From: Fimbriimonadaceae bacterium | Lineage (GTDB): Bacteria; Armatimonadota; UBA10988 | Direction: 5' to 3' | Length of the DNA: 64,000 nucleotides | Assembly: GCA_020850355.1 (NCBI GenBank) | Contig: JADZEX010000021.1 | Span: forward strand, 62,001 to 126,000 | Part shown: positions 1 to 64,000 of the stretch, one piece after another | Numbering within the stretch: position 1 is the first letter of the stretch | Layout of the letters: every line of letters begins with the position of its first letter | Translations under genes and position numbers: made by a program | The notes under the pieces: generated by a model | Databases searched by the model: none | The model's input: only the letters and a program-made list of their open reading frames with translations | Told to the model about the DNA's origin: nothing

Positions 1-54
1 CAGGGAGACGAGGAGAGCGACGCCGAGCAGACCAACCATCAGTTTCTGGTTCAC
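1..54 (-). CDS. N-terminal fragment of an exported or membrane protein
   Basis: Only the first 18 codons are present; the gene runs off the left edge. The start is GTG at 54-52 and is preceded by a clear GGAGG (complement of 60-64) with five bases between. The visible peptide, beginning VNQKLMVGLLGVALLVSL, is a short basic head followed by a hydrophobic run, as in a signal peptide or first membrane helix. It is divergent from queG. No function can be assigned from this fragment. Confidence 0.55.
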   Translation of the reverse strand, partial: MNQKLMVGLLGVALLVSL

Positions 55-220
55 AGGATCCTCCACAACCGACCAGGCTATCCACAATCGTCTGCAACTC
101 CCGGCCGGGCGAGAAAGTTCCCGCTGTGGGCCGCGACGTTTCAGCCGCCACGGAGTCCTGTTCAGAATGGTGCCGGGTCTGGGCGGCGTCAACAGCCGGT
201 CGGCCGACGGAGGCGAGACG

Positions 221-1306
221 GTGGCGACGAACACGCCGGCGGAGCTGGCGGCGCGGCTGAAGGAGCTGGCCCGCAGCGGGCTGGGCGCGGCGGCGGTGGG
301 CATCGCGCCGGCCAGCCGGCCGCTGCGCTACGAGGCCTTCGAGGCGGCGCTGCAGCGCGGCGACCAGGCCGGCATGGCCTGGCTGGCGCGGCCGGAGGCG
401 CGGGCTGCGCGGGCCGACCCGAGTCTGCTGCTGCCGGGCGCGCGCAGCCTGATCTGTTGCGCCTTCCGCTACCACGCCCCGCCGCCGCATGTCAGCCGCG
501 GGCAGGTCGCGCGGTACGCCCGCGGGGCCGATTACCATGAGGTGCTGCCGCAACTGCTCGAGCCACTGCGGCTGGCCGTCGAGGCGTCCGGCGGCGCGGC
601 CCGTGTGCTGGTCGACTCGGCGCCGCTGCTGGAAGTGGCGCACGCCGCGCGGGCCGGGCTGGGCTGGATCGGCAAGCACTCGCTGCTGCTCCACCGCGAC
701 CACGGCAGCTACCTGCTGCTGGCGGAGATCCTGACGACCCTCGAGCTGCCCGCCGACCAGCCGGTGGCCGACCACTGCGGCCGCTGCACCGCCTGCCTGG
801 AGGCCTGTCCGACCGGCGCGCTGTCGCAGCCCTACCGCGTCGAAGCGGCGCGCTGTCTGTCGTACCTGACCATCGAGCAGCGCGGCCACTTGCCGGCGCC
901 GAGTCGGGAGTGGTTCGACCACTGGCTGTTCGGCTGCGACCTCTGCCAGGAGGCCTGTCCCTGGACCCGTCGCGCCAGCGCGCTGGGGCATCCGGCCCTG
1001 GCCCCCCGCGCTGATCTGGCGGTGATCGACCCGCTGGAGTTGCTGGGCAGCGCGGACGAGGTGCTGCGGCAGCGCCTGGCGGGCACCCCGCTGTGGCGGG
1101 CGCGGCGCCGGGGGTTGCGGCGGACCGCCTGCCTGCTGCTGGCGCAGCAGCCCGGCCCGGCGGCGGACGCGGCGCTGGCGGCCGCCGCGACGGATCCCGA
1201 CGAGGTGGTTGCGGCCGCTGCGCAGTGGGCATTGGCGGCACGGGCGCGCCATGCTAAAGCAGAGTCCGGCGCTGCCGATGGAAACTCCGGACTCCACGAG
1301 GTGTGA
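221..1306 (+). CDS. queG: Epoxyqueuosine reductase QueG
   Basis: Iron-sulfur, cobalamin-dependent enzyme that reduces epoxyqueuosine to queuosine at the tRNA wobble base, the last step of queuosine synthesis in the cytoplasm. The protein carries the family's two ferredoxin-like cysteine clusters, CGRCTACLEACPTGAL and FGCDLCQEACPW, with RCLSYLTIE between them, and ends in an alanine-rich HEAT-like region of about 80 residues. I choose GTG at 221 (361 residues) because GGAGG at 209-213 lies seven bases upstream; an upstream ATG at 167 would add 18 residues without family character. The stop is one base from the next ATG, so it is the first gene of a three-gene operon. Confidence 0.93.
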   Translation: MATNTPAELAARLKELARSGLGAAAVGIAPASRPLRYEAFEAALQRGDQAGMAWLARPEARAARADPSLLLPGARSLICCAFRYHAPPPHVSRGQVARYARGADYHEVLPQLLEPLRLAVEASGGAARVLVDSAPLLEVAHAARAGLGWIGKHSLLLHRDHGSYLLLAEILTTLELPADQPVADHCGRCTACLEACPTGALSQPYRVEAARCLSYLTIEQRGHLPAPSREWFDHWLFGCDLCQEACPWTRRASALGHPALAPRADLAVIDPLELLGSADEVLRQRLAGTPLWRARRRGLRRTACLLLAQQPGPAADAALAAAATDPDEVVAAAAQWALAARARHAKAESGAADGNSGLHEV

Positions 1307-1307
1307 C

Positions 1308-2090
1308 ATGCCAGAGGCGGCTGGTTACCGGGACCTGACGGCGCGGCTGGAGACGGCCTGCCTGCCCATCATGGAAGAGTGGCTGGAGGATCTCGGGTCG
1401 CTCGGCGTCGCGGAGCTGCAGGCGGTGCCCGAGGACAGCCTGCGGATCTGCGCCTTCATGCTGGTCCGGCGAGTCGTCGAGCACGTCGCCCGCGAGATGG
1501 GCGCCGAGGTGACGCTCGACGGCGGGCGAGAGGACTTCAAGGCGCTGTTCCACCGCGCGGCCTGCGTGATGGTCGACGCGATCGACGACCAGGTCCCGTA
1601 CACCCGCGGCCGCAGCGGGCGCGTCGCCGAGTACTCCGGCCGCCTGGCGTCGATGCTGGGCCTGACCGACGAGGAGATCGCCGACATCGAGTTCGCGGCG
1701 CGGATCCACAACATCGGGCTGGTCAACACCAGCCAGCGCCTGCTGCGGATGCCCCGCAAGCTATCGGCCGAAGAGCTCTCGATGGCCCGCAACCACAGCC
1801 AGGTCGGCGCCGACATCATGCGGCCGATCGAGTTCCTGGCGCAGATCGTCCCGATGGTGCGCTGCCACCACGCACACTGGGACGGGTCCGGCTTCCCGCC
1901 CGGCCTGGAGGGCGAGCAGATCCCGATCGGCGCCCGGATCATCGCGATGGCCGACGCCTTCGAGGCGATGTGCTCGGAGCGTCCGCACCGGCCGGCGATG
2001 ACGCGGCAGGAGGCCCTCGGCGAGATTCAGAAGCAGGCCAAGAAGCAGTTCGACCCCAAACTGGTCGCCATCGCCAACGTGCTGGTGTGA
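1308..2090 (+). CDS. HD-GYP-like domain protein with degenerate metal motif
   Basis: A 260-residue protein whose second half (about residues 100-260) aligns with HD-GYP phosphodiesterases, which hydrolyse cyclic di-GMP. Recognisable parts are NHSQVGADIM, HHAHWDGSGFPPGLEGE and IGARIIAMADAFEAM. The signature HD pair is changed: the expected HDIGK reads HNIGL (His134-Asn135), so the aspartate metal ligand and following lysine are missing, and GYP reads GFP. This suggests a protein that binds rather than cleaves a ligand, though activity cannot be excluded. The N-terminal 100 residues are helical and unassigned; there is no receiver domain. ATG 1308 follows the queG stop by one base and its own stop is one base before the AAA+ gene, implying co-translation. 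Confidence 0.8.
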   Translation: MPEAAGYRDLTARLETACLPIMEEWLEDLGSLGVAELQAVPEDSLRICAFMLVRRVVEHVAREMGAEVTLDGGREDFKALFHRAACVMVDAIDDQVPYTRGRSGRVAEYSGRLASMLGLTDEEIADIEFAARIHNIGLVNTSQRLLRMPRKLSAEELSMARNHSQVGADIMRPIEFLAQIVPMVRCHHAHWDGSGFPPGLEGEQIPIGARIIAMADAFEAMCSERPHRPAMTRQEALGEIQKQAKKQFDPKLVAIANVLV

Positions 2091-2091
2091 C

Positions 2092-3426
2092 ATGCGCAAT
2101 ACCACAAGCTTCGAAGACGCCCGCCGCCTGCTCGAAGAGCGCCGCCGCTCGCGCGAGGAGACGCTACCCGAGCTGCCGCAGGCCCCGGCCACCGTTGCCG
2201 CCAGCGGGCTCCGCGAGGCGTTCCTGGCGGAGCTGGTGGTCAAGATGCTGTTCCTGCGCGGCAACATGACCGCGCGGCAGGTCTGCGACGAGATCGGGCT
2301 GCCCTACCAGGGCGTGATGGAGGGCATCTTCCGAATCGTCAAGGACGACCTCTACATCGCCGTGCGCCGCGGCGACTCGATGTTGGAGCTGGACTGGGAG
2401 TTCTACGTCACCGAAAAGGGCGGCAACTTCGCCCGCGACGTGATGCAGCGCAACGGCTACGCCGGCCCCGCGCCAGTGCCGCTGGCCGAGTACGTCAAGA
2501 TCGCCGGGAAGCAGCTCCCGGAGTGGCAGCAGCTCAACCGCGTGCATATCCGGCAGGCGCTGGCCGGGTTGACCATCAGCGACCAGCTCCTGACCAAACT
2601 CGGGCCGGCCTTCAACTCCGGCAAGTCGATGTTCTTGTACGGCAACGCCGGCAACGGCAAGACCCTGATCTCCGAGAAGATGGCCTCGTCGATGCGCGGC
2701 GGCATCCTGTTGCCCCAGGCCATCGAGGCCGGCGGCCATGTGATTCAGCTCTACGACCCGACACACCACGAGCTGCTGGGCGACCCGGCGGCGCGGGCGA
2801 AGCAGTCGATCGACCGGCGCTGGGTGATCGTCAACCGGCCCTTCATCATCGTCGGCGGCGAGCTGATGATGGAAGACCTCGACATGGCCTGGGACAACAA
2901 CAACCGCCACTACATCGCGCCGATGCAGATGAAGGCCAACGGTGGGGTCTTCATGATCGACGACTTCGGGCGCCAGCAGGTCCCGGTCCGCGACCTGCTG
3001 AACCGCTGGATTGTGCCCCTCGAGAAGAACTACGACTACCACCTGTTGGCCGGCGGCGTGCAGATGCAGGTGCCCTTCAACCTGCTGATCATCTTCTCGA
3101 CCAACCTGGCGCCGAAGGACCTCGTCGAAGAGGCCTTCCTGCGCCGCATCAAGTACAAGATCGAGATCGGCGACCCGACCGAGGAGCAGTTCCGCGAGAT
3201 CTTCACGAACTACTGCGCCAAGGGCCGGGTGGTCTGGCAGCCGGAGGTGCTGGAGCACCTGATCGAGCGGCACTACCGGCGCACCGGGCGCGGCTTCCGG
3301 GCGACGCATCCCCGCGACCTGGTCAACCAGGCGCTGGACATCGCCCGCTTCAACGAACTGCCGGGCGAGCTCTCGGCCGAGCTGCTCGACGCCGCCGTGG
3401 ACACCTACTTCGTCGATCTGGGCTGA
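2092..3426 (+). CDS. AAA+ ATPase with N-terminal winged-helix-like region
   Basis: A 444-residue ATPase. Walker A is GNAGNGKT (residues 184-191), Walker B is FMIDDFGRQ (Asp290-Asp291), and LRRIKYKIEIGDPTEEQFREI marks the sensor/lid region. Residues about 45-115 look like a winged helix followed by a conserved module (TARQVCDEIGLPYQGVMEGI), so it may act on DNA or as a protein-remodelling factor. The closest general match I recall is the group annotated as ATPases with chaperone activity, some of which sit in Flp-pilus loci; that link is from memory and not shown here. It follows the HD-GYP-like gene by one base, suggesting they work together. Confidence 0.8.
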   Translation: MRNTTSFEDARRLLEERRRSREETLPELPQAPATVAASGLREAFLAELVVKMLFLRGNMTARQVCDEIGLPYQGVMEGIFRIVKDDLYIAVRRGDSMLELDWEFYVTEKGGNFARDVMQRNGYAGPAPVPLAEYVKIAGKQLPEWQQLNRVHIRQALAGLTISDQLLTKLGPAFNSGKSMFLYGNAGNGKTLISEKMASSMRGGILLPQAIEAGGHVIQLYDPTHHELLGDPAARAKQSIDRRWVIVNRPFIIVGGELMMEDLDMAWDNNNRHYIAPMQMKANGGVFMIDDFGRQQVPVRDLLNRWIVPLEKNYDYHLLAGGVQMQVPFNLLIIFSTNLAPKDLVEEAFLRRIKYKIEIGDPTEEQFREIFTNYCAKGRVVWQPEVLEHLIERHYRRTGRGFRATHPRDLVNQALDIARFNELPGELSAELLDAAVDTYFVDLG

Positions 3427-3450
3427 GCGGTTCGCGCCAGGCAGCCCGAC

Positions 3451-4629
3451 TCAGCCGCGGCGGTGCTGTTCGGTCGCCGCCCAGCGGGCCTGTGACCCGC
3501 CGCGCAGGTCCCGCAGCAGGCCGGCGATCGCGGCGACCGCCAGCATCACCAGATTGCAGGCCAGCGACGAGCCCTTCGGCGCCCACGGCTGGCCGGCGCC
3601 CAGCCAGCCGATCCAAGCGTACAGGTAGCACAGTCCCTGGGCCAGCAGCAGCCCTACCGCCCAGGGCTGCGGCAGACCGAGCAGCGTGCCCGCCAAGACC
3701 GCCAGCAGGCCCCACGGCACCAACAGGCGGCCCACCTTGTGCGAGAGGTACTGCCAGGCGATTGGGTTGCGCCAGGGCAGCAGCAGGCGCGGTTCGTAGC
3801 GCAGTACCTGGTAGTTGCCGGCGAGAGTCCGCACGCGCCGGTCGTACTCGTGCCGGCGGTGCATCGCGTAGGTCTCGTAAGCCACCGCGTCGGCGGCGTA
3901 GACGAAGCGCCGGCCGCCGAGCACGATGCGCAGCGGGCCCAGCACGTCGTCCAAGACCAGGTCGGCGGGGTAGGGCTGGAACAGCTCGCGCCGCATCGCC
4001 AGCAACGGACCGGCCGCGCCACAGCAGGAGTGCAGCCGACCCTCGGACTCGCGCAGCGCGGACTCGTAGCGCCAGTAGGCCCCGATCGGCACCGGCTCGC
4101 CGCCGGCGGTACGGTACTGCACGGCGCCGGAGACGCCGCCGACGGACTCGTCGGCGAACCAGGCCACGAGGTGCCGTAGCGCCGCGGGGTCAAGCGGCTG
4201 ACGGGCGTCCGTGAAGACCAGCAGGTCGGCCTCGGCGGCGGCGGCCAACCGGTTCAACTGGCTCGGCTTACCGAGGTTGGCGGTGCGTTCGAGCAGCCGC
4301 AGGCGTCCGGCGGCGGCGGGCTCGGCGGCGACCGCCGCGACCACGGCGCTGGTCTCGTCGCGCGAGCCATCGTCGGCCACCAGAATCTGGAGCCGCTCGG
4401 GCGGGTAGTCACAGGCCAGCACGCTGCGCAGCTTGGCCGGCAGGTCCCGCGCCTCGTTGTAGGCGCTGATCAGCACCGCCAGCCGCGGCCAGGCGGTCGG
4501 CTCGCGGCGTTCCACCGGCCGCCCGCGCCAGGCCGCCAGCCAGCGCACCAGCAGCGCGTAGCCCGCCAGCACATAGGCCAGCAGCGCCATCCCTCCGACC
4601 ACCAGGGCCGCCGCCGCGAGGTCTCTCAC
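3451..4629 (-). CDS. Membrane-anchored family 2 glycosyltransferase
   Basis: A 392-residue GT-A fold transferase. It has an N-terminal membrane helix, then the catalytic domain: ISAYNEARDLPAKL, VADDGSRDET, LGKPSQLNR, the acceptor-site LDDVLGP, and about three C-terminal membrane helices starting near LLVPWGLLAVLAGTLLG. This layout is that of processive or polysaccharide GT2 enzymes such as hyaluronan or poly-N-acetylglucosamine synthases, but the DxD position reads TDARQ and the QxxRW motif is not clear, so product and processivity are unknown. GTG at 4629 has GGAGG (complement of 4639-4643) nine bases upstream. It converges on the AAA+ gene with a 24-base gap. Confidence 0.85.
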   Translation of the reverse strand: MRDLAAAALVVGGMALLAYVLAGYALLVRWLAAWRGRPVERREPTAWPRLAVLISAYNEARDLPAKLRSVLACDYPPERLQILVADDGSRDETSAVVAAVAAEPAAAGRLRLLERTANLGKPSQLNRLAAAAEADLLVFTDARQPLDPAALRHLVAWFADESVGGVSGAVQYRTAGGEPVPIGAYWRYESALRESEGRLHSCCGAAGPLLAMRRELFQPYPADLVLDDVLGPLRIVLGGRRFVYAADAVAYETYAMHRRHEYDRRVRTLAGNYQVLRYEPRLLLPWRNPIAWQYLSHKVGRLLVPWGLLAVLAGTLLGLPQPWAVGLLLAQGLCYLYAWIGWLGAGQPWAPKGSSLACNLVMLAVAAIAGLLRDLRGGSQARWAATEQHRRG

Positions 4630-4888
4630 GCGCGCGCTCCTCCGTACGATTCTTCGACAACCGGCTGTCGCTGATTTAGGCACCGCGACCGCGCCGGCGG
4701 ACCGCGAATCCACCCGCTGCGCAGCCGATGATCCGGCAGAATCCTTGCAACGACAAGCCGCGACAACAAAACGAACGCGGACGGTGCGAGCGCTTCCGAG
4801 CGTTCCCCCCTCCAAGCCCTGGCCCCCTTGGCATCCTGCCTTGGGGGCCGGGGTCTTTGGGGGGCCCGGCCCCCACCCCGGGCGGTGC

Positions 4889-4904
4889 TGTTTCACGTGA
4901 AACA
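4889..4904. other. parS: parS-like ParB-binding site
   Basis: Perfect 16-base palindrome TGTTTCACGTGAAACA, identical to the consensus bacterial parS recognised by ParB/Spo0J for chromosome segregation. It lies between genes, 102 bases from the next copy. Confidence 0.85.
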
Positions 4905-4990
4905 GCCATCCACCTGCCGCCCCCTGCGAACCCCGCGCCGCGGGGCGTGGCCGGGCCTGCCTGACCCGCCAGCAGCCGTCGCCACCGGCG

Positions 4991-5006
4991 TGTTTCACGT
5001 GAAACA
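4991..5006. other. parS: parS-like ParB-binding site
   Basis: Second perfect TGTTTCACGTGAAACA in the same intergenic region, about 135 bases upstream of the synthase start. Confidence 0.85.
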
Positions 5007-5114
5007 GTGTACCGCCCGCGGCGGCTCCGCCGATCGCACTCCCGCCGGGGCTGGCGCGCCGGCCGCTTGCCAGGAGCGTGGCGCGGGAAGCCACCGCCGG
5101 GGGCGGTCGTCCTG

Positions 5115-5123
5115 TGGTATCAT
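5115..5123 (+). promoter_or_regulatory. Extended -10 promoter candidate for the synthase operon
   Basis: TGG followed by TATCAT (5118-5123) is an extended -10 element matching TATAAT at five of six positions; no good -35 hexamer lies 16-18 bases upstream. Predicted transcription start near 5130 would leave only about 11 bases before ATG 5141, which is one reason to consider the in-frame ATG at 5177. A similar TGTGGTA core occurs before two other operons in this window. Confidence 0.4.
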
Positions 5124-5140
5124 AGGCTGTTTGCAGTGCC

Positions 5141-8100
5141 ATGATAAACCGCCAGTTGGGAGGCATCGCCGGGAGCATGCTCGAAACCTGGGCTTTGGAC
5201 GTGCTCGTCGGTGGCGCGCCTGGGATTGACGACACCGCCGTGGTGATCGCCGCAGGGCGTGCCCAGGCGGTCGGCGTGCTGGACCTGGCCGGCCACACGG
5301 TGGTCAGCGCCACGGCCTGCCTGGCGCGTCTCCGGGCGCAGGCGACCCGCTGGGGCGTCCGGCGGTGTGCCTGGAGCGGGCCGGGGCTGGCGGCGCTGGA
5401 CCTGAGCGGGGCGAGTCTCGTGCTGCTGGCCGGTGACGACCCCGCCGCGCTGCCGGCCGAGCTGGACGCCGCGCGCCGCATCGCCGCGCTGGTGCTGGTC
5501 GAAGCCACCAGCGCCGCCGCCGTGGTGGCCGCTCCCGGCGCGGCGGGCTTCGTGGCCCGCGGCCACGAGTGCGGCGGACTCGGCGGGGACGAGGCCGGGT
5601 TCATCCTCTTGCAGCGCCTGTTGACCCTCACCGAGCAGCCGATCTGGGCCGCCGGGGTGGGGTTGCACAGCGCGGCCGGCGCCGTCGCGGCCGGCGCGCG
5701 CGGGGTTTTGTTGGACCGCCAGGTGGGGCTCTGCCGCGAGAGCGCGCTGCCCGCCGCCGTGCGCGATGTGCTGCTCCGGGCGGACGGTGGTGAGACCACG
5801 GTGCTAGGCGCCGAGCTGGGCTGGCCGGTGCGCTGTTACGACCGGCCGGGCTGGCAGGCGGTGGACGAGCTGCGCCGGCAGGCCGCCGAGTTGGGAGCGG
5901 CTGGCGGCAGTCGGGCCGACTGGCTGCGAGCGGTCGCCGCACGGGTCGGCTGGCGACCCAGCGAGGATCTCTGGCTGCTCGGCCAGGAGGCCGGCCTGGC
6001 GGCGCCGTTGGCGGCCGTGCAACAGACCGTCGGCGGGGTGGTGACGGCCTGCCGCGCCCAGGTCCGCGAGTCGCTGCGACTGGCCCGCGAGCTGCAGCCG
6101 CTGGCGGCCGGCGCGCCGCTGGCGCAGTCCCACGGCACCGAGTTTCCGATTGTCCAGGGGCCGATGACCCGGGTCAGCGACAACGCCGAGTTCGCGGCGG
6201 CCGTGGCGGCCGGCGGGGCGCTGCCGTTCCTGGCGTTGGCCCTGCTGCCAGAGCAGCCAGCGCGTGAGTTGCTGGCGGCCACCAAGGCCGCCGTCGGCGA
6301 GCGCCCCTGGGGCGTTGGCATCCTGGGGTTTGTGCCGCCCGAGCTGCGCGAGGTGCAGTTGGCCGCGGTCCGCGCGGCCGCGCCGCAGGTCGCCCTGATC
6401 GCCGGTGGGCGCCCGACCCAGGCCAAGGAGCTCGAGGCCGCCGGCATTCCGACCTACCTGCACGTCCCCTCGCCGCGGTTGTTGGAGCGGTTCCTGGCCG
6501 ACGGCGCCAGCCGCTTCATCTTCGAAGGGCGCGAGTGCGGCGGCCACATCGGGCCGCGGACGTCGTTCGTGCTGTGGGACCAGGCGGTCACGACACTGCT
6601 CGCGGCGTTGGGCGACCAGCCCGCCGAGCGGCTGCACCTGCTCTTCGCCGGCGGCCTGCACGACGCCCGCTCGGCAGCGGCAGTGGCCGCGCTGGCGGCC
6701 CCGCTGGCCGCGCGCGGGGCCAAGATCGGCGTGCAACTGGGCACTGCGTACCTGTTCACCGCCGAGGCGGTCGCCACGGGTGCGGTCACCGTCGGGTTCC
6801 AGCAAGAGGCCGCGAGCTGCGACCAGACGGCCGTGCTGGAGACCTCGCCGGGCCACGCGATCCGCGGCGCGCCGACGCCGGCGGTCGGCGAGTTCCGGGC
6901 CCGCCGCCGCGAACTCGAGGCGGCCGGCCAGTCGCCGCGCGAGGTCGCGGCCGCGCTGGAACGGCTGAATCTCGGCCGGCTGCGGATCGCCTCGAAAGGG
7001 CTGGTGCGCAATCCGGCCCAGGCATCCGACCCGGCGGCGCCGCGCTATCTGGAGTTGGACGCCGCCGCGCAGCGCCAGCAGGGGCTCTACATGGTCGGCC
7101 AGCTCGCGGCATTGCGTGGCGCGGTGGTCCCCCTGCGGGCGGTCCACCAGGCCATCGCCGCGGCGGGCAGCGTGCTGCCGGCTGAGCCGCCGGCGGTGCC
7201 GGTGGTGGTCGACCCGCGGCGCACCGCCGTCGCGATTGTCGGCATGGCCGCACTGCTGCCGGGCGCCGACGGGGTGCAGCGCTACTGGGAGAACGTCCTG
7301 GCGCGGCACGACGCCGTCACCGAGGTGCCGACCGAACGCTGGGACCCGGCGGTCTTCTTCGATCCCGAGGCGCGCCGTGGTGGGGACCACACCTACTCCA
7401 AGTGGGGTGGTTTCCTCGACCCGCACCCCTTCGATCCGCTGCGCTACGGCATCCCGCCGCGCAGCCTGCCGACCATCGAACCCGTCCACCTGCTGGCGCT
7501 GGAGGTGGTCCGGGCGGCGCTCAGCGACGCCGGCTACGCCGAGCGACCGTTCGCCCGCGAGCGCACGGCGGTCGTGTTCGGGGCTGGCGGGGGGTCCTCC
7601 GACCTCTCCAATGCCTTCGGTTTCCGTGGCATGTTGCGCTACTGGTTGAACCGCCGCCCCGGCCTGCCCGACGCCGACGAGCTGCTGCAGGCGCTCAACG
7701 AGGACCTGCCGCAATGGTGCGAGGACACCTTCCCCGGCGTGCTGATCAACGTGATCGCCGGCCGGGTCGCCAACCGCTTCAACTTCGGCGGAGCCAACTT
7801 CACGGTCGACGCGGCCTGCGCCTCGTCGCTGGCGGCGGTCGACGCGGCCGCCAAAGAGCTGCAGCTCGGGCGCTGCGACGTCGCGATAGCCGGCGGCGCC
7901 GACACGACGCAGGACATTTTCAGCTATCTGCTGTTCAGCAACAGCATGGTCCTGAGCCCCCGCGGGCGCTGCCGGACGTTCGATGAGAGCGCCGACGGGA
8001 TCGCCATCGCCGAGGGTGTGGCGGCGGTCGTGCTGAAGCGGGTCGAGGACGCCGAGCGCGATGGCGACCGGATCTACGCGGTGATCCGCGGGATCGCCGC

Positions 8101-11100
8101 CAGCAGCGACGGGCGGGCGTTGGGGCTGACGGCGCCGAACCTGGACGGGCAGATGCGCGCCGTCGCAGCGGCCTATCAGCGCGCCGAGGTCAGCCCGGCG
8201 ACGGTCGAGCTGGTCGAGGCCCACGGCACCGGGACGGCCGTCGGAGACCGCACCGAGGTCGAGGCCTTGAGCCGGGTCTACGAGGCGGCCGGGGCGGCCG
8301 TCGGGCAGGTGGCGATTGGTTCGGTGAAGTCCAACATCGGGCACACCAAGTGTACCGCGGGGCTGGCCAGTCTGATTAAGACGGCGCGCGCGCTGCACGA
8401 CCAGGTGCTGCCGCCGACGATTCACGTCGAGAAAGTGAACGGCAAGGCCGGATTCGGTCGCAACCCGTTCTACCCAATCCGCGAGGCGCGGCCGTGGCTG
8501 AACCGGATCCACGAACACCCGCGGCGGGCCGGGGTCAGCGCGTTCGGATTCGGTGGGACCAACTTCCACTGTGTGCTGGAAGAGTACCCCGCCAACCTGG
8601 CCCCAGCGCCGCGCTCGCTGCACGCTCGGAGCAGCGAGCTGCTGGTCTGGCAGGCGGCCAGCGTGGCGGCCTTGCGCGAGCAGATCGCGGCGCTGCGCGG
8701 CCACTGCGAGCAGCCCTTGCCGCATCTGCGGCTGCGCGACCTGGCTCGCAGCCTGACGGCCGCGCGGGGCACCGGGCCGGTCCGCCTGGCGTTGGTCGTG
8801 GCGCGGGTGGCCGACCTGCCGCGACAGCTCGACGCCGCGCTGGCCGCGCTTGACGGCCAGCCGCCAGCGGCTGGGGTCTACTACACGCCGCAGCCGCTGC
8901 TGACCGCCGGTGGCCTGGCGTTCCTGGTCCCCGGCCAGGGCTCCCAGCGGGTGCTGATGCTGGCCGAGCTGGCGATCCACTTCCCGACCGTGGCGCGAGT
9001 CCTGGAAGATGCCGACGTGGCGCTGCTGGAGCAGTTCCCGCAGGGCCTGTCGCGGCGGATCTACCCGCCGTCGAGTTACACGCCGGCCGAGCAGGCCGCG
9101 GCCGAGGCGGCGCTGCAGGCGACCAACGTGGCGCAACCCGCGCTCGGGGCCTGCGACACCGCGCTGCTGGCGCTGCTGCGGGAGTTCGGCCTGCAGCCCG
9201 ACATGGTGGCGGGCCACAGCTACGGCGAGTACGTCGCGCTCTACGCCGCCGGCTGCCTGTCGTTCGACGACCTGTTGCGGCTCAGCCAGGCACGGGGCCA
9301 GGCGGTGGTCGACACCGCCGGGCCGGCGGCCGGCGCGATGGCGGCGGTGCTGGCCGACGCGGCCACCACGGCGACCGCGGTGGCCGCGGTCGCGGGCCTC
9401 ACGCTGGCCAACCTGAACAGCCCGTTGCAGACCGTGATCGCTGGTTCGGAGGAGGCCCTGACCGCCGGGCTGGCCGCCTGCGCCGCGGCCGGGCTGAAGG
9501 CGAAGCGCTTGCCTGTGGCGGCCGCCTTCCACACCGCGCTGATGCAACCGGCGGCGGATCGCCTGGCGGCGGCGCTGACGGCCACACCTTTCGCGGCACC
9601 GCGGCTGCCAGTCTACAGCAACACCACGGCGGCGCCCTACGAGGGTGATCCGCGGCCGGCGCTGCGGCAGCACTTGACCTCGCCGGTGCGATTCGTCGAG
9701 CAAATCGAAGCAATCTGGCAAGCCGGCGCGCGAGCCTTCGTCGAGGTCGGCCCGGGCCGGGTGCTGACCGGCCTGGTCGGCCGGATCCTGGACGGCCGGC
9801 CGCACCTCGCCCTGCCCTCCGACGGGTCGCAGGGCGTCGATGCCTGGCACCAGTTGTTGGCCGCCCTCTGGGCGCACGGCGCCGAGCCTCGGCTGGAGCT
9901 GCTCTACGAGGGTCGCGACGCGGCCCTGCTGGACCTGTCCGACCTCGCTGCGGCGAGCGCCCCTGCGGCCTTGCCGCCGAGCACCTGGATGGTCAGCGGT
10001 GGGCGCAGCGTGCCGCTGGTGGCCCCGCCGAAGCCGAGCCCGGTGGCTGCCGCCCCCCGCCCGGCCGCGCCGCCCGCCGCCCCCGTGCCCCCGGCGCCGC
10101 TGGCTGCGCCGGCGGCGGCGCGATCGGCCCTGCTGCCGCTCAGTATGGCGGCCAGCGGCGACCCGGTGCTGGACCAGGTGCAGGCCGCGATGCGGCAGGC
10201 CTTGGAGCAGCAGCAACGCTTTGTCCAGGAGACCTTGGCGCAGCAGCAGCGGCTGCTGGAGGAGTACCTGCAGGCGCAGCAGGCGGTCCTGACGGCCTAC
10301 CTCGGCGGCCAGCCGGTGGCCCCCCCGCCCACCGTCGATGGCGCGGCGGCGATGCCGGCTGCGGTCCCGGCGCCGGCCGCGGCCGCGGCGGAGGAGCCAC
10401 CGGCGGTCGCCGCCGAGGCCCCGGCGGCGAGTGGGCCGTTGGACCTGACGGCGACCCTGCTGCGACTGGTGGCCGACCGCACCGGCTACCCGCCCGAGAT
10501 GCTGGACCTGAACGTCGACCTGGAAGCCGACCTGGGGATCGACTCGATCAAGCGCATCGAGATTCTCGGCGGCTTGCAGGACAGCCTGCCGGGCGAGGTG
10601 GCGGTGCGCATCGAGAGTGGTCTGGAAGACCTCGCGCAGCAGAAGACGCTGGCCCAGGTGATCGCCTGGATGGAAGCCCAGATGGCGACGCCGGCCGACC
10701 CGCCAGTGCCGCCGCCCGCGCCGGCCGCCGTGCCGGACGAGGCGGCCCGCGCCGCCGCCGCGGCGGTCTGCCGCCACGTGCTGCGGGCGGTGCCGACCCC
10801 CTTGAGGGGGACGCCGCGTGAGTTGACCGAGGGTCAGGTGGTCCTGTTGGCCGGCGAGCCGCAATGCCGCGAGGCGTTGGCCGAGCGGCTGCTGGCGGCC
10901 CGGCAGGTGCCGCGCCTGGTGACCTTGCCGGCCGACCGCGAGGAGGCCCAGGCGGCCCTCGCCAGCGCCCGTACGGCGGGCCCGGTGGGTGGTCTGGCGT
11001 GGCTCAGCGACCCGCAGGACGAACCCACGGCCGCGACGGTGCGGGGGCTCTTCTTGTTGGCCCAGGCGGCTGCCGCGGACCTCAGCAGCGCGGCGCACGA

Positions 11101-12238
11101 CGGCTTTGGTCTGCTGGCGGCGACGGCGATGGGCGGTGACAACGGCCTGACGGCGGCGGCGCGGCCCGGCGATGGGGCCGTCGGCGGGTTGGTCAAGGCG
11201 TTGGCCAAAGAGCTGCCGGCGGTGGTGGTGAAAGTGGTCGACCTGCCGCCAGGCGAGCCGCGCGAGCTGGCCGCGGCGCTGTGGCAGGAGCAACTGGCCG
11301 GCGATCCGCTGGTCGAGGTCGGCCTGGGGCCGGTCCGGACGGCGGTACACTGCGTGCCGCTGCCGGCCGACGGCGCGGGGCTGACCCTGGCGGCGCCGCA
11401 GGTGGTTCTGTTGACCGGCGGCGCGCGCGGGATCACCGCCGAGGTGGCGGACGGCCTGGCGGCGCGCGGCGTGACGGTGGTGCTGGTCGGCCGCACCCCG
11501 CGGCCGACGCCGCTGGAGAGCCCGGCGACGCGGGAGATCAACGACCAGGCGGTGCTGAAGCGGGCGTTGGGCGACCAGCTCCGCGCACAGGGCGAGGCCG
11601 CCGTGCCCGCCAAGATTGAGGCCGCCTACCGCAATCTGCAACGCGAGCGCGAAGTGCGGGCGACCTTGGACCGGCTCCGCGCGAGCGGCGCGACGGTGGC
11701 CTACGAAGCCTGCGACGTGACCAGCGGCGCGGAGTTCGCGGCCTTGCTGGAGCGGGTCCGCGCGACCCACGGCCGGCTCGACGGCGTGATCGCCGGGGCT
11801 GGCGTGATCCACGACAAGCGGCTGGCCGACAAGACTCTCGAGCAGTTCGCGGCGGTCTGGGAAGCCAAGGTGGTCGCGGCTGCGCACCTGCTGGCCGCGC
11901 TCCCGCCCGAGGGGCTGCCGTTCCTCTGCTTCTTCACCTCCGTCGCCGGCCGATTTGGCAATCTCGGTCAGACCGACTACGCCGCGGCCAACGAGTACCT
12001 CAGCAAACTGGCCCGCCGGCTGCAGGGGCAGTGGCCCGGGCGCGTGGTGGCGACGGCCTGGGGCCCGTGGGACGACGTCGGCATGGTGCATCCCGAGCTG
12101 CGCCGGCGGATGCGTGACCGCGGAGTGGTGCTGGTCCCGCCGGACCGCGGCCTGGCGCTGCTGCTCGACGAGTTGACCCACGGCGCGGGCGAGCCCGAGG
12201 TGGTGCTGGCCGCGCTGGGCGCGGGGACCGCATTGTGA
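5141..12238 (+). CDS. Iterative type I polyketide/fatty-acid synthase: ER-like x2, KS, AT, ACP, KR
   Basis: A 2365-residue megasynthase of the PfaA-related type. In order: a first, degenerate nitronate-monooxygenase/FabK-like TIM barrel (about residues 20-225, with GHECGGLGG); a second, complete one (about 335-600, PIVQGPMTRV and GRECGGHIG), the likely FMN enoyl reductase; ketosynthase (from about 693; Cys893, His1028, His1068); acyltransferase (GQGSQ, GHSYG with Ser1360); an Ala/Pro/Gln linker; one acyl carrier domain (GIDSIKRIE, Ser1802); and a ketoreductase (TGGARGI near 2091, Tyr2280). It lacks dehydratase and thioesterase domains; a dehydratase is supplied by the overlapping next gene. 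Inferred product: a reduced long acyl chain. ATG 5141 has no ribosome site; in-frame ATG 5177 is an alternative start. Confidence 0.9.
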   Translation: MINRQLGGIAGSMLETWALDVLVGGAPGIDDTAVVIAAGRAQAVGVLDLAGHTVVSATACLARLRAQATRWGVRRCAWSGPGLAALDLSGASLVLLAGDDPAALPAELDAARRIAALVLVEATSAAAVVAAPGAAGFVARGHECGGLGGDEAGFILLQRLLTLTEQPIWAAGVGLHSAAGAVAAGARGVLLDRQVGLCRESALPAAVRDVLLRADGGETTVLGAELGWPVRCYDRPGWQAVDELRRQAAELGAAGGSRADWLRAVAARVGWRPSEDLWLLGQEAGLAAPLAAVQQTVGGVVTACRAQVRESLRLARELQPLAAGAPLAQSHGTEFPIVQGPMTRVSDNAEFAAAVAAGGALPFLALALLPEQPARELLAATKAAVGERPWGVGILGFVPPELREVQLAAVRAAAPQVALIAGGRPTQAKELEAAGIPTYLHVPSPRLLERFLADGASRFIFEGRECGGHIGPRTSFVLWDQAVTTLLAALGDQPAERLHLLFAGGLHDARSAAAVAALAAPLAARGAKIGVQLGTAYLFTAEAVATGAVTVGFQQEAASCDQTAVLETSPGHAIRGAPTPAVGEFRARRRELEAAGQSPREVAAALERLNLGRLRIASKGLVRNPAQASDPAAPRYLELDAAAQRQQGLYMVGQLAALRGAVVPLRAVHQAIAAAGSVLPAEPPAVPVVVDPRRTAVAIVGMAALLPGADGVQRYWENVLARHDAVTEVPTERWDPAVFFDPEARRGGDHTYSKWGGFLDPHPFDPLRYGIPPRSLPTIEPVHLLALEVVRAALSDAGYAERPFARERTAVVFGAGGGSSDLSNAFGFRGMLRYWLNRRPGLPDADELLQALNEDLPQWCEDTFPGVLINVIAGRVANRFNFGGANFTVDAACASSLAAVDAAAKELQLGRCDVAIAGGADTTQDIFSYLLFSNSMVLSPRGRCRTFDESADGIAIAEGVAAVVLKRVEDAERDGDRIYAVIRGIAASSDGRALGLTAPNLDGQMRAVAAAYQRAEVSPATVELVEAHGTGTAVGDRTEVEALSRVYEAAGAAVGQVAIGSVKSNIGHTKCTAGLASLIKTARALHDQVLPPTIHVEKVNGKAGFGRNPFYPIREARPWLNRIHEHPRRAGVSAFGFGGTNFHCVLEEYPANLAPAPRSLHARSSELLVWQAASVAALREQIAALRGHCEQPLPHLRLRDLARSLTAARGTGPVRLALVVARVADLPRQLDAALAALDGQPPAAGVYYTPQPLLTAGGLAFLVPGQGSQRVLMLAELAIHFPTVARVLEDADVALLEQFPQGLSRRIYPPSSYTPAEQAAAEAALQATNVAQPALGACDTALLALLREFGLQPDMVAGHSYGEYVALYAAGCLSFDDLLRLSQARGQAVVDTAGPAAGAMAAVLADAATTATAVAAVAGLTLANLNSPLQTVIAGSEEALTAGLAACAAAGLKAKRLPVAAAFHTALMQPAADRLAAALTATPFAAPRLPVYSNTTAAPYEGDPRPALRQHLTSPVRFVEQIEAIWQAGARAFVEVGPGRVLTGLVGRILDGRPHLALPSDGSQGVDAWHQLLAALWAHGAEPRLELLYEGRDAALLDLSDLAAASAPAALPPSTWMVSGGRSVPLVAPPKPSPVAAAPRPAAPPAAPVPPAPLAAPAAARSALLPLSMAASGDPVLDQVQAAMRQALEQQQRFVQETLAQQQRLLEEYLQAQQAVLTAYLGGQPVAPPPTVDGAAAMPAAVPAPAAAAAEEPPAVAAEAPAASGPLDLTATLLRLVADRTGYPPEMLDLNVDLEADLGIDSIKRIEILGGLQDSLPGEVAVRIESGLEDLAQQKTLAQVIAWMEAQMATPADPPVPPPAPAAVPDEAARAAAAAVCRHVLRAVPTPLRGTPRELTEGQVVLLAGEPQCREALAERLLAARQVPRLVTLPADREEAQAALASARTAGPVGGLAWLSDPQDEPTAATVRGLFLLAQAAAADLSSAAHDGFGLLAATAMGGDNGLTAAARPGDGAVGGLVKALAKELPAVVVKVVDLPPGEPRELAAALWQEQLAGDPLVEVGLGPVRTAVHCVPLPADGAGLTLAAPQVVLLTGGARGITAEVADGLAARGVTVVLVGRTPRPTPLESPATREINDQAVLKRALGDQLRAQGEAAVPAKIEAAYRNLQREREVRATLDRLRASGATVAYEACDVTSGAEFAALLERVRATHGRLDGVIAGAGVIHDKRLADKTLEQFAAVWEAKVVAAAHLLAALPPEGLPFLCFFTSVAGRFGNLGQTDYAAANEYLSKLARRLQGQWPGRVVATAWGPWDDVGMVHPELRRRMRDRGVVLVPPDRGLALLLDELTHGAGEPEVVLAALGAGTAL

Positions 12239-15200
12239 CGAGCGGTTGGCCGACGCGGCTGCTGCTGCTCGAAGCGCCCACCCGCGCGGCCTTGCAGCAA
12301 CGGCTGGCCGAGCTGCACCGGCGTTTGCCCGACCCCGCTGCGCTGGCGGCGCAACTGCCGTTGCGGCCGACGCCAGGCAGTTGCCGCGCCGCGCTGGTGG
12401 TGGCCGACCAGGCCGCGCTGGGGCAGCGGCTGGAGCAGGCGCTGCAACTGCTGGCCAGCGCCCGGCCGCTGCGGGTGCATCTGCCGGGCATGCACCTGGC
12501 CGACCCCCCGCTGGCGCCGCCCGCGCGGCTGGCGGTGGTCTTTCCCGGCGATGGCTCGCCCTACCTGGGGATGACCAAAGACCTCGCCGCCGCTTTCCCC
12601 GAGGTGCGGCAGTGGTACTCCCGGGCCGACGAGGTGGCCATCGAGTTCGGGCGGCCGACCACCACCAGCGTGGTCTTCCCCGGCGAACTGCGCGGCGCCC
12701 GCGAGCGGCAGCGCGCCGAGCACCGGTTGCGCCGGTTGGAGAACTCCGGGGCCGCCGTGCTGGCCTGCAACCAGGGCCTCTACGAGCTCTTGCTGACCTT
12801 CGGTGTGCGGCCGCACGCGTTGATTGGGCACAGCCTCGGCGATTGGTCGGCGCTCGGCGCCAGCGGCATCACGAAGGTCGAGACCTTCTTGCGATCGGCC
12901 GAGCAGGCGCTGCTGCTGCCTGGCCATGTGACCAACGCCGGAGCCCGCATGGGCTTCGCCATCGCCACCCGTGAGGAGGTGGCGGAGGCCATCGCCGAGG
13001 TGGGCGGCGAGGTTTACATCGCGATGCACAACAGCCCCCGGCGAGTGGTGCTGGCCGGCGCCAAGGAGCCGGTGCGGCGGACGATGACGCTGCTGGCGCA
13101 GCGCGGCGTGCCGACCTACCGGCTGCCGTTCGTCCGCGCCGCCCACACGCCGCTCTCCGAGGCGATCTGCGCCCCGCTGCGCGAGGCCTTCGCGACCTGG
13201 GGCGGGGCGCTGCCGGACGTCGAGATCTGGAGCTGCACGACCGCGCAGCGGTACCCACGCGACCTCGCCGAGATCCGGCGGCTGGCGGTGGCGAACATCG
13301 TGCAGCCGGTGGAGTTCGCGGCGACCATCGAGCGGGCCTACGCCAGCGGCCTGCGGCTGTTCATCGAGTGCGGCGCCGGCGGCCAGCTCTGTGACTGCAT
13401 CAGCGACCTGCTCGGCACCCAGCCGCACGTGGCGGTGCCGCTCGACCAGCGCCAGCAGCACGGCGTGACGCTGCTGCAAAACGCCCTGGCGGCGCTGGCG
13501 ACCGAGGGGCTGGCGGTTGACCTGACCCGCTTCCAGGAGCGCTTGACCGCCTCGGCTGCAATCCACACCCCGGCCCGCAGCGACGCGGCGACGGCGGCGG
13601 TGCAGCGCTTCCTGGACGACTCCGCGGCGCTCTTCGCGCAGCACCAGGCCACCGTGCAGCAGGCCGTGGCCGCCGGACAGCGGGCGACGTCGCAGTTTCT
13701 GACGGCCCAACACGCCCTGGCCACCGCCTGGCTGGGGCAGCGCGAGGCGGCGGCTGGCGCCTCTGGAGAATCTCGCTTGAGCGGTTTTGTGGACGAAGTC
13801 TGCGAGCGCGGGCCGGACCTGGTTCGGGTCCGCTGCCGCCTCGACGCCGCGCGCCAGCCGTACTTGCGCGATCACTGTCTGGGTGGCTTCGCACCGCCGG
13901 TCGACGGGGCCTTGGGGCCGTTGCCGGTGGTCCCCCTGACCGTCAGCATCGAGCTGATGGCCGAAGCGGCGGCGCTGCTGTTCGCCGGGCAGCAGCTCGT
14001 CGCGGTGACCGAGGTGGTGGCGCGCCGACCGGTGGCGGCCGAGGAGTTCGACGAAGTCGAGATGGTCGCCGAGCGGACCACCGCGACGACTGCCCAGGTG
14101 CGGCTGTGCGGGCTGCTCGACGTGCCGGTGGTGCTTGCCGAGGGCAGTTTCGAGTTCGGGCAGCGGGCCACGCCGCCGGCCGATCCCGGCTGGCGCCCGA
14201 GCGACGCGCGGCCGCCGCAACTGACCGCGCCGGAGCTCTACCAGCAGCGCATCATGTTCCACGGCCCCTGTTTCCAGGGCGTTTGCGGCCTCGAAGCGGT
14301 CAGCGCCGCCGGGATCGTCGGCCGACTCCGTTCGCTGCCCCGCGAGATGCTGCTGGGCCGGCCGCTGGAGACGGTGCTCGACCCCGCGCTGCTCGACGCG
14401 ATGGGGCAGCTCTTCGGATACTGGCCCTACGAGCAGTTGGCCGAGAACCTGGTGGTCTTTCCGACCCACCTCGGCCGGCTGGAGGTCTACCGCGTGCCGC
14501 AGCCCGGCGACGAGGTCGAGGCGCAGGTGCAGGTCACCGACCTCTCGCTGAAGCGGCTGACCGGCGACATCAGCCTGGTCCGCGACGGCCAGGTCTGGCT
14601 GCGGGCCAGCGGCTGGCGTTTCTGGCGCTTCAACTGGCCGCTGGCGACGGTGCGGGCCACCCGTCACCCGGAGCGGGCCTGGTCCAGCGTCACTCTGCGC
14701 GAGGCGTGCGGCATCGACCTGCCTGGCGCAGTACTCTGGCAACCGAAGCCCCTGGAGCTGCTGGCCTTCCTGATCCGCGCCACCTTCAGCGCCCGCGAGC
14801 ACGACCGCTACCTGGCGTTGCCGGAGGCCAACCGTCGCCGCGAGCATTACTTCCTGGGTCGCGTCTGCGCCAAGGAGGCGATCCGGCGCTGGGCCGGTGA
14901 TCTGGACTTGCCGCCGGCTGCGCTCACCATTGCCGACCAGGAGTCCGGCCCACCGCTGGTCGAGGGTCCTGGCGTGGCGTTGCTGCCGGAGCGCCCGCGA
15001 GTCTCGATCGCCCACTCCGGCGGCTGCATTGCCGCCGTCGCCTCCACCGTGCCGGTCGGGCTCGATGTCGAGCGGATTGTGGCTCGCGACGAGAGCTTCC
15101 TGGACCTCAGCTTCAGCGCCGCGGAGCGCGCCCGGCTGGGCGATCCGACCCAGGTGACGCTGGCCTGGTGCGCCAAGGAAGCGGCCGCCAAGGCGGTTGG

Positions 15201-15351
15201 CAGCGGCCTGACCGACCCCCGGGCCTGGCAGGTCGGCCCGCTCGGCGAGACCACCATGGTGGTCTCGCCGGACGGCCAGACCTGGGCCGTGCGGCTGGCC
15301 ACGGCTCAGGGCTACGCGCTGGCCGTGGCGGGCGGCGGCGTGGTCGGTTAG
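12235..15351 (+). CDS. Synthase partner: AT, dehydratase, phosphopantetheinyl transferase
   Basis: A 1038-residue protein whose GTG start overlaps the TGA of the preceding synthase, so both are surely co-translated. Domains: an acyltransferase (GHSLGDW, Ser200; AAHTPLSE supplies the His), whose glutamine motif is GDGSP instead of GQGSQ; a linker; a polyketide-type dehydratase (RDHCLGG with His547, and LLDAMGQ with Asp721 and Gln725); and a C-terminal Sfp-type phosphopantetheinyl transferase (VSIAHSGG, GLDVERI with Asp944 and Glu946, WCAKEAAAKA with Glu982). The transferase would load the carrier domain of the partner. With that partner it provides every step of a reducing cycle. The second acyltransferase may offload, or select a different starter; this is inference. 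Confidence 0.9.
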   Translation: MTSGWPTRLLLLEAPTRAALQQRLAELHRRLPDPAALAAQLPLRPTPGSCRAALVVADQAALGQRLEQALQLLASARPLRVHLPGMHLADPPLAPPARLAVVFPGDGSPYLGMTKDLAAAFPEVRQWYSRADEVAIEFGRPTTTSVVFPGELRGARERQRAEHRLRRLENSGAAVLACNQGLYELLLTFGVRPHALIGHSLGDWSALGASGITKVETFLRSAEQALLLPGHVTNAGARMGFAIATREEVAEAIAEVGGEVYIAMHNSPRRVVLAGAKEPVRRTMTLLAQRGVPTYRLPFVRAAHTPLSEAICAPLREAFATWGGALPDVEIWSCTTAQRYPRDLAEIRRLAVANIVQPVEFAATIERAYASGLRLFIECGAGGQLCDCISDLLGTQPHVAVPLDQRQQHGVTLLQNALAALATEGLAVDLTRFQERLTASAAIHTPARSDAATAAVQRFLDDSAALFAQHQATVQQAVAAGQRATSQFLTAQHALATAWLGQREAAAGASGESRLSGFVDEVCERGPDLVRVRCRLDAARQPYLRDHCLGGFAPPVDGALGPLPVVPLTVSIELMAEAAALLFAGQQLVAVTEVVARRPVAAEEFDEVEMVAERTTATTAQVRLCGLLDVPVVLAEGSFEFGQRATPPADPGWRPSDARPPQLTAPELYQQRIMFHGPCFQGVCGLEAVSAAGIVGRLRSLPREMLLGRPLETVLDPALLDAMGQLFGYWPYEQLAENLVVFPTHLGRLEVYRVPQPGDEVEAQVQVTDLSLKRLTGDISLVRDGQVWLRASGWRFWRFNWPLATVRATRHPERAWSSVTLREACGIDLPGAVLWQPKPLELLAFLIRATFSAREHDRYLALPEANRRREHYFLGRVCAKEAIRRWAGDLDLPPAALTIADQESGPPLVEGPGVALLPERPRVSIAHSGGCIAAVASTVPVGLDVERIVARDESFLDLSFSAAERARLGDPTQVTLAWCAKEAAAKAVGSGLTDPRAWQVGPLGETTMVVSPDGQTWAVRLATAQGYALAVAGGGVVG

Positions 15352-15355
15352 GCGC

Positions 15356-16165
15356 TCAGAGCCACGCCGCGGCCACTTCGCGCGCGACGGTTGCGACGGC
15401 GCTGTGGGCCGCGGCGACCGGGCCGTCGTAGGCGGTCATCACCGTCAGGACCAGCGGGCGGCGGTCGGCTGGCAGCAAGATCGCCGTGTCGTGGTAGAGC
15501 CCGTCGATCCAGCCGGTCTTGTGGGCCACCGGCAGGTCGGCCGACAGGCCAGCCGGGATCCCCTCGTTGAACTCCTGCGCCAGCAGCAGCGCGCGCATCG
15601 TGCGGCAGGCGGCCGGCGAGACGGCCCGGTCGTCGGCGATCGCTGCCAGCAACGCGGTGAGGCCAGCGGCGCTGGCGCTGTTGTTGAGGCCGGCGGCGTA
15701 GGCGGCCTTGTCCTCCATGCCCCGCCGCACCACCACGTCGCCGATCCCGAGGGCGGCCAGGCGCGCGTTGACGGCCGCTGGCGTCAGGCGCTGCAGGAGC
15801 ACGTTCGTCGCCAGGTTGCCCGAGCGCGCGATCATCCGGTGGCACAGGTCGGCGACCGGGACGACCTGGCCGATCTGCTCGTACAGCGTCGGATCGCTGT
15901 CGTCGCCGGGCGCGGTGGCGTAGGGTTGCCCGTCGGCCAGGCTCGGGAAGGCGTTGGTCACCAGCAGGCCCGGCTCGGGCCGCAGCGTGCCGGCTTCCAC
16001 CTGGGCCAGGGCTTCCAGCAGCACGGCCACCTTGACCGTGCTGGCCGGATGCCACAGCCGGTCGCCGTGCCACGCGGCCCGGCGGTCGTGCTGCCGGTCA
16101 TCGACGGCGACGGCCAGTTCGCGCAGCGGCAAGCTGGCGGCGAGGCGCTGCAGCAGGCGGTGCAT
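15356..16165 (-). CDS. Class A beta-lactamase-like serine hydrolase, no signal peptide
   Basis: A 269-residue protein with the penicillin-recognising fold: STVK (Ser42, Lys45), SGN in ARSGNLATN where class A enzymes have SDN, and HKTGW as the KTG box. FNEG in the omega-loop region resembles family members. There is no export signal, unlike true secreted beta-lactamases, so a cytoplasmic or non-lactam substrate is possible. ATG 16165 has AGGGG seven bases upstream. It is the last gene of a leftward three-gene operon, ten bases after the preceding stop, and converges on the synthase operon with a four-base gap. Confidence 0.8.
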   Translation of the reverse strand: MHRLLQRLAASLPLRELAVAVDDRQHDRRAAWHGDRLWHPASTVKVAVLLEALAQVEAGTLRPEPGLLVTNAFPSLADGQPYATAPGDDSDPTLYEQIGQVVPVADLCHRMIARSGNLATNVLLQRLTPAAVNARLAALGIGDVVVRRGMEDKAAYAAGLNNSASAAGLTALLAAIADDRAVSPAACRTMRALLLAQEFNEGIPAGLSADLPVAHKTGWIDGLYHDTAILLPADRRPLVLTVMTAYDGPVAAAHSAVATVAREVAAAWL

Positions 16166-16175
16166 TGGCGGACCC

Positions 16176-16817
16176 CTAGAGCGGTGTCGGTGGTTCGGTG
16201 GGCAGGTCCTGCGCCCCGGCGATCTCGAACGGCAGGACCGGCAGCGTGGTCACCAGGGCCTTCGCCGGCTTGTCGCTGAGGTGGGCCAGCAGCCAGGTCA
16301 GGGCGGTCGCCGGGAAGCCCGAGCGGGTGTGCAACCAGGGCAGGAAGACCACCTCCTGCACCACCACGCCCAGATGGAACAGCCGGCGCCGCGGGTCGTT
16401 GACGACCAGGAACATGGCGATGTCGGCGAGTGGGATGGTCAGCCCGCTGGCGTCGGGCCGGCGCAGCGAGACTTCCTGGCGGCGATGGTCGATCACCGCA
16501 TAGAGGTGCGGCCGCTGCCGGGCCGGGAGGTCGCGCCGCAGGCCCTCGATCGCGGCCAGCAGCGCCAACGAGCCCGCGATCCCTAGTGCTGTCTGCCGGC
16601 CGGGACCCGCCGCCAGGGCGGCCCAGACCAGCAGCACGACGCCCAGCAGCGCGAACCGCGCGCGGCGCCGGAGCGCCAGGCGACGCCGTTGCGCGGTGTC
16701 GCCGGGGAGTTCGGTGAAGTGGACCCGCGAGCCGCGCAGCACCACGCCGCAGTGGGTCCAGGCGCCGTTGCGGAGGCCGTCGGGCAACTCCTCGATGCGC
16801 TGCCGCAAGTCGTTCAC
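16176..16817 (-). CDS. Unrecognised two-helix membrane protein
   Basis: A 213-residue protein of unknown function. A basic stretch (RRRLALRRRAR, about residues 44-55) leads into two hydrophobic helices (about 56-75 and 78-95); the C-terminal 115 residues are soluble with alternating strands (PHLYAVIDHRRQEVSLRR) and no metal or nucleotide motif. Start GTG 16817 has GGAGGAG upstream and overlaps the previous gene's TGA, so it is translationally coupled to the YbjN-like gene. The downstream neighbour is the beta-lactamase-like enzyme. Confidence 0.7.
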   Translation of the reverse strand: MNDLRQRIEELPDGLRNGAWTHCGVVLRGSRVHFTELPGDTAQRRRLALRRRARFALLGVVLLVWAALAAGPGRQTALGIAGSLALLAAIEGLRRDLPARQRPHLYAVIDHRRQEVSLRRPDASGLTIPLADIAMFLVVNDPRRRLFHLGVVVQEVVFLPWLHTRSGFPATALTWLLAHLSDKPAKALVTTLPVLPFEIAGAQDLPTEPPTPL

Positions 16818-17356
16818 GAGGCCTCCTCCGCCGGCTGGGCAAGTTGCCGGTCCAACTCGGCGCGGGTCATCCCAAGGGTGGCGGCGACCTGGTCCAGGAA
16901 GGTCTCCAGGTGTTCGTCGTCATCGCCGGCCGGGTCCTGACCGGTCGCCAGCAAATGCTCGAAGCGGGGCTTCTGCTGGTCGACCAACAGCACCAGGGTC
17001 CCCAGCAACCGCCGCAGCAGGCGGGCGGTCAGCGGCAGATCGTCAAGCGGCATGACGATTTCACAGTCGATTTCGCCGTCGTTGGGATCCAGCCCGAAGC
17101 GGCCGAGCTTGATGGCGTAGTGCAGCTCCAGAATCCGCGCAAACAAGGCGGCGGCGTGCGGCGACTGGCCGACGGTGACCACCCGCGGGATCCGCAGGTG
17201 CAGGCACTCACCCTCTTCACTGAGCCGGATCAGCAGGCTGTAGCGGGCACCGGTCCCGGCGGCCTGCACCGTGACCTGGTCGCCGTCGAGGTCGATGCGG
17301 TACGTCCGGCCGTCGCGCCGCAGCAGGTTGCAGACCTCCTCCAAGCTGGTTGCCAT
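16814..17356 (-). CDS. YbjN / CesT-like chaperone-fold protein
   Basis: A 180-residue protein resembling the YbjN and type III secretion chaperone fold: strand-rich N-terminal half (TYRIDLDGDQVTVQA, YSLLIRLSEEGECLHLRIP), a helix (AALFARILELHYAIKLGRF), then strands with acidic character (NDGEIDCEIVMPLDD). Such proteins bind partner polypeptides or act as regulators; the partner here is unknown. The C-terminus is acidic (GDDDEHLETF). ATG 17356 is preceded by AAGGA. First gene of the leftward operon, divergent from the 17496 gene across 139 bases. Confidence 0.65.
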   Translation of the reverse strand: MATSLEEVCNLLRRDGRTYRIDLDGDQVTVQAAGTGARYSLLIRLSEEGECLHLRIPRVVTVGQSPHAAALFARILELHYAIKLGRFGLDPNDGEIDCEIVMPLDDLPLTARLLRRLLGTLVLLVDQQKPRFEHLLATGQDPAGDDDEHLETFLDQVAATLGMTRAELDRQLAQPAEEAS

Positions 17357-17396
17357 TCGTCTCGCGGTTCCTTCAGCCCGTCCTGTCGCGCGGCTG

Positions 17397-17405
17397 TGGT
17401 AAGAT
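17397..17405 (+). promoter_or_regulatory. Extended -10 promoter candidate
   Basis: TGG plus TAAGAT (17400-17405) in the divergent gap forms an extended -10 element for the rightward operon at 17496; no convincing -35 is visible. It shares the TGTGGTA core with the candidates at 5115 and 40669. Confidence 0.3.
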
Positions 17406-17495
17406 GATGACGCCGCCGCGGTCGAGTTCGAGCGGGAGCCGTTCGCCCCGCCGACCCCTAATCCTGCCACCCGCCTTGGCGGCAGACAGGCGCCG

Positions 17496-18287
17496 ATGGA
17501 TCGTGTCGACGAACTGCTCGCCGAGGTGCTGCAAGGCCAGGAGACGGTCTCCGAACTGGGCCGCGCCCGCGCCTACCGGGCGTGCGTCCAACTGGCCGAG
17601 AAGAAGCTCTACCGCGACCACGACTGCAACGCCTTCTTGATGCGTGCGGCCGAACTGCTGCAGCAGCAGCCCTGGCGCGTCGACATCATCCACAACCGCG
17701 TGCCCGAACCGCGGGCTGCCAAGTTGATGGTCTACGAGGACGACCAGGAGGGGATTGTGCTGGTCGGCAACCGGGTGGGCCTGCGCTACGTCTCGAAGCT
17801 GTTGGGCGAGCTCTCCAAGACCGCCCTGCTGGGCGACTTCGCGAGCCTCGACGAAGGCCAAGAACCGCTGCACCCCGACAGTTTCGGCTTGTTGCTGGCC
17901 CTGGAATCCGACGCCTACTTTGACCAGCAGGGCGACGAGAACGTGCTGCAGTTGGCCGACGCGGTGGAGGACCATGTGCGGCACCGGATCGTCAACTGGG
18001 ACGATGTGGTGGCGGTGCAGTTTCTGCAAGGCGTGCCTGGGACGGCGGCGCTGACGCCGCAGCGGCTGTACCGCCTGCGGAACTTGCGGCCATGGACCTC
18101 GCGCTCGCGGGTGCCGCGGAAGTGGTACCGCAACGACACCAGCCGGCTCCGGACCCTGGCCCTGACCGACGACGACGGCCGGCCGTGCCAGGTCGCGGTG
18201 GATCTCGACGACCCGGAAGTGACCTGCTACTACGCCTGGCATCTGGAGCAGGTCAGCGGCGCCGTCGCGGAGGAGCCGCAGCCATGA
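17496..18287 (+). CDS. Unrecognised 263-residue cytoplasmic protein
   Basis: No family recognised. The protein is soluble, acidic and helical in its first part (RVDELLAEVLQGQETVSELG, RACVQLAEKKLYRDHDCNAF), then mixed, with a long acidic tail. There is no signal peptide, membrane helix or nucleotide motif. The start ATG 17496 follows CAGG at a usable distance. Its stop overlaps the ATG of the following serine hydrolase by four bases, so the two are co-translated. Confidence 0.7.
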   Translation: MDRVDELLAEVLQGQETVSELGRARAYRACVQLAEKKLYRDHDCNAFLMRAAELLQQQPWRVDIIHNRVPEPRAAKLMVYEDDQEGIVLVGNRVGLRYVSKLLGELSKTALLGDFASLDEGQEPLHPDSFGLLLALESDAYFDQQGDENVLQLADAVEDHVRHRIVNWDDVVAVQFLQGVPGTAALTPQRLYRLRNLRPWTSRSRVPRKWYRNDTSRLRTLALTDDDGRPCQVAVDLDDPEVTCYYAWHLEQVSGAVAEEPQP

Positions 18288-19507
18288 GCTGGGCCGCGAT
18301 GGTCTGCTGCCTGTCGCTTGGCCCGGCCGCCCGGCTGTGCGCCACGGGTCCCAGCTCCGCGGCCGCCGCGGCCTACGACACCGTCCTGCGCGACCTGCTG
18401 GCGACCTGGCAGGTGCCAGCCGCGGCCGTGGCGGTCGGCTACCGCGGCCGGCTGGTGGTGGCGCGCGGCTACGGCCTGAGCGGCCCGGGCGAGGAGCCGG
18501 TGCAGCCCGACAGCCGGTTTCGGCTGGCCAGCGTCAGCAAGCCCCTGACGGCGGTCGCGATCCTGCGGCTGGCGGAGCTCGGCCGCCTCGATCTGGACGA
18601 CCCGGTGCTGCACCACCTGGCCGGCATCCTGCCTGCCGGCGCTCCGGCCGACCGGCGCTGGGAACAGATCACGTTGCGGCAGCTCCTGCGCCACGAGGGC
18701 GGCTGGGACCGCGACACGGCGGGCGATCCGATGTTCAAGTCGCTGCAGATCAGCCGCGAGTTGGGGCTCCCTGGCCCGGCCGACGCGCTGGCGACCTGTC
18801 GCTGGATGGCTGGGCAGCCGCTACAGTTCGATCCTGGCACGCGGTCGGTCTACTCCAACTTCGGCTACTGCCTGCTCGGCCGGGTGATCGAGGCGGTCAC
18901 CGGCCGCGGCTACGAGGCGGCCGTGCGCGAGCTGCTGCTAGATCCCCTCGGGATGGCCCAGACCCGCCTCGGCCGGACCTTGCGCCAGCACCGCGCGGCT
19001 GGCGAGGTGACCTACGCCGCGCCCGCCGCGTTGCCGTGGCAGGCCAGCGTCTTTCCCGGCGAGCCCGGGCCGCTGCCGGCGCCTTACGGGAGCTGGTGCC
19101 TGGAAGCGATGGACGCCCACGGCGGCTGGCTGTCGACGGCGCCCGACCTGGTGCGCTTCGCGCTGGCGGTCGATGGGCGTGACGACCGCCCGGAGCTGCT
19201 GCAACCGGCGACTCGCGCCCTGATGCTGCAGCGGCCGACCCGCCCGGACGTGGCGACCGCTGAGGCCTGGTATGCCCTGGGCTGGATGGTCCGGCCGGTC
19301 GGCCAGGACACCAACTACTGGCACGGTGGCAGCCTGCCCGGCACCACCACCATCCTGGTCCGCGCCGCCAACGGTTTCTGCTGGGCCGCCTTGCTCAACA
19401 GCCGTCCGCTGGAGGGCAACCTCGGCGGCGAGCTGGACCGGGCGATGTGGCGAGCCTTCGGTCAGGTTCGCGAGTGGCCGAGCGAGGATCTGTTCGAGCA
19501 GCTCTGA
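18284..19507 (+). CDS. Exported beta-lactamase-family serine hydrolase
   Basis: A 407-residue member of the beta-lactamase/esterase/D-aminopeptidase family (class C fold). The N-terminus is a probable signal peptide (MSWAAMVCCLSLGPAARLC). Catalytic signatures: SVSK (SxxK), YSNFGY (YxN) and HGGSLPG (HxG). The substrate could be peptidoglycan peptides, esters or D-amino-acid compounds; sequence alone does not tell. ATGA overlap with the preceding gene. Three parS-like sites begin 12 bases after its stop. Confidence 0.85.
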   Translation: MSWAAMVCCLSLGPAARLCATGPSSAAAAAYDTVLRDLLATWQVPAAAVAVGYRGRLVVARGYGLSGPGEEPVQPDSRFRLASVSKPLTAVAILRLAELGRLDLDDPVLHHLAGILPAGAPADRRWEQITLRQLLRHEGGWDRDTAGDPMFKSLQISRELGLPGPADALATCRWMAGQPLQFDPGTRSVYSNFGYCLLGRVIEAVTGRGYEAAVRELLLDPLGMAQTRLGRTLRQHRAAGEVTYAAPAALPWQASVFPGEPGPLPAPYGSWCLEAMDAHGGWLSTAPDLVRFALAVDGRDDRPELLQPATRALMLQRPTRPDVATAEAWYALGWMVRPVGQDTNYWHGGSLPGTTTILVRAANGFCWAALLNSRPLEGNLGGELDRAMWRAFGQVREWPSEDLFEQL

Positions 19508-19518
19508 CCAGCCGCCAC

Positions 19519-19534
19519 TGTTTCACGTGAAACA
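19519..19534. other. parS: parS-like ParB-binding site
   Basis: Perfect TGTTTCACGTGAAACA, 12 bases after the serine hydrolase stop and 36 bases before the next copy. Confidence 0.85.
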
Positions 19535-19554
19535 GACCACCCGGCCCGGGCCGC

Positions 19555-19570
19555 TGTTTCACGTGAAACA
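19555..19570. other. parS: parS-like ParB-binding site
   Basis: Perfect TGTTTCACGTGAAACA, middle member of a three-site cluster between the serine hydrolase and the GH51 gene. Confidence 0.85.
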
Positions 19571-19624
19571 GGCCGCTGGGCGCGAACCCGATCGGTCGCA
19601 ACGGCCAGCGCCGCGGGAGGTCTG

Positions 19625-19640
19625 AGTTTCACGTGAAACA
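19625..19640. other. parS: Near-perfect parS-like site
   Basis: AGTTTCACGTGAAACA matches the parS consensus at 15 of 16 positions. It sits 20 bases upstream of the preferred GH51 start at 19660; a GTG inside the palindrome could be mistaken for that gene's start. Confidence 0.7.
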
Positions 19641-19659
19641 CTCGGCAGGGAGCAGTGCG

Positions 19660-21168
19660 GTGCCAGCAGCCAGTCTGAGAATCGAACGCGACTACACCAT
19701 CGGGACCGTCGATCCCCGGCTCTACGGCGGCTTCGCCGAACACCTCGGGCGGTGCATCTACGAGGGGATCTGGGAGCCCGACCACCCAACCGCCGACGCC
19801 CACGGCTTCCGCGGCGATGTGCTGGCGCTGGTGCGCGAGCTGGACCTGCCGGTGATGCGCTACCCCGGCGGCAACTTCGTGTCGGGCTACTCCTGGGAGG
19901 ACGGCGTCGGCCCCCGCGAGCAGCGGCCGGTGCGGCAGGAGCTGGCCTGGAAGTCGCGCGAGCCGAACTGGGTTGGCACCAACGAGTTCGTCGACTGGTG
20001 CCGCCTGGCGGGCACCGCGCCGATGCTGGCGGTCAACCTGGGCACCCGCGGCCCCGAGGACGCCCGCCGGCTGGTGGAATACTGCAACCACCCCAGCGGC
20101 ACGCAGCTCAGCGACCTGCGGCGCAGCCACGGCTGGGAGCAGCCCCACGGTGTCAAGTTGTGGTGCCTCGGCAACGAGATGGACGGGCCCTGGCAGATGG
20201 GTCACAAGACCGCGCAGGAGTACGGCCGCGCCGCCTGCGAGGCCGCCAAGTTGATGAAGTGGACCGATCCCAGCTTGGAGCTGGTGGTCTGCGGTTCGTC
20301 GCACCGTGGGATGCCGACCTTCGGGCACTGGGAGCGGGAAGTACTGGACCACACCTTCGACCAGGTGGAGTACGTCTCGATCCACACCTACCTCGGCAAC
20401 CAGGCTGGCGACACCGCCAGCTTCCTGGCGAAGCCCGACGCGATGGGGCGGTTCATCGACGAAGTCGTGGCGACGGTCGACCACGTCGCGGCCTGCCGGC
20501 GCTCGCGCAAGCGGATCCAGCTCTCGTTCGACGAGTGGAACGTCTGGTACCACAGCCACGACGACCGGCGCCAGCGGCGGATCGAGGATTGGGCAATCGC
20601 CCCGCCGATCCTGGAAGACCACTACAACGTCGAGGACGCCCTGGTCGTCGGGGGCATGTTGATCGAGTTGTTGAACCACTGCGACCGCGTGAAGATCGCC
20701 TGTCTGGCGCAGGTTGTCAACGTGATTGCACCGATCCTGACCGCCCGCGGCGGGGCGGCCTGGCGGCAGACCATCTTCCACCCGCTGGCGCAAGCCTCGC
20801 GCTGGGCTCGCGGCGAGGTCCTGCGGGGGCTGCTGCGTTGCCCGACCTACGACTGCGCCGAACAGGCCGGCACGCCCCTGCTGACCGCCGCCGCGGTGCT
20901 CGACCCGGCCAGCGGCGAGGTCACCGTGCTGGCGCTGCACCGCGGGTTGACGGAGCCGTTGACCCTGCGGATCGACGCGCGCGGCTGCGGTGACCTGCAG
21001 CCGATCGCGGCGTGGGTGCTGCGCGACGACGACCTGCTGGCCGTCAACACCGCCGCCCAGCCAGACCGCGTTGCCCCGCAGCCGGCGGCGCTGCCCGTCT
21101 CGCAGGACGGCCTGCTGCAGGTCGAGCTGCCGCCGGCGTCGTGGAACGTGCTGCGGTTCAGGCGCTGA
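19660..21168 (+). CDS. GH51 alpha-L-arabinofuranosidase
   Basis: A 502-residue glycoside hydrolase releasing terminal alpha-L-arabinofuranose from arabinan or arabinoxylan fragments. The TIM barrel carries RYPGGNFVSGY, the acid/base in GNEMDGPWQ (Glu173) and the nucleophile in FDEWNVWY (Glu292). No signal peptide, which is normal for this family and points to intracellular oligosaccharide processing. GTG 19660 is chosen because AGGGAG sits seven bases upstream; the GTG at 19633 lies inside a parS-like palindrome. Its 3' end overlaps the convergent oxidoreductase by 11 bases. A GH127 arabinofuranosidase lies at the far end of the window. Confidence 0.92.
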   Translation: MPAASLRIERDYTIGTVDPRLYGGFAEHLGRCIYEGIWEPDHPTADAHGFRGDVLALVRELDLPVMRYPGGNFVSGYSWEDGVGPREQRPVRQELAWKSREPNWVGTNEFVDWCRLAGTAPMLAVNLGTRGPEDARRLVEYCNHPSGTQLSDLRRSHGWEQPHGVKLWCLGNEMDGPWQMGHKTAQEYGRAACEAAKLMKWTDPSLELVVCGSSHRGMPTFGHWEREVLDHTFDQVEYVSIHTYLGNQAGDTASFLAKPDAMGRFIDEVVATVDHVAACRRSRKRIQLSFDEWNVWYHSHDDRRQRRIEDWAIAPPILEDHYNVEDALVVGGMLIELLNHCDRVKIACLAQVVNVIAPILTARGGAAWRQTIFHPLAQASRWARGEVLRGLLRCPTYDCAEQAGTPLLTAAAVLDPASGEVTVLALHRGLTEPLTLRIDARGCGDLQPIAAWVLRDDDLLAVNTAAQPDRVAPQPAALPVSQDGLLQVELPPASWNVLRFRR

Positions 21169-22255
21169 CCGCGACCCGGCTGCGGTCCTGCAGGCTCTGG
21201 AAGATCGCCTCGAAGACCACCAGGTCGCGGGCGGCGTCGGCCCCACTGCTGCGGAACGGCCCGCCGCTGGCGGCCTGGGTCACGAAGTGCTCGATCTGGT
21301 TGGCGAACGACCAGCCTGGCGGGACCAGCGCCTCCTCGACGCCGCGGCCCGGCCGCTTGACGACCACCCGGCCCGGCGCCCGGAGCAGCGGCGCGGCGAG
21401 GTGGAGTTCGAGGTAACCACGCTCGAAGAGCACCTGCACCCCTTCACACCACGGCTCACTGTCCACCTTGCCAGCGCTGAAGACGGCATGGAACCCGTCG
21501 TAGGCCAGCACCGCGGTGAGGGGCGGGTTGTAGGGGAAATCCCCCAACGTGGCGACCGCGCTCTCGACGGCGGTCGGCTCGCCCAGCAGGTAGCGCAGCA
21601 GGTTGACATCATGGCAGAGGTTGGCGATGCAGCCGGCATAAGTCTTGCCGAGGTCGGCCCGCAGCCACGCCGGGACGCCGTACGCGCCGAAGGTCACGCC
21701 CGCCGGCTTCGGCTCGCTGGGGTCGCTGAGCAGGTCGCGCGGGTAGCCGGCGATCCAGTCGCCGTGGTGGTTCCAGACCCGTGCGCTGACCACCGCGCCC
21801 AGCTCGCCGCTGGCCCGCCACTCGTCCAGTAGCCCCTTGGCCAGTTCGCTGGCCGGGTCGTAGCGCTTCATGTAGCCGACCATCAGCCGGCTGCCCGTGC
21901 GCTCGGCGGCATGCACACAGGCCAGGGACTCGGCGGCGTTCAGCGCCAGCGGCTTCTCGGCGAAGACCGGCTTGCCCGTCGCACAGGCCGCCGGCAGCAG
22001 CTCCAGGCTGCGCTCGCCCGGCAGGCTGACCGCCACCGCGTCGACCGGCTCGGCGGCCAGCAGCTCCGCGATGCTGCCATAGACCGCCGGCCCGCCGTGC
22101 CGCGCCGCCAGACGCCGCGCGATGCTCGGGCGGCTGCTGGCCAGGGCAACCACCGCACAACCGGGCTGCGCCACCAACAGCGGCAGGTGCACTGCCTGCC
22201 CCATGAACCCGCTGCCCCAGAACGCCACCCGCAGCGGCGCCGCCTGCTCTGCCAT
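21158..22255 (-). CDS. Gfo/Idh/MocA family oxidoreductase
   Basis: A 365-residue NAD(P)-dependent dehydrogenase of sugars or cyclitols. The Rossmann loop is FWGSGFMGQ near residue 15 and the catalytic motif is AEKPLAL (Glu100-Lys101-Pro102). The C-terminal half is the mixed sheet domain typical of the family. It acts in the cytoplasm; substrate unknown, though the convergent arabinofuranosidase makes sugar metabolism likely. ATG 22255 has GAGAGG just upstream. Two parS sites lie directly before the gene. Confidence 0.88.
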   Translation of the reverse strand: MAEQAAPLRVAFWGSGFMGQAVHLPLLVAQPGCAVVALASSRPSIARRLAARHGGPAVYGSIAELLAAEPVDAVAVSLPGERSLELLPAACATGKPVFAEKPLALNAAESLACVHAAERTGSRLMVGYMKRYDPASELAKGLLDEWRASGELGAVVSARVWNHHGDWIAGYPRDLLSDPSEPKPAGVTFGAYGVPAWLRADLGKTYAGCIANLCHDVNLLRYLLGEPTAVESAVATLGDFPYNPPLTAVLAYDGFHAVFSAGKVDSEPWCEGVQVLFERGYLELHLAAPLLRAPGRVVVKRPGRGVEEALVPPGWSFANQIEHFVTQAASGGPFRSSGADAARDLVVFEAIFQSLQDRSRVAVSA

Positions 22256-22276
22256 CGGCCTCTCCCGTCGGCGGGG

Positions 22277-22292
22277 TGTTTCACGTGAAACA
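22277..22292. other. parS: parS-like ParB-binding site
   Basis: Perfect TGTTTCACGTGAAACA, 22 bases upstream of the oxidoreductase start and 56 bases from its partner site. Confidence 0.85.
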
Positions 22293-22332
22293 GCCGGACA
22301 CCTGCCAGGTCGACCGACCGGTGGGTGTGACG

Positions 22333-22348
22333 TGTTTCACGTGAAACA
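22333..22348. other. parS: parS-like ParB-binding site
   Basis: Perfect TGTTTCACGTGAAACA directly abutting the hairpin that follows the first MPEYIPII gene. Confidence 0.85.
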
Positions 22349-22353
22349 GAACC

Positions 22354-22386
22354 GGCCGCCCGCACCCCAGCGGAGTGCGGGCGGCC
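22354..22386 (-). terminator. GC hairpin, probable terminator of the 22416 gene
   Basis: A perfect 12-base stem, GGCCGCCCGCAC pairing with GTGCGGGCGGCC, with a nine-base loop. Read leftward it lies 30 bases past the stop of the MPEYIPII gene and is followed by GGTTCTGTTT, a weak T tract that merges into the parS site. Confidence 0.6.
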
Positions 22387-22415
22387 CGGCAGCCGTTGCC
22401 ACGGCTGTGGCGTGG

Positions 22416-23228
22416 TCAGTCGTTCGGCAGTTGAGGCACCAGCAGTGCCGCCGCCGCGGCCTTCCGGAACTCCTGCCCGCCGCGCTGGAAGGTGGCGAGG
22501 GTCACGGCGACCAGGTACTCCGGGCAAGGCTGCTGGAGTTTGGTCGGCACCACCCGCAGCTTCACGGCGACCCGCTTCTCGCCCTGCGCGTTGGCCGTCT
22601 TGAGGTCGGTCCAGACGGCGCCCTGGGCGTCCTTCAGCAAGCCGGGCTGGCTGTTGCCGGTCCAGCCGAGTAGCCATGTCTGCAGATGCACCTTGGCAGC
22701 GGCAGCCGTCGGCCTGCGGCTCAGGCGGACCAGCCAGTCGAGCTCCCAGGTCCCGCTCTCGAGGGCCACCACCGGGTCCAACGGCCGGACGGTCAGTTGC
22801 ACCGATCCAGCCGTCGCCTGGTTCGGGTCGACCAGCGCGGTGGCTGTGGGCAGCGGCCAGGACACCGCGCCGGGCTGCGCCAGCAGCACCAGCACCTCGC
22901 CAGCGTTGCCCTCGCCGCGGACCGCCACCGGGACGCCGCTCGCCAGGTGGCCGGTCGGCACGGTGACCTCCACGCGGCTGGCGAGCACCGCCGCCCGGGC
23001 GTCCTCACCGCAGACCAGCGCGCCGCCCGCCGCCAGCTCGAGTCGGCCGGGCGTCACCAGCAGCGGGAGGATCGGCACCACCAGCGGCTTGGCCGCGCTG
23101 GCGACCACATCACTGTGGACCTGCACGAAGCACTCGAAGGTGGGCCGACTCAGAATGCCAGGGCCGCCCGGTGTGATCGGCGTGGCACCTGGGCCACCTG
23201 GGTCGATGATCGGAATGTACTCAGGCAT
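22416..23228 (-). CDS. MPEYIPII protein A, unknown function
   Basis: A 270-residue protein I do not recognise. It starts MPEYIPII, followed by a Gly/Pro segment (DPGGPGATPITPGGPG), then a strand-rich body with repeated hydrophobic/threonine-valine stretches (VHLQTWLLGW, RVAVKLRVVP), suggesting a beta-sandwich or structural protein. No signal peptide or membrane helix is evident and there are only three cysteines. ATG 23228 has GGGGAGG eight bases upstream. The first eight residues, the 5' leader, the 3' hairpin and the paired parS sites are shared with the gene at 23452, but the interiors hardly resemble each other. Confidence 0.75.
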   Translation of the reverse strand: MPEYIPIIDPGGPGATPITPGGPGILSRPTFECFVQVHSDVVASAAKPLVVPILPLLVTPGRLELAAGGALVCGEDARAAVLASRVEVTVPTGHLASGVPVAVRGEGNAGEVLVLLAQPGAVSWPLPTATALVDPNQATAGSVQLTVRPLDPVVALESGTWELDWLVRLSRRPTAAAAKVHLQTWLLGWTGNSQPGLLKDAQGAVWTDLKTANAQGEKRVAVKLRVVPTKLQQPCPEYLVAVTLATFQRGGQEFRKAAAAALLVPQLPND

Positions 23229-23313
23229 CGTGACCTCCCCTTGGGCGACGGGCCCTGGCTCCCCAGTGCGGCCGCTCCCAGCACCAACGGCGCGGCCCGA
23301 CCCGTCGGGCGGC

Positions 23314-23329
23314 TGTTTCACGTGAAACA
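23314..23329. other. parS: parS-like ParB-binding site
   Basis: Perfect TGTTTCACGTGAAACA between the two MPEYIPII genes. Confidence 0.85.
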
Positions 23330-23368
23330 GGCCACCACCTGCCACGGCGTGCGGCCAGCGGCGTGACC

Positions 23369-23384
23369 TGTTTCACCTCATACA
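23369..23384. other. Decayed parS-like site
   Basis: TGTTTCACCTCATACA matches the consensus at 13 of 16 positions; the left half-site is intact and the right half is changed. It occupies the same place relative to the hairpin as the perfect site at 22333 in the neighbouring cassette. Confidence 0.5.
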
Positions 23385-23386
23385 GG

Positions 23387-23424
23387 ACCGGCCGCCCGGA
23401 CCCCAGCAGGGCCCGGCGGCCGGT
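23387..23424 (-). terminator. GC hairpin, probable terminator of the 23452 gene
   Basis: ACCGGCCGCCCGG pairs with CCGGCGGCCGGT apart from one bulged C, 28 bases past the stop of the second MPEYIPII gene. It is the counterpart of the hairpin at 22354. The T tract after it, read leftward, is poor. Confidence 0.5.
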
Positions 23425-23451
23425 CGCTCCGATCGCGTTGCGGCGGGCCGC

Positions 23452-24198
23452 CTACCAGCTCGTGATCAGCGTCGTGGCGGCCGAGGCCGCGCGCAGCCGC
23501 GTGTTGTTGGCGCCCAGGAGCGTGGCCACCACCAGCGCGGCGATCCCGCTGGTACCCGACGGCACGGCCAGGTCGCTGGAGTCGATCACGATCTCCGTGG
23601 TCGCGCTGCCGGCCCCGGCGGCCAGGTTGAGCGTGTCGGTTTCCAGGTAGACGCCCTGGCCGGTCTCGTTCACCAGCGTCAGGAGGCTGCTCAGCGCCAC
23701 CACCCGCACTTCGATCAGCAGATCAGTCGCGGCGCTGAGCGGGGCGTTGAAGTGAATCACCGCCGGAATCGTCCAGACGCCGTTGTCGGCCTCCGCGAAG
23801 AACGGCAGAGTGAGGCGCTGCTGCACCGTCGCCGAGCCGGCGCTGGGCTCCAGCATCACCGTCGACAGGGCCGGCCGGGTGCTGCTGACCGACGCCATCA
23901 GCAGCACCAGATCCTGCGTGTACGTCGTGGTGCTGGCCGGCGCGTTGCTGACGCGGGTGTTCATCGAGATCCACGCCGGCGCGGGCGACTGCGTCTGCGG
24001 GTCGGTCGGTCCCGGCGGTTGCGCCGTCGGGTACAGCGCGCCATCGGCCGTTGTCAGCATCGCCGGTGTCAACGCCACGCTGTCGCCGTCTTCGCCCGCC
24101 GGCTGCGGCAGGGTCACCTGCCACGAAATCGAGGTCGAACCCATCGCCGGTTCGCCGACCGGGGTCGGCGGGGTGATGATCGGAATGTACTCTGGCAT
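23452..24198 (-). CDS. MPEYIPII protein B, unknown function
   Basis: A 248-residue protein of no family I recognise. It starts MPEYIPII followed by a Pro-rich segment (TPPTPVGEPA), and the rest is rich in Ser, Thr, Ala and beta-prone runs (TEIVIDSSDLAV, LLIEVRVVALSSLL), with no cysteine and no membrane helix. It looks like a secreted-type or structural beta fold but has no signal peptide. ATG 24198 is preceded by GGGGAGGG. It starts 26 bases after the cyclase-STAND gene stop and is likely in that operon. Paralogue of the gene at 22416 by its ends and flanks only. Confidence 0.75.
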   Translation of the reverse strand: MPEYIPIITPPTPVGEPAMGSTSISWQVTLPQPAGEDGDSVALTPAMLTTADGALYPTAQPPGPTDPQTQSPAPAWISMNTRVSNAPASTTTYTQDLVLLMASVSSTRPALSTVMLEPSAGSATVQQRLTLPFFAEADNGVWTIPAVIHFNAPLSAATDLLIEVRVVALSSLLTLVNETGQGVYLETDTLNLAAGAGSATTEIVIDSSDLAVPSGTSGIAALVVATLLGANNTRLRAASAATTLITSW

Positions 24199-24224
24199 CT
24201 TGCCCTCCCCTTTGGCGACGGTCC

Positions 24225-26822
24225 CTAGCTCCCCAGTGCGACCGCCACCACCACATCGAGTGAGGCTTCGCGTCCGGTCTCCCAGTCGGCCTGTGACACC
24301 GGATCGGCCTGCAAGGCTGTCTCCAGCTCGTCCCAGCGGGCGTGCTCATCGGCTTGCGGCTGCATGGCCAATGCCTCCCGCAGGGCCATCGCCTGACCGG
24401 CCAGGAGCGCCGCGCGCCGCGAATCGCCGCGCTGCCAGGCGATGTGGGCCAGGAGGCTCAGACAGAACACCATCCCCCGCTGGTCCCCCAGGTCCAGCCG
24501 CTCTCTTAGGCTCGCCCGGGCCGACTCCTCCGCGGTCTCCAGATCGCCTGCGCGCCAGGCCTGTTCGGCCAGGTTGTACTCCACCGCCCCGGCCTGCACC
24601 CGCGCGCCGAGGCTCCGGAAAGCCGCCGCGCTCTCCCGCAGCAGCCCGACCGCGGCCTGCAGCTCCGCCATCTCCATCCGCGTGTTGCCAAGGTTGTTGA
24701 GCACCGTCGCCAGCCCCAGCTCGTGGCCCGCGGCGCGGTAAAGGGGCAGCGCCTCCTCGAACAACGCTGTCGCCTCCGCCCACTCGCCGGCGGTGCTGCA
24801 CAACAGGCCGAGGTTGTTGAGCGACCCGGCCACCGCCAGCGGGTCACCAAGCTCGCGCCGCAGCGTCAGCGCGGCCTGGTGGTGGACCCGTCCCGCCGCC
24901 AGGTCGCCCTGCGCCACCGCCAGGATGCCCGCGGCGTTGAGGGCCTCGGAGCGCGACTCGGGGCTGCCGCCAACCAGGGCGACCGCCGCCTCGAGGTACC
25001 GCCGCCCGGTCGTGAAGTGACCGCGGATGTACCAGTACTGCCACAGGGCCGCCGCCAGCTCCTGCGACAGAATCGGCTGGTCGGACTCGCGAAGCGCATA
25101 CTGCAGGGCCACCTGCAGGTTCGGGTGGTCGCGGTCCAGGCTGTCGAGCCAGCGGGCCTGCTGCGGTCCGCGCAACTGCGCTGCTGCCGTGGCGGCCAGC
25201 TCCCTGAACCACCGCGCGTGCTCGGCCGCCACCGCGTCCCAGGTGCCGGCCTGCCGTAACTGCTCCTGCCCAAACAGGCGCAGACTCTCCAGCAGGCGGT
25301 AGCGCTCCACCTCGCCGGCCGTCTCGCTGAGCAACAGCGAGCGGTCGACCAGCGCGGCGAGGGTGTCCAGCACCTCGAGCGGGTCACCGTCGCCACAGAC
25401 CGCCGCCACGGCATCGAGGTCGGCCCCGCCGCGGAAGACACTCAGCTTGGCGAACACCTCGCGCTCGGCCGGGGCCAGCAGGTCGTAGCTCCAAGACAGC
25501 GCCGTCGCCAGCGTCTGGTGCCGCGCCAGCGCGGTGCGGCTGCCGCCGGTCAGCAGCCGGAAGCGGTCGTCCAGCCGTTCGGCGATCTGCGCCGGCGTCA
25601 ACACCCGCACGCGCGCCGCGGCCAGCTCAATCGCCAGGGGCAGGCCATCCAGCCGGCGCACAATCGCCGCCACGGTCGGCGCGTTCTGGGCGTCCAGCGC
25701 AAAACCAGGTCGGACCGCCGCCGCGCGGTCGACGAACAGCGCCACTGCCGCCAGCTCGGCGATCTGCTCCAGCGCCAGCCCATGGCCCGGGCACGGCAGC
25801 GGCGGCAGGCGGTAGAGCGCCTCGGCCCCGACCTGCAACGGCTCTTGGCTGGTCACCAGCACCCGCAGCCCGGGCGCGGCCACCAGCAGCGCCTCGACGA
25901 CCGCGGCGACGGCGTCGATCACCTGCTCCGCATTGTCGAGCAACAGCAGCGACTGCTTCGCCTGCAAGTGGTCCTGCAGCACCTCCCGCAGCGTCCGGCC
26001 GAGTTCCTCCTCGACCCCCAGCGCCCGCGCCAGGCTCGGCTCGATGTCGACTCCGGCGGGCAGATCGGCCAGCGACACCCGCCAGACCCCGTCCGGGTAG
26101 TCGTCCAGCACCTCGGCCGCCAGCCGGTCAGCCAACCGGGTCTTGCCGCAGCCGCCGGGCCCGCAGATCGTCAGCACTCGCCGGCCGGCCAGCAGCTCCA
26201 GGGCCTCGGCCAGCTCAACCTCGCGCCCGATGAAGCGCGTCGTCTCGGCCGGCAGGTTGTGCCGCTGTGTCGGGGCCGTGCGGAGGGCCGGGAAGACCCG
26301 CACCAGATGCGGCGCGGTGACCTGGGCGATCACCTCGGGCTCGACCAGGCTGCGCAGGGCGTGGGTCCCCAGGTCCAACAGCCCCCACCCGGCCGGCAGC
26401 ACCAGATCGCTGGCGGCGCTGCCCGATACCAGAATCTGATCGCCGTGACCCGCCGCCATCAGCCGGGCGCAACGGTTCAGCGTGGGTCCGAAGAAGTCGC
26501 CCTCGCGGCGCACGGCGGGCCCCCGATGGATGCCGATCCGGACCTTCAGCCGCCCGACCGGCGGGTGGACCGCCTCGCCCAGCACCTGCTGCATCGTCAC
26601 CGCCGCCAGCACCGCCGCGGTCGAGTCGACGAAGGCCGCCAGCACGCCGTCGCCGGTGCTCTTGACCAGCAGCCCACCCTCCGCCGCGATTGCCGCCGCC
26701 ACTGTGGCGTCGTGCCAGGCGAGGATCTCCGTCATCACCTGTGGATAGCGTTCCCAAAGCGGCGTACTGCCCTCGATATCGGAGAACAGAAACGTCCATA
26801 CCTCGGTCTGCGGTGCGGCCAA
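24225..26822 (-). CDS. Adenylate/guanylate cyclase - STAND ATPase - TPR regulator
   Basis: An 865-residue signalling protein. Residues 1-150 form a class III nucleotide cyclase with both metal aspartates (FSDIEGST, STGDGVLAAF) and the transition-state Asn/Arg (GPTLNRCARL), so it may be active. A STAND/NB-ARC-type ATPase follows (P-loop CGPGGCGKTRLAD near residue 224, LLLLDNAEQV as Walker B, RLDGLPLAIELAAARV), and the C-terminal third is TPR repeats (SLNNLGLLCS, TVLNNLGNTR). Such fusions are usually ligand-sensing switches. TTG 26822 is chosen because such proteins begin just before the TFLFSDIEGS motif and GGAG lies upstream; a start about 20 codons earlier is possible. Divergent from the acyltransferase. 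Confidence 0.85.
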   Translation of the reverse strand: MAAPQTEVWTFLFSDIEGSTPLWERYPQVMTEILAWHDATVAAAIAAEGGLLVKSTGDGVLAAFVDSTAAVLAAVTMQQVLGEAVHPPVGRLKVRIGIHRGPAVRREGDFFGPTLNRCARLMAAGHGDQILVSGSAASDLVLPAGWGLLDLGTHALRSLVEPEVIAQVTAPHLVRVFPALRTAPTQRHNLPAETTRFIGREVELAEALELLAGRRVLTICGPGGCGKTRLADRLAAEVLDDYPDGVWRVSLADLPAGVDIEPSLARALGVEEELGRTLREVLQDHLQAKQSLLLLDNAEQVIDAVAAVVEALLVAAPGLRVLVTSQEPLQVGAEALYRLPPLPCPGHGLALEQIAELAAVALFVDRAAAVRPGFALDAQNAPTVAAIVRRLDGLPLAIELAAARVRVLTPAQIAERLDDRFRLLTGGSRTALARHQTLATALSWSYDLLAPAEREVFAKLSVFRGGADLDAVAAVCGDGDPLEVLDTLAALVDRSLLLSETAGEVERYRLLESLRLFGQEQLRQAGTWDAVAAEHARWFRELAATAAAQLRGPQQARWLDSLDRDHPNLQVALQYALRESDQPILSQELAAALWQYWYIRGHFTTGRRYLEAAVALVGGSPESRSEALNAAGILAVAQGDLAAGRVHHQAALTLRRELGDPLAVAGSLNNLGLLCSTAGEWAEATALFEEALPLYRAAGHELGLATVLNNLGNTRMEMAELQAAVGLLRESAAAFRSLGARVQAGAVEYNLAEQAWRAGDLETAEESARASLRERLDLGDQRGMVFCLSLLAHIAWQRGDSRRAALLAGQAMALREALAMQPQADEHARWDELETALQADPVSQADWETGREASLDVVVAVALGS

Positions 26823-26906
26823 AAGCGCGCTCCATTTGCCGTCGCCGCCCTCTGCGCGGGGTGCCGTTGGACACACCAATCTGCTATCCTGCTGCTGGAG
26901 CAGGTT

Positions 26907-27539
26907 GTGTCGGCTGGTCCCCCCTGGCTGCGGTCCCAGCAACTGGCCCTCGAGACCGGCCGCTGGCTGTTCGGGTCGTTCTTCCGCCTGCGCACGCAGG
27001 GCCTGGAACACCTCCCGGCGGGCGGCTGTTTGGTGGTGGCAAATCACCCCAGCTACGTCGACCCCCTGCTGATGGCGCTCAGCCTGCCACGGCGGGCCGG
27101 CTTTCTGGCGCACCACGACCCATGGAAGATCGGCAGTGTCGCCTGGTGGCTCGATCTGTTCGAGGTGATTCCGCTCCAACCCGGCACCAACACCGCCGCC
27201 GCCTTGGACCGCTGCGTCGCGACGATCCGGCAGGACCGGCTGCTGGTCGTGTTCCCCGAAGGGGGCCTCGGGGCCCCCGGCGCGGTGCGCCGCTTCCATC
27301 CCGGCTGCGCCATGGTCGCCCACACCGCCGCCTGCCCCGTGGTGCCCGCGGCGGTCTGTGGCTCGCTGCGCGCGATGCCGCCCGGCAGCGCTTTGCCGCG
27401 GCCGGCACCCGTCACCATTCGCTTCGGCGCCCCGCTAGACTTCCGACGGTGGTACCGCCGCCGGCCGTCGGCCCGCGTGCTGCGCGGGTTGGCTGCTGAC
27501 ATGCAGCAGGCGGTGGTCAGACTGTATGCCAACGGTTAG
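26907..27539 (+). CDS. PlsC-like 1-acyl-sn-glycerol-3-phosphate acyltransferase
   Basis: A 210-residue lysophospholipid-type acyltransferase. It has the NHPSYVD motif (His47, Asp52, the HxxxxD catalytic pair) and VFPEGG (residues 115-120) for phosphate binding. Expected role: second acylation of glycerol phosphate in phospholipid synthesis, at the inner membrane; a role in acylating another lipid with chains from the window's synthase is possible but not shown. GTG 26907 has GGAG six bases upstream. Divergent from the cyclase-STAND gene across 84 bases. Confidence 0.85.
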   Translation: MSAGPPWLRSQQLALETGRWLFGSFFRLRTQGLEHLPAGGCLVVANHPSYVDPLLMALSLPRRAGFLAHHDPWKIGSVAWWLDLFEVIPLQPGTNTAAALDRCVATIRQDRLLVVFPEGGLGAPGAVRRFHPGCAMVAHTAACPVVPAAVCGSLRAMPPGSALPRPAPVTIRFGAPLDFRRWYRRRPSARVLRGLAADMQQAVVRLYANG

Positions 27540-27608
27540 CCGCGTCGCCCCGCGGGCCGGCCGTCCGGACACCGCAGGTGTCGCCGCGATGATGGGAGGA
27601 TCGCCCCG

Positions 27609-28436
27609 ATGCGCATCTACCTCATGACCGACCTCGAAGGCGTCGCTGGCGTCGTCAACTGGGACGACTACGGCGCGCCCGGCGCCCGCTGCTACGAGCG
27701 GGCCTGTGAGCTGACCACGCTGGAAGTCAACGCCGCCGTCGAAGGCTTCCTGGCGGCTGGCGCGACCGACTTCCTGGTGGTCGACGGGCATGGCCACGGG
27801 GCGATCGATCCGCTGCTGCTCCACCGGCGGGCCCGGCTGCTGACGGGGCGCCCGCTGCGTTACCCCTTCGGTTGCGACGACAGCTTCGCCGCTGCCTGTC
27901 AGATCGGGCAGCACGCCAAGTCCAACGCGCCGGGCGGGCATCTCTCGCACACCGGGGCGTTCAGTGTCGAGGACCTTCAGATCAACGGCCGCAGCCTCGG
28001 TGAGATGGGCTGCAACATGCTCTTCTGCGGCTACTTCGGCGTCCCGACCATTCTGGTCAGTGGCGACCAGGCCGCCGCCGACGAAGCCCGCGAGCTGGTC
28101 CCCAACTGCGTCACCGTGGCCGTCAAGGAAGGCTGGCCCAACGGGTCGGCCAGCGGTCTGACCGGCAGCGCCAACAAGCTGCACAACGGGGCGGCGGTGC
28201 ATCTCAGCCCGGCGGCGGCGCGCGATCAGATTCGGGCCGCCGCCTATCGGGCGCTGCGCGAGCGCGACCGGATCGCGCCGTTCTGGCTGGCGCCGCCCTA
28301 CACGCTGCGCAGCGTGCTGCGCCCGGAAGCCGCAGGCCAGCCCTTCCGGGTCGCCACCGTCACCGGCAACGATGCGGTCGACCTGCTCAACAGCCCGCGG
28401 CCCCACCAGCCGGCGCCGGCTGGATGGGCGCCGTGA
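27609..28436 (+). CDS. M55 family D-aminopeptidase (DppA-like)
   Basis: A 275-residue zinc peptidase of family M55, whose known member DppA cleaves D-Ala dipeptides. The start MRIYLMTDLEGVAGV gives the metal-binding Asp8 and Glu10, and VDGHGHG supplies further ligands; LVSGDQAAADEA is the conserved assembly segment. Cytoplasmic. The start ATG has GGGAGGA upstream. The tail overlaps the following oxidoreductase by 13 bases. A role in recycling D-amino-acid peptides, perhaps from peptidoglycan, fits the two beta-lactamase-fold enzymes elsewhere in the window, but no direct link exists. Confidence 0.85.
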   Translation: MRIYLMTDLEGVAGVVNWDDYGAPGARCYERACELTTLEVNAAVEGFLAAGATDFLVVDGHGHGAIDPLLLHRRARLLTGRPLRYPFGCDDSFAAACQIGQHAKSNAPGGHLSHTGAFSVEDLQINGRSLGEMGCNMLFCGYFGVPTILVSGDQAAADEARELVPNCVTVAVKEGWPNGSASGLTGSANKLHNGAAVHLSPAAARDQIRAAAYRALRERDRIAPFWLAPPYTLRSVLRPEAAGQPFRVATVTGNDAVDLLNSPRPHQPAPAGWAP

Positions 28437-29470
28437 GGCGGCTGACCGTCGCGATTGTCGGACTCACGCCGATCGGTGCGCGGCGGCCCGCCTCGACGCC
28501 CTTCGGCCGGGTGCCGGTCAGCCACGCTGCCGGCTACGCGACCCACCGCGGGTGCCTCGTGACCGCGGTCTGCGACCGGCGCTACGACCTGGTGCAGGCC
28601 TGTCGCGAAGCCTGGGAGGACACCTGGCCGGCGCTGGCCGGGTACACCCGGCTGGAACAGCTCCTGACCGAAGCCTGTCCCGACCTGCTGAGCGTCTGCA
28701 CCCCCGACGACCGCCACGCCGAGGTGGTCGTCGCCGCCGCCACCGCTGGCGTCCGGGGCATCCTCTGTGAGCAGCCGCTGGCCACCTCGACCGCCGCGGC
28801 CGACCGCATGATGGCCGCCGCCGAGACCGCCGGATGTCGCCTGCTGGTGCACCACAACCGGCGCTACGACCCGCTCTTTCACCTCGTCCGCGAGGTGCTC
28901 CGCCTCGGCGAGATCGGCGAGTTGCGGCACCTCCGCTGCACCCAGGCCGGCCCGCGCGCGATGCTCTTGCGTCAGGGCGTTGCGGCGCTGGACCTGCTCT
29001 GCTTCCTGGCCGGCAGCCCCGTCAACGAGGTCAGTGGCAGGCTCGAACGCGGCTTCGAAGGTTGGCGACCCGAGCACGGTGACGGCGGGCACGACCCGCG
29101 CTCCGAACCGACCGCCAGCGCCCGGTTGCGCTTCGCCAACGGTCTCGAGGGCGCCTACGACGGGTTGCGGACGCGGCACCAGGAGTTCGCCTGCGAGCTG
29201 ATCGGCAGCGAGGGCAGCATCCGCGTGCGCAACCGCCACGCCGAGCTGGTCACGGCCCAGCACACCCAGCCGCTGGTGCCGCCGCCCTACGACACCGTCG
29301 GCCTGGCGGCGGCCGTCGCCGACCTCTGCCGGGTCGTCCGCGAGGGCGGTCGCCCGCTCGGCGAGGCGGCCGCCGCGCGCCATGCCCTGGCCGTCGTCGA
29401 GGCGCTCCTGGCGAGCGCCGCGCAGGATTCGCACCCAGTCGCCGTCGGGCCGGCCCCGGAGGCGGCATGA
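28424..29470 (+). CDS. Gfo/Idh/MocA-like protein with EQP in place of EKP
   Basis: A 348-residue protein of the same fold as the gene at 21158 but diverged at key places. The catalytic EKP motif reads CEQPLA (Glu116-Gln117-Pro118), so the proton-shuttling lysine is missing, and the dinucleotide loop is long and atypical (VAIVGLTPIGARRP). The NRRYDPL and C-terminal sheet domain remain. It may bind a nucleotide-sugar without redox, or use another residue. ATG 28424 overlaps the D-aminopeptidase; GTG 28433, overlapping its TGA, is an equally good start. Its stop overlaps the flippase ATG, so all three form one operon. Confidence 0.8.
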   Translation: MGAVRRLTVAIVGLTPIGARRPASTPFGRVPVSHAAGYATHRGCLVTAVCDRRYDLVQACREAWEDTWPALAGYTRLEQLLTEACPDLLSVCTPDDRHAEVVVAAATAGVRGILCEQPLATSTAAADRMMAAAETAGCRLLVHHNRRYDPLFHLVREVLRLGEIGELRHLRCTQAGPRAMLLRQGVAALDLLCFLAGSPVNEVSGRLERGFEGWRPEHGDGGHDPRSEPTASARLRFANGLEGAYDGLRTRHQEFACELIGSEGSIRVRNRHAELVTAQHTQPLVPPPYDTVGLAAAVADLCRVVREGGRPLGEAAAARHALAVVEALLASAAQDSHPVAVGPAPEAA

Positions 29471-30843
29471 GCAGTGCACCCCCGGGCCGAGGGCTGCGGC
29501 AGCGTTTGTTCGGCAACAGCGGCTGGAGCTTCTTCGGCAGCGCGATGACCATCCTCAGCGGGCTGCTCGTCCTGAAGTTGGTCGACCCCGCCACCTTCGG
29601 CCTGCTCTCGTCGATCGCTGCCGCGCAGGGGGTCGTCTCGCAGTGGATCGGCTTCCGGACCTGGGAGGCCTGCATCAAGTACCTCAGCCGCTTCCTGGCG
29701 GCCGGCGATGCGGTCCGCACGGCGCTGCTGCTGCGGGTGGCCTACCTCCTGGACGGCCTCGCCGGGGGCTTGACCTGCCTGGTGCTGGTCTTGCTCAGCC
29801 CGTGGGCGGCGCGCACCTTCCTGCACGACCAGATCGCCAGCGGCTGGATCGCGCTCTATGCGACGATCAGCCTGGCCCAGATCCCGGTCGCCACCGCGCA
29901 GGCGACCCTCCGCGCGGCCAACCAGTTCCGCAGCGCCTCGCTGATCGACTGCGCGGTCGCCGCCGTCCGGCTGCTGCTGGTTGGCAGTCTGCACTGGCTG
30001 CCCGAGCCGCAGCGCCTCGGCGGGCTGATTGGCGTGCAGTTGCTCTGCGCCAGCCTGCAGGGCGCGGTCTACTGGCTGGTCGCCCGCCGCGCCCGCGGGC
30101 CGTTACCGCGCCTCGGCTGGCGCCGGGCCGACTGGCAGCCGCTGGCCAGCGAACGCCGCGGCCTGCTGGCGACGCTTTGCAGCAGCAACGCCACCGCCTG
30201 GCTGAAGCCGCTCGGGCGCGGCGTCGACGCGCTCCTGGTGGTCCGCTGGTTCGGCCCCGAGGTGGCTGGCCTGTTCCAGGCTTCGCGCAAGCTGGGCGAT
30301 CTGCTCTGCACCATCGGCGGGGCCGGCTACAGCGCCCTGCAGCCGGAGCTCGCCAAGCTGATCAGCCGCGGCGATTCCCGGCGGGCGCAGCACCTCGCCG
30401 GTCGCTCCGGCCTGCTGCTGGCCGCCGTGATGGCCCTGGCCGGCCTGCTCGTCGCGGCCCTGCTGCAACCGCTGCTGTCCGCGCTCCGACCACTCTATCT
30501 GCCGGCGGTCGTACCCGCCTGCTGGATGCTCGCAGCGATGCCCTGGATCGGCTTCACGATGCCCTTCCAGACGCTCCTCACGAACAGCCGCCGGCCCTGG
30601 CTGGCGACGGTCTGCATGGGCTGGGTGGGTCTGACTCAACTGACCGTGTTGGCCATCGGGACGGCTGGCCTGGGCGGGCAGTCGGCCACCGCCATCGCTG
30701 TGCGGGTGTCGCAGTGCTGCCTCATCGCAGCGGTCCTGCCGGCCCTCGGCTACTTCCTTGCATCGCTCTGGATGCGGCACGAAACAGGCGCCATCGCCCC
30801 ACTGCAGGAGCCCGCCGGTGCGGGTCTGGATGGTCGTCAATAG
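29467..30843 (+). CDS. Wzx-type polysaccharide flippase (MOP superfamily)
   Basis: A 458-residue integral membrane protein with roughly a dozen hydrophobic helices, starting GWSFFGSAMTILSGLLVLK, which fits the polysaccharide biosynthesis branch of the MOP exporters that flip lipid-linked glycans across the inner membrane. The segment ATAWLKPLGRGVDALLVVRW and the mid-protein ELAKLISRGD loop match that layout. Start overlaps the upstream stop (ATGA). The downstream glycosyltransferase remnant begins inside its 3' end, implying a former glycan assembly operon. Confidence 0.8.
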   Translation: MSSAPPGRGLRQRLFGNSGWSFFGSAMTILSGLLVLKLVDPATFGLLSSIAAAQGVVSQWIGFRTWEACIKYLSRFLAAGDAVRTALLLRVAYLLDGLAGGLTCLVLVLLSPWAARTFLHDQIASGWIALYATISLAQIPVATAQATLRAANQFRSASLIDCAVAAVRLLLVGSLHWLPEPQRLGGLIGVQLLCASLQGAVYWLVARRARGPLPRLGWRRADWQPLASERRGLLATLCSSNATAWLKPLGRGVDALLVVRWFGPEVAGLFQASRKLGDLLCTIGGAGYSALQPELAKLISRGDSRRAQHLAGRSGLLLAAVMALAGLLVAALLQPLLSALRPLYLPAVVPACWMLAAMPWIGFTMPFQTLLTNSRRPWLATVCMGWVGLTQLTVLAIGTAGLGGQSATAIAVRVSQCCLIAAVLPALGYFLASLWMRHETGAIAPLQEPAGAGLDGRQ

Positions 30844-31151
30844 CCTGCGCTGCGGCGGCGCGGAGCAGTTCTGTCAGACCCTCGCGGGCGCCCTCGCCGA
30901 CCGCGGCCACGACCTCGCGGTGGTCGCCACGATCCGCCTCGGGCGTCCGCCGCAGACCGTGCCGCCCGGTCTCCCGGTGCGAGTCCTGGACCTGCCTGCC
31001 CGCGCCCACTGGCGCCAACTGCGCACGCTCTACCAGCTCTTCCGGCAGACCCCCCCCCGACGCCGTGTTGGGTCTGCTCGACTGCGGCTGCCGCGCGGGC
31101 GTGGTGGCGGCGCGCTATGCCGCGCTGCTGGAACGGCTGGTCGGCGGCTGA
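30818..31151 (+). pseudogene. Truncated, frameshifted GT4 glycosyltransferase
   Basis: GTG 30818 has AGGAG at 30806-30810, seven bases upstream. The frame gives a GT4-type N-terminus (VRVWMVVNSLRCGGAEQF, then LAGALADRGHDLAVVAT). At a run of nine C (31050-31058) the frame is lost; with eight C it would continue as TPPDAVLGLLDCGCRAGV to the TGA at 31149-31151. Even then the product would be only about 110 residues, with no C-terminal donor-sugar domain, and it ends three bases before the gspD stop on the other strand. It is therefore a remnant, or a fragment cut off by rearrangement. A sequencing error in the C run could account for the frameshift but not for the truncation. Confidence 0.65.
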
Positions 31152-31154
31152 GCG

Positions 31155-33842
31155 CTACGGCGTCGGCGGCTCGGGGCCCAGCGGCACCGGCGGTCCGAGC
31201 GGTCGCGGCCGGCCGACGGTCTGGGCCGGCGGCCGCGGGCCGACCGACGTCCGCGGCCGTTCCGGGGCGCTGGCCTGCGGCACCGGCTCGACCGGCGGCT
31301 TCGGCTGCGGTTCGGCCTGCGGCGGGCCGGGCGGCGCCGGCAGGTCCTCGCCGAACTGCGGCTGCCGCTCAATGTACTGATCGACCTGCGGCAGCGTCGT
31401 CGACAGGTCCTGCTGCCGCATCTGCCGGATCCGCGTCATCTGCTCATCGGTGGTCACCACGAACGGCGTCAGGAAGACCATCAGCTCGGTCCGCTCGGTC
31501 TTGTCCTTAGTCCGGCGGAACAGCGGCCCGATGATCGGCAGGTCCTGCAGCAGGGGTACGCCGGTCTGGGTCTTCTCGGTGCGGTCGCGGATGATCCCAC
31601 CAATCACGATGGTCTGCCCCGACTGCACCATCACCTTGGTGTCGGCGCGCCGCGTCGCGATCACCGGCACTTCGGTGTTGCCCTGGCGCAGCGTGCCGGT
31701 CAGCTCGTCGATCGTCTGCTCCACGTCCATCACCACCGTCTGGCTGCCCAGGCTGACCCGCGGGGTGACCGTCAGCTCGATCTGAATGTCCTTGAACTCG
31801 TAACTGGTCTGCACCGTCCCGCCCGACGACTCGTTGGTCGTCGGGAACGGGAACTGCGACCCGATGCTGATCACCGCTTCGGTGTTGTCCAGCGTGGTGA
31901 TGTGCGGCGTGCTCAGCACCTTCACCTTGTTGCGGTCACTGAGCGCCCGCAGCAGCGCCTGGAACTCGTCGGAGACCAGCGCGTAGCGCATGCCTTGGGG
32001 GATCTGATTGTTGACGTCGAACCCGGTCGAGGCGTTGCCGCTGGAGCCCGGGGCCGACGCCCAGGTCAGCTCGACGCCGAGTTGCTGCGTGTCGTTGAGG
32101 GTGACGTCGGCGATGATCACGTTGACGTAGACCTGGGCCTGCGGCTGGTCCAGCGAATCGATGATCTTGCGGACTGTCGGCAGGGCTTCGGCCGGACCGG
32201 TCAGCACCAGCGTGTTCGAATCCGAGTTGGCCACCACCGTGACGTCCTTCAACGTCTCCAGCGGGCTATCGGTGGAGCGCTGGCCACCCAGCAGGAAGAA
32301 GAAGAACCCACCGCTGTTCTGCGATCCGCGTAGCACCTGCTGCAGCGAGGTCTGCACCGTCCGCGCCGTGGCGAACTCCAGCGGCACCACTTCCACCACA
32401 TGGCTCAGCTTGCTGGGCTGATCCATCGACTTGATCAGGTCCTCGAAGACCTTCATGTTGTCGGGCGTCGCGGTCACCAGCACGGAGTTGGTACGGCCGT
32501 CGGCGACGATCAGGTTCTCCTTCAGTTTGGTGAACCCCGGCCGGGCGTCGGTCTGGGACTGGCTCAAACGGCGGAAGAAGAAGGGCGTGCTGGAGGTCGC
32601 GCCCTCGGGCTGCTGGAAGAGCTGCCCAAGGTCCTGCGCCAGGTTGGCGGCGTCCGCGAACTGCAGGTTGAAGCGGCGGAAGATCACCTGCTGCGTGATG
32701 CTGCGGTCAAGCGCCCGGACCACCGGTTGCAGCGCCTCGAGGACTTCCGGGGGACCGTACAGGACGATCGAGTTGGTCCGCGTGTCGGCCGTGATCTTGA
32801 CGCCAGCCGTTGGGTCGAAGGCCCCGGCCTGCAGCATCATCATCACCTGCTGCGCGGCCTGCGGATTGTTCTGTGACCCGCGGAGCTGCCGCTGCAGCGC
32901 GCTGACCGGGTCGCTGTACACATTGAAAAGCAACTGCTGCACTTCCGAGGCATTGGCGTTTTCGAGCGCGATCACCTCGAGTTGCCGTCGGTCGGCCGGC
33001 GTCGAGTCGACCGCTTCGATGATCTCCAAGAGGCGCTTGATGTTCTCGGCGCGGTCGGTGATCACCACGGTGTTGGTGTCCTCGATCGCCGCCATCGCCG
33101 CGTTCTCTTTGCTGACCAACGTCGCCAGCGTGTCGACGATCACCTTGGCGCGGATGAACTTCAAGGGGATCACCTGCGTGATCACCGTCGTCGAGGCATC
33201 GACTTCCTTCGGGTCGCGGCCGATCTGCACCTTGCCGCCGCTGGCCACCAGCTCCTTGCGCGGCACGATCTGAATCACCGTGGCGTCGTCGTCGAGGGTG
33301 CCGACCATGATGTAGCCGCGCACGTTGAGCGCCGACTTCATGATCTCGTAGCTCTCGGGGACGGTCACATTCTTCGCCGCGAGGACCGTGATGTTGCCGG
33401 TCAGGTCGGGGTGGATCGCGATCGGCTTGCCCCACAGCTCGCTCAGCGCACGCAGCACGGCGGCCACGTCGGCGTTCTCGAAGGCCATCTGAATCAGGTT
33501 GTCGCGCCGCTGCGGGAGGTTGTTGGGGTCGGTCGAGCCCGGCGGCTTGGTCGGTGTGGTGGGCGTGCCCGGCGTGCCCGGTGCCCCGGGCGTGCCCGGC
33601 GCCGGCTGGCCGGGCTGGCCGGGCTGCGGCCCCTGCCCCGGCGGCTGGCCGGGGGTTGGGGTGGGCTGTCCCGGCGCCTGCACCGCCGCCGGCCCGTGCG
33701 GCGCGAGGCCCCGCTGGACCGGCTCGGCCGCCCACAGCACCGCGGCGCTGCAGCTTCCGGCCGCCACCAACGCCAAACGCATTCGTAGTGCTGCCACCAG
33801 CCCTGCTCCCAGCAGCTTGCGCCGCTCACCGTCAAGAATCAC
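31155..33842 (-). CDS. gspD: Type II secretion secretin GspD
   Basis: An 895-residue outer-membrane secretin. It begins with a signal-like segment, then a Pro/Gly-rich linker of about 50 residues, an N0 domain (MAFENADVAAVLRALSEL), several N-domains (VVITDRAENIKRLLEIIE, LIVADGRTNSVLVTAT, VVANSDSNTLVLTG), and the secretin core (VIIADVTLNDTQQLGVELTW, GQTIVIGGIIRDR, VPLLQDLPIIGPLF). The long Pro-rich tail after the core is unusual. GTG 33842 gives RRKLLGAG before the hydrophobic run; an internal ATG at residue 21 is an alternative. Last gene of the leftward secretion operon. A type IV pilus secretin is the alternative, but the neighbours are GspG-K. Confidence 0.92.
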   Translation of the reverse strand: MILDGERRKLLGAGLVAALRMRLALVAAGSCSAAVLWAAEPVQRGLAPHGPAAVQAPGQPTPTPGQPPGQGPQPGQPGQPAPGTPGAPGTPGTPTTPTKPPGSTDPNNLPQRRDNLIQMAFENADVAAVLRALSELWGKPIAIHPDLTGNITVLAAKNVTVPESYEIMKSALNVRGYIMVGTLDDDATVIQIVPRKELVASGGKVQIGRDPKEVDASTTVITQVIPLKFIRAKVIVDTLATLVSKENAAMAAIEDTNTVVITDRAENIKRLLEIIEAVDSTPADRRQLEVIALENANASEVQQLLFNVYSDPVSALQRQLRGSQNNPQAAQQVMMMLQAGAFDPTAGVKITADTRTNSIVLYGPPEVLEALQPVVRALDRSITQQVIFRRFNLQFADAANLAQDLGQLFQQPEGATSSTPFFFRRLSQSQTDARPGFTKLKENLIVADGRTNSVLVTATPDNMKVFEDLIKSMDQPSKLSHVVEVVPLEFATARTVQTSLQQVLRGSQNSGGFFFFLLGGQRSTDSPLETLKDVTVVANSDSNTLVLTGPAEALPTVRKIIDSLDQPQAQVYVNVIIADVTLNDTQQLGVELTWASAPGSSGNASTGFDVNNQIPQGMRYALVSDEFQALLRALSDRNKVKVLSTPHITTLDNTEAVISIGSQFPFPTTNESSGGTVQTSYEFKDIQIELTVTPRVSLGSQTVVMDVEQTIDELTGTLRQGNTEVPVIATRRADTKVMVQSGQTIVIGGIIRDRTEKTQTGVPLLQDLPIIGPLFRRTKDKTERTELMVFLTPFVVTTDEQMTRIRQMRQQDLSTTLPQVDQYIERQPQFGEDLPAPPGPPQAEPQPKPPVEPVPQASAPERPRTSVGPRPPAQTVGRPRPLGPPVPLGPEPPTP

Positions 33843-33908
33843 AAACGGGACGCCTGCCGACGGCCGGCGCCCGTTTCACGACATGGTAACTGTTCGGGCC
33901 GCGCGGTG

Positions 33909-34817
33909 CTAGCGTCCGCGGCCGAACCCGCCGCCACCTTCGCCGCGCCGCCGCTGCCAGTCGTCCCAGCGGGCCCGCTGCTCGGGCGTCAGTCGACGCG
34001 GATCGAAGCCGCCGAACCGCGACATCCCGCCGCTATACCCGCCAGAGCCCGGCTGCGGCTGCGGCGCGCTGGGGGTGGCGCTGGCCTCGGGCGGTTTCTG
34101 GCCGCTTTGGTCGCCGCCCGCCTGAGGTGTTTCGACCTTCTTGCCTTCGCCGAGTTTCAGCGTCGCCGTCTGGCCGCCCGGCAGGCTCGGGCGATCCACC
34201 TTGACCTCCCGCGTGTCCTCCGAGACTTCGGTGATCCGATAACCCCAGACCTCGTCCCCGACCTTGGCGACCCGCGTGTACTTCAGTTCGGTGTTCTCGA
34301 CCACCACGCGGTAGCCGTCGCCCCAGGCCATCAGGCCGGTTACCGCCAGCGGGGGCGCGGGTAGCGTGGCCGGCGTCGAGCTGCCGCCGCGGTTGCTTTC
34401 GGGTGGCCTGGCGGTCGCCGGCGGCTTGCTGCTGGCCGGCTTGGCAGGCGTCTGCGCGGGCGCCGTCACCCGCGGCACCGGCGGCAACTGCCCGACCTGC
34501 TGGGCCGGCGCCTTCGACTGCACTCGAATCAGCGGCTCGAACAGGCGGCGCTGGCTGATCACGCGGTACTCGGTCGGCACCGTGGCCCCGCTGACTGCCG
34601 GGCTGAGGTTGCTCCGCTGCGCCCGCTCCGGCTCCGCGCCGGCCGTGGCGCTGGCCGTCCGCTCCGCCTCGCGCGACCGCACCACGGCCCGCGGCCGCGT
34701 CGACTCGCCGCTGCCGGCCGCCGGCGCGTTGGCCTTCACAAACACCGTGTAGACCCCCAGCGTCAACAGCGCGCTGAAGCCGCCGAGGATCGCCAGGTCA
34801 CGTTTCGTTATTTCCAT
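33909..34817 (-). CDS. GspC-like inner-membrane clamp protein
   Basis: A 302-residue protein with one membrane helix near the start (LAILGGFSALLTLGVYTVF), a basic/disordered stretch, the motif ISQRRLFEPLIRV near residues 87-100, a Pro/Ala linker and a small strand domain (LMAWGDGYRVVVENTELK, KVGDEVWGYRITEV) like GspC homology regions or PilP. There is no PDZ domain; the tail is Gly/Arg-rich (GGYSGGMSRFGG, RRRGEGGGGFGRGR). Expected role: linking the inner-membrane platform to the secretin. ATG 34817 has GGAG eight bases upstream and overlaps gspM by 20 bases. Confidence 0.7.
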   Translation of the reverse strand: MEITKRDLAILGGFSALLTLGVYTVFVKANAPAAGSGESTRPRAVVRSREAERTASATAGAEPERAQRSNLSPAVSGATVPTEYRVISQRRLFEPLIRVQSKAPAQQVGQLPPVPRVTAPAQTPAKPASSKPPATARPPESNRGGSSTPATLPAPPLAVTGLMAWGDGYRVVVENTELKYTRVAKVGDEVWGYRITEVSEDTREVKVDRPSLPGGQTATLKLGEGKKVETPQAGGDQSGQKPPEASATPSAPQPQPGSGGYSGGMSRFGGFDPRRLTPEQRARWDDWQRRRGEGGGGFGRGR

Positions 34818-35403
34818 CGCCACGGCTCCGCTGCGTCTTTTTCGCCCGCTCCGCCGCCAGGCGGTCCCGCGTCTCGCGGTCGGCCACGCCGTAGGCCACC
34901 ACCGTGACCTGCACCGCCACCGGCGCCTGCGCGTCGTCGCGCCGCTGCATCGTTAGACGCTCCGCCACCAGCAACGTGGTGGTGCTCTGAATCTGACCCA
35001 GCAAGGCCACCACCTGGGCGTCGGTCCCGCGGGCGCTGAGCACCACCGGGAACCGCAGCAGGCCGTCGCCGTCGAGCTGGTCCGGCTTCGGCTGGATGCT
35101 GTCCAGCAGCAGCCCACTCGCCGTGACCATCGCTTCGACCTGCCGGTAGACCTGCGTCGCGCGCCGTCGCCGGCCGGCGGCGTCGAGCTCTTCGCCAAAG
35201 CGGGCCAGCACGTTGCCCTGCTTGCTTGACGCTGCGCGCCGGGCCAGGAGTTCAGTTTTCAGCTCGCCCGCTTTGCGCTGGTTCGCCAGCGCCTCCGCCT
35301 GCATCGCCCGGTACGGCTCCAGCAGCGGCTCGCGCAGCAAGACGCCGCCGATCACCAGCGAGACTGCCAGCAGCGCGAAGTAGACCCAGGTGCGTTCGGT
35401 CAT
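34798..35403 (-). CDS. gspM: GspM/PilO-like platform protein
   Basis: A 201-residue protein with an N-terminal helix (WVYFALLAVSLVIGGVLL), a coiled-coil stretch (about residues 30-85) and a ferredoxin-like periplasmic domain (VEAMVTASGLLLDSIQPKP, LLVAERLTMQRR). This matches GspM/PilO, part of the inner-membrane assembly platform with GspL. ATG 35403 overlaps the TGA of gspL (ATGA). Confidence 0.8.
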   Translation of the reverse strand: MTERTWVYFALLAVSLVIGGVLLREPLLEPYRAMQAEALANQRKAGELKTELLARRAASSKQGNVLARFGEELDAAGRRRRATQVYRQVEAMVTASGLLLDSIQPKPDQLDGDGLLRFPVVLSARGTDAQVVALLGQIQSTTTLLVAERLTMQRRDDAQAPVAVQVTVVAYGVADRETRDRLAAERAKKTQRSRGDGNNET

Positions 35404-36806
35404 CGTGCCCTCCGCGCCGAGGGCGTCGACTCGCTGCGCCAGGGGCAGGTGATCTGGAAGCCGTAGACCACTTCGTCGCCTACCTTCTGGGCATTGGCGA
35501 AGTCCAGCCGGACCGCCTCGAAGCGGCCCAGGTCGTTCAGCACATCCATCGCTGCGGCGATCGCCGCGTTGTTGTAACTCTGTCCGCGCAGCGTCACCGG
35601 CCGGCCGCGATCGCAGTTGAGCTCCTCGATCGCCACCCCGTTGGGCAGCAGCAGCGCCAGCTCCTTCAGGAACGCCAGCCAGTCGTGGTCCCGGCGGACC
35701 TCGCTGGCCGTGCGCTGCAACAGGGCCAGGAAGGCGGGATCCTCGCCGCCAGCGTCGCGCAACACGCGTTCGGCGTCGGCGACCGCCTGGGTGGCTGCGG
35801 CGGCGGCCTGTTTGCGGTTCTGCCAGGAGTTCCAGAACCAGCCGCAGCCGCCGACCAGCAGCAGCGCCAGCAGACCCACCGCCACGCCGGCCAGATTGGT
35901 CCCCGCCTGGGCCCGTTTGACCGGATCCGGTGGCCGCAGGTTGATCCGCAGCGGCACCTCGCCGGAGCGCAACGCCAGGCCCGTCGCGACCGCGAACGAG
36001 GCGCCGCGATCGGCGAAGCCGGCCTCCAGTTCGTGGCCGTCCCAGGGCTTTGCCAGCCGTACCGGCAGGGTCAGGGCATCGGCCAGCACGGCCACCCCGT
36101 CGGCGGCGCCGGGGCCGACCACCAGGGCCTGCCCCACGGCCTGGCCGCTGGCGCCCGCGTACGCCTGCAGGGAACGGCGCACCTCGTCGGCGATCTCGGC
36201 CGGCTGCGCGGTGATGCTGCGCACCTGGCGCAGTTGCCCGGCGGCGTCCAGAATCAGCAGTTGGACATCCTCGTCGCCCAGCTCGATCACCGCCGTGACC
36301 AGCTCGTCGCGCCGCGCGATCGGTCCGCACAGGTTGGCCAGCGCGGTCGCCGAGACATCCACCACGGCGGGGGTCAGACCCAGCTCGTCGAACGGCTCCA
36401 AGGCGGCCAGCACGGCTTCGCGGCGGCTGGCGACCAGCGCCACGACGGCCTCTTGGCCGGCACCGCCAACGGACACCACGGAGTGGTCGAACCAGACCTG
36501 CTCGAGTGGCAACGGCAGCCGCGACTCCGCGTCGGCGCGCGCCAGGCGCAGCAGGTTCTCCTCGCTGGTGGCCGGGAAGTTGACCAGCTTGACAATCCCG
36601 GCTGGCAGCGGCAGGCCGACCACCACCTGCCCGAGGCCTTTGCCGCGGCTGGTCAGAAACGGGGCCAGCGCGGCGCTGACCGCCGCCGGGCCGCTGCCGG
36701 TCAGGGGCAGGCTGGCGGCCTCCAGCAACTGCAGCCGCCCGCGGCGGACGTCGCCAACCACCAGCCGCACCGCCGTGGCGCCGATTTCAATCCCCGCCGT
36801 CCGCAT
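35400..36806 (-). CDS. gspL: GspL: PilM-like plus PilN-like fusion
   Basis: A 468-residue protein combining a cytoplasmic actin-like domain (MRTAGIEIGATAVRLVVGD, VVGPGAADGVAVLADAL; residues 1 to about 290), a membrane helix (AGVAVGLLALLLVGGCGWFW) and a PilN-like periplasmic domain (LLPNGVAIEELNCDRGRPVTL). This is the GspL layout; in type IV pili the halves are separate PilM and PilN. It would recruit the GspE ATPase to the platform. The start lies ten bases after gspK and the end overlaps gspM by four bases. Confidence 0.87.
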   Translation of the reverse strand: MRTAGIEIGATAVRLVVGDVRRGRLQLLEAASLPLTGSGPAAVSAALAPFLTSRGKGLGQVVVGLPLPAGIVKLVNFPATSEENLLRLARADAESRLPLPLEQVWFDHSVVSVGGAGQEAVVALVASRREAVLAALEPFDELGLTPAVVDVSATALANLCGPIARRDELVTAVIELGDEDVQLLILDAAGQLRQVRSITAQPAEIADEVRRSLQAYAGASGQAVGQALVVGPGAADGVAVLADALTLPVRLAKPWDGHELEAGFADRGASFAVATGLALRSGEVPLRINLRPPDPVKRAQAGTNLAGVAVGLLALLLVGGCGWFWNSWQNRKQAAAAATQAVADAERVLRDAGGEDPAFLALLQRTASEVRRDHDWLAFLKELALLLPNGVAIEELNCDRGRPVTLRGQSYNNAAIAAAMDVLNDLGRFEAVRLDFANAQKVGDEVVYGFQITCPWRSESTPSARRAR

Positions 36807-36816
36807 GGGCCCGTCC

Positions 36817-38307
36817 CTATTCCATCTTCCGGTAGACCAGCCGCAGTCGCCGCTGCGGACCTTCCTCGGCCGTGGCGGTCGCGCTCTCGTCGACCGCCGC
36901 CGGTGCGGCCGCCGCGGCCTCGTCCGCCGGGGCCGCGGCGCTGGTGGTCTCCACCAGCACCACCGCCACGATCCGCCGGGTGATCGCCTGCGCGCCCTCC
37001 CCGACCGTGCCGCTCGCCTGCAGCCGAAACGCGGCCGACCGCGTCGTCAACAGCGGCGCCAGTTGGCCGAACAACTCGTCGGTCACTTCGCTAAGACGCA
37101 ACAAGTCGCCGACCGTTTCAAACGGCTCCTGGCGGCGCGCGTCGACAATCGCCTGGGCCAGCGTCAGATCCATCCCCGGCAGCGCCGCCAGAATCTCCAG
37201 CGGGGCCGTGTTGAGGTTGATCAGCCCGATCTGCAGCGGGTCGTCGCTGACCGTCAGGCGGTCGTAGACCTGCTGCAGCTTCTCGCGGCCAATCACCGTC
37301 ACCAGCTCGGCCACCGTGCGGGGCCGCCGGTCTTCTTCGTCGTCCTCCGCTGGAGCGCTGTCCGGGGCCGCCTCGTCGCCGGACGCTGCGGCAGGTGCCG
37401 CCGGCACCGTGCTGGCCCCCGGCGGAGTCAGCGCGGCCGCCGCAGCGGCGACCGGATCGCTGGCCGCCGGCGCGCCCGTCGGCCCCGCCGCGCCGTTGCT
37501 CTCGGCCGCGCCGCCGCCGTCGCGGTACTGCACGATCGACTGGATCTCCTCCGGCGTCAGGACATCTTGCAGGGCCTCGTTGAGGTCCTCGGCGCTGGCG
37601 GTCTGCACGTTCACCCGCTGCTGCCCCGCCAGGTCCAGGTTCTCGTCGTTGCTATAAACCGTGAAGAGGTCCCCCAGCGGGGTGGCGGTCTGCTCGACCG
37701 TCGGATCCGGCGGCCCGCTGACCGGCGAGAGGTCATCCAGCCGGAGCACCCGCTCGGGCGCCACATCCTTCAGCAGCAGCAGCTCGTCGAGCGTGTCGAA
37801 CCAGTCGTCGCGCGCGCTGTAGGGCGACTCCAGGCCCTGGTAGTAGTCCCCCTCGGCGCCCTCCTCGCGGGACTCGGCGTCCTCGTCGCGCCAGTCCAGC
37901 AGCGTATTGACGAGCTGCGGTTCGCTGGCCAGCAAGACGTTCAGCAGCTCCTCGTCGGCCGTGTTGAGGTTGACCCGGGCCGCCTCGTCGAAGGCCTGGA
38001 CTTCGAAGCGGCCCCGCTCCAGGCCGAGGGTCTCCTCGTCGGTCGAGTCGATGTCCAAGACCAACGCCTCGTCCTCCGTGGCGTTCTCGTGCAGCGCCGT
38101 GAAGCCGTGCGGGTTGTCACGCAGCTCGACATAGGCGCGCTGGATCCCGGCCTCGGCCAGCCAGGCGGCCTGCGTGCGGCCCAACGCGCCCGCCGTCAGC
38201 CGCGTCTCGGTGCGCACCGCCGCGCTGAAACTGAGCGCCAGCACCAGCAGCACGGCGACGATTCCGATCACCGTCAGCAACGCCATCCCGTGCCGTCGGT
38301 GGCGCAT
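36817..38307 (-). CDS. gspK: Minor pseudopilin GspK with low-complexity insert
   Basis: A 496-residue GspK. It starts MRHRRHGMALLTVIGIVAVL, a prepilin-like leader and hydrophobic helix; position +5 lacks the usual Glu, as in GspK. A helix-hairpin-helix region is present (NLNTAPLEILAALPGMDL). About residues 215-320 form an Ala/Pro/Asp/Glu-rich insert (SGDEAAPDSAPAEDDEE), longer than usual. GspK caps the pseudopilus tip with GspI and GspJ. The ATG shares one base with the gspJ stop (TGATG), ten bases before gspL. Confidence 0.88.
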   Translation of the reverse strand: MRHRRHGMALLTVIGIVAVLLVLALSFSAAVRTETRLTAGALGRTQAAWLAEAGIQRAYVELRDNPHGFTALHENATEDEALVLDIDSTDEETLGLERGRFEVQAFDEAARVNLNTADEELLNVLLASEPQLVNTLLDWRDEDAESREEGAEGDYYQGLESPYSARDDWFDTLDELLLLKDVAPERVLRLDDLSPVSGPPDPTVEQTATPLGDLFTVYSNDENLDLAGQQRVNVQTASAEDLNEALQDVLTPEEIQSIVQYRDGGGAAESNGAAGPTGAPAASDPVAAAAAALTPPGASTVPAAPAAASGDEAAPDSAPAEDDEEDRRPRTVAELVTVIGREKLQQVYDRLTVSDDPLQIGLINLNTAPLEILAALPGMDLTLAQAIVDARRQEPFETVGDLLRLSEVTDELFGQLAPLLTTRSAAFRLQASGTVGEGAQAITRRIVAVVLVETTSAAAPADEAAAAAPAAVDESATATAEEGPQRRLRLVYRKME

Positions 38308-39290
38308 CAGCGTCCCCCTCCGCCCGCCGCGCCAGCCCCCGGTGCGCCGCCGCCGGCCAACGCCCCGGCCAGCGCCTCGGCCGCCGCAGCGGCCGCCGTC
38401 GGGTCGCTCGCCGCATCCGCCCCCGCGGCCGCCGGATCGGTCGACTCGCCGGCCGGGTCGGCGTTCTGGCGCTGGTCGCTCTGCAGCCGGTCGCGCAGAT
38501 TCACCCGCACCGTCCGCAGCGGCAGGCTGCAGACCATCCGGTAGACCCGCTCACTGGACCCCGGTCGCCGCGGCGTCAGGCCCAGCAACACTTCCACCGC
38601 CGCCGGCAGCAGGTTTGGGTCCTGCCACTCGGTCTGCCACGGATCGTTCGGGTCCAGCCCGGCGTCGGCCGCCTCGGAGCCCGGCAGGTAGCGCACCTCG
38701 AAGCTGCTCGCCAAGGGCGTCAGGACCTTCGCCGGGGGCGGTTCGAGCCCCTCCGGGAGCAACGCCGGCTGGTCCACCTGCCGCCGCACCAGGCCCTCCT
38801 CGGGGGTCTCCGGATCGCTCTCGATGGTGTAGGTCAACTGCGCCACATCCGCCCGCGGCGCGGCGCCGGTGAGGGGGGTGACGATCGCCGTGAACTGCAA
38901 CTGGTCGACCGCGTTGCCGGACTCGTCGGCGAGGTCCTGGCCACTGAAGCTGATCACCCCCTCTTCGCTGACCCCGCTGTCCTCGCCCAAGGCCTCTTGC
39001 TGCTCGGCGGTCAACGGCAGGTGGATCGGGTAGACCGACGCCAGCTCGCGCCGCAGGTCGCCCAGCAGCACCCGCGCCGTCTGCGTCAACTCGGCCTCCT
39101 CCTCGACCTGCCGCACGTTGCGGCCGACCGTCGCGAAGACCGCGTAGACGCTGGTCAACAAGATGCCCAGCATCGTCAGCGCGACCAGCAGTTCGATCAG
39201 GGTGAAGCCGCGGCGGTGGCGTCGGCCGCCGCGGTCGCGGCGGCCGTCTGCTCGGCGACCGGGTCCACCAGCGCATCCACGGCGTAGCAT
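38307..39290 (-). CDS. gspJ: Minor pseudopilin GspJ
   Basis: A pseudopilin with cleavage motif RRG/FTLIELLVALTMLGIL (Glu at +5). The 327-residue form starting at ATG 39290 has a 28-residue Arg/Gly-rich leader and overlaps gspI by 94 bases; no ATG, GTG or TTG nearer the cleavage site is in frame, so the true start is uncertain. The C-terminal 60 residues are Ala/Gly-rich low complexity. Role: tip complex with GspK and GspI. Confidence 0.8.
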   Translation of the reverse strand: MLRRGCAGGPGRRADGRRDRGGRRHRRGFTLIELLVALTMLGILLTSVYAVFATVGRNVRQVEEEAELTQTARVLLGDLRRELASVYPIHLPLTAEQQEALGEDSGVSEEGVISFSGQDLADESGNAVDQLQFTAIVTPLTGAAPRADVAQLTYTIESDPETPEEGLVRRQVDQPALLPEGLEPPPAKVLTPLASSFEVRYLPGSEAADAGLDPNDPWQTEWQDPNLLPAAVEVLLGLTPRRPGSSERVYRMVCSLPLRTVRVNLRDRLQSDQRQNADPAGESTDPAAAGADAASDPTAAAAAAEALAGALAGGGAPGAGAAGGGGR

Positions 39291-39628
39291 GTTTCCACAT
39301 CCACCGACCGCTCCAGGCGGCCGTTGTTCCAGGCCACGGTGACCCGCAACCGCAGCAGGCCAGCGAGCTCGGTCTCGCTGCAGCTCGACTGCCAGGAGAA
39401 GCGCGGCGCCAGCTCGCCGAAGTCCCCCGCTTCTTCGCCCGGGGCCAGTTCCGGGTTCAACAACAGCTCGGCCAGCTTCTGTTCCGCCAGCTCCATCGCC
39501 GCCGCGCGGTCGCGCGCCTCTTTGATGTGGTTGGTGCTCTGGCTGACCGCCTGCAGCACCCCCACCAGCGCCACCGCCAGGATGGCGACCGCCACAATCA
39601 ACTCCAACAGCGTGAAGCCGCGCCTCAT
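39197..39628 (-). CDS. gspI: Minor pseudopilin GspI
   Basis: A 143-residue pseudopilin beginning MRRGFTLLELIVAVAILAV, so peptidase would cut after Gly4, with Glu at +5. The body has AMELAEQKLAELLL and a short strand domain (LRLRVTVAWNNG). The Ala-rich tail lies in the region also used by the start of gspJ. ATG overlaps the gspH stop (ATGA). Confidence 0.85.
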   Translation of the reverse strand: MRRGFTLLELIVAVAILAVALVGVLQAVSQSTNHIKEARDRAAAMELAEQKLAELLLNPELAPGEEAGDFGELAPRFSWQSSCSETELAGLLRLRVTVAWNNGRLERSVDVETCYAVDALVDPVAEQTAAATAAADATAAASP

Positions 39629-40212
39629 GGGCCGACCGCCGTGGCCGCCGCGTCGAGTTGCTCGAAGGCCTCGCCGTCGGCCGGGGAGAGAATCTCGCTG
39701 AGTCCGGTGGTCGCGCTGACATGCAGCGCCAGGCGCCGGTCGGCGCGGTCGGCGAGGGCCACGAAGAACTCCTGCGCCCGGCCATCGGGCCCGAAAATGA
39801 CCGCCGGCTCGCCGCTCGGATCCTCGCTGATCAGGCGGTCGAACCGCAGCTCCGGCGGCAGTGGCCGGGCCGCGCCCCAGGGGTCGGTGACCTCGCGCCA
39901 GCCCGGGTCGCCCTCCTCCGGCTGCCGCTCCCACCACTCGATCAGGCTGCTCGCAGCGTCGCGCTGGAGGTCTAGCCGCAAGCGCACCCAGGTGCCCCGC
40001 TGGACCGCCAGCTCGCGGCTCCAACGGGCCTGACCGAGCACTCCCCGCGCCGCCGCGCGCAGTCGACTGGTCGCCAGCGAGGCCTGCAGCGAGGGCACCA
40101 CCAGCGCGCTGACGACGACGATCACCGCCAGCACGACCAGCAGTTCGACCAGCGTCAGGCCGCTATTCCTTGGCGCCCCCCCGCGTGTTGTCGAGGTTGC
40201 TGAGGTCGGCAT
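39625..40212 (-). CDS. gspH: Minor pseudopilin GspH
   Basis: A 195-residue pseudopilin: leader ending RNSG, then LTLVELLVVLAVIVVVSALV with Glu at +5, then a GspH-type body (SRLRAAARGVLGQARWSREL, GTWVRLRLDLQRD). ATG 40212 with AAGG upstream is chosen over an ATG at 40239; either overlaps gspG by 50 bases or more. Confidence 0.82.
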   Translation of the reverse strand: MPTSATSTTRGGAPRNSGLTLVELLVVLAVIVVVSALVVPSLQASLATSRLRAAARGVLGQARWSRELAVQRGTWVRLRLDLQRDAASSLIEWWERQPEEGDPGWREVTDPWGAARPLPPELRFDRLISEDPSGEPAVIFGPDGRAQEFFVALADRADRRLALHVSATTGLSEILSPADGEAFEQLDAAATAVGP

Positions 40213-40633
40213 CCTTGCCTTCACCGCCCGCCTTCCCATCGCCGCCGTAGCAGACCACCTCGTAGGGGCGGTCGCTGCCGGGGTCCCCGTCGGCGTTGTA
40301 GACGTAGGAGTTACCCCACGGGTCCAGGAAGTTCTGCTTCTTGATGAACGGGCCGCCCGTCCGCCAGACCTTCTCGTCGGCCCCGCTGGGCGGCTCGACC
40401 AGCGCCTGGAGACCCTGCTCGGTGGTCGGGTAGGCCCCCATCACCAGGTTGTACTGCTCCAAGGCGCTGTCGAACGTCGCCAGGTCGGCGCGGCCGGCGT
40501 TGACCTTCGCGAGATGAACCTTGTTGACCACCGAGAGCGCCACCGCCGTGGCGAGGATCGATAGGATCATCATCACCACCAGCAGCTCAATCAGCGTCAA
40601 AGCGGCGCGGCGCCGCCGGATCGAACGTCGCAT
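40163..40633 (-). CDS. gspG: Major pseudopilin GspG
   Basis: A 156-residue major pseudopilin: basic leader MRRSIRRRRAA, then LTLIELLVVMMILSILA with Glu at +5. The residue before the cut is Ala instead of the usual Gly. GspG hallmarks follow: GAYPTTEQGLQALVEPP and FLDPWGNSYVYN, then an acidic loop (NADGDPGSDRPYE) that normally binds calcium. ATG 40633 has GGGAG six bases upstream. It is the first gene of the leftward secretion operon; gspE, gspF and prepilin peptidase are not in the window. Confidence 0.92.
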   Translation of the reverse strand: MRRSIRRRRAALTLIELLVVMMILSILATAVALSVVNKVHLAKVNAGRADLATFDSALEQYNLVMGAYPTTEQGLQALVEPPSGADEKVWRTGGPFIKKQNFLDPWGNSYVYNADGDPGSDRPYEVVCYGGDGKAGGEGKDADLSNLDNTRGGAKE

Positions 40634-40668
40634 GTCGGACTCCCACGGCCGCAAGGGCTCACGACGGC

Positions 40669-40698
40669 ACACTACCACACCGCCGGGACGAGGGTCAA
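40669..40698 (-). promoter_or_regulatory. Promoter candidate for the gspG-D operon
   Basis: Read leftward: TTGACC (40698-40693), 18 bases, TAGTGT (40674-40669), with TGTGG directly before the -10 as an extended element. The start would fall near 40662, leaving about 29 bases before ATG 40633. Confidence 0.45.
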
Positions 40699-40756
40699 CC
40701 AGACCCGCGGGCCGTGCTCTGGCAGGAGTTGACGCCGCGATCGCCCCGGATGTTTA

Positions 40757-40785
40757 TTGACTCTCGCAACTGGGTATGGTATACC
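40757..40785 (+). promoter_or_regulatory. Strong promoter candidate overlapped by an inverted repeat
   Basis: TTGACT (40757-40762), 17 bases, then TATACC (40780-40785) with TGG before it, an extended -10. The palindrome GGGTAT-GGT-ATACCC occupies 40772-40786 over the -10 and could be an operator. The nearest downstream gene starts 271 bases away and has its own promoter candidate, so this may drive a leader or a small RNA. Confidence 0.5.
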
Positions 40786-40978
40786 CCCAAGAACGGTGGT
40801 GCTCCCCTGGGCTGCGGCCCCCACCGTCAGCGGCGACCGGTCCGGCCGGCCGACGCGCCCCGTGGTCGTGCGAGGTGTGCCCACACCTCGACCAGACGCC
40901 TCGAGCTCGCTGCCCCCGCAGGGCTGCGATCCTCGTTCGAGCGGCTTCTGAACCAAGCTGGAAGGGTTTCTGCCTCGC
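40786..40978 (+). other. Possible untranslated RNA or leader with a hairpin
   Basis: Non-coding stretch between two promoter candidates. It contains an eight-base hairpin, CGAGGTGT-GCCC-ACACCTCG at 40871-40890, not followed by a T tract. No open frame here has a ribosome site, and I see no match to the SRP, RNase P, tmRNA or common riboswitch cores. Confidence 0.3.
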
Positions 40979-41008
40979 TTGACAAACCTTCCGGCGTCCG
41001 CGTACTCT
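40979..41008 (+). promoter_or_regulatory. Promoter candidate for lipoprotein and giant-protein genes
   Basis: Perfect TTGACA (40979-40984), 18-base spacer, TACTCT (41003-41008). It lies about 50 bases before the lipoprotein ATG and is a plausible source of the mRNA for 41057-58131. Confidence 0.5.
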
Positions 41009-41056
41009 ATGACGATCAAGTTGAGGCGCGGTCTCAGAAATCGGAGGCGACTACTC

Positions 41057-41467
41057 ATGGGTGTGCGCTTGGCCCGGCGGGGGACGCAGTGGTTGGCGGC
41101 CGTGGTGCTGGCTGCCTTGGCCTTCGGCTGCGGCGGCGGCAGCAACGGGGGAGGCACGGTGCCCCCCGACGAGGACACGCCCGCCACCGCCGTGCGGACC
41201 GTGACCGGCTTCGTCGGCAACGCCACGACCGGCTTCGGCCTCAGCGCCGTGACCGTGCAGATCGGCAACGCCACCACCCAGACCGGCACCAACGGCCTGT
41301 TCACCCTGCGCGATGTGCCGCGGGCCGACCAGACCGTCACGATCACCGCCACCGGTTACACCCCGCAGACGTTCACCCTGGGACCGAGCACCGACACCAT
41401 CAATGTGCGCCTCGTCCCGACCGGTGTGGGCGGGATCGAGCAGCCGCCGGGAGCGCCGAACCTCTGA
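41057..41467 (+). CDS. Small lipoprotein with carboxypeptidase-regulatory-like domain
   Basis: A 136-residue lipoprotein. The signal ends in LAALAFGC, a lipobox with Cys near residue 25, followed by a Gly/Ser spacer (GGGSNGGG) and a single beta-sandwich domain of the carboxypeptidase regulatory type (VTGFVGNATTGFGLSAVTVQ, GTNGLFTLRDVPRADQTVTI), common in surface anchoring proteins. ATG 41057 is chosen over upstream starts because GGAGG lies nine bases before it and it leaves a normal signal length. It precedes the first giant protein by 62 bases, so it may help hold it at the surface; that is inference. Confidence 0.8.
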   Translation: MGVRLARRGTQWLAAVVLAALAFGCGGGSNGGGTVPPDEDTPATAVRTVTGFVGNATTGFGLSAVTVQIGNATTQTGTNGLFTLRDVPRADQTVTITATGYTPQTFTLGPSTDTINVRLVPTGVGGIEQPPGAPNL

Positions 41468-41529
41468 GTCGGCCGGATCAGCCGGTCGCGGCCCAGCCGC
41501 CGGCCGGACGCAGCGAGAGGAAGTGAGCC

Positions 41530-44500
41530 ATGGCGTACCCATCGCGCCGGGATCTGCGCGTCGGTCACCGCTGGATCGGGCTGCTGGCGGCCCTGCTGCT
41601 GGTTTCGGCCGGTCATGCTCAGACCATCACGGTGACCACCAACCGCGACCTCAACAACGCCCAGGACCTCGGCTTCGGCAAGTCGCTGCGGGACGCCCTG
41701 AATGAGGCCAACTCCGTCGGCGGCAGCGCTGCGGTGGTGATCGATTTCGACCCGAACGTCTTCGTGCCGAACGGCGTCGGCGCCGCCAACACGATCATCA
41801 TCGGCGACCCGACCCAAGAGATCTACGTCGCCAACTTCCCCTGGGGCGACGCCTCGAGCCAGATCGGCGTCACCCCGCTGCCGACGATCGCGCGCAGCAA
41901 CATCAAGATCGATGGCGACACCAACAACGACGGCGTGCAGGACGTGATCGTCGACTTCCAGAACCTGCCGCCCACGGCGCCGTCCTTCTTCGGGCCCTAC
42001 CGCACCTGGGGCCTGCGGGTCGCGGCCAGCAGTGCCGTGATCCTGGAAGGCCTCACGCTGCGCATGTCGGCGCCCAACCCGTTCGACATCCGCCAGTCGG
42101 TGCCGGCTGTCAACATCCTCAGCGGCAACAGTCACTCGGTCCGTGGCTGCTCCCTGACCACCAACGCGATCGCCGTCGAGACCACCGTCGCCGCCGGCAG
42201 CACCGCGCTGATCGGCTCGGTGCTCTCGAGCGGCTACCGCAACTCCTTCACCGGCAACAGCTTCGCCGGTCTCTACATCCGCCACGGCGGCGGCACGGTG
42301 ATCGTCCAGAACAACTCCTTCGCGGCCAACGGGACCGCCGCCGAGCCGTTCTCGGGCGGCATCGTGGTCGAGACCAGCAACAGCGGCGCCAACCTGATCG
42401 GGGGCACCGTCTCGGATGCCGGCAACTCGATCAGCGGCAACACGATGTCGGGCGTGGTGATCCGCGGCAGCGGCGCCAACACGCTGCAGCAGAACGACAT
42501 CAACAACAACACCCGCAACGGCGTGTTGATCAGTGGCAGCGGTGACAACCGCGTCGGTGGGTCGTCCAGCACCGCCGGCAACAGCATCAACGGCAATGCC
42601 ACCGCCGGCAGCGGCTTCAATCATGCCGGGCTGTACATCGACGGCAACGGCAACGGCGACAACGTCATCGAGGGCAACACCTTCAACGCCAATGGCGGCG
42701 CCGGGATGCAGGTCGACGGCGACGGCGCCAACAACATCGGTGGCACCGCCTCGGGCGCTCGCAACCACTTCACCAACAACGGCGCCCTGAGCAGCGCCGA
42801 GAGCCGCTCCGGGATCGACATCCACGGCGACAACCTGAACGACGGCAACAACACGATCGAGAACAACACGATCAGCGGCAACCTCCACGGGGTCGCCGTG
42901 CAGGGCAGCGGGATCACCACCATCGGTGGCTCGCAGGCCGCCAGCAGCAACACCATCGCCTCGAACACCTACAACGGCATCCGGCTGGCGCATAACGGCA
43001 CCAGCTACATCCGGGGCAACCTGATCGGCTCCAGCGGCGCCAACGGCGTGCACGGCATCGAGATCTCCGACAACGCCGACAGCGTCAACTACATCGGCGG
43101 CACCGCCACCGCCGAACGCAATATCATCAGCGGCAACGGCAGCGACGGGATCGCCGTCAACGGCGGCAACCTCAATGTGATCTACGGCAACTACCTCGGC
43201 ATCAACGCCGCCGGGACGGCGCGCCAGGCCAACGGCCGCAACGGCATCACGGTCTCCACCAACTCCACCGGCTCCAACACCATCGGCGGCCGGGCGCCCG
43301 GGCAGCGCAACGTGATCAGCGGCAACAGCGGGGTCGGGATCGCGATCCAGAACACCCCCAGCGCGGGGACCAACCTGATCCAGGGCAACTACGTCGGGAT
43401 CGACGCCGCCGGGGTCAACGCGGTCGGCAACAGCGGCGGCGGGATCCTGGTCTCGGGGGCCGCCTCGGGGCAGACCATCGGCGGCAGCGCCCTCGGTGAC
43501 GGCAACATCATCAGCGGCAACGGCGCCGGCAACGGCAACTCCGACGGCATCGAGCTGGGTGGCGGCGGCGACAACACCGTGCTCGGCAACCTGATCGGCG
43601 GGACGCCGGTCAATCCCAGCGGCTTCCCGATCGACGGCCGGATCCACATCGAGGGCTCCAACGAGAACGGCGGGGCCGGGATCCTGATCGGTTCGGACGC
43701 CACCGGGACCATCCAGATCGGCAACAGCGGGGCCTACGAAGGCAACGTGATCGTCAACAACGGCTCCCACGGCGTGGAAGCCTCCGGCTCCGGCACGGTC
43801 ACCTTCTACCACAACTACCTGGGCGCCGCGCTGGACTCGACCAACAGCTTCGCGGCAATGGGCAACGATGGCGACGGCATCCTGATCAGCGGCTCCGGGA
43901 GCAACATCCTGGGGGCCGACGAGGAAGCGCCGACCGACGACCCGAACACGACCTTCCCGAACTACATCGCCGGCAACGTCGGCAACGGCGTGAACATCGT
44001 GGGTCCGGGCGACAACGTCCTGACCAACAACCGGATCGGCTGCGACGCCGCCGCCACGACGGCCGCCGGCAACGGCGCCAACGGGGTGATCGTCACCGGC
44101 ACCGGCGACAACCGCCTCGAGAACAACATCGTCGCCGCCAACACCCTGGCCGGGGTGCATCTCTTCTCGGTCGGCACCACCACCTTGCTGGGCAACCGCG
44201 TCGGCCGCACCGCCAGCAGCGAGCCGGCCGGACTCGGCAACACCACCTACGGCGTCTACGTGCCCTTCCAGTCGCCGGGTCGGATGGTCCTGGGCGGCAA
44301 CAACGCCGGCGATGCCAATACCATTGCCGGCAACACCTTGGACGGCGTGCGGATCGAGGGCGGCGTCACCAACGACCTGCAGAACAACCTGATCGGCACC
44401 GACACCAGCGGCACGCTGGCGCTCGCCAACGGCGAGTCCGGGGTCTACCTGGAGGGCGCCCAGACAACCGTCACGGCCGTCAACGGCAACACCATTTCGG

Positions 44501-47500
44501 GCAACGCCACCTACGGCGTGAACATCATCTCGGGCACCAACGCCCTCCGCCGCAACAAGATTGGGACCAGCTCCAACGGCCTCAGCGGCGTCGGCAACGG
44601 CAGCCACGGGATCTACATCGACGACCCGAACCTGCCGACCGTGCGGCAGGGCCTGACCATCGGCGAGCGCTCGATCGCCAACGTCGACAACGGCAACGTG
44701 ATTTCGGGCAACATCGGGGACGGCATCCACATCGTCCAGGCCGGCGGCGACAACAGCGGCTCCGAGGCCGACGACATCCTGATCCGCAACAACCGCATCG
44801 GGCTGGACGTCTCGGGGCAGAACGCGATCGCCAACAACGGCAGCGGCGTGCGGGTGCTCAGTTCGTGCAACGGCCGGATCCAAATCGGTGGGCCGACCGA
44901 GGGTGACGGCAACCTGATCGGCGGCAACACCGGCTGGGGCGTCTGGTTCGAGGGGGCCTTCACCTACAATCCGGGGCTGGCGCAGAACAATGCGCCGGTG
45001 GTCTACGGCAACCTCGTCGGGACCAACGTGCAGGGCGAGGTGGCCGTCGCCAACGCCACCGGCGGCCTGCTCTTCGACGTCGCCGTCGGCGCCCTGGCGA
45101 CGCAGCCGCGGCCGGTCCGGATCGGCGACACCCGACCGGGCGGCGCGGGCTTCCCCTTCGCCAACCAGATCGCCGGCAACAGCGGGCCTGGTCTGCAACT
45201 GCAGGGCGGCGCCTGGTACGAGGTCTTTGGCAACTTCATCGGCACCGACGCCTTTGCGCGGGAAGAGCTGCCCAACAGCGGTGACGGACTGTACGTGCCG
45301 AACACCGCGACCGGCGGCGTGTTCGTCGGGCGCGCCAACGACGGCACCGTCGCCGCCCCGAGCCTGACGCTGCCGGTGACCCGCGAGCTGACCCGCCGCA
45401 ACATCATTGCCGGCAACAGCGGGGCCGGGCTGAACCTCGGCACGAGCGGCTTCTGTGGCGTCGCCAACAACCTGATCGGGATGCGCGAGACCGTCGGCAC
45501 GCCGCTGCTGCCGGTGGTCTTCGACGCCAACGGTGGCAACGACGGCGGCGGCCTGCTGCTGGTCGGGGGCCTCGCCGGCGGCCACGCGGTGGTCGCCTCC
45601 AACGACCTCGCCCGCTCGGGCGCCACCGGCGGGCTGGTCGTCAGCAGCAACAGCGATGTCGATCTCGACGACAACACCGTCCAACTCGGCAGCGGCCACG
45701 GGCTCGTGCTGAGTGGCAACGGGGCCTACGTCGCGACGCGCAACGACCTGCTCAACAACACCGGCCACGGCTGCTACCTCAACAACGCCACCGGCGCGGT
45801 GATCGGCAGCTCCGCGGTGACCGGCGCCGACGACGGGATGGGCAACACGATCACCGGCAACCAGGGTGACGGGATTGCCAGCACCGTCGCGGGCAACAAC
45901 CGCTACAGCGCCAACGCCATCGCCGACAACGGCGTCAGCAGTGGGACCTACAACGGCAGCAGCCTGGGGATCGACGTCGGCGACGACGGCACCACCGACA
46001 ACCCGGCCTTCAAGCTGAACCGGCTGATCAAAAACGGCGACAACTCCTGGACCGTGACCGGCGTCGTGCCGACGACCACGGCCGCTCTCGAGCTGTACGA
46101 GGCCGACGACCCCGACAGCGTGCCGAACGCAAACCTCAGCAAGCACCGCGGGCAGGTCGGGCAGTACCTCGTGCGGCTGACCGAGGCCAACGACCTGGAT
46201 TCGGCGACCAACGACCTCAACGCGGCGGGTGGGACCTTCGTCTACACCGTCCCGGCCGGGGTGATCCTGACCGCCGACGCCGGCGTGCTGCTGACGGCGC
46301 TGGCCATCGACACCAATGGCGAGACCACCGAATACGCCCGCAACAGCGGGTTGGTCAGCCTGACCCGCTCGACGCTGGTGGTCGATCCGACCAGCGTCCC
46401 GGCCGACGGCAGCACGCCCGCGACCGCTACCGTCACCGTGCGGGACGCCATCGACACGCCCCTGCCGGGGGTGCCGAACGTGGTGATCACCACTGCCCCG
46501 GCGGCCGGCGGGGACTGGACGCTGACGCAGCCGTCCACCACCACCGATCTCAATGGCCAGGCGACCGCCACGATTCTGGCGACCGCCCGCCCGGACTGCG
46601 GCGGCAGCAACCCGGCCGCCAACCTGATCACGGTCGGCGCGACCGTCGAGGGCAGTGCCCTGACGCCGCAGACGCTGGCCCTGACCCTCGGCGACGCCGC
46701 CGCGACGCGTAGCGACCTGGACGGCCCGGCCAGCCCGGTCACCGCCAACGGCACCGCCGTCGCGACGCTGACCATCACCCTGCGGGACACCGGCGGCACC
46801 GTCGGCTGCGCGGTGCCGGCGGTTGACCCGGCCCGCCTGGCGGTCTTCCAGGTCGTCGGCGGGGCGCCGCAGGGCACGCCGGCCAGCGAGCTGACGATCA
46901 CCAATCCCAGCGCGGTGACCGACGCCAATGGGCAGACCACCGCCAGCGTCACGTCGACCAAGGCCGGGGTCTACACCTTCGGGTTCAGCATCGATGGCAC
47001 CAACGTCACCAGTGGGGGCAACCTGGTGACGGCCGACGTGACCTTCGTCGCCGGACCGCCCGATGCCGCCGGATCGCAGTTCTTCGCCAACCCGACCACC
47101 GTGATGGCCAACGGTTCGGCCACCTCGACGCTCACCCTGACCGTCGTCGATGCCAACGGCAACCCGGTGATCGGGCTCGACAACGACCTGATCACGATCA
47201 CCGCCAACCCGACCACCGGCGTGCTGCTGGCGGCCCACCCGACCGCCGACACCGACGCCAATGGGCAGACCACGGTGACCGTCGCGGGGACCGAGCCGGC
47301 CACCGTCGCCTTCACCGCTGACGTCAACGGCGTCGAGGTGGACATGAACCCGGTGGTCACCTTCAGCGTCGGGGCGCCGTCCGGCAACTCCAGCCTGGTG
47401 GCCTCCACCAACCCGGTCACCAACCCGGTCGCGGCGCGTCCGAACGCGGTCGACCAGGTGCTGCTGACGGCCACCCTGCGGGACGACAACGACAACCCGG

Positions 47501-49380
47501 TGCAAGGGATCGACGTCACCATCACGGCCACCGTCGGGGTCGGGATCACCGTCGTCGGCCCGAGCGCCGCGACCGACGCCAACGGCGTGGCGACGGCCAT
47601 CGCCACCGCCTCGCAGATCAACAACAACCCGGCGGCGCGCTTCACGGCGACCGCGACCGTGGACGTCGGCGGGACCCCGACGCGGGTCACGCTTGGCTCG
47701 GCCGACGTGCAGTTCCGGCTGCTGGATCCCGATCCGGCGCAGTCGACGCTCAGCGTGGCGACCGAGGATCCGCTGCTGGCCAATGGGCAGCGCCGGGCGA
47801 CGGTCACCGTGCGGCTGCTCGACACCGCGGGCGACCCGTTGCCGGGGGTGCGGCCGGACGAGTTCGCCATCGCCCAGCGCGGCACCAGCCTGGCGGGCCT
47901 GGCGATCGACCCGCCGACCAACTCGACCGACACCAACGGCGAGACCACCTTCCGGCTGACCAGCACCACCGCCGGCCTGGCGACGGTCGGGGTGACCGCC
48001 CGCAACGTGTTGCTCAACGCGACCGCCTCGGCGACCTTCCTGCCGTCGATCACGCAATCCTACGGGCCGGGGTTGCACCTGATGGGCGTCTTCGGACGGC
48101 CGGTGCAGCCGGACCCGCGGAACGTCCTGCGGGCGCTGCTGCCGGGCCTGCAGTTGGCACGGTGGGATGGCGGCGGGCAGCAGTACCGCTCCTGGAACGA
48201 GTTCAGCCCGGCGGATCCGGCGGATCCCTACAACCTCGCCAAGAACCCCTTGGCGATGCTCGCCGGCCGAGGCTTCTGGCTGCAGCTCTCCAGCCTGACG
48301 AGCTTCACGGCGGTCGGGGACCCGACCCCGCTGACGCCCTTCCGGATGCCCCTGGCGCGCGGCTGGAACCAGGTCGCCAACCCGTTCCCGGTGATCTACC
48401 CGTTCCGGCTGAACGAGATCACGGTCCTGCAGAACGGCACCACCGTCGGGACGCTGGCCTCGCCGGCGGGCCGGGCGCTGGTTGAGCCGTACGGCTGGCG
48501 CTGGGATCCGGTGATGCAGTACCTGCTGCTGGTGGACCCGGCGACCAGCGCCGCGGCGACCCTGAACGGCGACGTGGCCGTCGGGCGCGGCTGGTGGTGG
48601 CTCTGCCGCGGCGACAACGTCGAGGTGACCCTGGCCGCGCCGACGGCCAGCCGCGCTCGCGTCTCCCGCGCGGCGCCGACCCCGGCGGCGTGGCAGGCCA
48701 CGCTCGAGGTGACCGCCCCCGGTGGCGCCGCGCAGGCGCTGTTCGGGGCCGGCGAGCGGCTGCGCGCGGCGGCCCCGCCGCCGGCGCCGGTGGCTTCGCC
48801 GGTGACGCTCAGCTTCGTGGACACCCTCGGCCGCGCGGCGGGCGATGTGCGGCGCGGGCCGCTGACCTCGCGGCAGGTCTGGCAGGTCGAGGTTGAGTCG
48901 GCGCCGGGTGAGGTGACCGTCGCCTGGGCCGGCCTGGCCCGGGCCTTGCCGGCTGGGCACCGCGCCTGGCTGAGCGATCCGACCAGCGGCAAGCGGGTCC
49001 TGCTGAACAACAGCAGCGCCTACACCTTCCGTTCGACGGGCGGCACCCGGGCCCTCAGCCTGGAGGTCGACCCACGGGCGACGCGGGCTCTGAACATTGT
49101 CGACCTGCAGGCCCAGGCGGGCCGCGGACGCTCGCGCGGGGTGCCGATCAGTCTCACGCTGAGCACTGCGGCGGACCTCACCTTGACGGTCCGCGGCGCG
49201 GCCGGGCGGCTGGTGGCGCAACAGAGCAAGGCTGGCGTGGCGGGTCTCAACACGCTGGTCTGGGACGCCCAAGACAATCAAGGCCGGCCGGTGCCGGCTG
49301 GGAACTACGTCATCGAGGTCACCGCGCGCGGCGCCGACGGCGAGTTGGCGCGGGCGGTGCGGACCGTCACGGTGCGTTAG
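41530..49380 (+). CDS. Giant exported beta-helix / Ig-like protein 1
   Basis: 2616 residues. A signal peptide (RWIGLLAALLLVSAGHAQ) precedes about 1500 residues of right-handed parallel beta-helix made of repeats with the core N-x-I-x-G-N, I-G-G and G-V/I (for example NVISGNIGDGIHIV). Residues about 1610-2170 are five Big_1/invasin-like Ig domains, each with a PADGS-type start and a TDANGQ-type strand. Then come a unique module (GLHLMGVFGRPV, RGWNQVANP near 2278), an adhesin-like strand region and a FlgD-like C-terminal domain (DNQGRPVPAGNYVIEV). No LPXTG, autotransporter or Por tail is seen. Probably a surface or released protein. The family role is unknown; beta-helix repeats also occur in carbohydrate-active enzymes, but no catalytic motif is evident. 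Confidence 0.85.
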   Translation: MAYPSRRDLRVGHRWIGLLAALLLVSAGHAQTITVTTNRDLNNAQDLGFGKSLRDALNEANSVGGSAAVVIDFDPNVFVPNGVGAANTIIIGDPTQEIYVANFPWGDASSQIGVTPLPTIARSNIKIDGDTNNDGVQDVIVDFQNLPPTAPSFFGPYRTWGLRVAASSAVILEGLTLRMSAPNPFDIRQSVPAVNILSGNSHSVRGCSLTTNAIAVETTVAAGSTALIGSVLSSGYRNSFTGNSFAGLYIRHGGGTVIVQNNSFAANGTAAEPFSGGIVVETSNSGANLIGGTVSDAGNSISGNTMSGVVIRGSGANTLQQNDINNNTRNGVLISGSGDNRVGGSSSTAGNSINGNATAGSGFNHAGLYIDGNGNGDNVIEGNTFNANGGAGMQVDGDGANNIGGTASGARNHFTNNGALSSAESRSGIDIHGDNLNDGNNTIENNTISGNLHGVAVQGSGITTIGGSQAASSNTIASNTYNGIRLAHNGTSYIRGNLIGSSGANGVHGIEISDNADSVNYIGGTATAERNIISGNGSDGIAVNGGNLNVIYGNYLGINAAGTARQANGRNGITVSTNSTGSNTIGGRAPGQRNVISGNSGVGIAIQNTPSAGTNLIQGNYVGIDAAGVNAVGNSGGGILVSGAASGQTIGGSALGDGNIISGNGAGNGNSDGIELGGGGDNTVLGNLIGGTPVNPSGFPIDGRIHIEGSNENGGAGILIGSDATGTIQIGNSGAYEGNVIVNNGSHGVEASGSGTVTFYHNYLGAALDSTNSFAAMGNDGDGILISGSGSNILGADEEAPTDDPNTTFPNYIAGNVGNGVNIVGPGDNVLTNNRIGCDAAATTAAGNGANGVIVTGTGDNRLENNIVAANTLAGVHLFSVGTTTLLGNRVGRTASSEPAGLGNTTYGVYVPFQSPGRMVLGGNNAGDANTIAGNTLDGVRIEGGVTNDLQNNLIGTDTSGTLALANGESGVYLEGAQTTVTAVNGNTISGNATYGVNIISGTNALRRNKIGTSSNGLSGVGNGSHGIYIDDPNLPTVRQGLTIGERSIANVDNGNVISGNIGDGIHIVQAGGDNSGSEADDILIRNNRIGLDVSGQNAIANNGSGVRVLSSCNGRIQIGGPTEGDGNLIGGNTGWGVWFEGAFTYNPGLAQNNAPVVYGNLVGTNVQGEVAVANATGGLLFDVAVGALATQPRPVRIGDTRPGGAGFPFANQIAGNSGPGLQLQGGAWYEVFGNFIGTDAFAREELPNSGDGLYVPNTATGGVFVGRANDGTVAAPSLTLPVTRELTRRNIIAGNSGAGLNLGTSGFCGVANNLIGMRETVGTPLLPVVFDANGGNDGGGLLLVGGLAGGHAVVASNDLARSGATGGLVVSSNSDVDLDDNTVQLGSGHGLVLSGNGAYVATRNDLLNNTGHGCYLNNATGAVIGSSAVTGADDGMGNTITGNQGDGIASTVAGNNRYSANAIADNGVSSGTYNGSSLGIDVGDDGTTDNPAFKLNRLIKNGDNSWTVTGVVPTTTAALELYEADDPDSVPNANLSKHRGQVGQYLVRLTEANDLDSATNDLNAAGGTFVYTVPAGVILTADAGVLLTALAIDTNGETTEYARNSGLVSLTRSTLVVDPTSVPADGSTPATATVTVRDAIDTPLPGVPNVVITTAPAAGGDWTLTQPSTTTDLNGQATATILATARPDCGGSNPAANLITVGATVEGSALTPQTLALTLGDAAATRSDLDGPASPVTANGTAVATLTITLRDTGGTVGCAVPAVDPARLAVFQVVGGAPQGTPASELTITNPSAVTDANGQTTASVTSTKAGVYTFGFSIDGTNVTSGGNLVTADVTFVAGPPDAAGSQFFANPTTVMANGSATSTLTLTVVDANGNPVIGLDNDLITITANPTTGVLLAAHPTADTDANGQTTVTVAGTEPATVAFTADVNGVEVDMNPVVTFSVGAPSGNSSLVASTNPVTNPVAARPNAVDQVLLTATLRDDNDNPVQGIDVTITATVGVGITVVGPSAATDANGVATAIATASQINNNPAARFTATATVDVGGTPTRVTLGSADVQFRLLDPDPAQSTLSVATEDPLLANGQRRATVTVRLLDTAGDPLPGVRPDEFAIAQRGTSLAGLAIDPPTNSTDTNGETTFRLTSTTAGLATVGVTARNVLLNATASATFLPSITQSYGPGLHLMGVFGRPVQPDPRNVLRALLPGLQLARWDGGGQQYRSWNEFSPADPADPYNLAKNPLAMLAGRGFWLQLSSLTSFTAVGDPTPLTPFRMPLARGWNQVANPFPVIYPFRLNEITVLQNGTTVGTLASPAGRALVEPYGWRWDPVMQYLLLVDPATSAAATLNGDVAVGRGWWWLCRGDNVEVTLAAPTASRARVSRAAPTPAAWQATLEVTAPGGAAQALFGAGERLRAAAPPPAPVASPVTLSFVDTLGRAAGDVRRGPLTSRQVWQVEVESAPGEVTVAWAGLARALPAGHRAWLSDPTSGKRVLLNNSSAYTFRSTGGTRALSLEVDPRATRALNIVDLQAQAGRGRSRGVPISLTLSTAADLTLTVRGAAGRLVAQQSKAGVAGLNTLVWDAQDNQGRPVPAGNYVIEVTARGADGELARAVRTVTVR

Positions 49381-49407
49381 CAGCGCCGCGGGACAAGGGG
49401 CCGGAAG

Positions 49408-52400
49408 ATGGTGGGCATCATGGCGAACATCATGGCGACGACGCGGCGGCTGGGCTGGCTGGCCCTCTTGGTGGGACTGCTGGCGGCCGGGCCGGCTCCG
49501 GCGTTGACGGTCGTCAACTCCGGTTCCGACACAGCGACGGTGGTCGGTGGGCTGCGGTGGGCGATCACCGAGATCAATGCGGGCAACCAGACCGCGCCGA
49601 TCCTGATTCAGGCTGGTGGTGGCACGACCCTCGCGTCCGGGCTGCCGGCCTTGACTAAGCAGTGCGATGTACTGTTCGACGTGAACTTCACCATCAGCGC
49701 GGCAGGCTACGCTGCACTGAACGGCCAGGTCGGTAGTGTTCGACGCAATGCGGGCGGGACGCTGACAATCAGCAATGCTGCTGGGGCCATCAACTCGACC
49801 GGCTATCAGGGCAGCGTGACCGTCAACAACGTCACCGTCAACGGGGCCACTGGTTCCAACGGCATTGGGTACACCCTGCGAACCACCGACAACTTCACGG
49901 GCGACCTGTTGAACATCGGCGGCGATCGGGGCGGATACGGCCTCAGCGTGACCACGGTCAACAACGTCACCATTTCGAACTCGCAAATCCTGGCGGTGGA
50001 CGGCGAGGGCATTGCCGTGAGCGGTGCCCGCGGCAACGTTCAGATTGGGACCGGCGGGCCGGTGTACATCGGGCTGACAGCCTTGCTGGCGACGGGGGCG
50101 ACAAGCACGGTCGGGAGCAACGGCATCCACGTTGCCGAGACCAGCTTTGGCAGCGTCACGGTGCAGGACACCACGATTGCCAACTGCGGCGGCCACGGCC
50201 TGTGGATCGACCCAGACGGCAACAACTCGACGATCACGATTCAACGAGTGAAGGTGGGCTACCCGGGCACCACCGCCGCGGCCCCGGTGGATCAGGGCTT
50301 CTTCGATGTCGGCGGCGACGGGATCCGGATCCAGGGCGGCTCGGGCGATGTCTTCATCGGCGATACCGGGGACGACACCGGGGGCGACGACCTCGGGGAT
50401 CTCGGCATCACGACCAACTCCTGCAACAGCGCCGGCATCCGGGTGGGCATCTCCGACGACCCCTTCAACGGCGGCGTCACGATCACCGACGTGCGGAGTG
50501 GGCTTGAGGCCAACGGGGTGTACGAAACCGGCGACGGCAACAACAATCGGGCGCGGGTGCAGGATTACGGGCTCGTCACCAACGTCTCGTCGCCGTCGCC
50601 CGGGCGCCCGGTGACCGTCGAGCATAGCCAGTTTACGGGCAACACCGTCGCAGGGTGCAGCTTCAACGGCGGGATGTACCTGCACTTCATGGACAACCTG
50701 GTCGGGGTGATCGCCGATGCCTCGGACGCTCCCGTGCAGCGGTACCTCGGCTACGGCACGCCCCTGGGCAACGGTCTGCGCCAGGGCGGCGCGGACGGCG
50801 ACCACCCCGGTACCGCCTCGGGCGACGGCATTCAGATTGCCATGACCGACGGGCAGATCCGCAGCTTCGTGCGCAACGTCGTCGCCGGCAATGCGCGCCA
50901 CGGGATGCTGATCACGGCCCTCGGCTCCGGTGTGATCGGGGTGCAGGACGCGGGCAACAGCTTCCACCGCAACTGGTTCGGCCTCACCAGCATTGGTGGT
51001 GGGACCAAGCTGCCTTCTTCGGAGGACGCTTCGGGTGCGAGCCTGGCCGACTTCACGCCGGCCTTCCGCGGCAACGGCACGACGCTCTATGGCGGGACCA
51101 CCCCGACCAGCGCCGTTGGCAGTGGCATCGTCTACAACGGCGGCGGTCCGCTACTGATCTGTGATGTGACCATCGGCGACAGCGCCGTCTACGGCTTGGA
51201 CATCAACTCGGCCCAGAACGACACCGATGCCAACGTCTGGTTGCTCGGGGCGATGATCGGCGTCAACGACGCCGGCACCGGGCCTGGTGACCAGACCATC
51301 GGCAACGGCACCGTCGGCCGGTCGCCAACCTGGAATGACCGCACCTTCAACGACGGCGCCGGCATCCGGATCAACGACGACGCGGACCACCTGATCGGTG
51401 ACGGCAGCTTCAAGATCTCTGGTGACGAGGCCGAGCACACGTTGCCGCCCAGCATCGAGTCCGTGATCCCAGCCACCGGCATCGCGGCGCGGGTAGTGGC
51501 GCAGAATCGTTGCGTGATCTCGAGCAATATCAACTACGGGATCCAAGTCGACTCGGGTGTTGGTCGCGGCCTGGTCGTGGGCAACCCGGCCGACGCCTCG
51601 ATCGCCATCTCGAACTGCTACATCGGGGTCGACTCGACGGGTGTCAACAGCGGCACCACCGGCGGCATGGCGCTCGGCTACGGGAACGGCTTCGACCTGG
51701 TCACCGGGTTGATGTCGCCGACCTATCCGAACACCTTTGGCGCGGGCGTGCGGGCCGAGCCGTCGAGCACCGGCAGCCACATGATCGGTGGCGACGACGC
51801 CGACGAGCTGTGCATCATCTCGGCGAACGGCCTGGCTGGCGTCTGGATCGACAGCGGGGCGACCTTCAGCATCGTCGGCAACATCATCGGCCTCGACGTG
51901 ACGGCCTCCGTCGGCCAAAGCACGATGGCCAATGCGCAGGCCTACGGCGTGCTGCTGGAGCAGTTCGCAACGGGGGGTGAGTTCAGCGAGCACCGGCCGC
52001 TGACCGGGGTCAACAGCAGCCCGGTGGCGATGCCGCCGCAGTTCATCGGCAAGCTGCCCTTCGCCACGCTGACCAACGAGAACGGCAACGCTGGCACCGG
52101 CAACGCGGGCTACTACACCAACGTGATCTCCGACAACACCCTCTGGGGGGTGGCGATCGAAGACGACGCCAACCACGTCATCGTGGCCAACGCGATCGGC
52201 ACCAACGGCACCTTCAACGCAGCCATCGGCAACGGCGAGAGCGGGCCGGGGCTGCCGATGGAGTTGTCGGCGATTGTCGCCCCGCAGAGCTTCCTGCGGA
52301 CCGGCGGCATCGAGATCGGCGCCCTCAACCAGTTGGCCCGTGGCCACGTCGTGATCGGCGACGTCGGCACGGCCAACGTCGTCAGCGGCAACACCGGCTA

Positions 52401-55400
52401 CGGCATCGCGCAGTACCGTGACGGCGTGATGGACGTGATCAACGGTTGGGTGGGGGTCGATGTCACCCGGGCGGTCGACGTCGGGAACAGCCTCAGCGGG
52501 ATCCTGCTGTGGGGCAGTGGCGTCAACACGGTGCTGAACGGCGTGGTCTCGGGCAACGGCCTCGACGGCATCAGCATCACCGGCTCCGGCGACAACATCA
52601 TTTACGGCAGCAACGTCGGCACCAACGACGCCGGCGATGCCGCGATCGGCAACGACAACCACGGCATCGGGATCTACAACACGGCGCTGGGCAACAACGT
52701 GATCGGGCGGCCCGAGATTGACCCGACGGTCGGCGTCACGCGGAGCAATGTGATCTCCGGCAACGCTGGCAACGGGGTGACCATCTCGGGGCACGGCAAC
52801 AACGTCCTGAAGGCGAACGTGATTGGGCTCAACGCCGCCGGGACGGCCGCCCTGCCAAACGGCACCGCGGCCGACGCGCTGTCTGGCGACGGCATTCAGA
52901 TCCTGGGCCGCGGCGCGAACGTGGTCGGCGGCTCCAACACGCTGATCGCCAACGGCTGGGGGACCGCTTCCGACGGCAACGTGATCGGCGGCAACCCGCA
53001 GTTCGGCGTCCGGCTGACGGCCAGCTCGTCGCTCAGCAGCGTCGGTGGCGACAACACGGTGCAGGGCAACTTCATCGGCCTCAACCTGGCTGGCACCGGC
53101 GGCCTGGGCAACGGTGCGGGCGGCGTGGCGATTGACGATGCGGGCGGTACCGGGCTGACCGGCGTCGCGCCGCAGGGCCAGAACCAGTTGCTCGGCAACG
53201 CCATCGGCGGCAACACCGGGCCGGGGGTCTACCTTGAGGCGGCCGGGCAGAACACCCTCAGCGGCAACCGCATCGGCACCGACTCCGGCGGCCTCGTGGC
53301 CGTCGCCAACACCGCGGCGGGGATCAACGTTGACAGCAACACCACGGTGCTGCAGGTGGTCGGTCTGGCGAACACCGCCGACACCTCGACCACCCTCGAC
53401 AAAGGCAACTTGATCAGCGGCAACGGCGGTCCGGGGGTGGTGCTCGGGTCGGGCCAGAACCACCTCGTCAAGGGCAACCGGATCGGCACCAACCTGGCGG
53501 CCACGGCGGCCGTCGGCAACGGCGGCGGGGGGATCGTTTCCCTCAACAACGGCGCCACCATCACAGTCGGCGGGCCGCTGACCGGCGAGCCGAACGTGAT
53601 CTCGGGCAACAGCGACTGGGGCCTGCAGATTCTCGGCGACTCGACCCACGACATCGACCACAACTGGATCGGTTTGGCCGGGTCGGGCAACGCCGGCATC
53701 GCCAACAGCAACGGCGGCGTGCTGATCAACGGGGCCGGCGACAACAACCTGTCCGATAACAAGATCTCCGGCAACGGTGGGCCGGGCGTGCAGATCGCCG
53801 ACGGCCAGAACGAGCTCGAGCTGAACCGCATCGGGACCACCGCCGACGGCTCGGCGGCGCTGCCGGGGCAGACCCAGACCCAGGGCATCTATCTGGTCGA
53901 GCCGACCGGCCTGACCCCGAACGCGGTGACCTACATCGGGCAGGCGACCACCGGCAACGTCATCTCGGGCAACACCGCCAACGGCGTGTTGGTGGCGGGG
54001 GCTGGCGACGCCTACCTGATCTCGAACGTGATCGGCGAGAACCTGACCGGCAGCGCCACGGCCGGCAACGGCCAGAACGGTGTGCTGGTGAATGCCACCT
54101 CCACCGGGGTGGTCAGCATCGGCGGGCTCAACGCCAACGAGCAGAACACCATCGGTGGCAACGGGCAGTACGGCCTGCAGCACCTCGGCGGACAGGTGCC
54201 GACGATCGTCGCCAACCGGATCGGCACCAACGCCAACGGCACCTCGGCGATCGGCAACGGCGCCGGCGGGATCTACCTCGGCAGCACCCAGACCGCCGCG
54301 GTGACCATCGGCGGGGCGACCAGCAGCGCGGGCAACCTGATTTCGGGGAACAGCGGCCCGGGCCTGACGCTGGCCGCGACCGCGGCGCATCCGACCAGCG
54401 TGAGCAACAACACCATCGGCACCTCGTTCTCGCGAACCCAGCCGGTCGGCAACGCCGGGCCGGGGATCTGGATCAACAACAGCCAGAACAACACCATCGG
54501 CGGCGCCGGTCTCGGCAACGTGATTTCGGCCAACGAAGATGGGGCGCTGGACGGTGACGGCATCCGGATCACCGGTGACGGCCAGAACAGCATCACCCAC
54601 AACTACCTCGGCGGCGACGGCAACGGCGGCTCGCTGGTGACCACCGAGGGCAACGAGGGTGATGGCATCTTCATCAGCCGCGCGGGCAGCGGCGCCGGGA
54701 ACACGATCACCGACAACGTGATCCGCGACAACGGCGGCGGCATCACGGTGCTGACCGGCGCGCGCGAGTTCTTCAGCGAGAACTACCTGGTCAACAACGG
54801 CTTCACCCCCGGCTCGCCCGGTACCGTCGACAAGCCGCCGATCGACCTCAGCGACGACCACGCGCTGAACGGGACGGCAACGGCCAACAACGGTCTGCCG
54901 GCGCCGGTGCTGCAACGGGTGGTGGCCGGCTCCGGCGGCACGGCGACAGTCAGCGGCACGGTCTCGGCGACCGCCACCACCGTCGAGATCTACCACGCCG
55001 TGGATCCCCTGGCGACCGAGGCCGACAGCGACCTGACCAGCATCATCCACCACGGTGGGGCTGACACGCTGCTGGCCACCGTCACGACCGGCGGCAGCAC
55101 GACCTTCTCGCGGGCGGTGCCCTTCGCGACTGGCGACCTGGTGACGGCGATCTGCCGCGACGCCAACGGCAACACCTCCGAGTTCAGCCGCAACATGGGC
55201 CTGATCGACGCCGCCAGCTCGACGATTGTCGCCGCGCCGACCAGCGTCGTCGCCGACGGCACGCAGAGCAGCACGGTCACGGTGACGACGGCCGACACCA
55301 TCGGCACGCCGTTGGTCGGCCTGACTGACGTGACCCTGGGCTACACCCCGGTGTTCACCGGCCTGGTGCAGGCGACCAGCCCGCTGCCGGCGACGGATAC

Positions 55401-58131
55401 CGCCGGGCAGACCACTGGCACCTTGCGCGCTACGGCGTCGGGCAGCACGACGGTCACGGCGACCAGCGGCGGGCAGACCGTCAGCGGGCCAGCTGGGATC
55501 ACGACGGTCGTCTTCACACCCGCGGCGCTCGACATCACCAGGTCGACCTTCGTGGCCAGCGCGACGCAGGTCCGCTCGAATGGCGCCGCGCTGGTGACCT
55601 TCACCTTCACCATCCGCGACACCAACGGCAATCCGATCTCGGGTGTCCAGCCGAGCGTGCTGTACGTCGAAGCCACCCCGAGCACGGGCGTCAACGTGGT
55701 GCAGCCGGCGGCGGCGACCGACGCGAATGGCCAGACCACGGCGACAGCCACCGGGACGGTCGAACAGAACGTCGTCTTCCGCGGCCTCAGCGGCGGGGTC
55801 GGCGGGGCCGAGATCCCGAGTCCGCGGACCGTCAGCTTCGTCGCCGTGCCGCTCAGCGGCAGCAACAGCACGCTGTCGGTGAGTGGCAGCCCGGTGGCGG
55901 CCGAGACCATCGTCAACCCGCCGAACCCGACCCCGAGCGCGGCGGCGACCCTGACGCTGACGCTGATCAACGAGGACGGTGCGCCGGTGGTCGGCGTGCT
56001 GCCCAGCGAGGTGGTCTGGGGTACGGGCGGCGGCACCAACGTCGTCGTCACCAACCAGACGACCCCCAGCGACAACGCCGGCCGCTTCCAGGCGACTGTG
56101 CGCAGCGACACGATCCAGCAGGTGACTCTCTCGGCGACGGTGCGCGGGGTGCCGCTGACCGCCACCGGATCGGTGATCTTCACGGCTGGGGCGCCGGCCT
56201 CGGGCAACAGCACGATGAACGTCGCGCCGACCACCGCGCCGGCCGATGATGTCGCCGCCGTCGGCGTCACCTTCAACATCCGTGACGGGCTCAACAACCC
56301 GGTCGCCGACCAGCCCGTCGTGCTGAGCGTCACCCCGAGCACCGGGGTGACCATCACGCAGCCCGCCAACACCGACGTCAGCGGGCAGACCAGCGCCTCG
56401 TTCCGCAGCACGCAGGCCGGCGATGTGCAGGTCACGGCGACCGTCGGGGCGGCGCCTGGGCAGTTCACGCTCGGGCCAACGACCGTCGCCATGACCGCCA
56501 ACCCGCCCGACCCGGCGCGCAGCTCGGTGGCGGTGGCACCGACCGCGATTGTCGCCGACGGGGTCGAGAACGCGACCGTCACGATCACCTTGATCGACGC
56601 CTACCAGCGGCCGATCGCGGGGGTCAGGCCGGCCGAGATCACCGTCGCCACGACGCCGACGGCGGGCGTGACGATCACCCAGCCGACGGCCGACACCAAT
56701 GCCCAGGGCCAGACGACCGCGCAGATCCGCGGCACCACGCCGTCGACGGTGACGGTGGTGGTGACAGCGCGCGGCATCGTGATCAACCCGGCGGCGCAGC
56801 CGACGCTGACACTGCGGGGCTACGTCGATCAGACCTTCACCATCGGCACGCACCTGATCGCCGTGCCGGCGCAGCCGATCAACCCGAGCCCGGCGGCGGT
56901 CTTCGCGGCGTTGCTGCCGAATCTGCGCCTGGCGACCTGGCAGCCCGCCACGGAGGACTACCTGCAATACGTCGCAGGCAGCTCGCAGCCGAGCGTGGTG
57001 CCTGGGCGCGGGCTCTGGCTGCAGACGGCGCAGGCGCTCAATGTGCGCGTCGTCGGCCAGGCCACCCCCGACGGGCCGTTCGACCTCAACCTCTCACAGG
57101 GTTGGAACCAGCTCGGCAACCCGTACACCGGACCGGTTGCCTTCCGGCTTGACCAGATCCAGGTCTACCAGAGCGGCAACCTGATCGGACCGCTGAGCAG
57201 CACTGCCGGCCGGGCGAAGGTCGAGGCGTACTGCTGGATCTGGGACAGTGTGCTGGGCTACCTGCTGGTGGTCGACCCGGCCACCGCCGGCGCCGCCAAC
57301 GTGCCGGGCACCATCCCGCAGAACCGCGGGTTCTGGATGCTCTCGCACGGCAACGACATCACCCTGCGCCTGACCGGCCCGACCCGCGCGGCGGCGGCCT
57401 CGCGGTCGCGGGCGGCGTCGCCCAGCGAGTGGCTGATGTCGCTGACCGCGGCGGCGGCCGGGTCGACGGCCCAGGCCAACCTGTTCGGCGTCTCGTCGAG
57501 CCGCCTGGCGGCCGAGCTGCCGCCGGTCGGGCCGACCCTGCCGAAGGTCGCGCTGAGCTTCGTCGATCCGGCTGGGCGAGCCGTGGCCGCCGACGTGCGC
57601 GGCGGCCCGCTGACCCGGGCCACGCGCTGGACCGCCCAGGTCACCGCGCCCCAGGGCAGCGAGGTCACGCTGAGCTGGCCGGGGGTCAACCGCGGTCTGC
57701 CGGCGGGGCACAAGCTCTGGTTGCTCGACCCGACCAGCGGCAAGCGCGTCTCGATGAACTCGCGGTCGTCGTACAGCTTCCAGCAGGCGGCCGCCACGCG
57801 GACGATGCAGGTTGAGGTCGACCCGCGCGGCGAGCGGGCGCTGGCGGTGACCTCGCTGGCAGCCCGGCCCGGCGCCGGCCGCAGCCGCAGCGTGCCGATC
57901 GAGTACTCGCTGACCACCGTGGCCGAGGTCAAGGTCCTGATCAAGGGCCTCCGCGGCAGCGTGGTGCGCACCCTGACCGCCAGTGGCAACGTCGGTGCCA
58001 ACACGGTGGCCTGGGACCGCCTGGACAACCAGGGCCGCCGGGTGCCGGCGGGGGTCTACCAGGTCGAACTGACCGCCACCAGCGCCGACGGTGAAGTCGC
58101 CCGTGTCGTCCGCACCGTGACGGTCGACTAG
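49408..58131 (+). CDS. Giant exported beta-helix / Ig-like protein 2 (paralogue)
   Basis: About 2907 residues, built like the preceding gene: signal (LGWLALLVGLLAAGPAPA), then roughly 1850 residues of beta-helix repeats (NVISGNAGNGVTISG), five Ig-like domains (about residues 1930-2470, first at STIVAAPTSVVADG), the shared module with QGWNQLGNP near 2565, an Ser/Arg-rich segment, and a FlgD-like end (DNQGRRVPAGVYQVEL). The helix part is longer and differs in sequence from protein 1, while the C-terminal 450 residues align throughout. Start is uncertain among ATG 49408, 49420 and 49432. It follows protein 1 by 27 bases. An arginine/serine-rich segment (SRSRAASPSEW) near residue 2670 is a likely linker. 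Confidence 0.85.
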   Translation: MVGIMANIMATTRRLGWLALLVGLLAAGPAPALTVVNSGSDTATVVGGLRWAITEINAGNQTAPILIQAGGGTTLASGLPALTKQCDVLFDVNFTISAAGYAALNGQVGSVRRNAGGTLTISNAAGAINSTGYQGSVTVNNVTVNGATGSNGIGYTLRTTDNFTGDLLNIGGDRGGYGLSVTTVNNVTISNSQILAVDGEGIAVSGARGNVQIGTGGPVYIGLTALLATGATSTVGSNGIHVAETSFGSVTVQDTTIANCGGHGLWIDPDGNNSTITIQRVKVGYPGTTAAAPVDQGFFDVGGDGIRIQGGSGDVFIGDTGDDTGGDDLGDLGITTNSCNSAGIRVGISDDPFNGGVTITDVRSGLEANGVYETGDGNNNRARVQDYGLVTNVSSPSPGRPVTVEHSQFTGNTVAGCSFNGGMYLHFMDNLVGVIADASDAPVQRYLGYGTPLGNGLRQGGADGDHPGTASGDGIQIAMTDGQIRSFVRNVVAGNARHGMLITALGSGVIGVQDAGNSFHRNWFGLTSIGGGTKLPSSEDASGASLADFTPAFRGNGTTLYGGTTPTSAVGSGIVYNGGGPLLICDVTIGDSAVYGLDINSAQNDTDANVWLLGAMIGVNDAGTGPGDQTIGNGTVGRSPTWNDRTFNDGAGIRINDDADHLIGDGSFKISGDEAEHTLPPSIESVIPATGIAARVVAQNRCVISSNINYGIQVDSGVGRGLVVGNPADASIAISNCYIGVDSTGVNSGTTGGMALGYGNGFDLVTGLMSPTYPNTFGAGVRAEPSSTGSHMIGGDDADELCIISANGLAGVWIDSGATFSIVGNIIGLDVTASVGQSTMANAQAYGVLLEQFATGGEFSEHRPLTGVNSSPVAMPPQFIGKLPFATLTNENGNAGTGNAGYYTNVISDNTLWGVAIEDDANHVIVANAIGTNGTFNAAIGNGESGPGLPMELSAIVAPQSFLRTGGIEIGALNQLARGHVVIGDVGTANVVSGNTGYGIAQYRDGVMDVINGWVGVDVTRAVDVGNSLSGILLWGSGVNTVLNGVVSGNGLDGISITGSGDNIIYGSNVGTNDAGDAAIGNDNHGIGIYNTALGNNVIGRPEIDPTVGVTRSNVISGNAGNGVTISGHGNNVLKANVIGLNAAGTAALPNGTAADALSGDGIQILGRGANVVGGSNTLIANGWGTASDGNVIGGNPQFGVRLTASSSLSSVGGDNTVQGNFIGLNLAGTGGLGNGAGGVAIDDAGGTGLTGVAPQGQNQLLGNAIGGNTGPGVYLEAAGQNTLSGNRIGTDSGGLVAVANTAAGINVDSNTTVLQVVGLANTADTSTTLDKGNLISGNGGPGVVLGSGQNHLVKGNRIGTNLAATAAVGNGGGGIVSLNNGATITVGGPLTGEPNVISGNSDWGLQILGDSTHDIDHNWIGLAGSGNAGIANSNGGVLINGAGDNNLSDNKISGNGGPGVQIADGQNELELNRIGTTADGSAALPGQTQTQGIYLVEPTGLTPNAVTYIGQATTGNVISGNTANGVLVAGAGDAYLISNVIGENLTGSATAGNGQNGVLVNATSTGVVSIGGLNANEQNTIGGNGQYGLQHLGGQVPTIVANRIGTNANGTSAIGNGAGGIYLGSTQTAAVTIGGATSSAGNLISGNSGPGLTLAATAAHPTSVSNNTIGTSFSRTQPVGNAGPGIWINNSQNNTIGGAGLGNVISANEDGALDGDGIRITGDGQNSITHNYLGGDGNGGSLVTTEGNEGDGIFISRAGSGAGNTITDNVIRDNGGGITVLTGAREFFSENYLVNNGFTPGSPGTVDKPPIDLSDDHALNGTATANNGLPAPVLQRVVAGSGGTATVSGTVSATATTVEIYHAVDPLATEADSDLTSIIHHGGADTLLATVTTGGSTTFSRAVPFATGDLVTAICRDANGNTSEFSRNMGLIDAASSTIVAAPTSVVADGTQSSTVTVTTADTIGTPLVGLTDVTLGYTPVFTGLVQATSPLPATDTAGQTTGTLRATASGSTTVTATSGGQTVSGPAGITTVVFTPAALDITRSTFVASATQVRSNGAALVTFTFTIRDTNGNPISGVQPSVLYVEATPSTGVNVVQPAAATDANGQTTATATGTVEQNVVFRGLSGGVGGAEIPSPRTVSFVAVPLSGSNSTLSVSGSPVAAETIVNPPNPTPSAAATLTLTLINEDGAPVVGVLPSEVVWGTGGGTNVVVTNQTTPSDNAGRFQATVRSDTIQQVTLSATVRGVPLTATGSVIFTAGAPASGNSTMNVAPTTAPADDVAAVGVTFNIRDGLNNPVADQPVVLSVTPSTGVTITQPANTDVSGQTSASFRSTQAGDVQVTATVGAAPGQFTLGPTTVAMTANPPDPARSSVAVAPTAIVADGVENATVTITLIDAYQRPIAGVRPAEITVATTPTAGVTITQPTADTNAQGQTTAQIRGTTPSTVTVVVTARGIVINPAAQPTLTLRGYVDQTFTIGTHLIAVPAQPINPSPAAVFAALLPNLRLATWQPATEDYLQYVAGSSQPSVVPGRGLWLQTAQALNVRVVGQATPDGPFDLNLSQGWNQLGNPYTGPVAFRLDQIQVYQSGNLIGPLSSTAGRAKVEAYCWIWDSVLGYLLVVDPATAGAANVPGTIPQNRGFWMLSHGNDITLRLTGPTRAAAASRSRAASPSEWLMSLTAAAAGSTAQANLFGVSSSRLAAELPPVGPTLPKVALSFVDPAGRAVAADVRGGPLTRATRWTAQVTAPQGSEVTLSWPGVNRGLPAGHKLWLLDPTSGKRVSMNSRSSYSFQQAAATRTMQVEVDPRGERALAVTSLAARPGAGRSRSVPIEYSLTTVAEVKVLIKGLRGSVVRTLTASGNVGANTVAWDRLDNQGRRVPAGVYQVELTATSADGEVARVVRTVTVD

Positions 58132-58156
58132 GCGGCGGGTGCCTGAGCGAATCGGC

Positions 58157-58182
58157 GACCGGCGGGCAACAGCCCGCCGGTC
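58157..58182 (+). terminator. GC hairpin after giant protein 2
   Basis: Perfect 11-base stem, GACCGGCGGGC and GCCCGCCGGTC, around AACA, 25 bases past the stop; followed by GTGCTTTGGG, a weak T tract. It ends the rightward giant-protein transcript. Confidence 0.65.
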
Positions 58183-58206
58183 GTGCTTTGGGTGGTCGCT
58201 CCGCGC

Positions 58207-58222
58207 TGTTTCACGTGAAACA
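58207..58222. other. parS: parS-like ParB-binding site
   Basis: Perfect TGTTTCACGTGAAACA between convergent genes, 57 bases from the next copy. Confidence 0.85.
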
Positions 58223-58263
58223 GGGGCCGGAGGCAGGCCGTGGGCAGCGGTCGGCGCGCTGGC

Positions 58264-58279
58264 TGTTTCACGTGAAACA
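58264..58279. other. parS: parS-like ParB-binding site
   Basis: Perfect TGTTTCACGTGAAACA; with 58207 it forms a doublet whose spacing nearly equals those at 22277/22333 and 23314/23369. Confidence 0.85.
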
Positions 58280-58338
58280 GGGGCCGGCCGCACGTCCTGG
58301 CCGGTGCGGGTGCCGTGCGGCGGGAGGCTGGCCGCGGC

Positions 58339-59676
58339 TTAGCGCGGCATCACGCCGGGCACGTTGCAGACACCGGCCACGCCCGGCTCGAAGAGGTTGT
58401 CGACGACCGTCAGTCCCTCTGGGTAGACCGCCGCGCCAGCGGCATCGCGGCCTTGGGGGGCCAGGCCCAGCGCACAGTGGTAACGCGGAACGGCGCCGGC
58501 GCGGACGACATTGCCGCGGATCAGCACCGCGCGCAGCGCCGGGGCGGTCGGGACCTGCGGGCCGTCGAGGTAGATCGCCCAGGTCCCGGCAGCCTGTTCG
58601 CGCCGGGCGCCCCAGTTCCACCAGGCGTCGCCGTAGCCGGGATCGAGGATCAGGTTGTCCGCAATCACGACCCCCTCGTCGCGGTTGTCGGGCGTGCTGG
58701 CGCTGCCGGGGTTGAGCAGGATGCCCCACAGATCGATCCGCGACAGCAGGTTCTGGGCGACCAGCGCCCCGCGACAGCCGTGGGTCAGCTTGATGCCGAT
58801 CAGGGCGTTGTCGATCTGGTTGGCGGTGCAGGTCACCTGGTCGGCGTGCAGGTCGATCCCCTGCGCCGCCTGCTCGATGCGGTTGCCGCGCAGCAGCACA
58901 CCCCGCGTGGTCGTCGGGCTGGTCACCAGGATGGCGGAGCCCTGGTGCCAGTTCTGCACGGCGCCGGTCCGCCGCACCTCGCCGCCGAGCAGACCAGCGG
59001 TGGGCGGGTAGCGGCCGTCGACCAGCTCGCCGAGCCGCTGCTCCCGCTGCACGGCGGCGGTTGGACGCCAGCGGGTCTCGCGGATTTGGTTGTCCAAGAG
59101 GGCGATCCCGCGGCTCTCGCGCACCACGATGCCGGAGCCATCGAGGCAGCGGAAGGCGTAGCCGTAGAGCCGGGCGTTGGCGCTGTCGGGTGGACCGGTC
59201 CGGTCGTCGACCGCCAGCGCTGTGTAGTCGGTGATCCGACAACCCCGCACCGTGACGCCGTCGGCGCGCCGGATCTCGATAGCGCCGCGCGGCGCGGCGT
59301 TGCCGGTGATCTGCAGGTCCTCCAGCCGCAGGTCGGGCGCATCGTCGACCAGCACCGCCGGCGCCGTGGCGCTGCTGCCGGCCGGTCGGGTGAGCGTCAG
59401 GTCTCGCAGCAGGGCACCGCGGCAGTGCTCAACCTCGACCACCGGCTCCGCCGGGTTGGTCTGCTCCAGGCGGCCGGGCCCGACCAGGCCGCTCGCCGAG
59501 TCCTCGTCCAAGCGGACCCGCTCGCGCAACGACCAGGTGCCGTCGGCGAGCCACACCAGGCGGCCCGGATTGGCGTTGACCGCCGCCTGGACCGACGGAT
59601 AGTCGCCGGCCTGGACCATCGCCGCCGGCACGCCCGTCGCGTACAGCGCGGCGATCAGGACTGCTCTTGCTAGCAT
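58339..59676 (-). CDS. Secreted right-handed beta-helix protein
   Basis: A 445-residue exported protein. A short signal (MLARAVLIAALYATGVPA) is followed by a PL/GH-type parallel beta-helix: SVQAAVNANPGRLVWLADG starts it, then repeats such as LLRDLTLTRPAGSSA, VTVRGCRITDY and VLLRGNRIEQ. The single helix resembles pectate lyase-like or polysaccharide-binding proteins; I see no clear catalytic set. The ATG shares one base with the PhoD-like stop (TGATG), so it is co-translated with that phosphatase. Confidence 0.8.
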   Translation of the reverse strand: MLARAVLIAALYATGVPAAMVQAGDYPSVQAAVNANPGRLVWLADGTWSLRERVRLDEDSASGLVGPGRLEQTNPAEPVVEVEHCRGALLRDLTLTRPAGSSATAPAVLVDDAPDLRLEDLQITGNAAPRGAIEIRRADGVTVRGCRITDYTALAVDDRTGPPDSANARLYGYAFRCLDGSGIVVRESRGIALLDNQIRETRWRPTAAVQREQRLGELVDGRYPPTAGLLGGEVRRTGAVQNWHQGSAILVTSPTTTRGVLLRGNRIEQAAQGIDLHADQVTCTANQIDNALIGIKLTHGCRGALVAQNLLSRIDLWGILLNPGSASTPDNRDEGVVIADNLILDPGYGDAWWNWGARREQAAGTWAIYLDGPQVPTAPALRAVLIRGNVVRAGAVPRYHCALGLAPQGRDAAGAAVYPEGLTVVDNLFEPGVAGVCNVPGVMPR

Positions 59677-62417
59677 CAGAACTTCACCGTGGCGCGGCTG
59701 GCGCCCGGCCTGGCGCTCGGCCGGAGCCCCTTGAGGGCCTTCCAGACCGCCGGTGCTTCCGGCCAACCGATCACAACGGTGTAACTGCCGCTGGTGCTGT
59801 AGACCCCCGGGCGCCAGGTCGTCCCATTGAGCCGGGTCGCCGAGAGCAGCTCGCCAGACGGCTCGGCAAGCACCTTCACGACCGGATCGCGCAGGCCGCT
59901 GACGGTGATGTCGGGCAGCCAGGCCAGCGGCCGCCGACCGTCCAACGCGCTCTGCGGCAGCGTCACCGGCCAGCCCGGGTAGCACTTGCCGCCGGCCGTC
60001 GGGTCGGCGTCGTGCGGCCAGCACTCGACGGTGACGGTCCGCGCGCGTTTGTCGAAGCGCAGCACGCCGTAGCCGTCGCCGAGACACACGCGCGGCGTGC
60101 CGACGGCCACCTCGACGCCGCTGCTATCCACGATGGTCCCGCCCAGGGCCTCGGCCTCGGCCTTCGGCAGAACCGCCCGCGCGCGCAACTTCTGGCGCAA
60201 CAGGTCCTGGCGCTCCGGGTTGGCCACCGCCACCATCTGGAAGGGGCTGCCGAAGGCGTCGACGAACTCGCCGAGCCAGTCGGCGGCGCCAGCCGCGCGA
60301 TTGGCGCCGGGCTGGGCCGGATAGAACCAGCGCCAGAAGATGTTGCCCAGGGCCGGCACCGCGAAGTTGTAGACCGCGTCGCCCACGCGGTCGATGCCCA
60401 GGTGCGTGAAAGTCGCCAGGTGCTGGTCGCCGCCCAGCACGAACATCCCAGCCCGCCGGAAGGCGTCGACCGCCTGGTCGCGCTCGGCCTTCGGCCAGCC
60501 CCCGGTGTCGAAGTCCCGGCCGAGCTGCCCGTCGAAGTTGGTGTGGGCGCAGGCGTAGATCGTCTGGCTGACCGCACACTTCAGCACCTGGTTCGTCCAG
60601 TCGCCGCCCCAGGTCCGCAAGAAGCGCAGTTGCTCGTCACCCAGCAGTTCCTGCTCGGCCGGGTCGGTGACCCTGCCAGGGGTCTTGAAGGCCCGGTCCT
60701 CCAGCACCGCGAAGCCGACGCCGCCGTAGGCAAAGCCGCCGTAGTAGTGCGTGATTCCTTGCGGTCCGGGCGTGCGGTCCCAGGCTGGCGGGTGGTGCCC
60801 GGTCTGCGTGCGATGGACCATGTTGACCCAGTATGGCGAGCAGAAGTAGCCGCCGTCGCCGTTGGCCCCGCTGAGGTTGAGGCGCCCGCCCCAGCCCCAC
60901 AGGTTGCCCTGCCAGACGTCATGGTCGTCAGGCTGACAGAGCGCCGGCACATGGTTGGTCAGGTCGCGGAAGGCCCAGTGCCAGAGCAACCACTTGTACA
61001 GGTAGTCTTTGGACGGCTCGCGGCTGTTCTCGCGCGGTGTCGGCTTGCCCTCGTAGATCTGGTCGCCGGTGAAGAACAACAGGTCGAGCTGCTGCCGCTG
61101 CGCCTGGCGCACCGCCGCGTCGAAGGGGTGCCAGACGTTGGCCGGGGTCCAGCGCCCCAGAATCACCTCGCCGGGCGCCACCGTCGGGGGACCGCCCGCG
61201 TTGACCGTGCGGCCCATTGCCCCCATGCCGGTGAAGCCGGCGACGCTCAGCCGCGGCTGGTCCAGCGGCTCGCGCGGCACCACCGTGCGGTAGGTGGAGA
61301 CTTCGCCCCGCTCGTCGGTGAAGCGGACCTGTGTCTCCCAGTCGCGTCGCGCATCCCAGCCCGGCACCACGAACGGCACGTAGTAGTCGGGCGGGCTGAT
61401 CGCCAGCGGCCCGGCGATGGTGCGCCAGGCGTCGGCGGTGCCCAGCGGCCGCGCCTCCAGGCTCGCACTCATCCGCTGCAGCAACTCGGCCGACTTTTTC
61501 GGCAGCGTCGCCTGCCCCAGATGCATGAACTGCGCCGACAGCCGCAGCGTGCCGCCGACCTGCGTGAAGAGCGTCCCGGCACACGGGCCGAAGCCCCGCT
61601 CGGGATGCTCCGTCAGCCGGCCCGCGCCGACCCGCACGAAGCCGACGCGGTGTTTCGTGGCCAGCGCCGCCGGGCCTTCGGCATGGGCCACCAGGGCAAC
61701 GTTGCCGCGCAGCCGGGCGGCCGGCACCGCCCGCAGCTCCTGGGCGCCCAACAGCTCTTGCTGATGCCGTGACCAGACCGCCAGGCGCAGATCATAGGTC
61801 GCGCCGCCATCTCGCGGCACGCCCTCAAGCTGCAGCAGCAACTGGTGAAACTCGAAGCGCAGCGGCGCCTTGGCCAGGGTCTGCTGCCCCGCCAGCGGCG
61901 GAAAGGCGAGCGTCGTCTCGGGGCGGCTCATGTCGCGGAACTGCAGGCCCCCTTCGCCGGTCGCTTCGATCACCGCCAGCAGGCCGCCGCCCTGGCCCGG
62001 CATGTGCTGCACCAGCGCCGCGCCCCGATGGTCCAGTCTGCCTTCGCCTGCGCCGACCAAGAAGCCGAGGAAGCCCGACGGGGTGCCGGCCGTGCGGAAC
62101 ACCGCCTCCAGCCGGAACGGCAGCGGCGCGTCGCTCAGCTCCCAGGTGGTCAGATGGACGGTCCGACAGGGCGCCGGCTCGCTGGGCGCGGCCTCGTACC
62201 AGCCGCCGTTGCTATCGTTCACGACGTGCCAGTCCTGCAGCCGATTGGCCCACAAGGTTGGGACCGCCCAGTGCCGGTCGCTGAGCCCCGTGAAGTCGGC
62301 CACCGGCCGTAGCTCCGCGCCGGCCTGCTTCGCAAACGGCGCAATACTGCTGCCATCGCTCCATTCGGCAGCGCTGAGCGGGGTTAGGCAGAACACGACC
62401 AGCAGGGCGGGGCGCAT
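59676..62417 (-). CDS. Large PhoD-like metallophosphatase
   Basis: A 913-residue exported protein, much longer than the usual 450-600 of PhoD. The signal peptide is MRPALLVVFCLTPLSAAE. The N-terminal 400 residues form lectin-like or adhesin-like sheets (FRTAGTPSGFLGFLVGAG). The catalytic part has FFTGDQIYEG near residue 450, QPDDHDVWQGN near 500 and GGDQHLATF near 664, the metal-binding set of calcineurin-like PhoD enzymes. Expected role: hydrolysis of phosphomonoesters or phosphodiesters, or a related sugar-ester substrate, outside the cell. The start is ATG 62417 with GGAG six bases upstream. Followed one base later by the beta-helix gene. Confidence 0.82.
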   Translation of the reverse strand: MRPALLVVFCLTPLSAAEWSDGSSIAPFAKQAGAELRPVADFTGLSDRHWAVPTLWANRLQDWHVVNDSNGGWYEAAPSEPAPCRTVHLTTWELSDAPLPFRLEAVFRTAGTPSGFLGFLVGAGEGRLDHRGAALVQHMPGQGGGLLAVIEATGEGGLQFRDMSRPETTLAFPPLAGQQTLAKAPLRFEFHQLLLQLEGVPRDGGATYDLRLAVWSRHQQELLGAQELRAVPAARLRGNVALVAHAEGPAALATKHRVGFVRVGAGRLTEHPERGFGPCAGTLFTQVGGTLRLSAQFMHLGQATLPKKSAELLQRMSASLEARPLGTADAWRTIAGPLAISPPDYYVPFVVPGWDARRDWETQVRFTDERGEVSTYRTVVPREPLDQPRLSVAGFTGMGAMGRTVNAGGPPTVAPGEVILGRWTPANVWHPFDAAVRQAQRQQLDLLFFTGDQIYEGKPTPRENSREPSKDYLYKWLLWHWAFRDLTNHVPALCQPDDHDVWQGNLWGWGGRLNLSGANGDGGYFCSPYWVNMVHRTQTGHHPPAWDRTPGPQGITHYYGGFAYGGVGFAVLEDRAFKTPGRVTDPAEQELLGDEQLRFLRTWGGDWTNQVLKCAVSQTIYACAHTNFDGQLGRDFDTGGWPKAERDQAVDAFRRAGMFVLGGDQHLATFTHLGIDRVGDAVYNFAVPALGNIFWRWFYPAQPGANRAAGAADWLGEFVDAFGSPFQMVAVANPERQDLLRQKLRARAVLPKAEAEALGGTIVDSSGVEVAVGTPRVCLGDGYGVLRFDKRARTVTVECWPHDADPTAGGKCYPGWPVTLPQSALDGRRPLAWLPDITVSGLRDPVVKVLAEPSGELLSATRLNGTTWRPGVYSTSGSYTVVIGWPEAPAVWKALKGLRPSARPGASRATVKF

Positions 62418-62506
62418 GGTGGTCTCCGGGGAGCCGATTGGCTGGCCGGCAGCGGTTCCCTGCCGCCCGCGGTCCGTGGCGGTACCGCCTGGTCGGTGGC
62501 TCCAGC

Positions 62507-64000
62507 TCAGGTTGGACGCCCGTCGGGCCCCACGCCCCAGGCCACCGGCAGCCAGATGCTCATCGCCGCCGGGCCCCGGTTGGCCCAGGCCTGGTACGGG
62601 ATCAACCGCGTCGGCAGGGTCGTGAAAGGCCCGCCGGTGGCGTCGCGGTAGAGCTGGCCGCTCCAATCCGCGGCGGGTCGCCAGAGCAGGTGGCCGGCCA
62701 GCGCCAGCAGGCCGAACGGCAACCCCTCCAGCGGCACCGGTTGCAGGTCCAGCGGCTGCGGCAGATGAACGTCAGCGACCGCCACCCCGGCGGGCAGGTC
62801 GGCCGACTCCAGGCAGTACAGGATCGGACCCCGCGCCACCGCCAACTGGTTGCGGCACTGCTCCACCCGCGGGTGCGCTTCGAGCAGACGAACGGCCATC
62901 GGCAGGTGCAGCGTGATCTCGTCGCCCGGCAGCCAGGTGCGCTCCAGGCTGGCGTAGGTGCCGGGCCGCGGGTCCGGCGTGAGGGGCTGGCCGTTGAGCT
63001 GCCAGGTCGCACCGCTGGCCCAGCTCGGAGTGCGCAGGCGCCAGCGCCACGGCCGGTCGGGCGTTTGGCGGACCACCAGCCGCAGGTCGCCGGACCAGGG
63101 GTAACTCGTCTGCTGCTCCACTTCCACGACGGCGCCGCCGGGCAGCACCAGCCGGGCCAGGGACTCGCCGTACTGGTGCAACCAGCAGCCCTCGGGATCG
63201 ACCGTCCAAGCATACGACTGCCACTGCACCGTGGCGCGCAGCACGTTGGTCGGACAACAGATCCGCGCCTCGCCGGGCAGCTCGCGCGCCGGCAGGTCGT
63301 TCAGCCCGCGGTCCTTGCTGCCGGGCGCGTGGCGGCGCAGCGGGTTGCGGTACCAGAAGGTGCACCCGTCCAGACCGATACCCGGCAGGATGCCGTTGTA
63401 GAGCAGCCACTCGGCCTGCTCCGCATACTCGGCCCGCGGCTCGTGGAGCAGCAGCCGCTGGTTCCAGAGCAACATGCCGACTTGCCCGCAGGTCTCGTTG
63501 TAGGCCTCATCGTGCGGCAGATGGTACGCTGCGCCAACCGCCTCGACCACCTTGTCGTGGCGCAGCGAGAGCCCGCGTCCGACTGGGCTGACCCCACCGT
63601 TGACGCTCATCTTGCGACTGCTCAGATCCAACCACAGCCGGTCGAGGGCCGCCTTGAGCGTCGCGTCGCCCGTCTCCAGCAACAAATCGGCAGCGCCCGC
63701 GAAGAGGTAGGTGAAGAAGACGTTGTGCCCAACCACCTCCTGCTCGTCGCGCAGCGGGACGCGGTCTTGGATCTGATCCGTGCCCTCGATGCCTGGCGGC
63801 CGCTGCCACAGGTCGGGCCCGCGCTGCGCCGGCGTTTGGCCGCGGGAATCGACGATCAGCCGGGCGCACTCCAGGTAGCGCTGCTCACCGACCTCGCGGT
63901 ACAGCTCGACCAGTCCCATGATCGCCGACGGATTGTGCGCGAAGCAGGGCGGTACGCTGTGACCGAGGGTCCGGCAGAGGAAATCGGCCGTGCGCTGCGC
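62507..64000 (-). CDS. GH127 beta-L-arabinofuranosidase, N-terminus missing
   Basis: At least 497 residues; the frame is open to the right edge, so the N-terminus lies outside the window. Motifs of GH127 (formerly DUF1680): NETCGQ, whose Glu and Cys belong to the zinc-cysteine centre, and CCPTN, with its paired Cys (the family usually has CCPPN). The C-terminal domain is beta-sandwich (DLRLVVRQTPDRPWRWRL). Expected to release beta-L-arabinofuranose from extensin-type or arabino-oligosaccharides. It sits upstream of the PhoD-like gene on the same strand, 89 bases away. Confidence 0.88.
   Translation of the reverse strand, partial: AQRTADFLCRTLGHSVPPCFAHNPSAIMGLVELYREVGEQRYLECARLIVDSRGQTPAQRGPDLWQRPPGIEGTDQIQDRVPLRDEQEVVGHNVFFTYLFAGAADLLLETGDATLKAALDRLWLDLSSRKMSVNGGVSPVGRGLSLRHDKVVEAVGAAYHLPHDEAYNETCGQVGMLLWNQRLLLHEPRAEYAEQAEWLLYNGILPGIGLDGCTFWYRNPLRRHAPGSKDRGLNDLPARELPGEARICCPTNVLRATVQWQSYAWTVDPEGCWLHQYGESLARLVLPGGAVVEVEQQTSYPWSGDLRLVVRQTPDRPWRWRLRTPSWASGATWQLNGQPLTPDPRPGTYASLERTWLPGDEITLHLPMAVRLLEAHPRVEQCRNQLAVARGPILYCLESADLPAGVAVADVHLPQPLDLQPVPLEGLPFGLLALAGHLLWRPAADWSGQLYRDATGGPFTTLPTRLIPYQAWANRGPAAMSIWLPVAWGVGPDGRPT

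Follow-up and report, generated by a model that had tools for sequence, protein, structure and literature searches.

The palindromes repeated along the 64,000-nucleotide stretch of DNA analysed here (the window, G000:C22:62001-126000) are very probably parS, the sites at which ParB is loaded in the ParABS centromere of the chromosome itself. A single parS site or a few are usual in bacteria. The assembly from which the window is taken (G000; 6,671,784 bases in 117 contigs, 95% complete) has 156 exact copies of the 14-bp core GTTTCACGTGAAAC. The palindromes match the parS consensus, they are concentrated on the contigs with the origin genes, parAB lies near these genes, the ParB is of the parS type and SMC is present. 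What is most interesting is the scale of the parS expansion and its recurrence in distant lineages.

Palindromes in the window

Nine exact 16-base palindromes and one 15/16 copy at 19625 had been reported for the window by a sequence-only reading, and all ten were confirmed at these positions (Table 1). No further site was seen in the window at up to two mismatches, and the same palindromes occurred 0 times in 100 dinucleotide-preserving shuffles of it. The exact 14-bp core is present in all ten, including the 15/16 copy. The reading had also placed every palindrome between genes, which holds for 10/10 according to gene calls that were made, here and throughout, with a simple codon model written for this analysis. 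Overlapping longer open reading frames do occur at sites, such as a 782-aa frame spanning 4889-5006; its Pfam domains sit further in, within the shorter called gene 3451-4629.

Table 1 Positions of the parS palindromes, counted from the first base of the window
Element	Position	Strand	Match	Gap between genes
parS	4889..4904	.	16/16	divergent, GT2 gene (3451-4629 -) / PKS gene (5177-12238 +)
parS	4991..5006	.	16/16	divergent, same GT2/PKS gap as 4889..4904
parS	19519..19534	.	16/16	tandem, 19508-19659
parS	19555..19570	.	16/16	tandem, 19508-19659
parS	19625..19640	.	15/16 (exact 14-bp core)	tandem, 19508-19659
parS	22277..22292	.	16/16	tandem, 22256-22415
parS	22333..22348	.	16/16	tandem, 22256-22415
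parS	23314..23329	.	16/16	tandem, 23229-23451
parS	58207..58222	.	16/16	convergent, 58132-58338
parS	58264..58279	.	16/16	convergent, 58132-58338

The genes of the window include a two-gene iterative PKS/PUFA-synthase-like locus (5177-15351), in which an NMO-KS-AT-ACP-KR protein is followed by an AT-dehydratase-phosphopantetheinyl transferase protein, and an adenylate cyclase domain fused to an AAA domain and TPR repeats (24225-27299). A type II/III secretion secretin with a GspD-like N0 domain (31155-33782) suggests a diderm cell. Two neighbouring giant proteins of 2616 and 2907 aa (41530-58131), with beta-helix, Big_1, invasin D3 and C-terminal FlgD-like Ig domains, are probably surface or secreted proteins.

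Number and distribution of sites in the genome

The 156 exact cores were counted in a scan of the whole assembly, for which composition alone predicts 0.002 copies and in which the reversed control pattern had none. Of these, 147 could be located, 142 in sequence tiles and 5 from the genome listing. Five contigs, picked after the counts were known and together 728 kb long (10.9% of the assembly), account for 132 of the 156 sites: C96, the contig with parAB, has 55 sites in 178 kb, C46, which carries dnaA, has 40 in 92 kb, C22, the contig of the window, has 22 in 206 kb, C59 has 7 in 38 kb and C19 has 8 in 213 kb. This corresponds to 0.18 sites per kb, compared to 0.004 per kb (24 in 5.94 Mb) in the rest of the assembly, which is about 45 times sparser. 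An equal density throughout the genome had been named as an argument against parS; the density is far from equal and highest on the dnaA contig C46 and the parAB contig C96.

The sites on C22 number 6, 3, 1, 3, 6, 0, 2, 1, 0, 0 and 0 per 20 kb from its left end. From this uneven thinning we read the window as the outer flank of a denser origin region. The impression of a dense and unusual set in the window was right in that the set is real and unusual, but it understated the matter, since the window belongs to the sparser flank. For only 53% of its bases is there a site at 5 kb or less, and a continuous ParB coat is therefore not expected there.

Partition genes and the origin

The genes yidC-jag-TIGR00266-parA-parB follow each other in this order at C96:955-5727, with parAB at C96:3869-5727 and two sites, at 3908 and 3988, in the parAB region. 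dnaA is found at the very start of C46 (C46:552-1880); the DnaA model had one further, weak hit at G000:C82:977-1276, which at 25.7 bits is below the cut-off. In three of four other genomes of the phylum that were checked for dnaA, dnaA and parB share a contig, at distances of about 29 kb (G122), 16 kb (G314) and 52 kb (G125); in the fourth, G001, they are on two contigs. Judged by this proximity in relatives and by known gene order, C96 and C46 would flank oriC with their left ends; the two are separate contigs with oriC outside the assembly, and C22, C59 and C19 have no placement relative to it. GC skew gave no signal as a marker of replication direction. A comparison of a set of contig ends revealed 127 bp common to the right ends of C46 and C59, and joining the two contigs by this overlap was rejected because a match in the same direction marks a repeat. 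The left end of C46 and the right end of C52 have a 60-mer in common, at or within one base of the ends, another repeat that the assembly leaves unresolved beside the dnaA contig.

A search with the parB family model retrieved one gene from G000, and the ParB itself as query retrieved the same gene, in an assembly whose 95% completeness means that another ParB may be missing. A parB gene, the absence of which would have spoken against parS in the sequence-only reading, is present, and with the sites concentrated on the dnaA and parAB contigs the proposal of a centromere region is supported. The other proposal of that reading, a separate replicon, found no support. If the window and the other site-rich contigs belonged to a chromid or megaplasmid that has a partition system of its own, this would explain why dense sites are confined to a limited set of contigs; yet the search for parB led to a single gene, on the contig with yidC and jag, dnaA stands at the start of the contig with the most sites per kb, and the tetranucleotide composition of C96 correlates with that of the other site-rich contigs at r 0.998-0.999 (0.999 for C22). 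Of all the alternatives that we considered, this one is the least probable.

The best structure matches of the ParB are the chromosomal ParB/Spo0J proteins 1vz0, 6t1f and 6sdk. It has the motifs GERRWRA (the CTP motif) and ENLQR and, by our reading of the alignment, arginine and glycine at the equivalents of R173 and G201 of Caulobacter ParB, two residues called absolutely conserved in ParB orthologs (PMC7383237). An unusual ParB as the cause of the expansion was rejected, since the motifs are ordinary in an alignment of the proteins from G000, G122, G456 and G660.

Nucleoid occlusion is another conceivable role: a protein like Noc, or some other regulator of the ParB family, could use the sites chromosome-wide to block division. 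Noc/NBS is indeed a DNA-binding family homologous to ParB, the G000 protein matches the NCBIfam nucleoid_noc model (235.6 bits, under the cut-off of 315), and its position 184 is lysine as in Noc; this position varies among ParBs according to PMC7383237. However, Noc/NBS differs in its site, in residues 173 and 201 and in its genome-wide distribution (PMC7383237). The palindrome here is exactly parS, the single ParB-family gene found in this 95% complete genome has the parS-type Arg173/Gly201 instead of the Gln173/Arg201 of the Noc/NBS type, and the sites crowd on few contigs, those with dnaA and parAB among them. A Noc-like role is very unlikely.

Anatomy of the clusters

On C96, C46, C22 and C59 the sites are grouped in clusters of 1-6. 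There are 37 clusters on C96 and C46 together, with a median spacing of 5.9 kb on C96 and 4.5 kb on C46. Neighbouring sites closer than 120 bp to each other number 72 over all tiles, and for 53 of these the distance is 42-70 bp. Site spacing showed no significant helical phasing (Rayleigh test against jittered spacings, p 0.056). In the first 140 kb of C96 the coefficient of variation of cluster spacing is 0.52, compared to 0.86 for random gaps, a value reached in 0.4% of simulations, and C46 has a like but non-significant trend (p 0.065). These figures hint at a cluster spacing more even than chance.

Although 91-94% of the sequence of these four contigs was called coding, 120 of 124 sites are intergenic, and 113 of these fall wholly into a gap of at least 14 bp between two called genes. 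Convergent gaps are clearly preferred: 18 of 31 contain a site, as against 29 of 176 other gaps (gaps of at least 14 bp, four contigs; Fisher p 3e-6). By site, 49 of the 113 are in convergent gaps, where 18 are expected from gap length, and 22 in divergent gaps, where 49 are expected.

What the sites have in common is an 18-bp palindrome, most often CTGTTTCACGTGAAACAG, beyond which the similarity ends (142 sites). When the 18-bp core was masked, the 51 clusters on the four contigs gave 6 cross matches, random windows 11. One of the six is a 91-bp flank (92% identity) of two clusters on C46 and two reflect the array end common to C46 and C59; internal tandem duplication was found in 8 of the 51 clusters. 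These duplications, the two stretches of common flank (91 bp within C46, 127 bp at the array ends of C46 and C59) and the strong preference for convergent gaps are what one would see with a repetitive or mobile element of the REP/MITE kind, or a terminator hairpin, that happens to contain parS. Such an element should have common sequence beyond the core, and apart from the two exceptions just named there is almost none past 18 bp; it follows that copying of a mobile repeat did not produce the clusters. Terminators would not be expected to concentrate so strongly on few contigs, and counts over the flanks reveal no conserved T-tract. We consider this origin of the sites highly improbable.

Other genomes rich in parS

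Exact cores, whose counts are lower bounds on parS because relatives use variants, number 0-13 in each of 291 genomes of the phylum (G000 included), except for G000 and for G122 (89), which belongs to another family. In 396 genomes of the phylum of Streptomyces they number at most 33, except for G456 (114), G585 (110) and G660 (135), the last of which we take to be the type strain of Eggerthella lenta. Altogether, five of the 687 genomes surveyed have at least 89 exact cores, and the next highest count is 33. G001, of the same family as G000, has 0 exact cores, which is partly an artefact of the pattern, as GTTGCACGTGCAAC and GTTGCACGTGAAAC adjoin its parAB. A relaxed pattern found 2 sites on its parAB and dnaA contigs (61.8 kb), compared to 35 in G000 when the first 33 kb of C96 and the first 33 kb of C46 are taken together; the expansion is not seen in these two contigs of G001.

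parA and parB homologues are present in G122, G456 and G660, and SMC in these three and in G585, for which the evidence consists of the core count and SMC only. With SMC of G000 itself (G000:C19:102292-105831, 902 bits), all five hyper-parS genomes have the protein, and loss of SMC as the reason why many sites are tolerated was rejected. The four other genomes resemble G000 in their 89-135 exact cores, and the stretches read from G660 and G456 also in gene-gap placement: 89 of 98 sites are outside called genes, and 15 of 36 convergent gaps contain a site compared to 42 of 209 others (p 0.009). G660 and G456 differ from G000 in having many of their sites elsewhere than near the origin, with 57 of 135 (G660) and 41 of 114 (G456) falling within the origin stretches read; an origin-only rule is thus not general. 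In G456, many of the 114 sites are scattered along the chromosome, and eight site pairs are 34-36 bp apart among the 100 sites listed. G122 has parS arrays on C17, C29, C56, C82, C100, C89 and C103 and differs from G000 in that some of them, on C17, C56 and C100, step by exactly 58 bp. Several of its contigs end inside arrays, and its 89 sites may therefore be an undercount.

The sites may be real parS and their excess nevertheless neutral, arisen by slippage and chance and tolerated near the origin without any function in a ParB coat. This explanation agrees with ours on the identity of the sites, so that the likelihoods we attach to the two overlap. Some arrays are indeed plain tandem duplications. 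Moreover, Caulobacter tolerates an extra parS cluster best at distances of up to about 500 kb from the native cluster (PMC5815017), and such tolerance alone would yield an origin-centred pattern. On the other hand, the 18-bp core is kept while nearly all its surroundings differ, and cores with one mismatch are few, 5 against 55 exact ones on C96, 2 against 22 on C22, 1 against 40 on C46 and 0 on C59. The even spacing of clusters on C96 and the recurrence in other genomes also argue against a neutral excess, which we regard as unlikely but as the most serious of the alternatives.

Discussion

In its components the system described here resembles known ParABS systems. With Bacillus subtilis and Caulobacter crescentus it has in common the palindrome, a ParB family with a CTP motif and, presumably, an origin-near SMC loading zone. 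The difference is in number: 10 parS sites are given for B. subtilis (PMC7022226) and at least 5 within about 5 kb for Caulobacter (PMC5815017), compared to 37 clusters on C96 and C46 alone. Streptomyces comes closer, with the exact parS core, many sites near oriC and ParA, ParB and SMC; in our survey, 25 exact cores were counted in Streptomyces sp. BR123 (L067/G077). For 20 closed Streptomyces genomes, 11-65 sites defined by a consensus matrix, with a mean of 22.8, are given (PMC8743542), as against 156 exact cores in G000. Other published numbers are 20-23 sites for S. coelicolor and L. innocua (PMC7333895), 22 for Myxococcus xanthus (PMC3899335) and a general range of one to 20 (PMC10197239). 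In the literature searched, with most subscription papers outside its reach, we found neither a chromosome with more than 65 parS sites nor a parS count for Eggerthella.

How might such a centromere have come about and how might it work? In the lineage of G000 the usual one or few parS sites beside parAB have probably grown in number to about 156. Their clusters of 1-6 follow each other every 4.5-5.9 kb (medians) beside the origin genes and become sparser with distance, over several hundred kb. Once loaded at parS, ParB closes with CTP and then slides. Every cluster would then load ParB-CTP clamps that slide a few kb, and the coats of neighbouring clusters would merge to a nearly continuous ParB domain of about 230 kb (the first 140 kb of C96 plus C46). 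This domain could serve as a large cargo for ParA and as a spread-out loading zone for SMC. Clusters would sit between gene ends because interference between clamps and transcription might be least there; the bias towards convergent gaps fits clamps being kept clear of promoters and of polymerase during elongation, or the other way round.

Whether the coats would merge depends on how far ParB reaches. Within 5 kb of a site are 93% of the bases in the first 140 kb of C96 and 95% of those of C46, so that neighbouring coats would join if ParB reached about 5 kb. If it reached 2.5 kb, coverage would be only 65% and 71%, respectively. Reported values begin at about 2 kb, for Caulobacter ParB in E. 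coli, and extend to about 10 kb, for B. subtilis (PMC5815017). A continuous functional ParB coat is, on these figures, a possibility that we raise with some reserve.

It is tempting to go one step further and to speculate that selection built tens of near-regular (4.5-6 kb) parS clusters into a regional centromere with a near-unbroken coat of about 230 kb, and that similar expansions arose independently in at least two phyla, namely in G000 and in Coriobacteriia such as E. lenta. We offer this tentatively, and it may well turn out otherwise. If true, it would parallel, in bacteria, the change that eukaryotes made from point centromeres to regional ones, and ParB would be the chromatin of an origin domain rather than a local mark. 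The hyper-parS genomes, with 89-156 exact sites and an intact SMC, are natural experiments by which the question why parS number varies becomes testable, and the type strain of E. lenta, if it is G660 as we assume, would let binding, folding and segregation be measured directly.

Follow-up and report, generated by a model that had tools for sequence, protein, structure and literature searches.

A short EYIP peptide opens otherwise dissimilar tandem genes behind a cyclase-STAND-TPR regulator and recurs behind related regulators in another genus

Two tandem genes, here called A and B, follow a regulator with cyclase, STAND and TPR domains in a Fimbriimonadaceae genome (G000) and share the first eight residues, MPEYIPII, while their cores hardly align. 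Both the EYIP peptide and its place behind such a regulator are found again in another genus, where the cores differ, and the 5' end of gene B duplicates the DNA of the regulator-A junction. The explanation that we put forward, plausible though tentative, is that A and B are tandem members of a lineage-restricted, EYIP-tagged orphan family placed behind the regulator, with ends that were copied between units and, less certainly, a tag that docks on it.

The window, i.e., the whole 64,000-nucleotide stretch analyzed, is G000:C22:62001-126000 of an assembly of 6.67 Mb in 117 contigs. Along its minus strand, the order is regulator, gene A, hairpin, parS pair, gene B, hairpin, parS pair and a Gfo/Idh/MocA oxidoreductase, with the following features:

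24225 to about 26840, minus strand: regulator gene; class III cyclase, NB-ARC/AAA (STAND) and TPR repeats; start approximate
24175..24254, minus strand: conserved 5' block of unit A; final regulator codons with the stop at 24225-24227, ribosome-binding region, MPEYIPII codons
23452..24198, minus strand: gene A; 248 aa, with MPEYIPII followed by a Pro-rich linker and a core predicted to be beta-rich
23386..23425, minus strand: terminator-like hairpin 3' of gene A; fold of -46.1 kcal/mol for 66 nt, z -2.6
23369..23384, no strand assigned: degenerate parS-like site; 3 mismatches
23314..23329, no strand assigned: parS; exact 16-mer
23205..23284, minus strand: conserved 5' block of unit B; copied regulator tail (non-coding), ribosome-binding region, MPEYIPII codons
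22416..23228, minus strand: gene B; 270 aa comprising MPEYIPII, a Pro/Gly-rich linker and a predicted beta-rich core
22354..22386, minus strand: terminator-like hairpin 3' of gene B; 15-bp stem, z -4.7
22333..22348, no strand assigned: parS; exact 16-mer
22277..22292, no strand assigned: parS; exact 16-mer
22255-21158, minus strand: Gfo/Idh/MocA oxidoreductase, after the second parS pair

Both genes are real coding sequences, with a third-position GC of 0.92 (A) and 0.89 (B) and the best score in the frame given, and they are probably co-transcribed with the regulator. An Rfam scan of 21000-25500 returned no RNA family. The regulator matches Guanylate_cyc (3.6e-10), AAA_22 (3.4e-9), NB-ARC (1.4e-5) and TPR_12 (4e-20) in Pfam, and its sequence contains FSDIEGST, KSTGDG and LNRCAR, which we take to be cyclase motifs; since these are kept, the cyclase is probably active.

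The ends of the two units are nearly identical at the DNA level, as the initial annotation had proposed for the leaders and the start peptide, noting also similar 3' hairpins. The quoted leader (23211-23270 versus 24181-24240) is identical at 54 of 60 bases, and the full block (24175-24254 versus 23205-23284) at 70 of 80 (87.5%), whereas 20,000 shuffles reached 38/80 at most. Within MPEYIPII, seven of the eight codons are identical, including ATT, an unusual codon at a GC3 near 0.9. The block also reaches into the regulator: upstream of A the regulator ends in VVVAVALGS-stop, while the copy upstream of B reads VLGAAALGSQ, its stop having changed from TAG to CAG (23255-23257), and this tail is no longer coding yet about 81% identical. 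Because the end of the regulator frame thus recurs, without coding, within the block of B, the near-identical ends represent a copied DNA segment. On the 3' side, both hairpins fold better than shuffles, the two parS sites beside each gene start 55 and 56 bp apart, and the identity is 80% over 108 bp, two parS included. With parS masked, the A and B neighborhoods still match one another better than any other of 52 parS neighborhoods (self excluded; E about 5e-5). The similarity of the units is thus collinear at both ends, as expected of one duplicated cassette.

A repeated system of exchangeable cassettes, as originally suggested, does not emerge from these data. The leader segment occurs only twice in G000, with no third cassette found there; a leader-like match on C46 was short and at chance level, and we rejected it. 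The leader similarity includes the copied regulator tail, and the parS doublets, while matching in spacing, contain one site with 3 mismatches among the four, are not specific to the two units and belong to a genome-wide array (see below).

The cores barely align, as had been claimed. BLASTP confines the A-B alignment to the first 17 residues (E 9e-4), the codon alignment past the shared start is 20.5% identical, and third codon positions in the cores match at 0.40, compared with 0.42 for random pairing. Local alignment gives a p of about 0.08, and the C-terminal halves a z of about 3.7 for a split that was picked by eye after looking, so that homology of the cores is possible. Also as annotated, neither protein has a recognizable family in searches of Pfam, PHROGs, NCBIfam, PADLOC or PDB. 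The structure predictions that had been proposed as a check were made without homologues and are of low confidence (pLDDT 41 for A and 45 for B), and they yielded no usable fold assignment: the model of A had no match in a PDB fold search, whereas that of B, with strands within residues 143-264, retrieved beta sandwiches of the ApaG and arrestin type (best E 3e-4; TM under 0.5 save for one short target), which we set aside given the poor model. Searches for homologues of A and B in 60 relatives, of gene B in the genome collection, and in viral contigs and phages gave none usable; a combined A and B profile returned only weak fragment matches in 290 other genomes of the phylum.

The far lower similarity of the cores than of the ends disfavors duplication of the whole unit at the time of the end copying; either the ends were copied later between neighbors that already differed, or the cores underwent unusually rapid change or replacement. 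Plain tandem duplication of the whole unit, in which the cores diverged very fast, purifying selection held leader, peptide, terminator and parS, and no parts were exchanged, would account for ends that resemble each other on either side of the gene, with order and spacing kept, and for the weak similarity of the C-terminal halves. We nevertheless consider it somewhat unlikely: the 5' end looks recent, given the well-preserved non-coding tail and the almost unchanged synonymous sites of the peptide, while the third positions of the cores are fully randomized, and selection at the DNA level would be needed on a leader that is not conserved in the other genus carrying the peptide. At the other extreme, an unrelated gene B could have received the leader and first eight codons of A by a short DNA copy, making the peptide a mere passenger. 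Similarity does drop sharply after codon 8-13, core similarity is not significant, and copying of short segments is frequent here; such a capture is still quite improbable to us, as it leaves the similar 3' side (hairpin and parS pair) unexplained, and B shares with A the Pro/Gly linker and the predicted beta-rich core, albeit in a low-confidence model. Under the explanation that we favor, an A-B pair would already have had diverged cores when the 5' end, and perhaps the terminator/parS end as well, was copied between the two units; end copying after core divergence would make the ends look young and the cores old. Counted in its favor is the commonness of short-segment copying in these contigs, e.g., a phosphomutase-like 3' tail with parS that recurs 12.7 kb away at 94%.

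The peptide itself was traced by using the regulator as query in nine genomes and reading the downstream flanks. In G002, from a different genus of the same family, two regulator homologues each have, immediately downstream, a gene with EYIP near its start. On contig C574, the regulator is 46% identical over 826 aa to that of the window, and the gene behind it starts inside the last regulator codons; its product (protein C; truncated at the contig end after 133 residues) carries DPEYIPITTNK near its start and has nine consecutive prolines between motif and core. On C482, a regulator fragment (48% identical) is joined by an ATGA overlap to the TEYIPMA gene, which encodes protein D (L251; 256 residues, with TEYIPMAGT near the start). 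The cores of C and D match each other (BLASTP E 3.5e-6, z 7.9) but do not match A or B above shuffles, and neither C nor D has a Pfam match; a comparison of D with plasmids gave no match. Protein D has one EYIP at residue 20 and another at 129, a second copy arising in 8 of 20,000 shuffles, which suggests that it may consist of two modules each opened by EYIP. The idea of an interior and ends that evolve differently is thus partly upheld, in that the two apparently differ in their history and the N-terminal peptide is retained irrespective of the rest, standing before non-aligning cores in another genus; a search across genomes for PEYIPI[I/T] codons recovered one further regulator-linked gene, C, and the leader DNA is not conserved in G002.

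The distribution of the peptide is narrow. PEYIPI[I/T] codons occur only four times in 291 genomes of the phylum, i.e., in A, B, C and once in G208, there far into a longer frame that is unrelated. Among regulator paralogues whose flanks could be read in G000, G001, G002 and G008, no EYIP gene came up beyond the two in G002. The peptide thus stands behind such a regulator in two genomes only, and other family members and most flanked paralogues are without it, which indicates that the regulator does not need an EYIP partner. Repeats of PYIEGDPTTSSPVDPPPD before a paralogue on C64 of G000 looked similar and were rejected, as they belong to a different, metalloprotease-like protein: upstream of that paralogue (L238), tandem 18-residue PYIEGDPTTSSPVDPPPD repeats precede a predicted metalloprotease with an HELGHGLG motif.

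From these comparisons, the EYIP peptide is probably a functional tag. A conflicting reading, in which EYIP forms the opening beta strand of the fold and its conservation reflects folding, draws on protein D, where the peptide at residues 20 and 129 is placed as if opening two domains; the second copy is as compatible with a structural strand as with a tag. The nine prolines that part motif from core in protein C, together with the Pro-rich linkers of A and B, speak against a strand, and we regard this reading as unlikely. Very unlikely, in our view, is the model of the initial annotation, in which the peptide serves as an address that sends exchangeable cargo into a compartment or a secretion machine. 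It would suit a conserved short N-terminus ahead of a variable core, but no shell, injection or secretion gene was found among the immediate neighbors examined. The recurring neighbor is instead the STAND-cyclase regulator, which makes docking to the regulator the better guess.

The parS pairs are not parts of the cassettes, as 159 parS-like sites with at most 1 mismatch are present genome-wide in G000 (reversed control, 0), a count that may include a few sites twice owing to the fragmented assembly and contig overlaps (the ends of C46 and C59 share sequence). Counts are 0-7 in 60 relatives, 0-14 in 290 genomes of the phylum (slightly different pattern) and one in each of three family members. 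Within the window, sites start at 4889, 4991, 19519, 19555, 19625, 22277, 22333, 23314, 58207 and 58264. The map is complete only for four contigs, C22, C46, C59 and C96, which hold 127 of the 159 sites; 129 of 134 sites on them (up to two mismatches, crude gene call) are intergenic. Most clusters comprise 2-3 sites at a spacing of around 55 bp, and conservation is limited to the 16 bp plus roughly one base to either side, as would be expected of selected binding sites. On the same four contigs (L033-L048 and L068-L080; crude gene call), convergent gaps make up only 20 of the 119 gaps longer than 100 bp but hold 19 of 50 clusters, which thus seem to favor gene ends. C96 starts with yidD-yidC-jag followed by parA-parB, the usual gene order beside oriC. 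We also observed copied parS segments between intergenic regions of G000 (C46:76637-76746/89295-89404, C96:103106-103231/130314-130430 and C96:44185-44253/55053-55117), one of which dragged along the 3' tail of a gene (94% over 110 bp). Short-segment copying is a possible route of parS spread, and the array is a natural experiment on the number of ParB loading sites that a chromosome can bear.

As a plausible architecture, members of the A/B family would open with the short EYIP tag at the N-terminus, followed by a linker rich in proline and by a core that diverges fast and is probably a beta sandwich. With less certainty, EYIP would dock on the partner regulator, probably on its TPR repeats, and the core may sense a variable ligand or serve as a variable output, so that several cores could feed one signaling protein. 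Such docking would be a minimal way for a STAND signaling protein to take many different partners. The locus also indicates that neighboring genes can differ in history between their DNA ends and their protein cores. A broader version, which we consider rather unlikely as a whole, is that the very short tag couples fast-changing beta-sandwich partners to the STAND-cyclase regulator, that ends and cores recombine independently, and that short-segment copying reshapes intergenic regions and spread the approximately 159 parS sites.

The array resembles ParABS centromere clusters in its consensus parS (TGTTTCACGTGAAACA), a single ParB match in the genome (with ParB_N and HTH_ParB) and clusters near parAB, and differs in its 159 candidate sites, about 2.4 times the highest published count that we found, 65 in Streptomyces albidoflavus J1074 (PMC8743542); other published extremes are 20-23 (PMC7333895). 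The gene upstream of A has the same domain order as the cyclase-NB-ARC-TPR regulators (AfsR-like/STAND signaling proteins), for which the literature searched describes no EYIP partner gene. A further parallel is provided by the effector-associated domains (EADs) of STAND and related conflict systems, folded and mostly helical domains of core and effector proteins that interact homotypically (PMC8195603). As with EADs, a terminal module is common to otherwise different proteins, stands beside a STAND-type core and is repeated in the locus (PMC8195603), and a STAND core gene (NB-ARC/AAA and TPR) lies in the same predicted operon upstream of A, with the same order in G002. However, the shared part comprises about 8 residues rather than a folded domain, EYIP scans of the regulator loci returned only the downstream genes and one unrelated protein, with no EYIP seen in the regulator, instead of a module shared by core and effector, and no known effector domain was recognized in A or B (Pfam, NCBIfam, PADLOC) or in C or D (Pfam). 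Lacking a shared module in the core gene and a known effector domain, the A/B system is not a member of the EADs, and by analogy it would work like the EAD principle.
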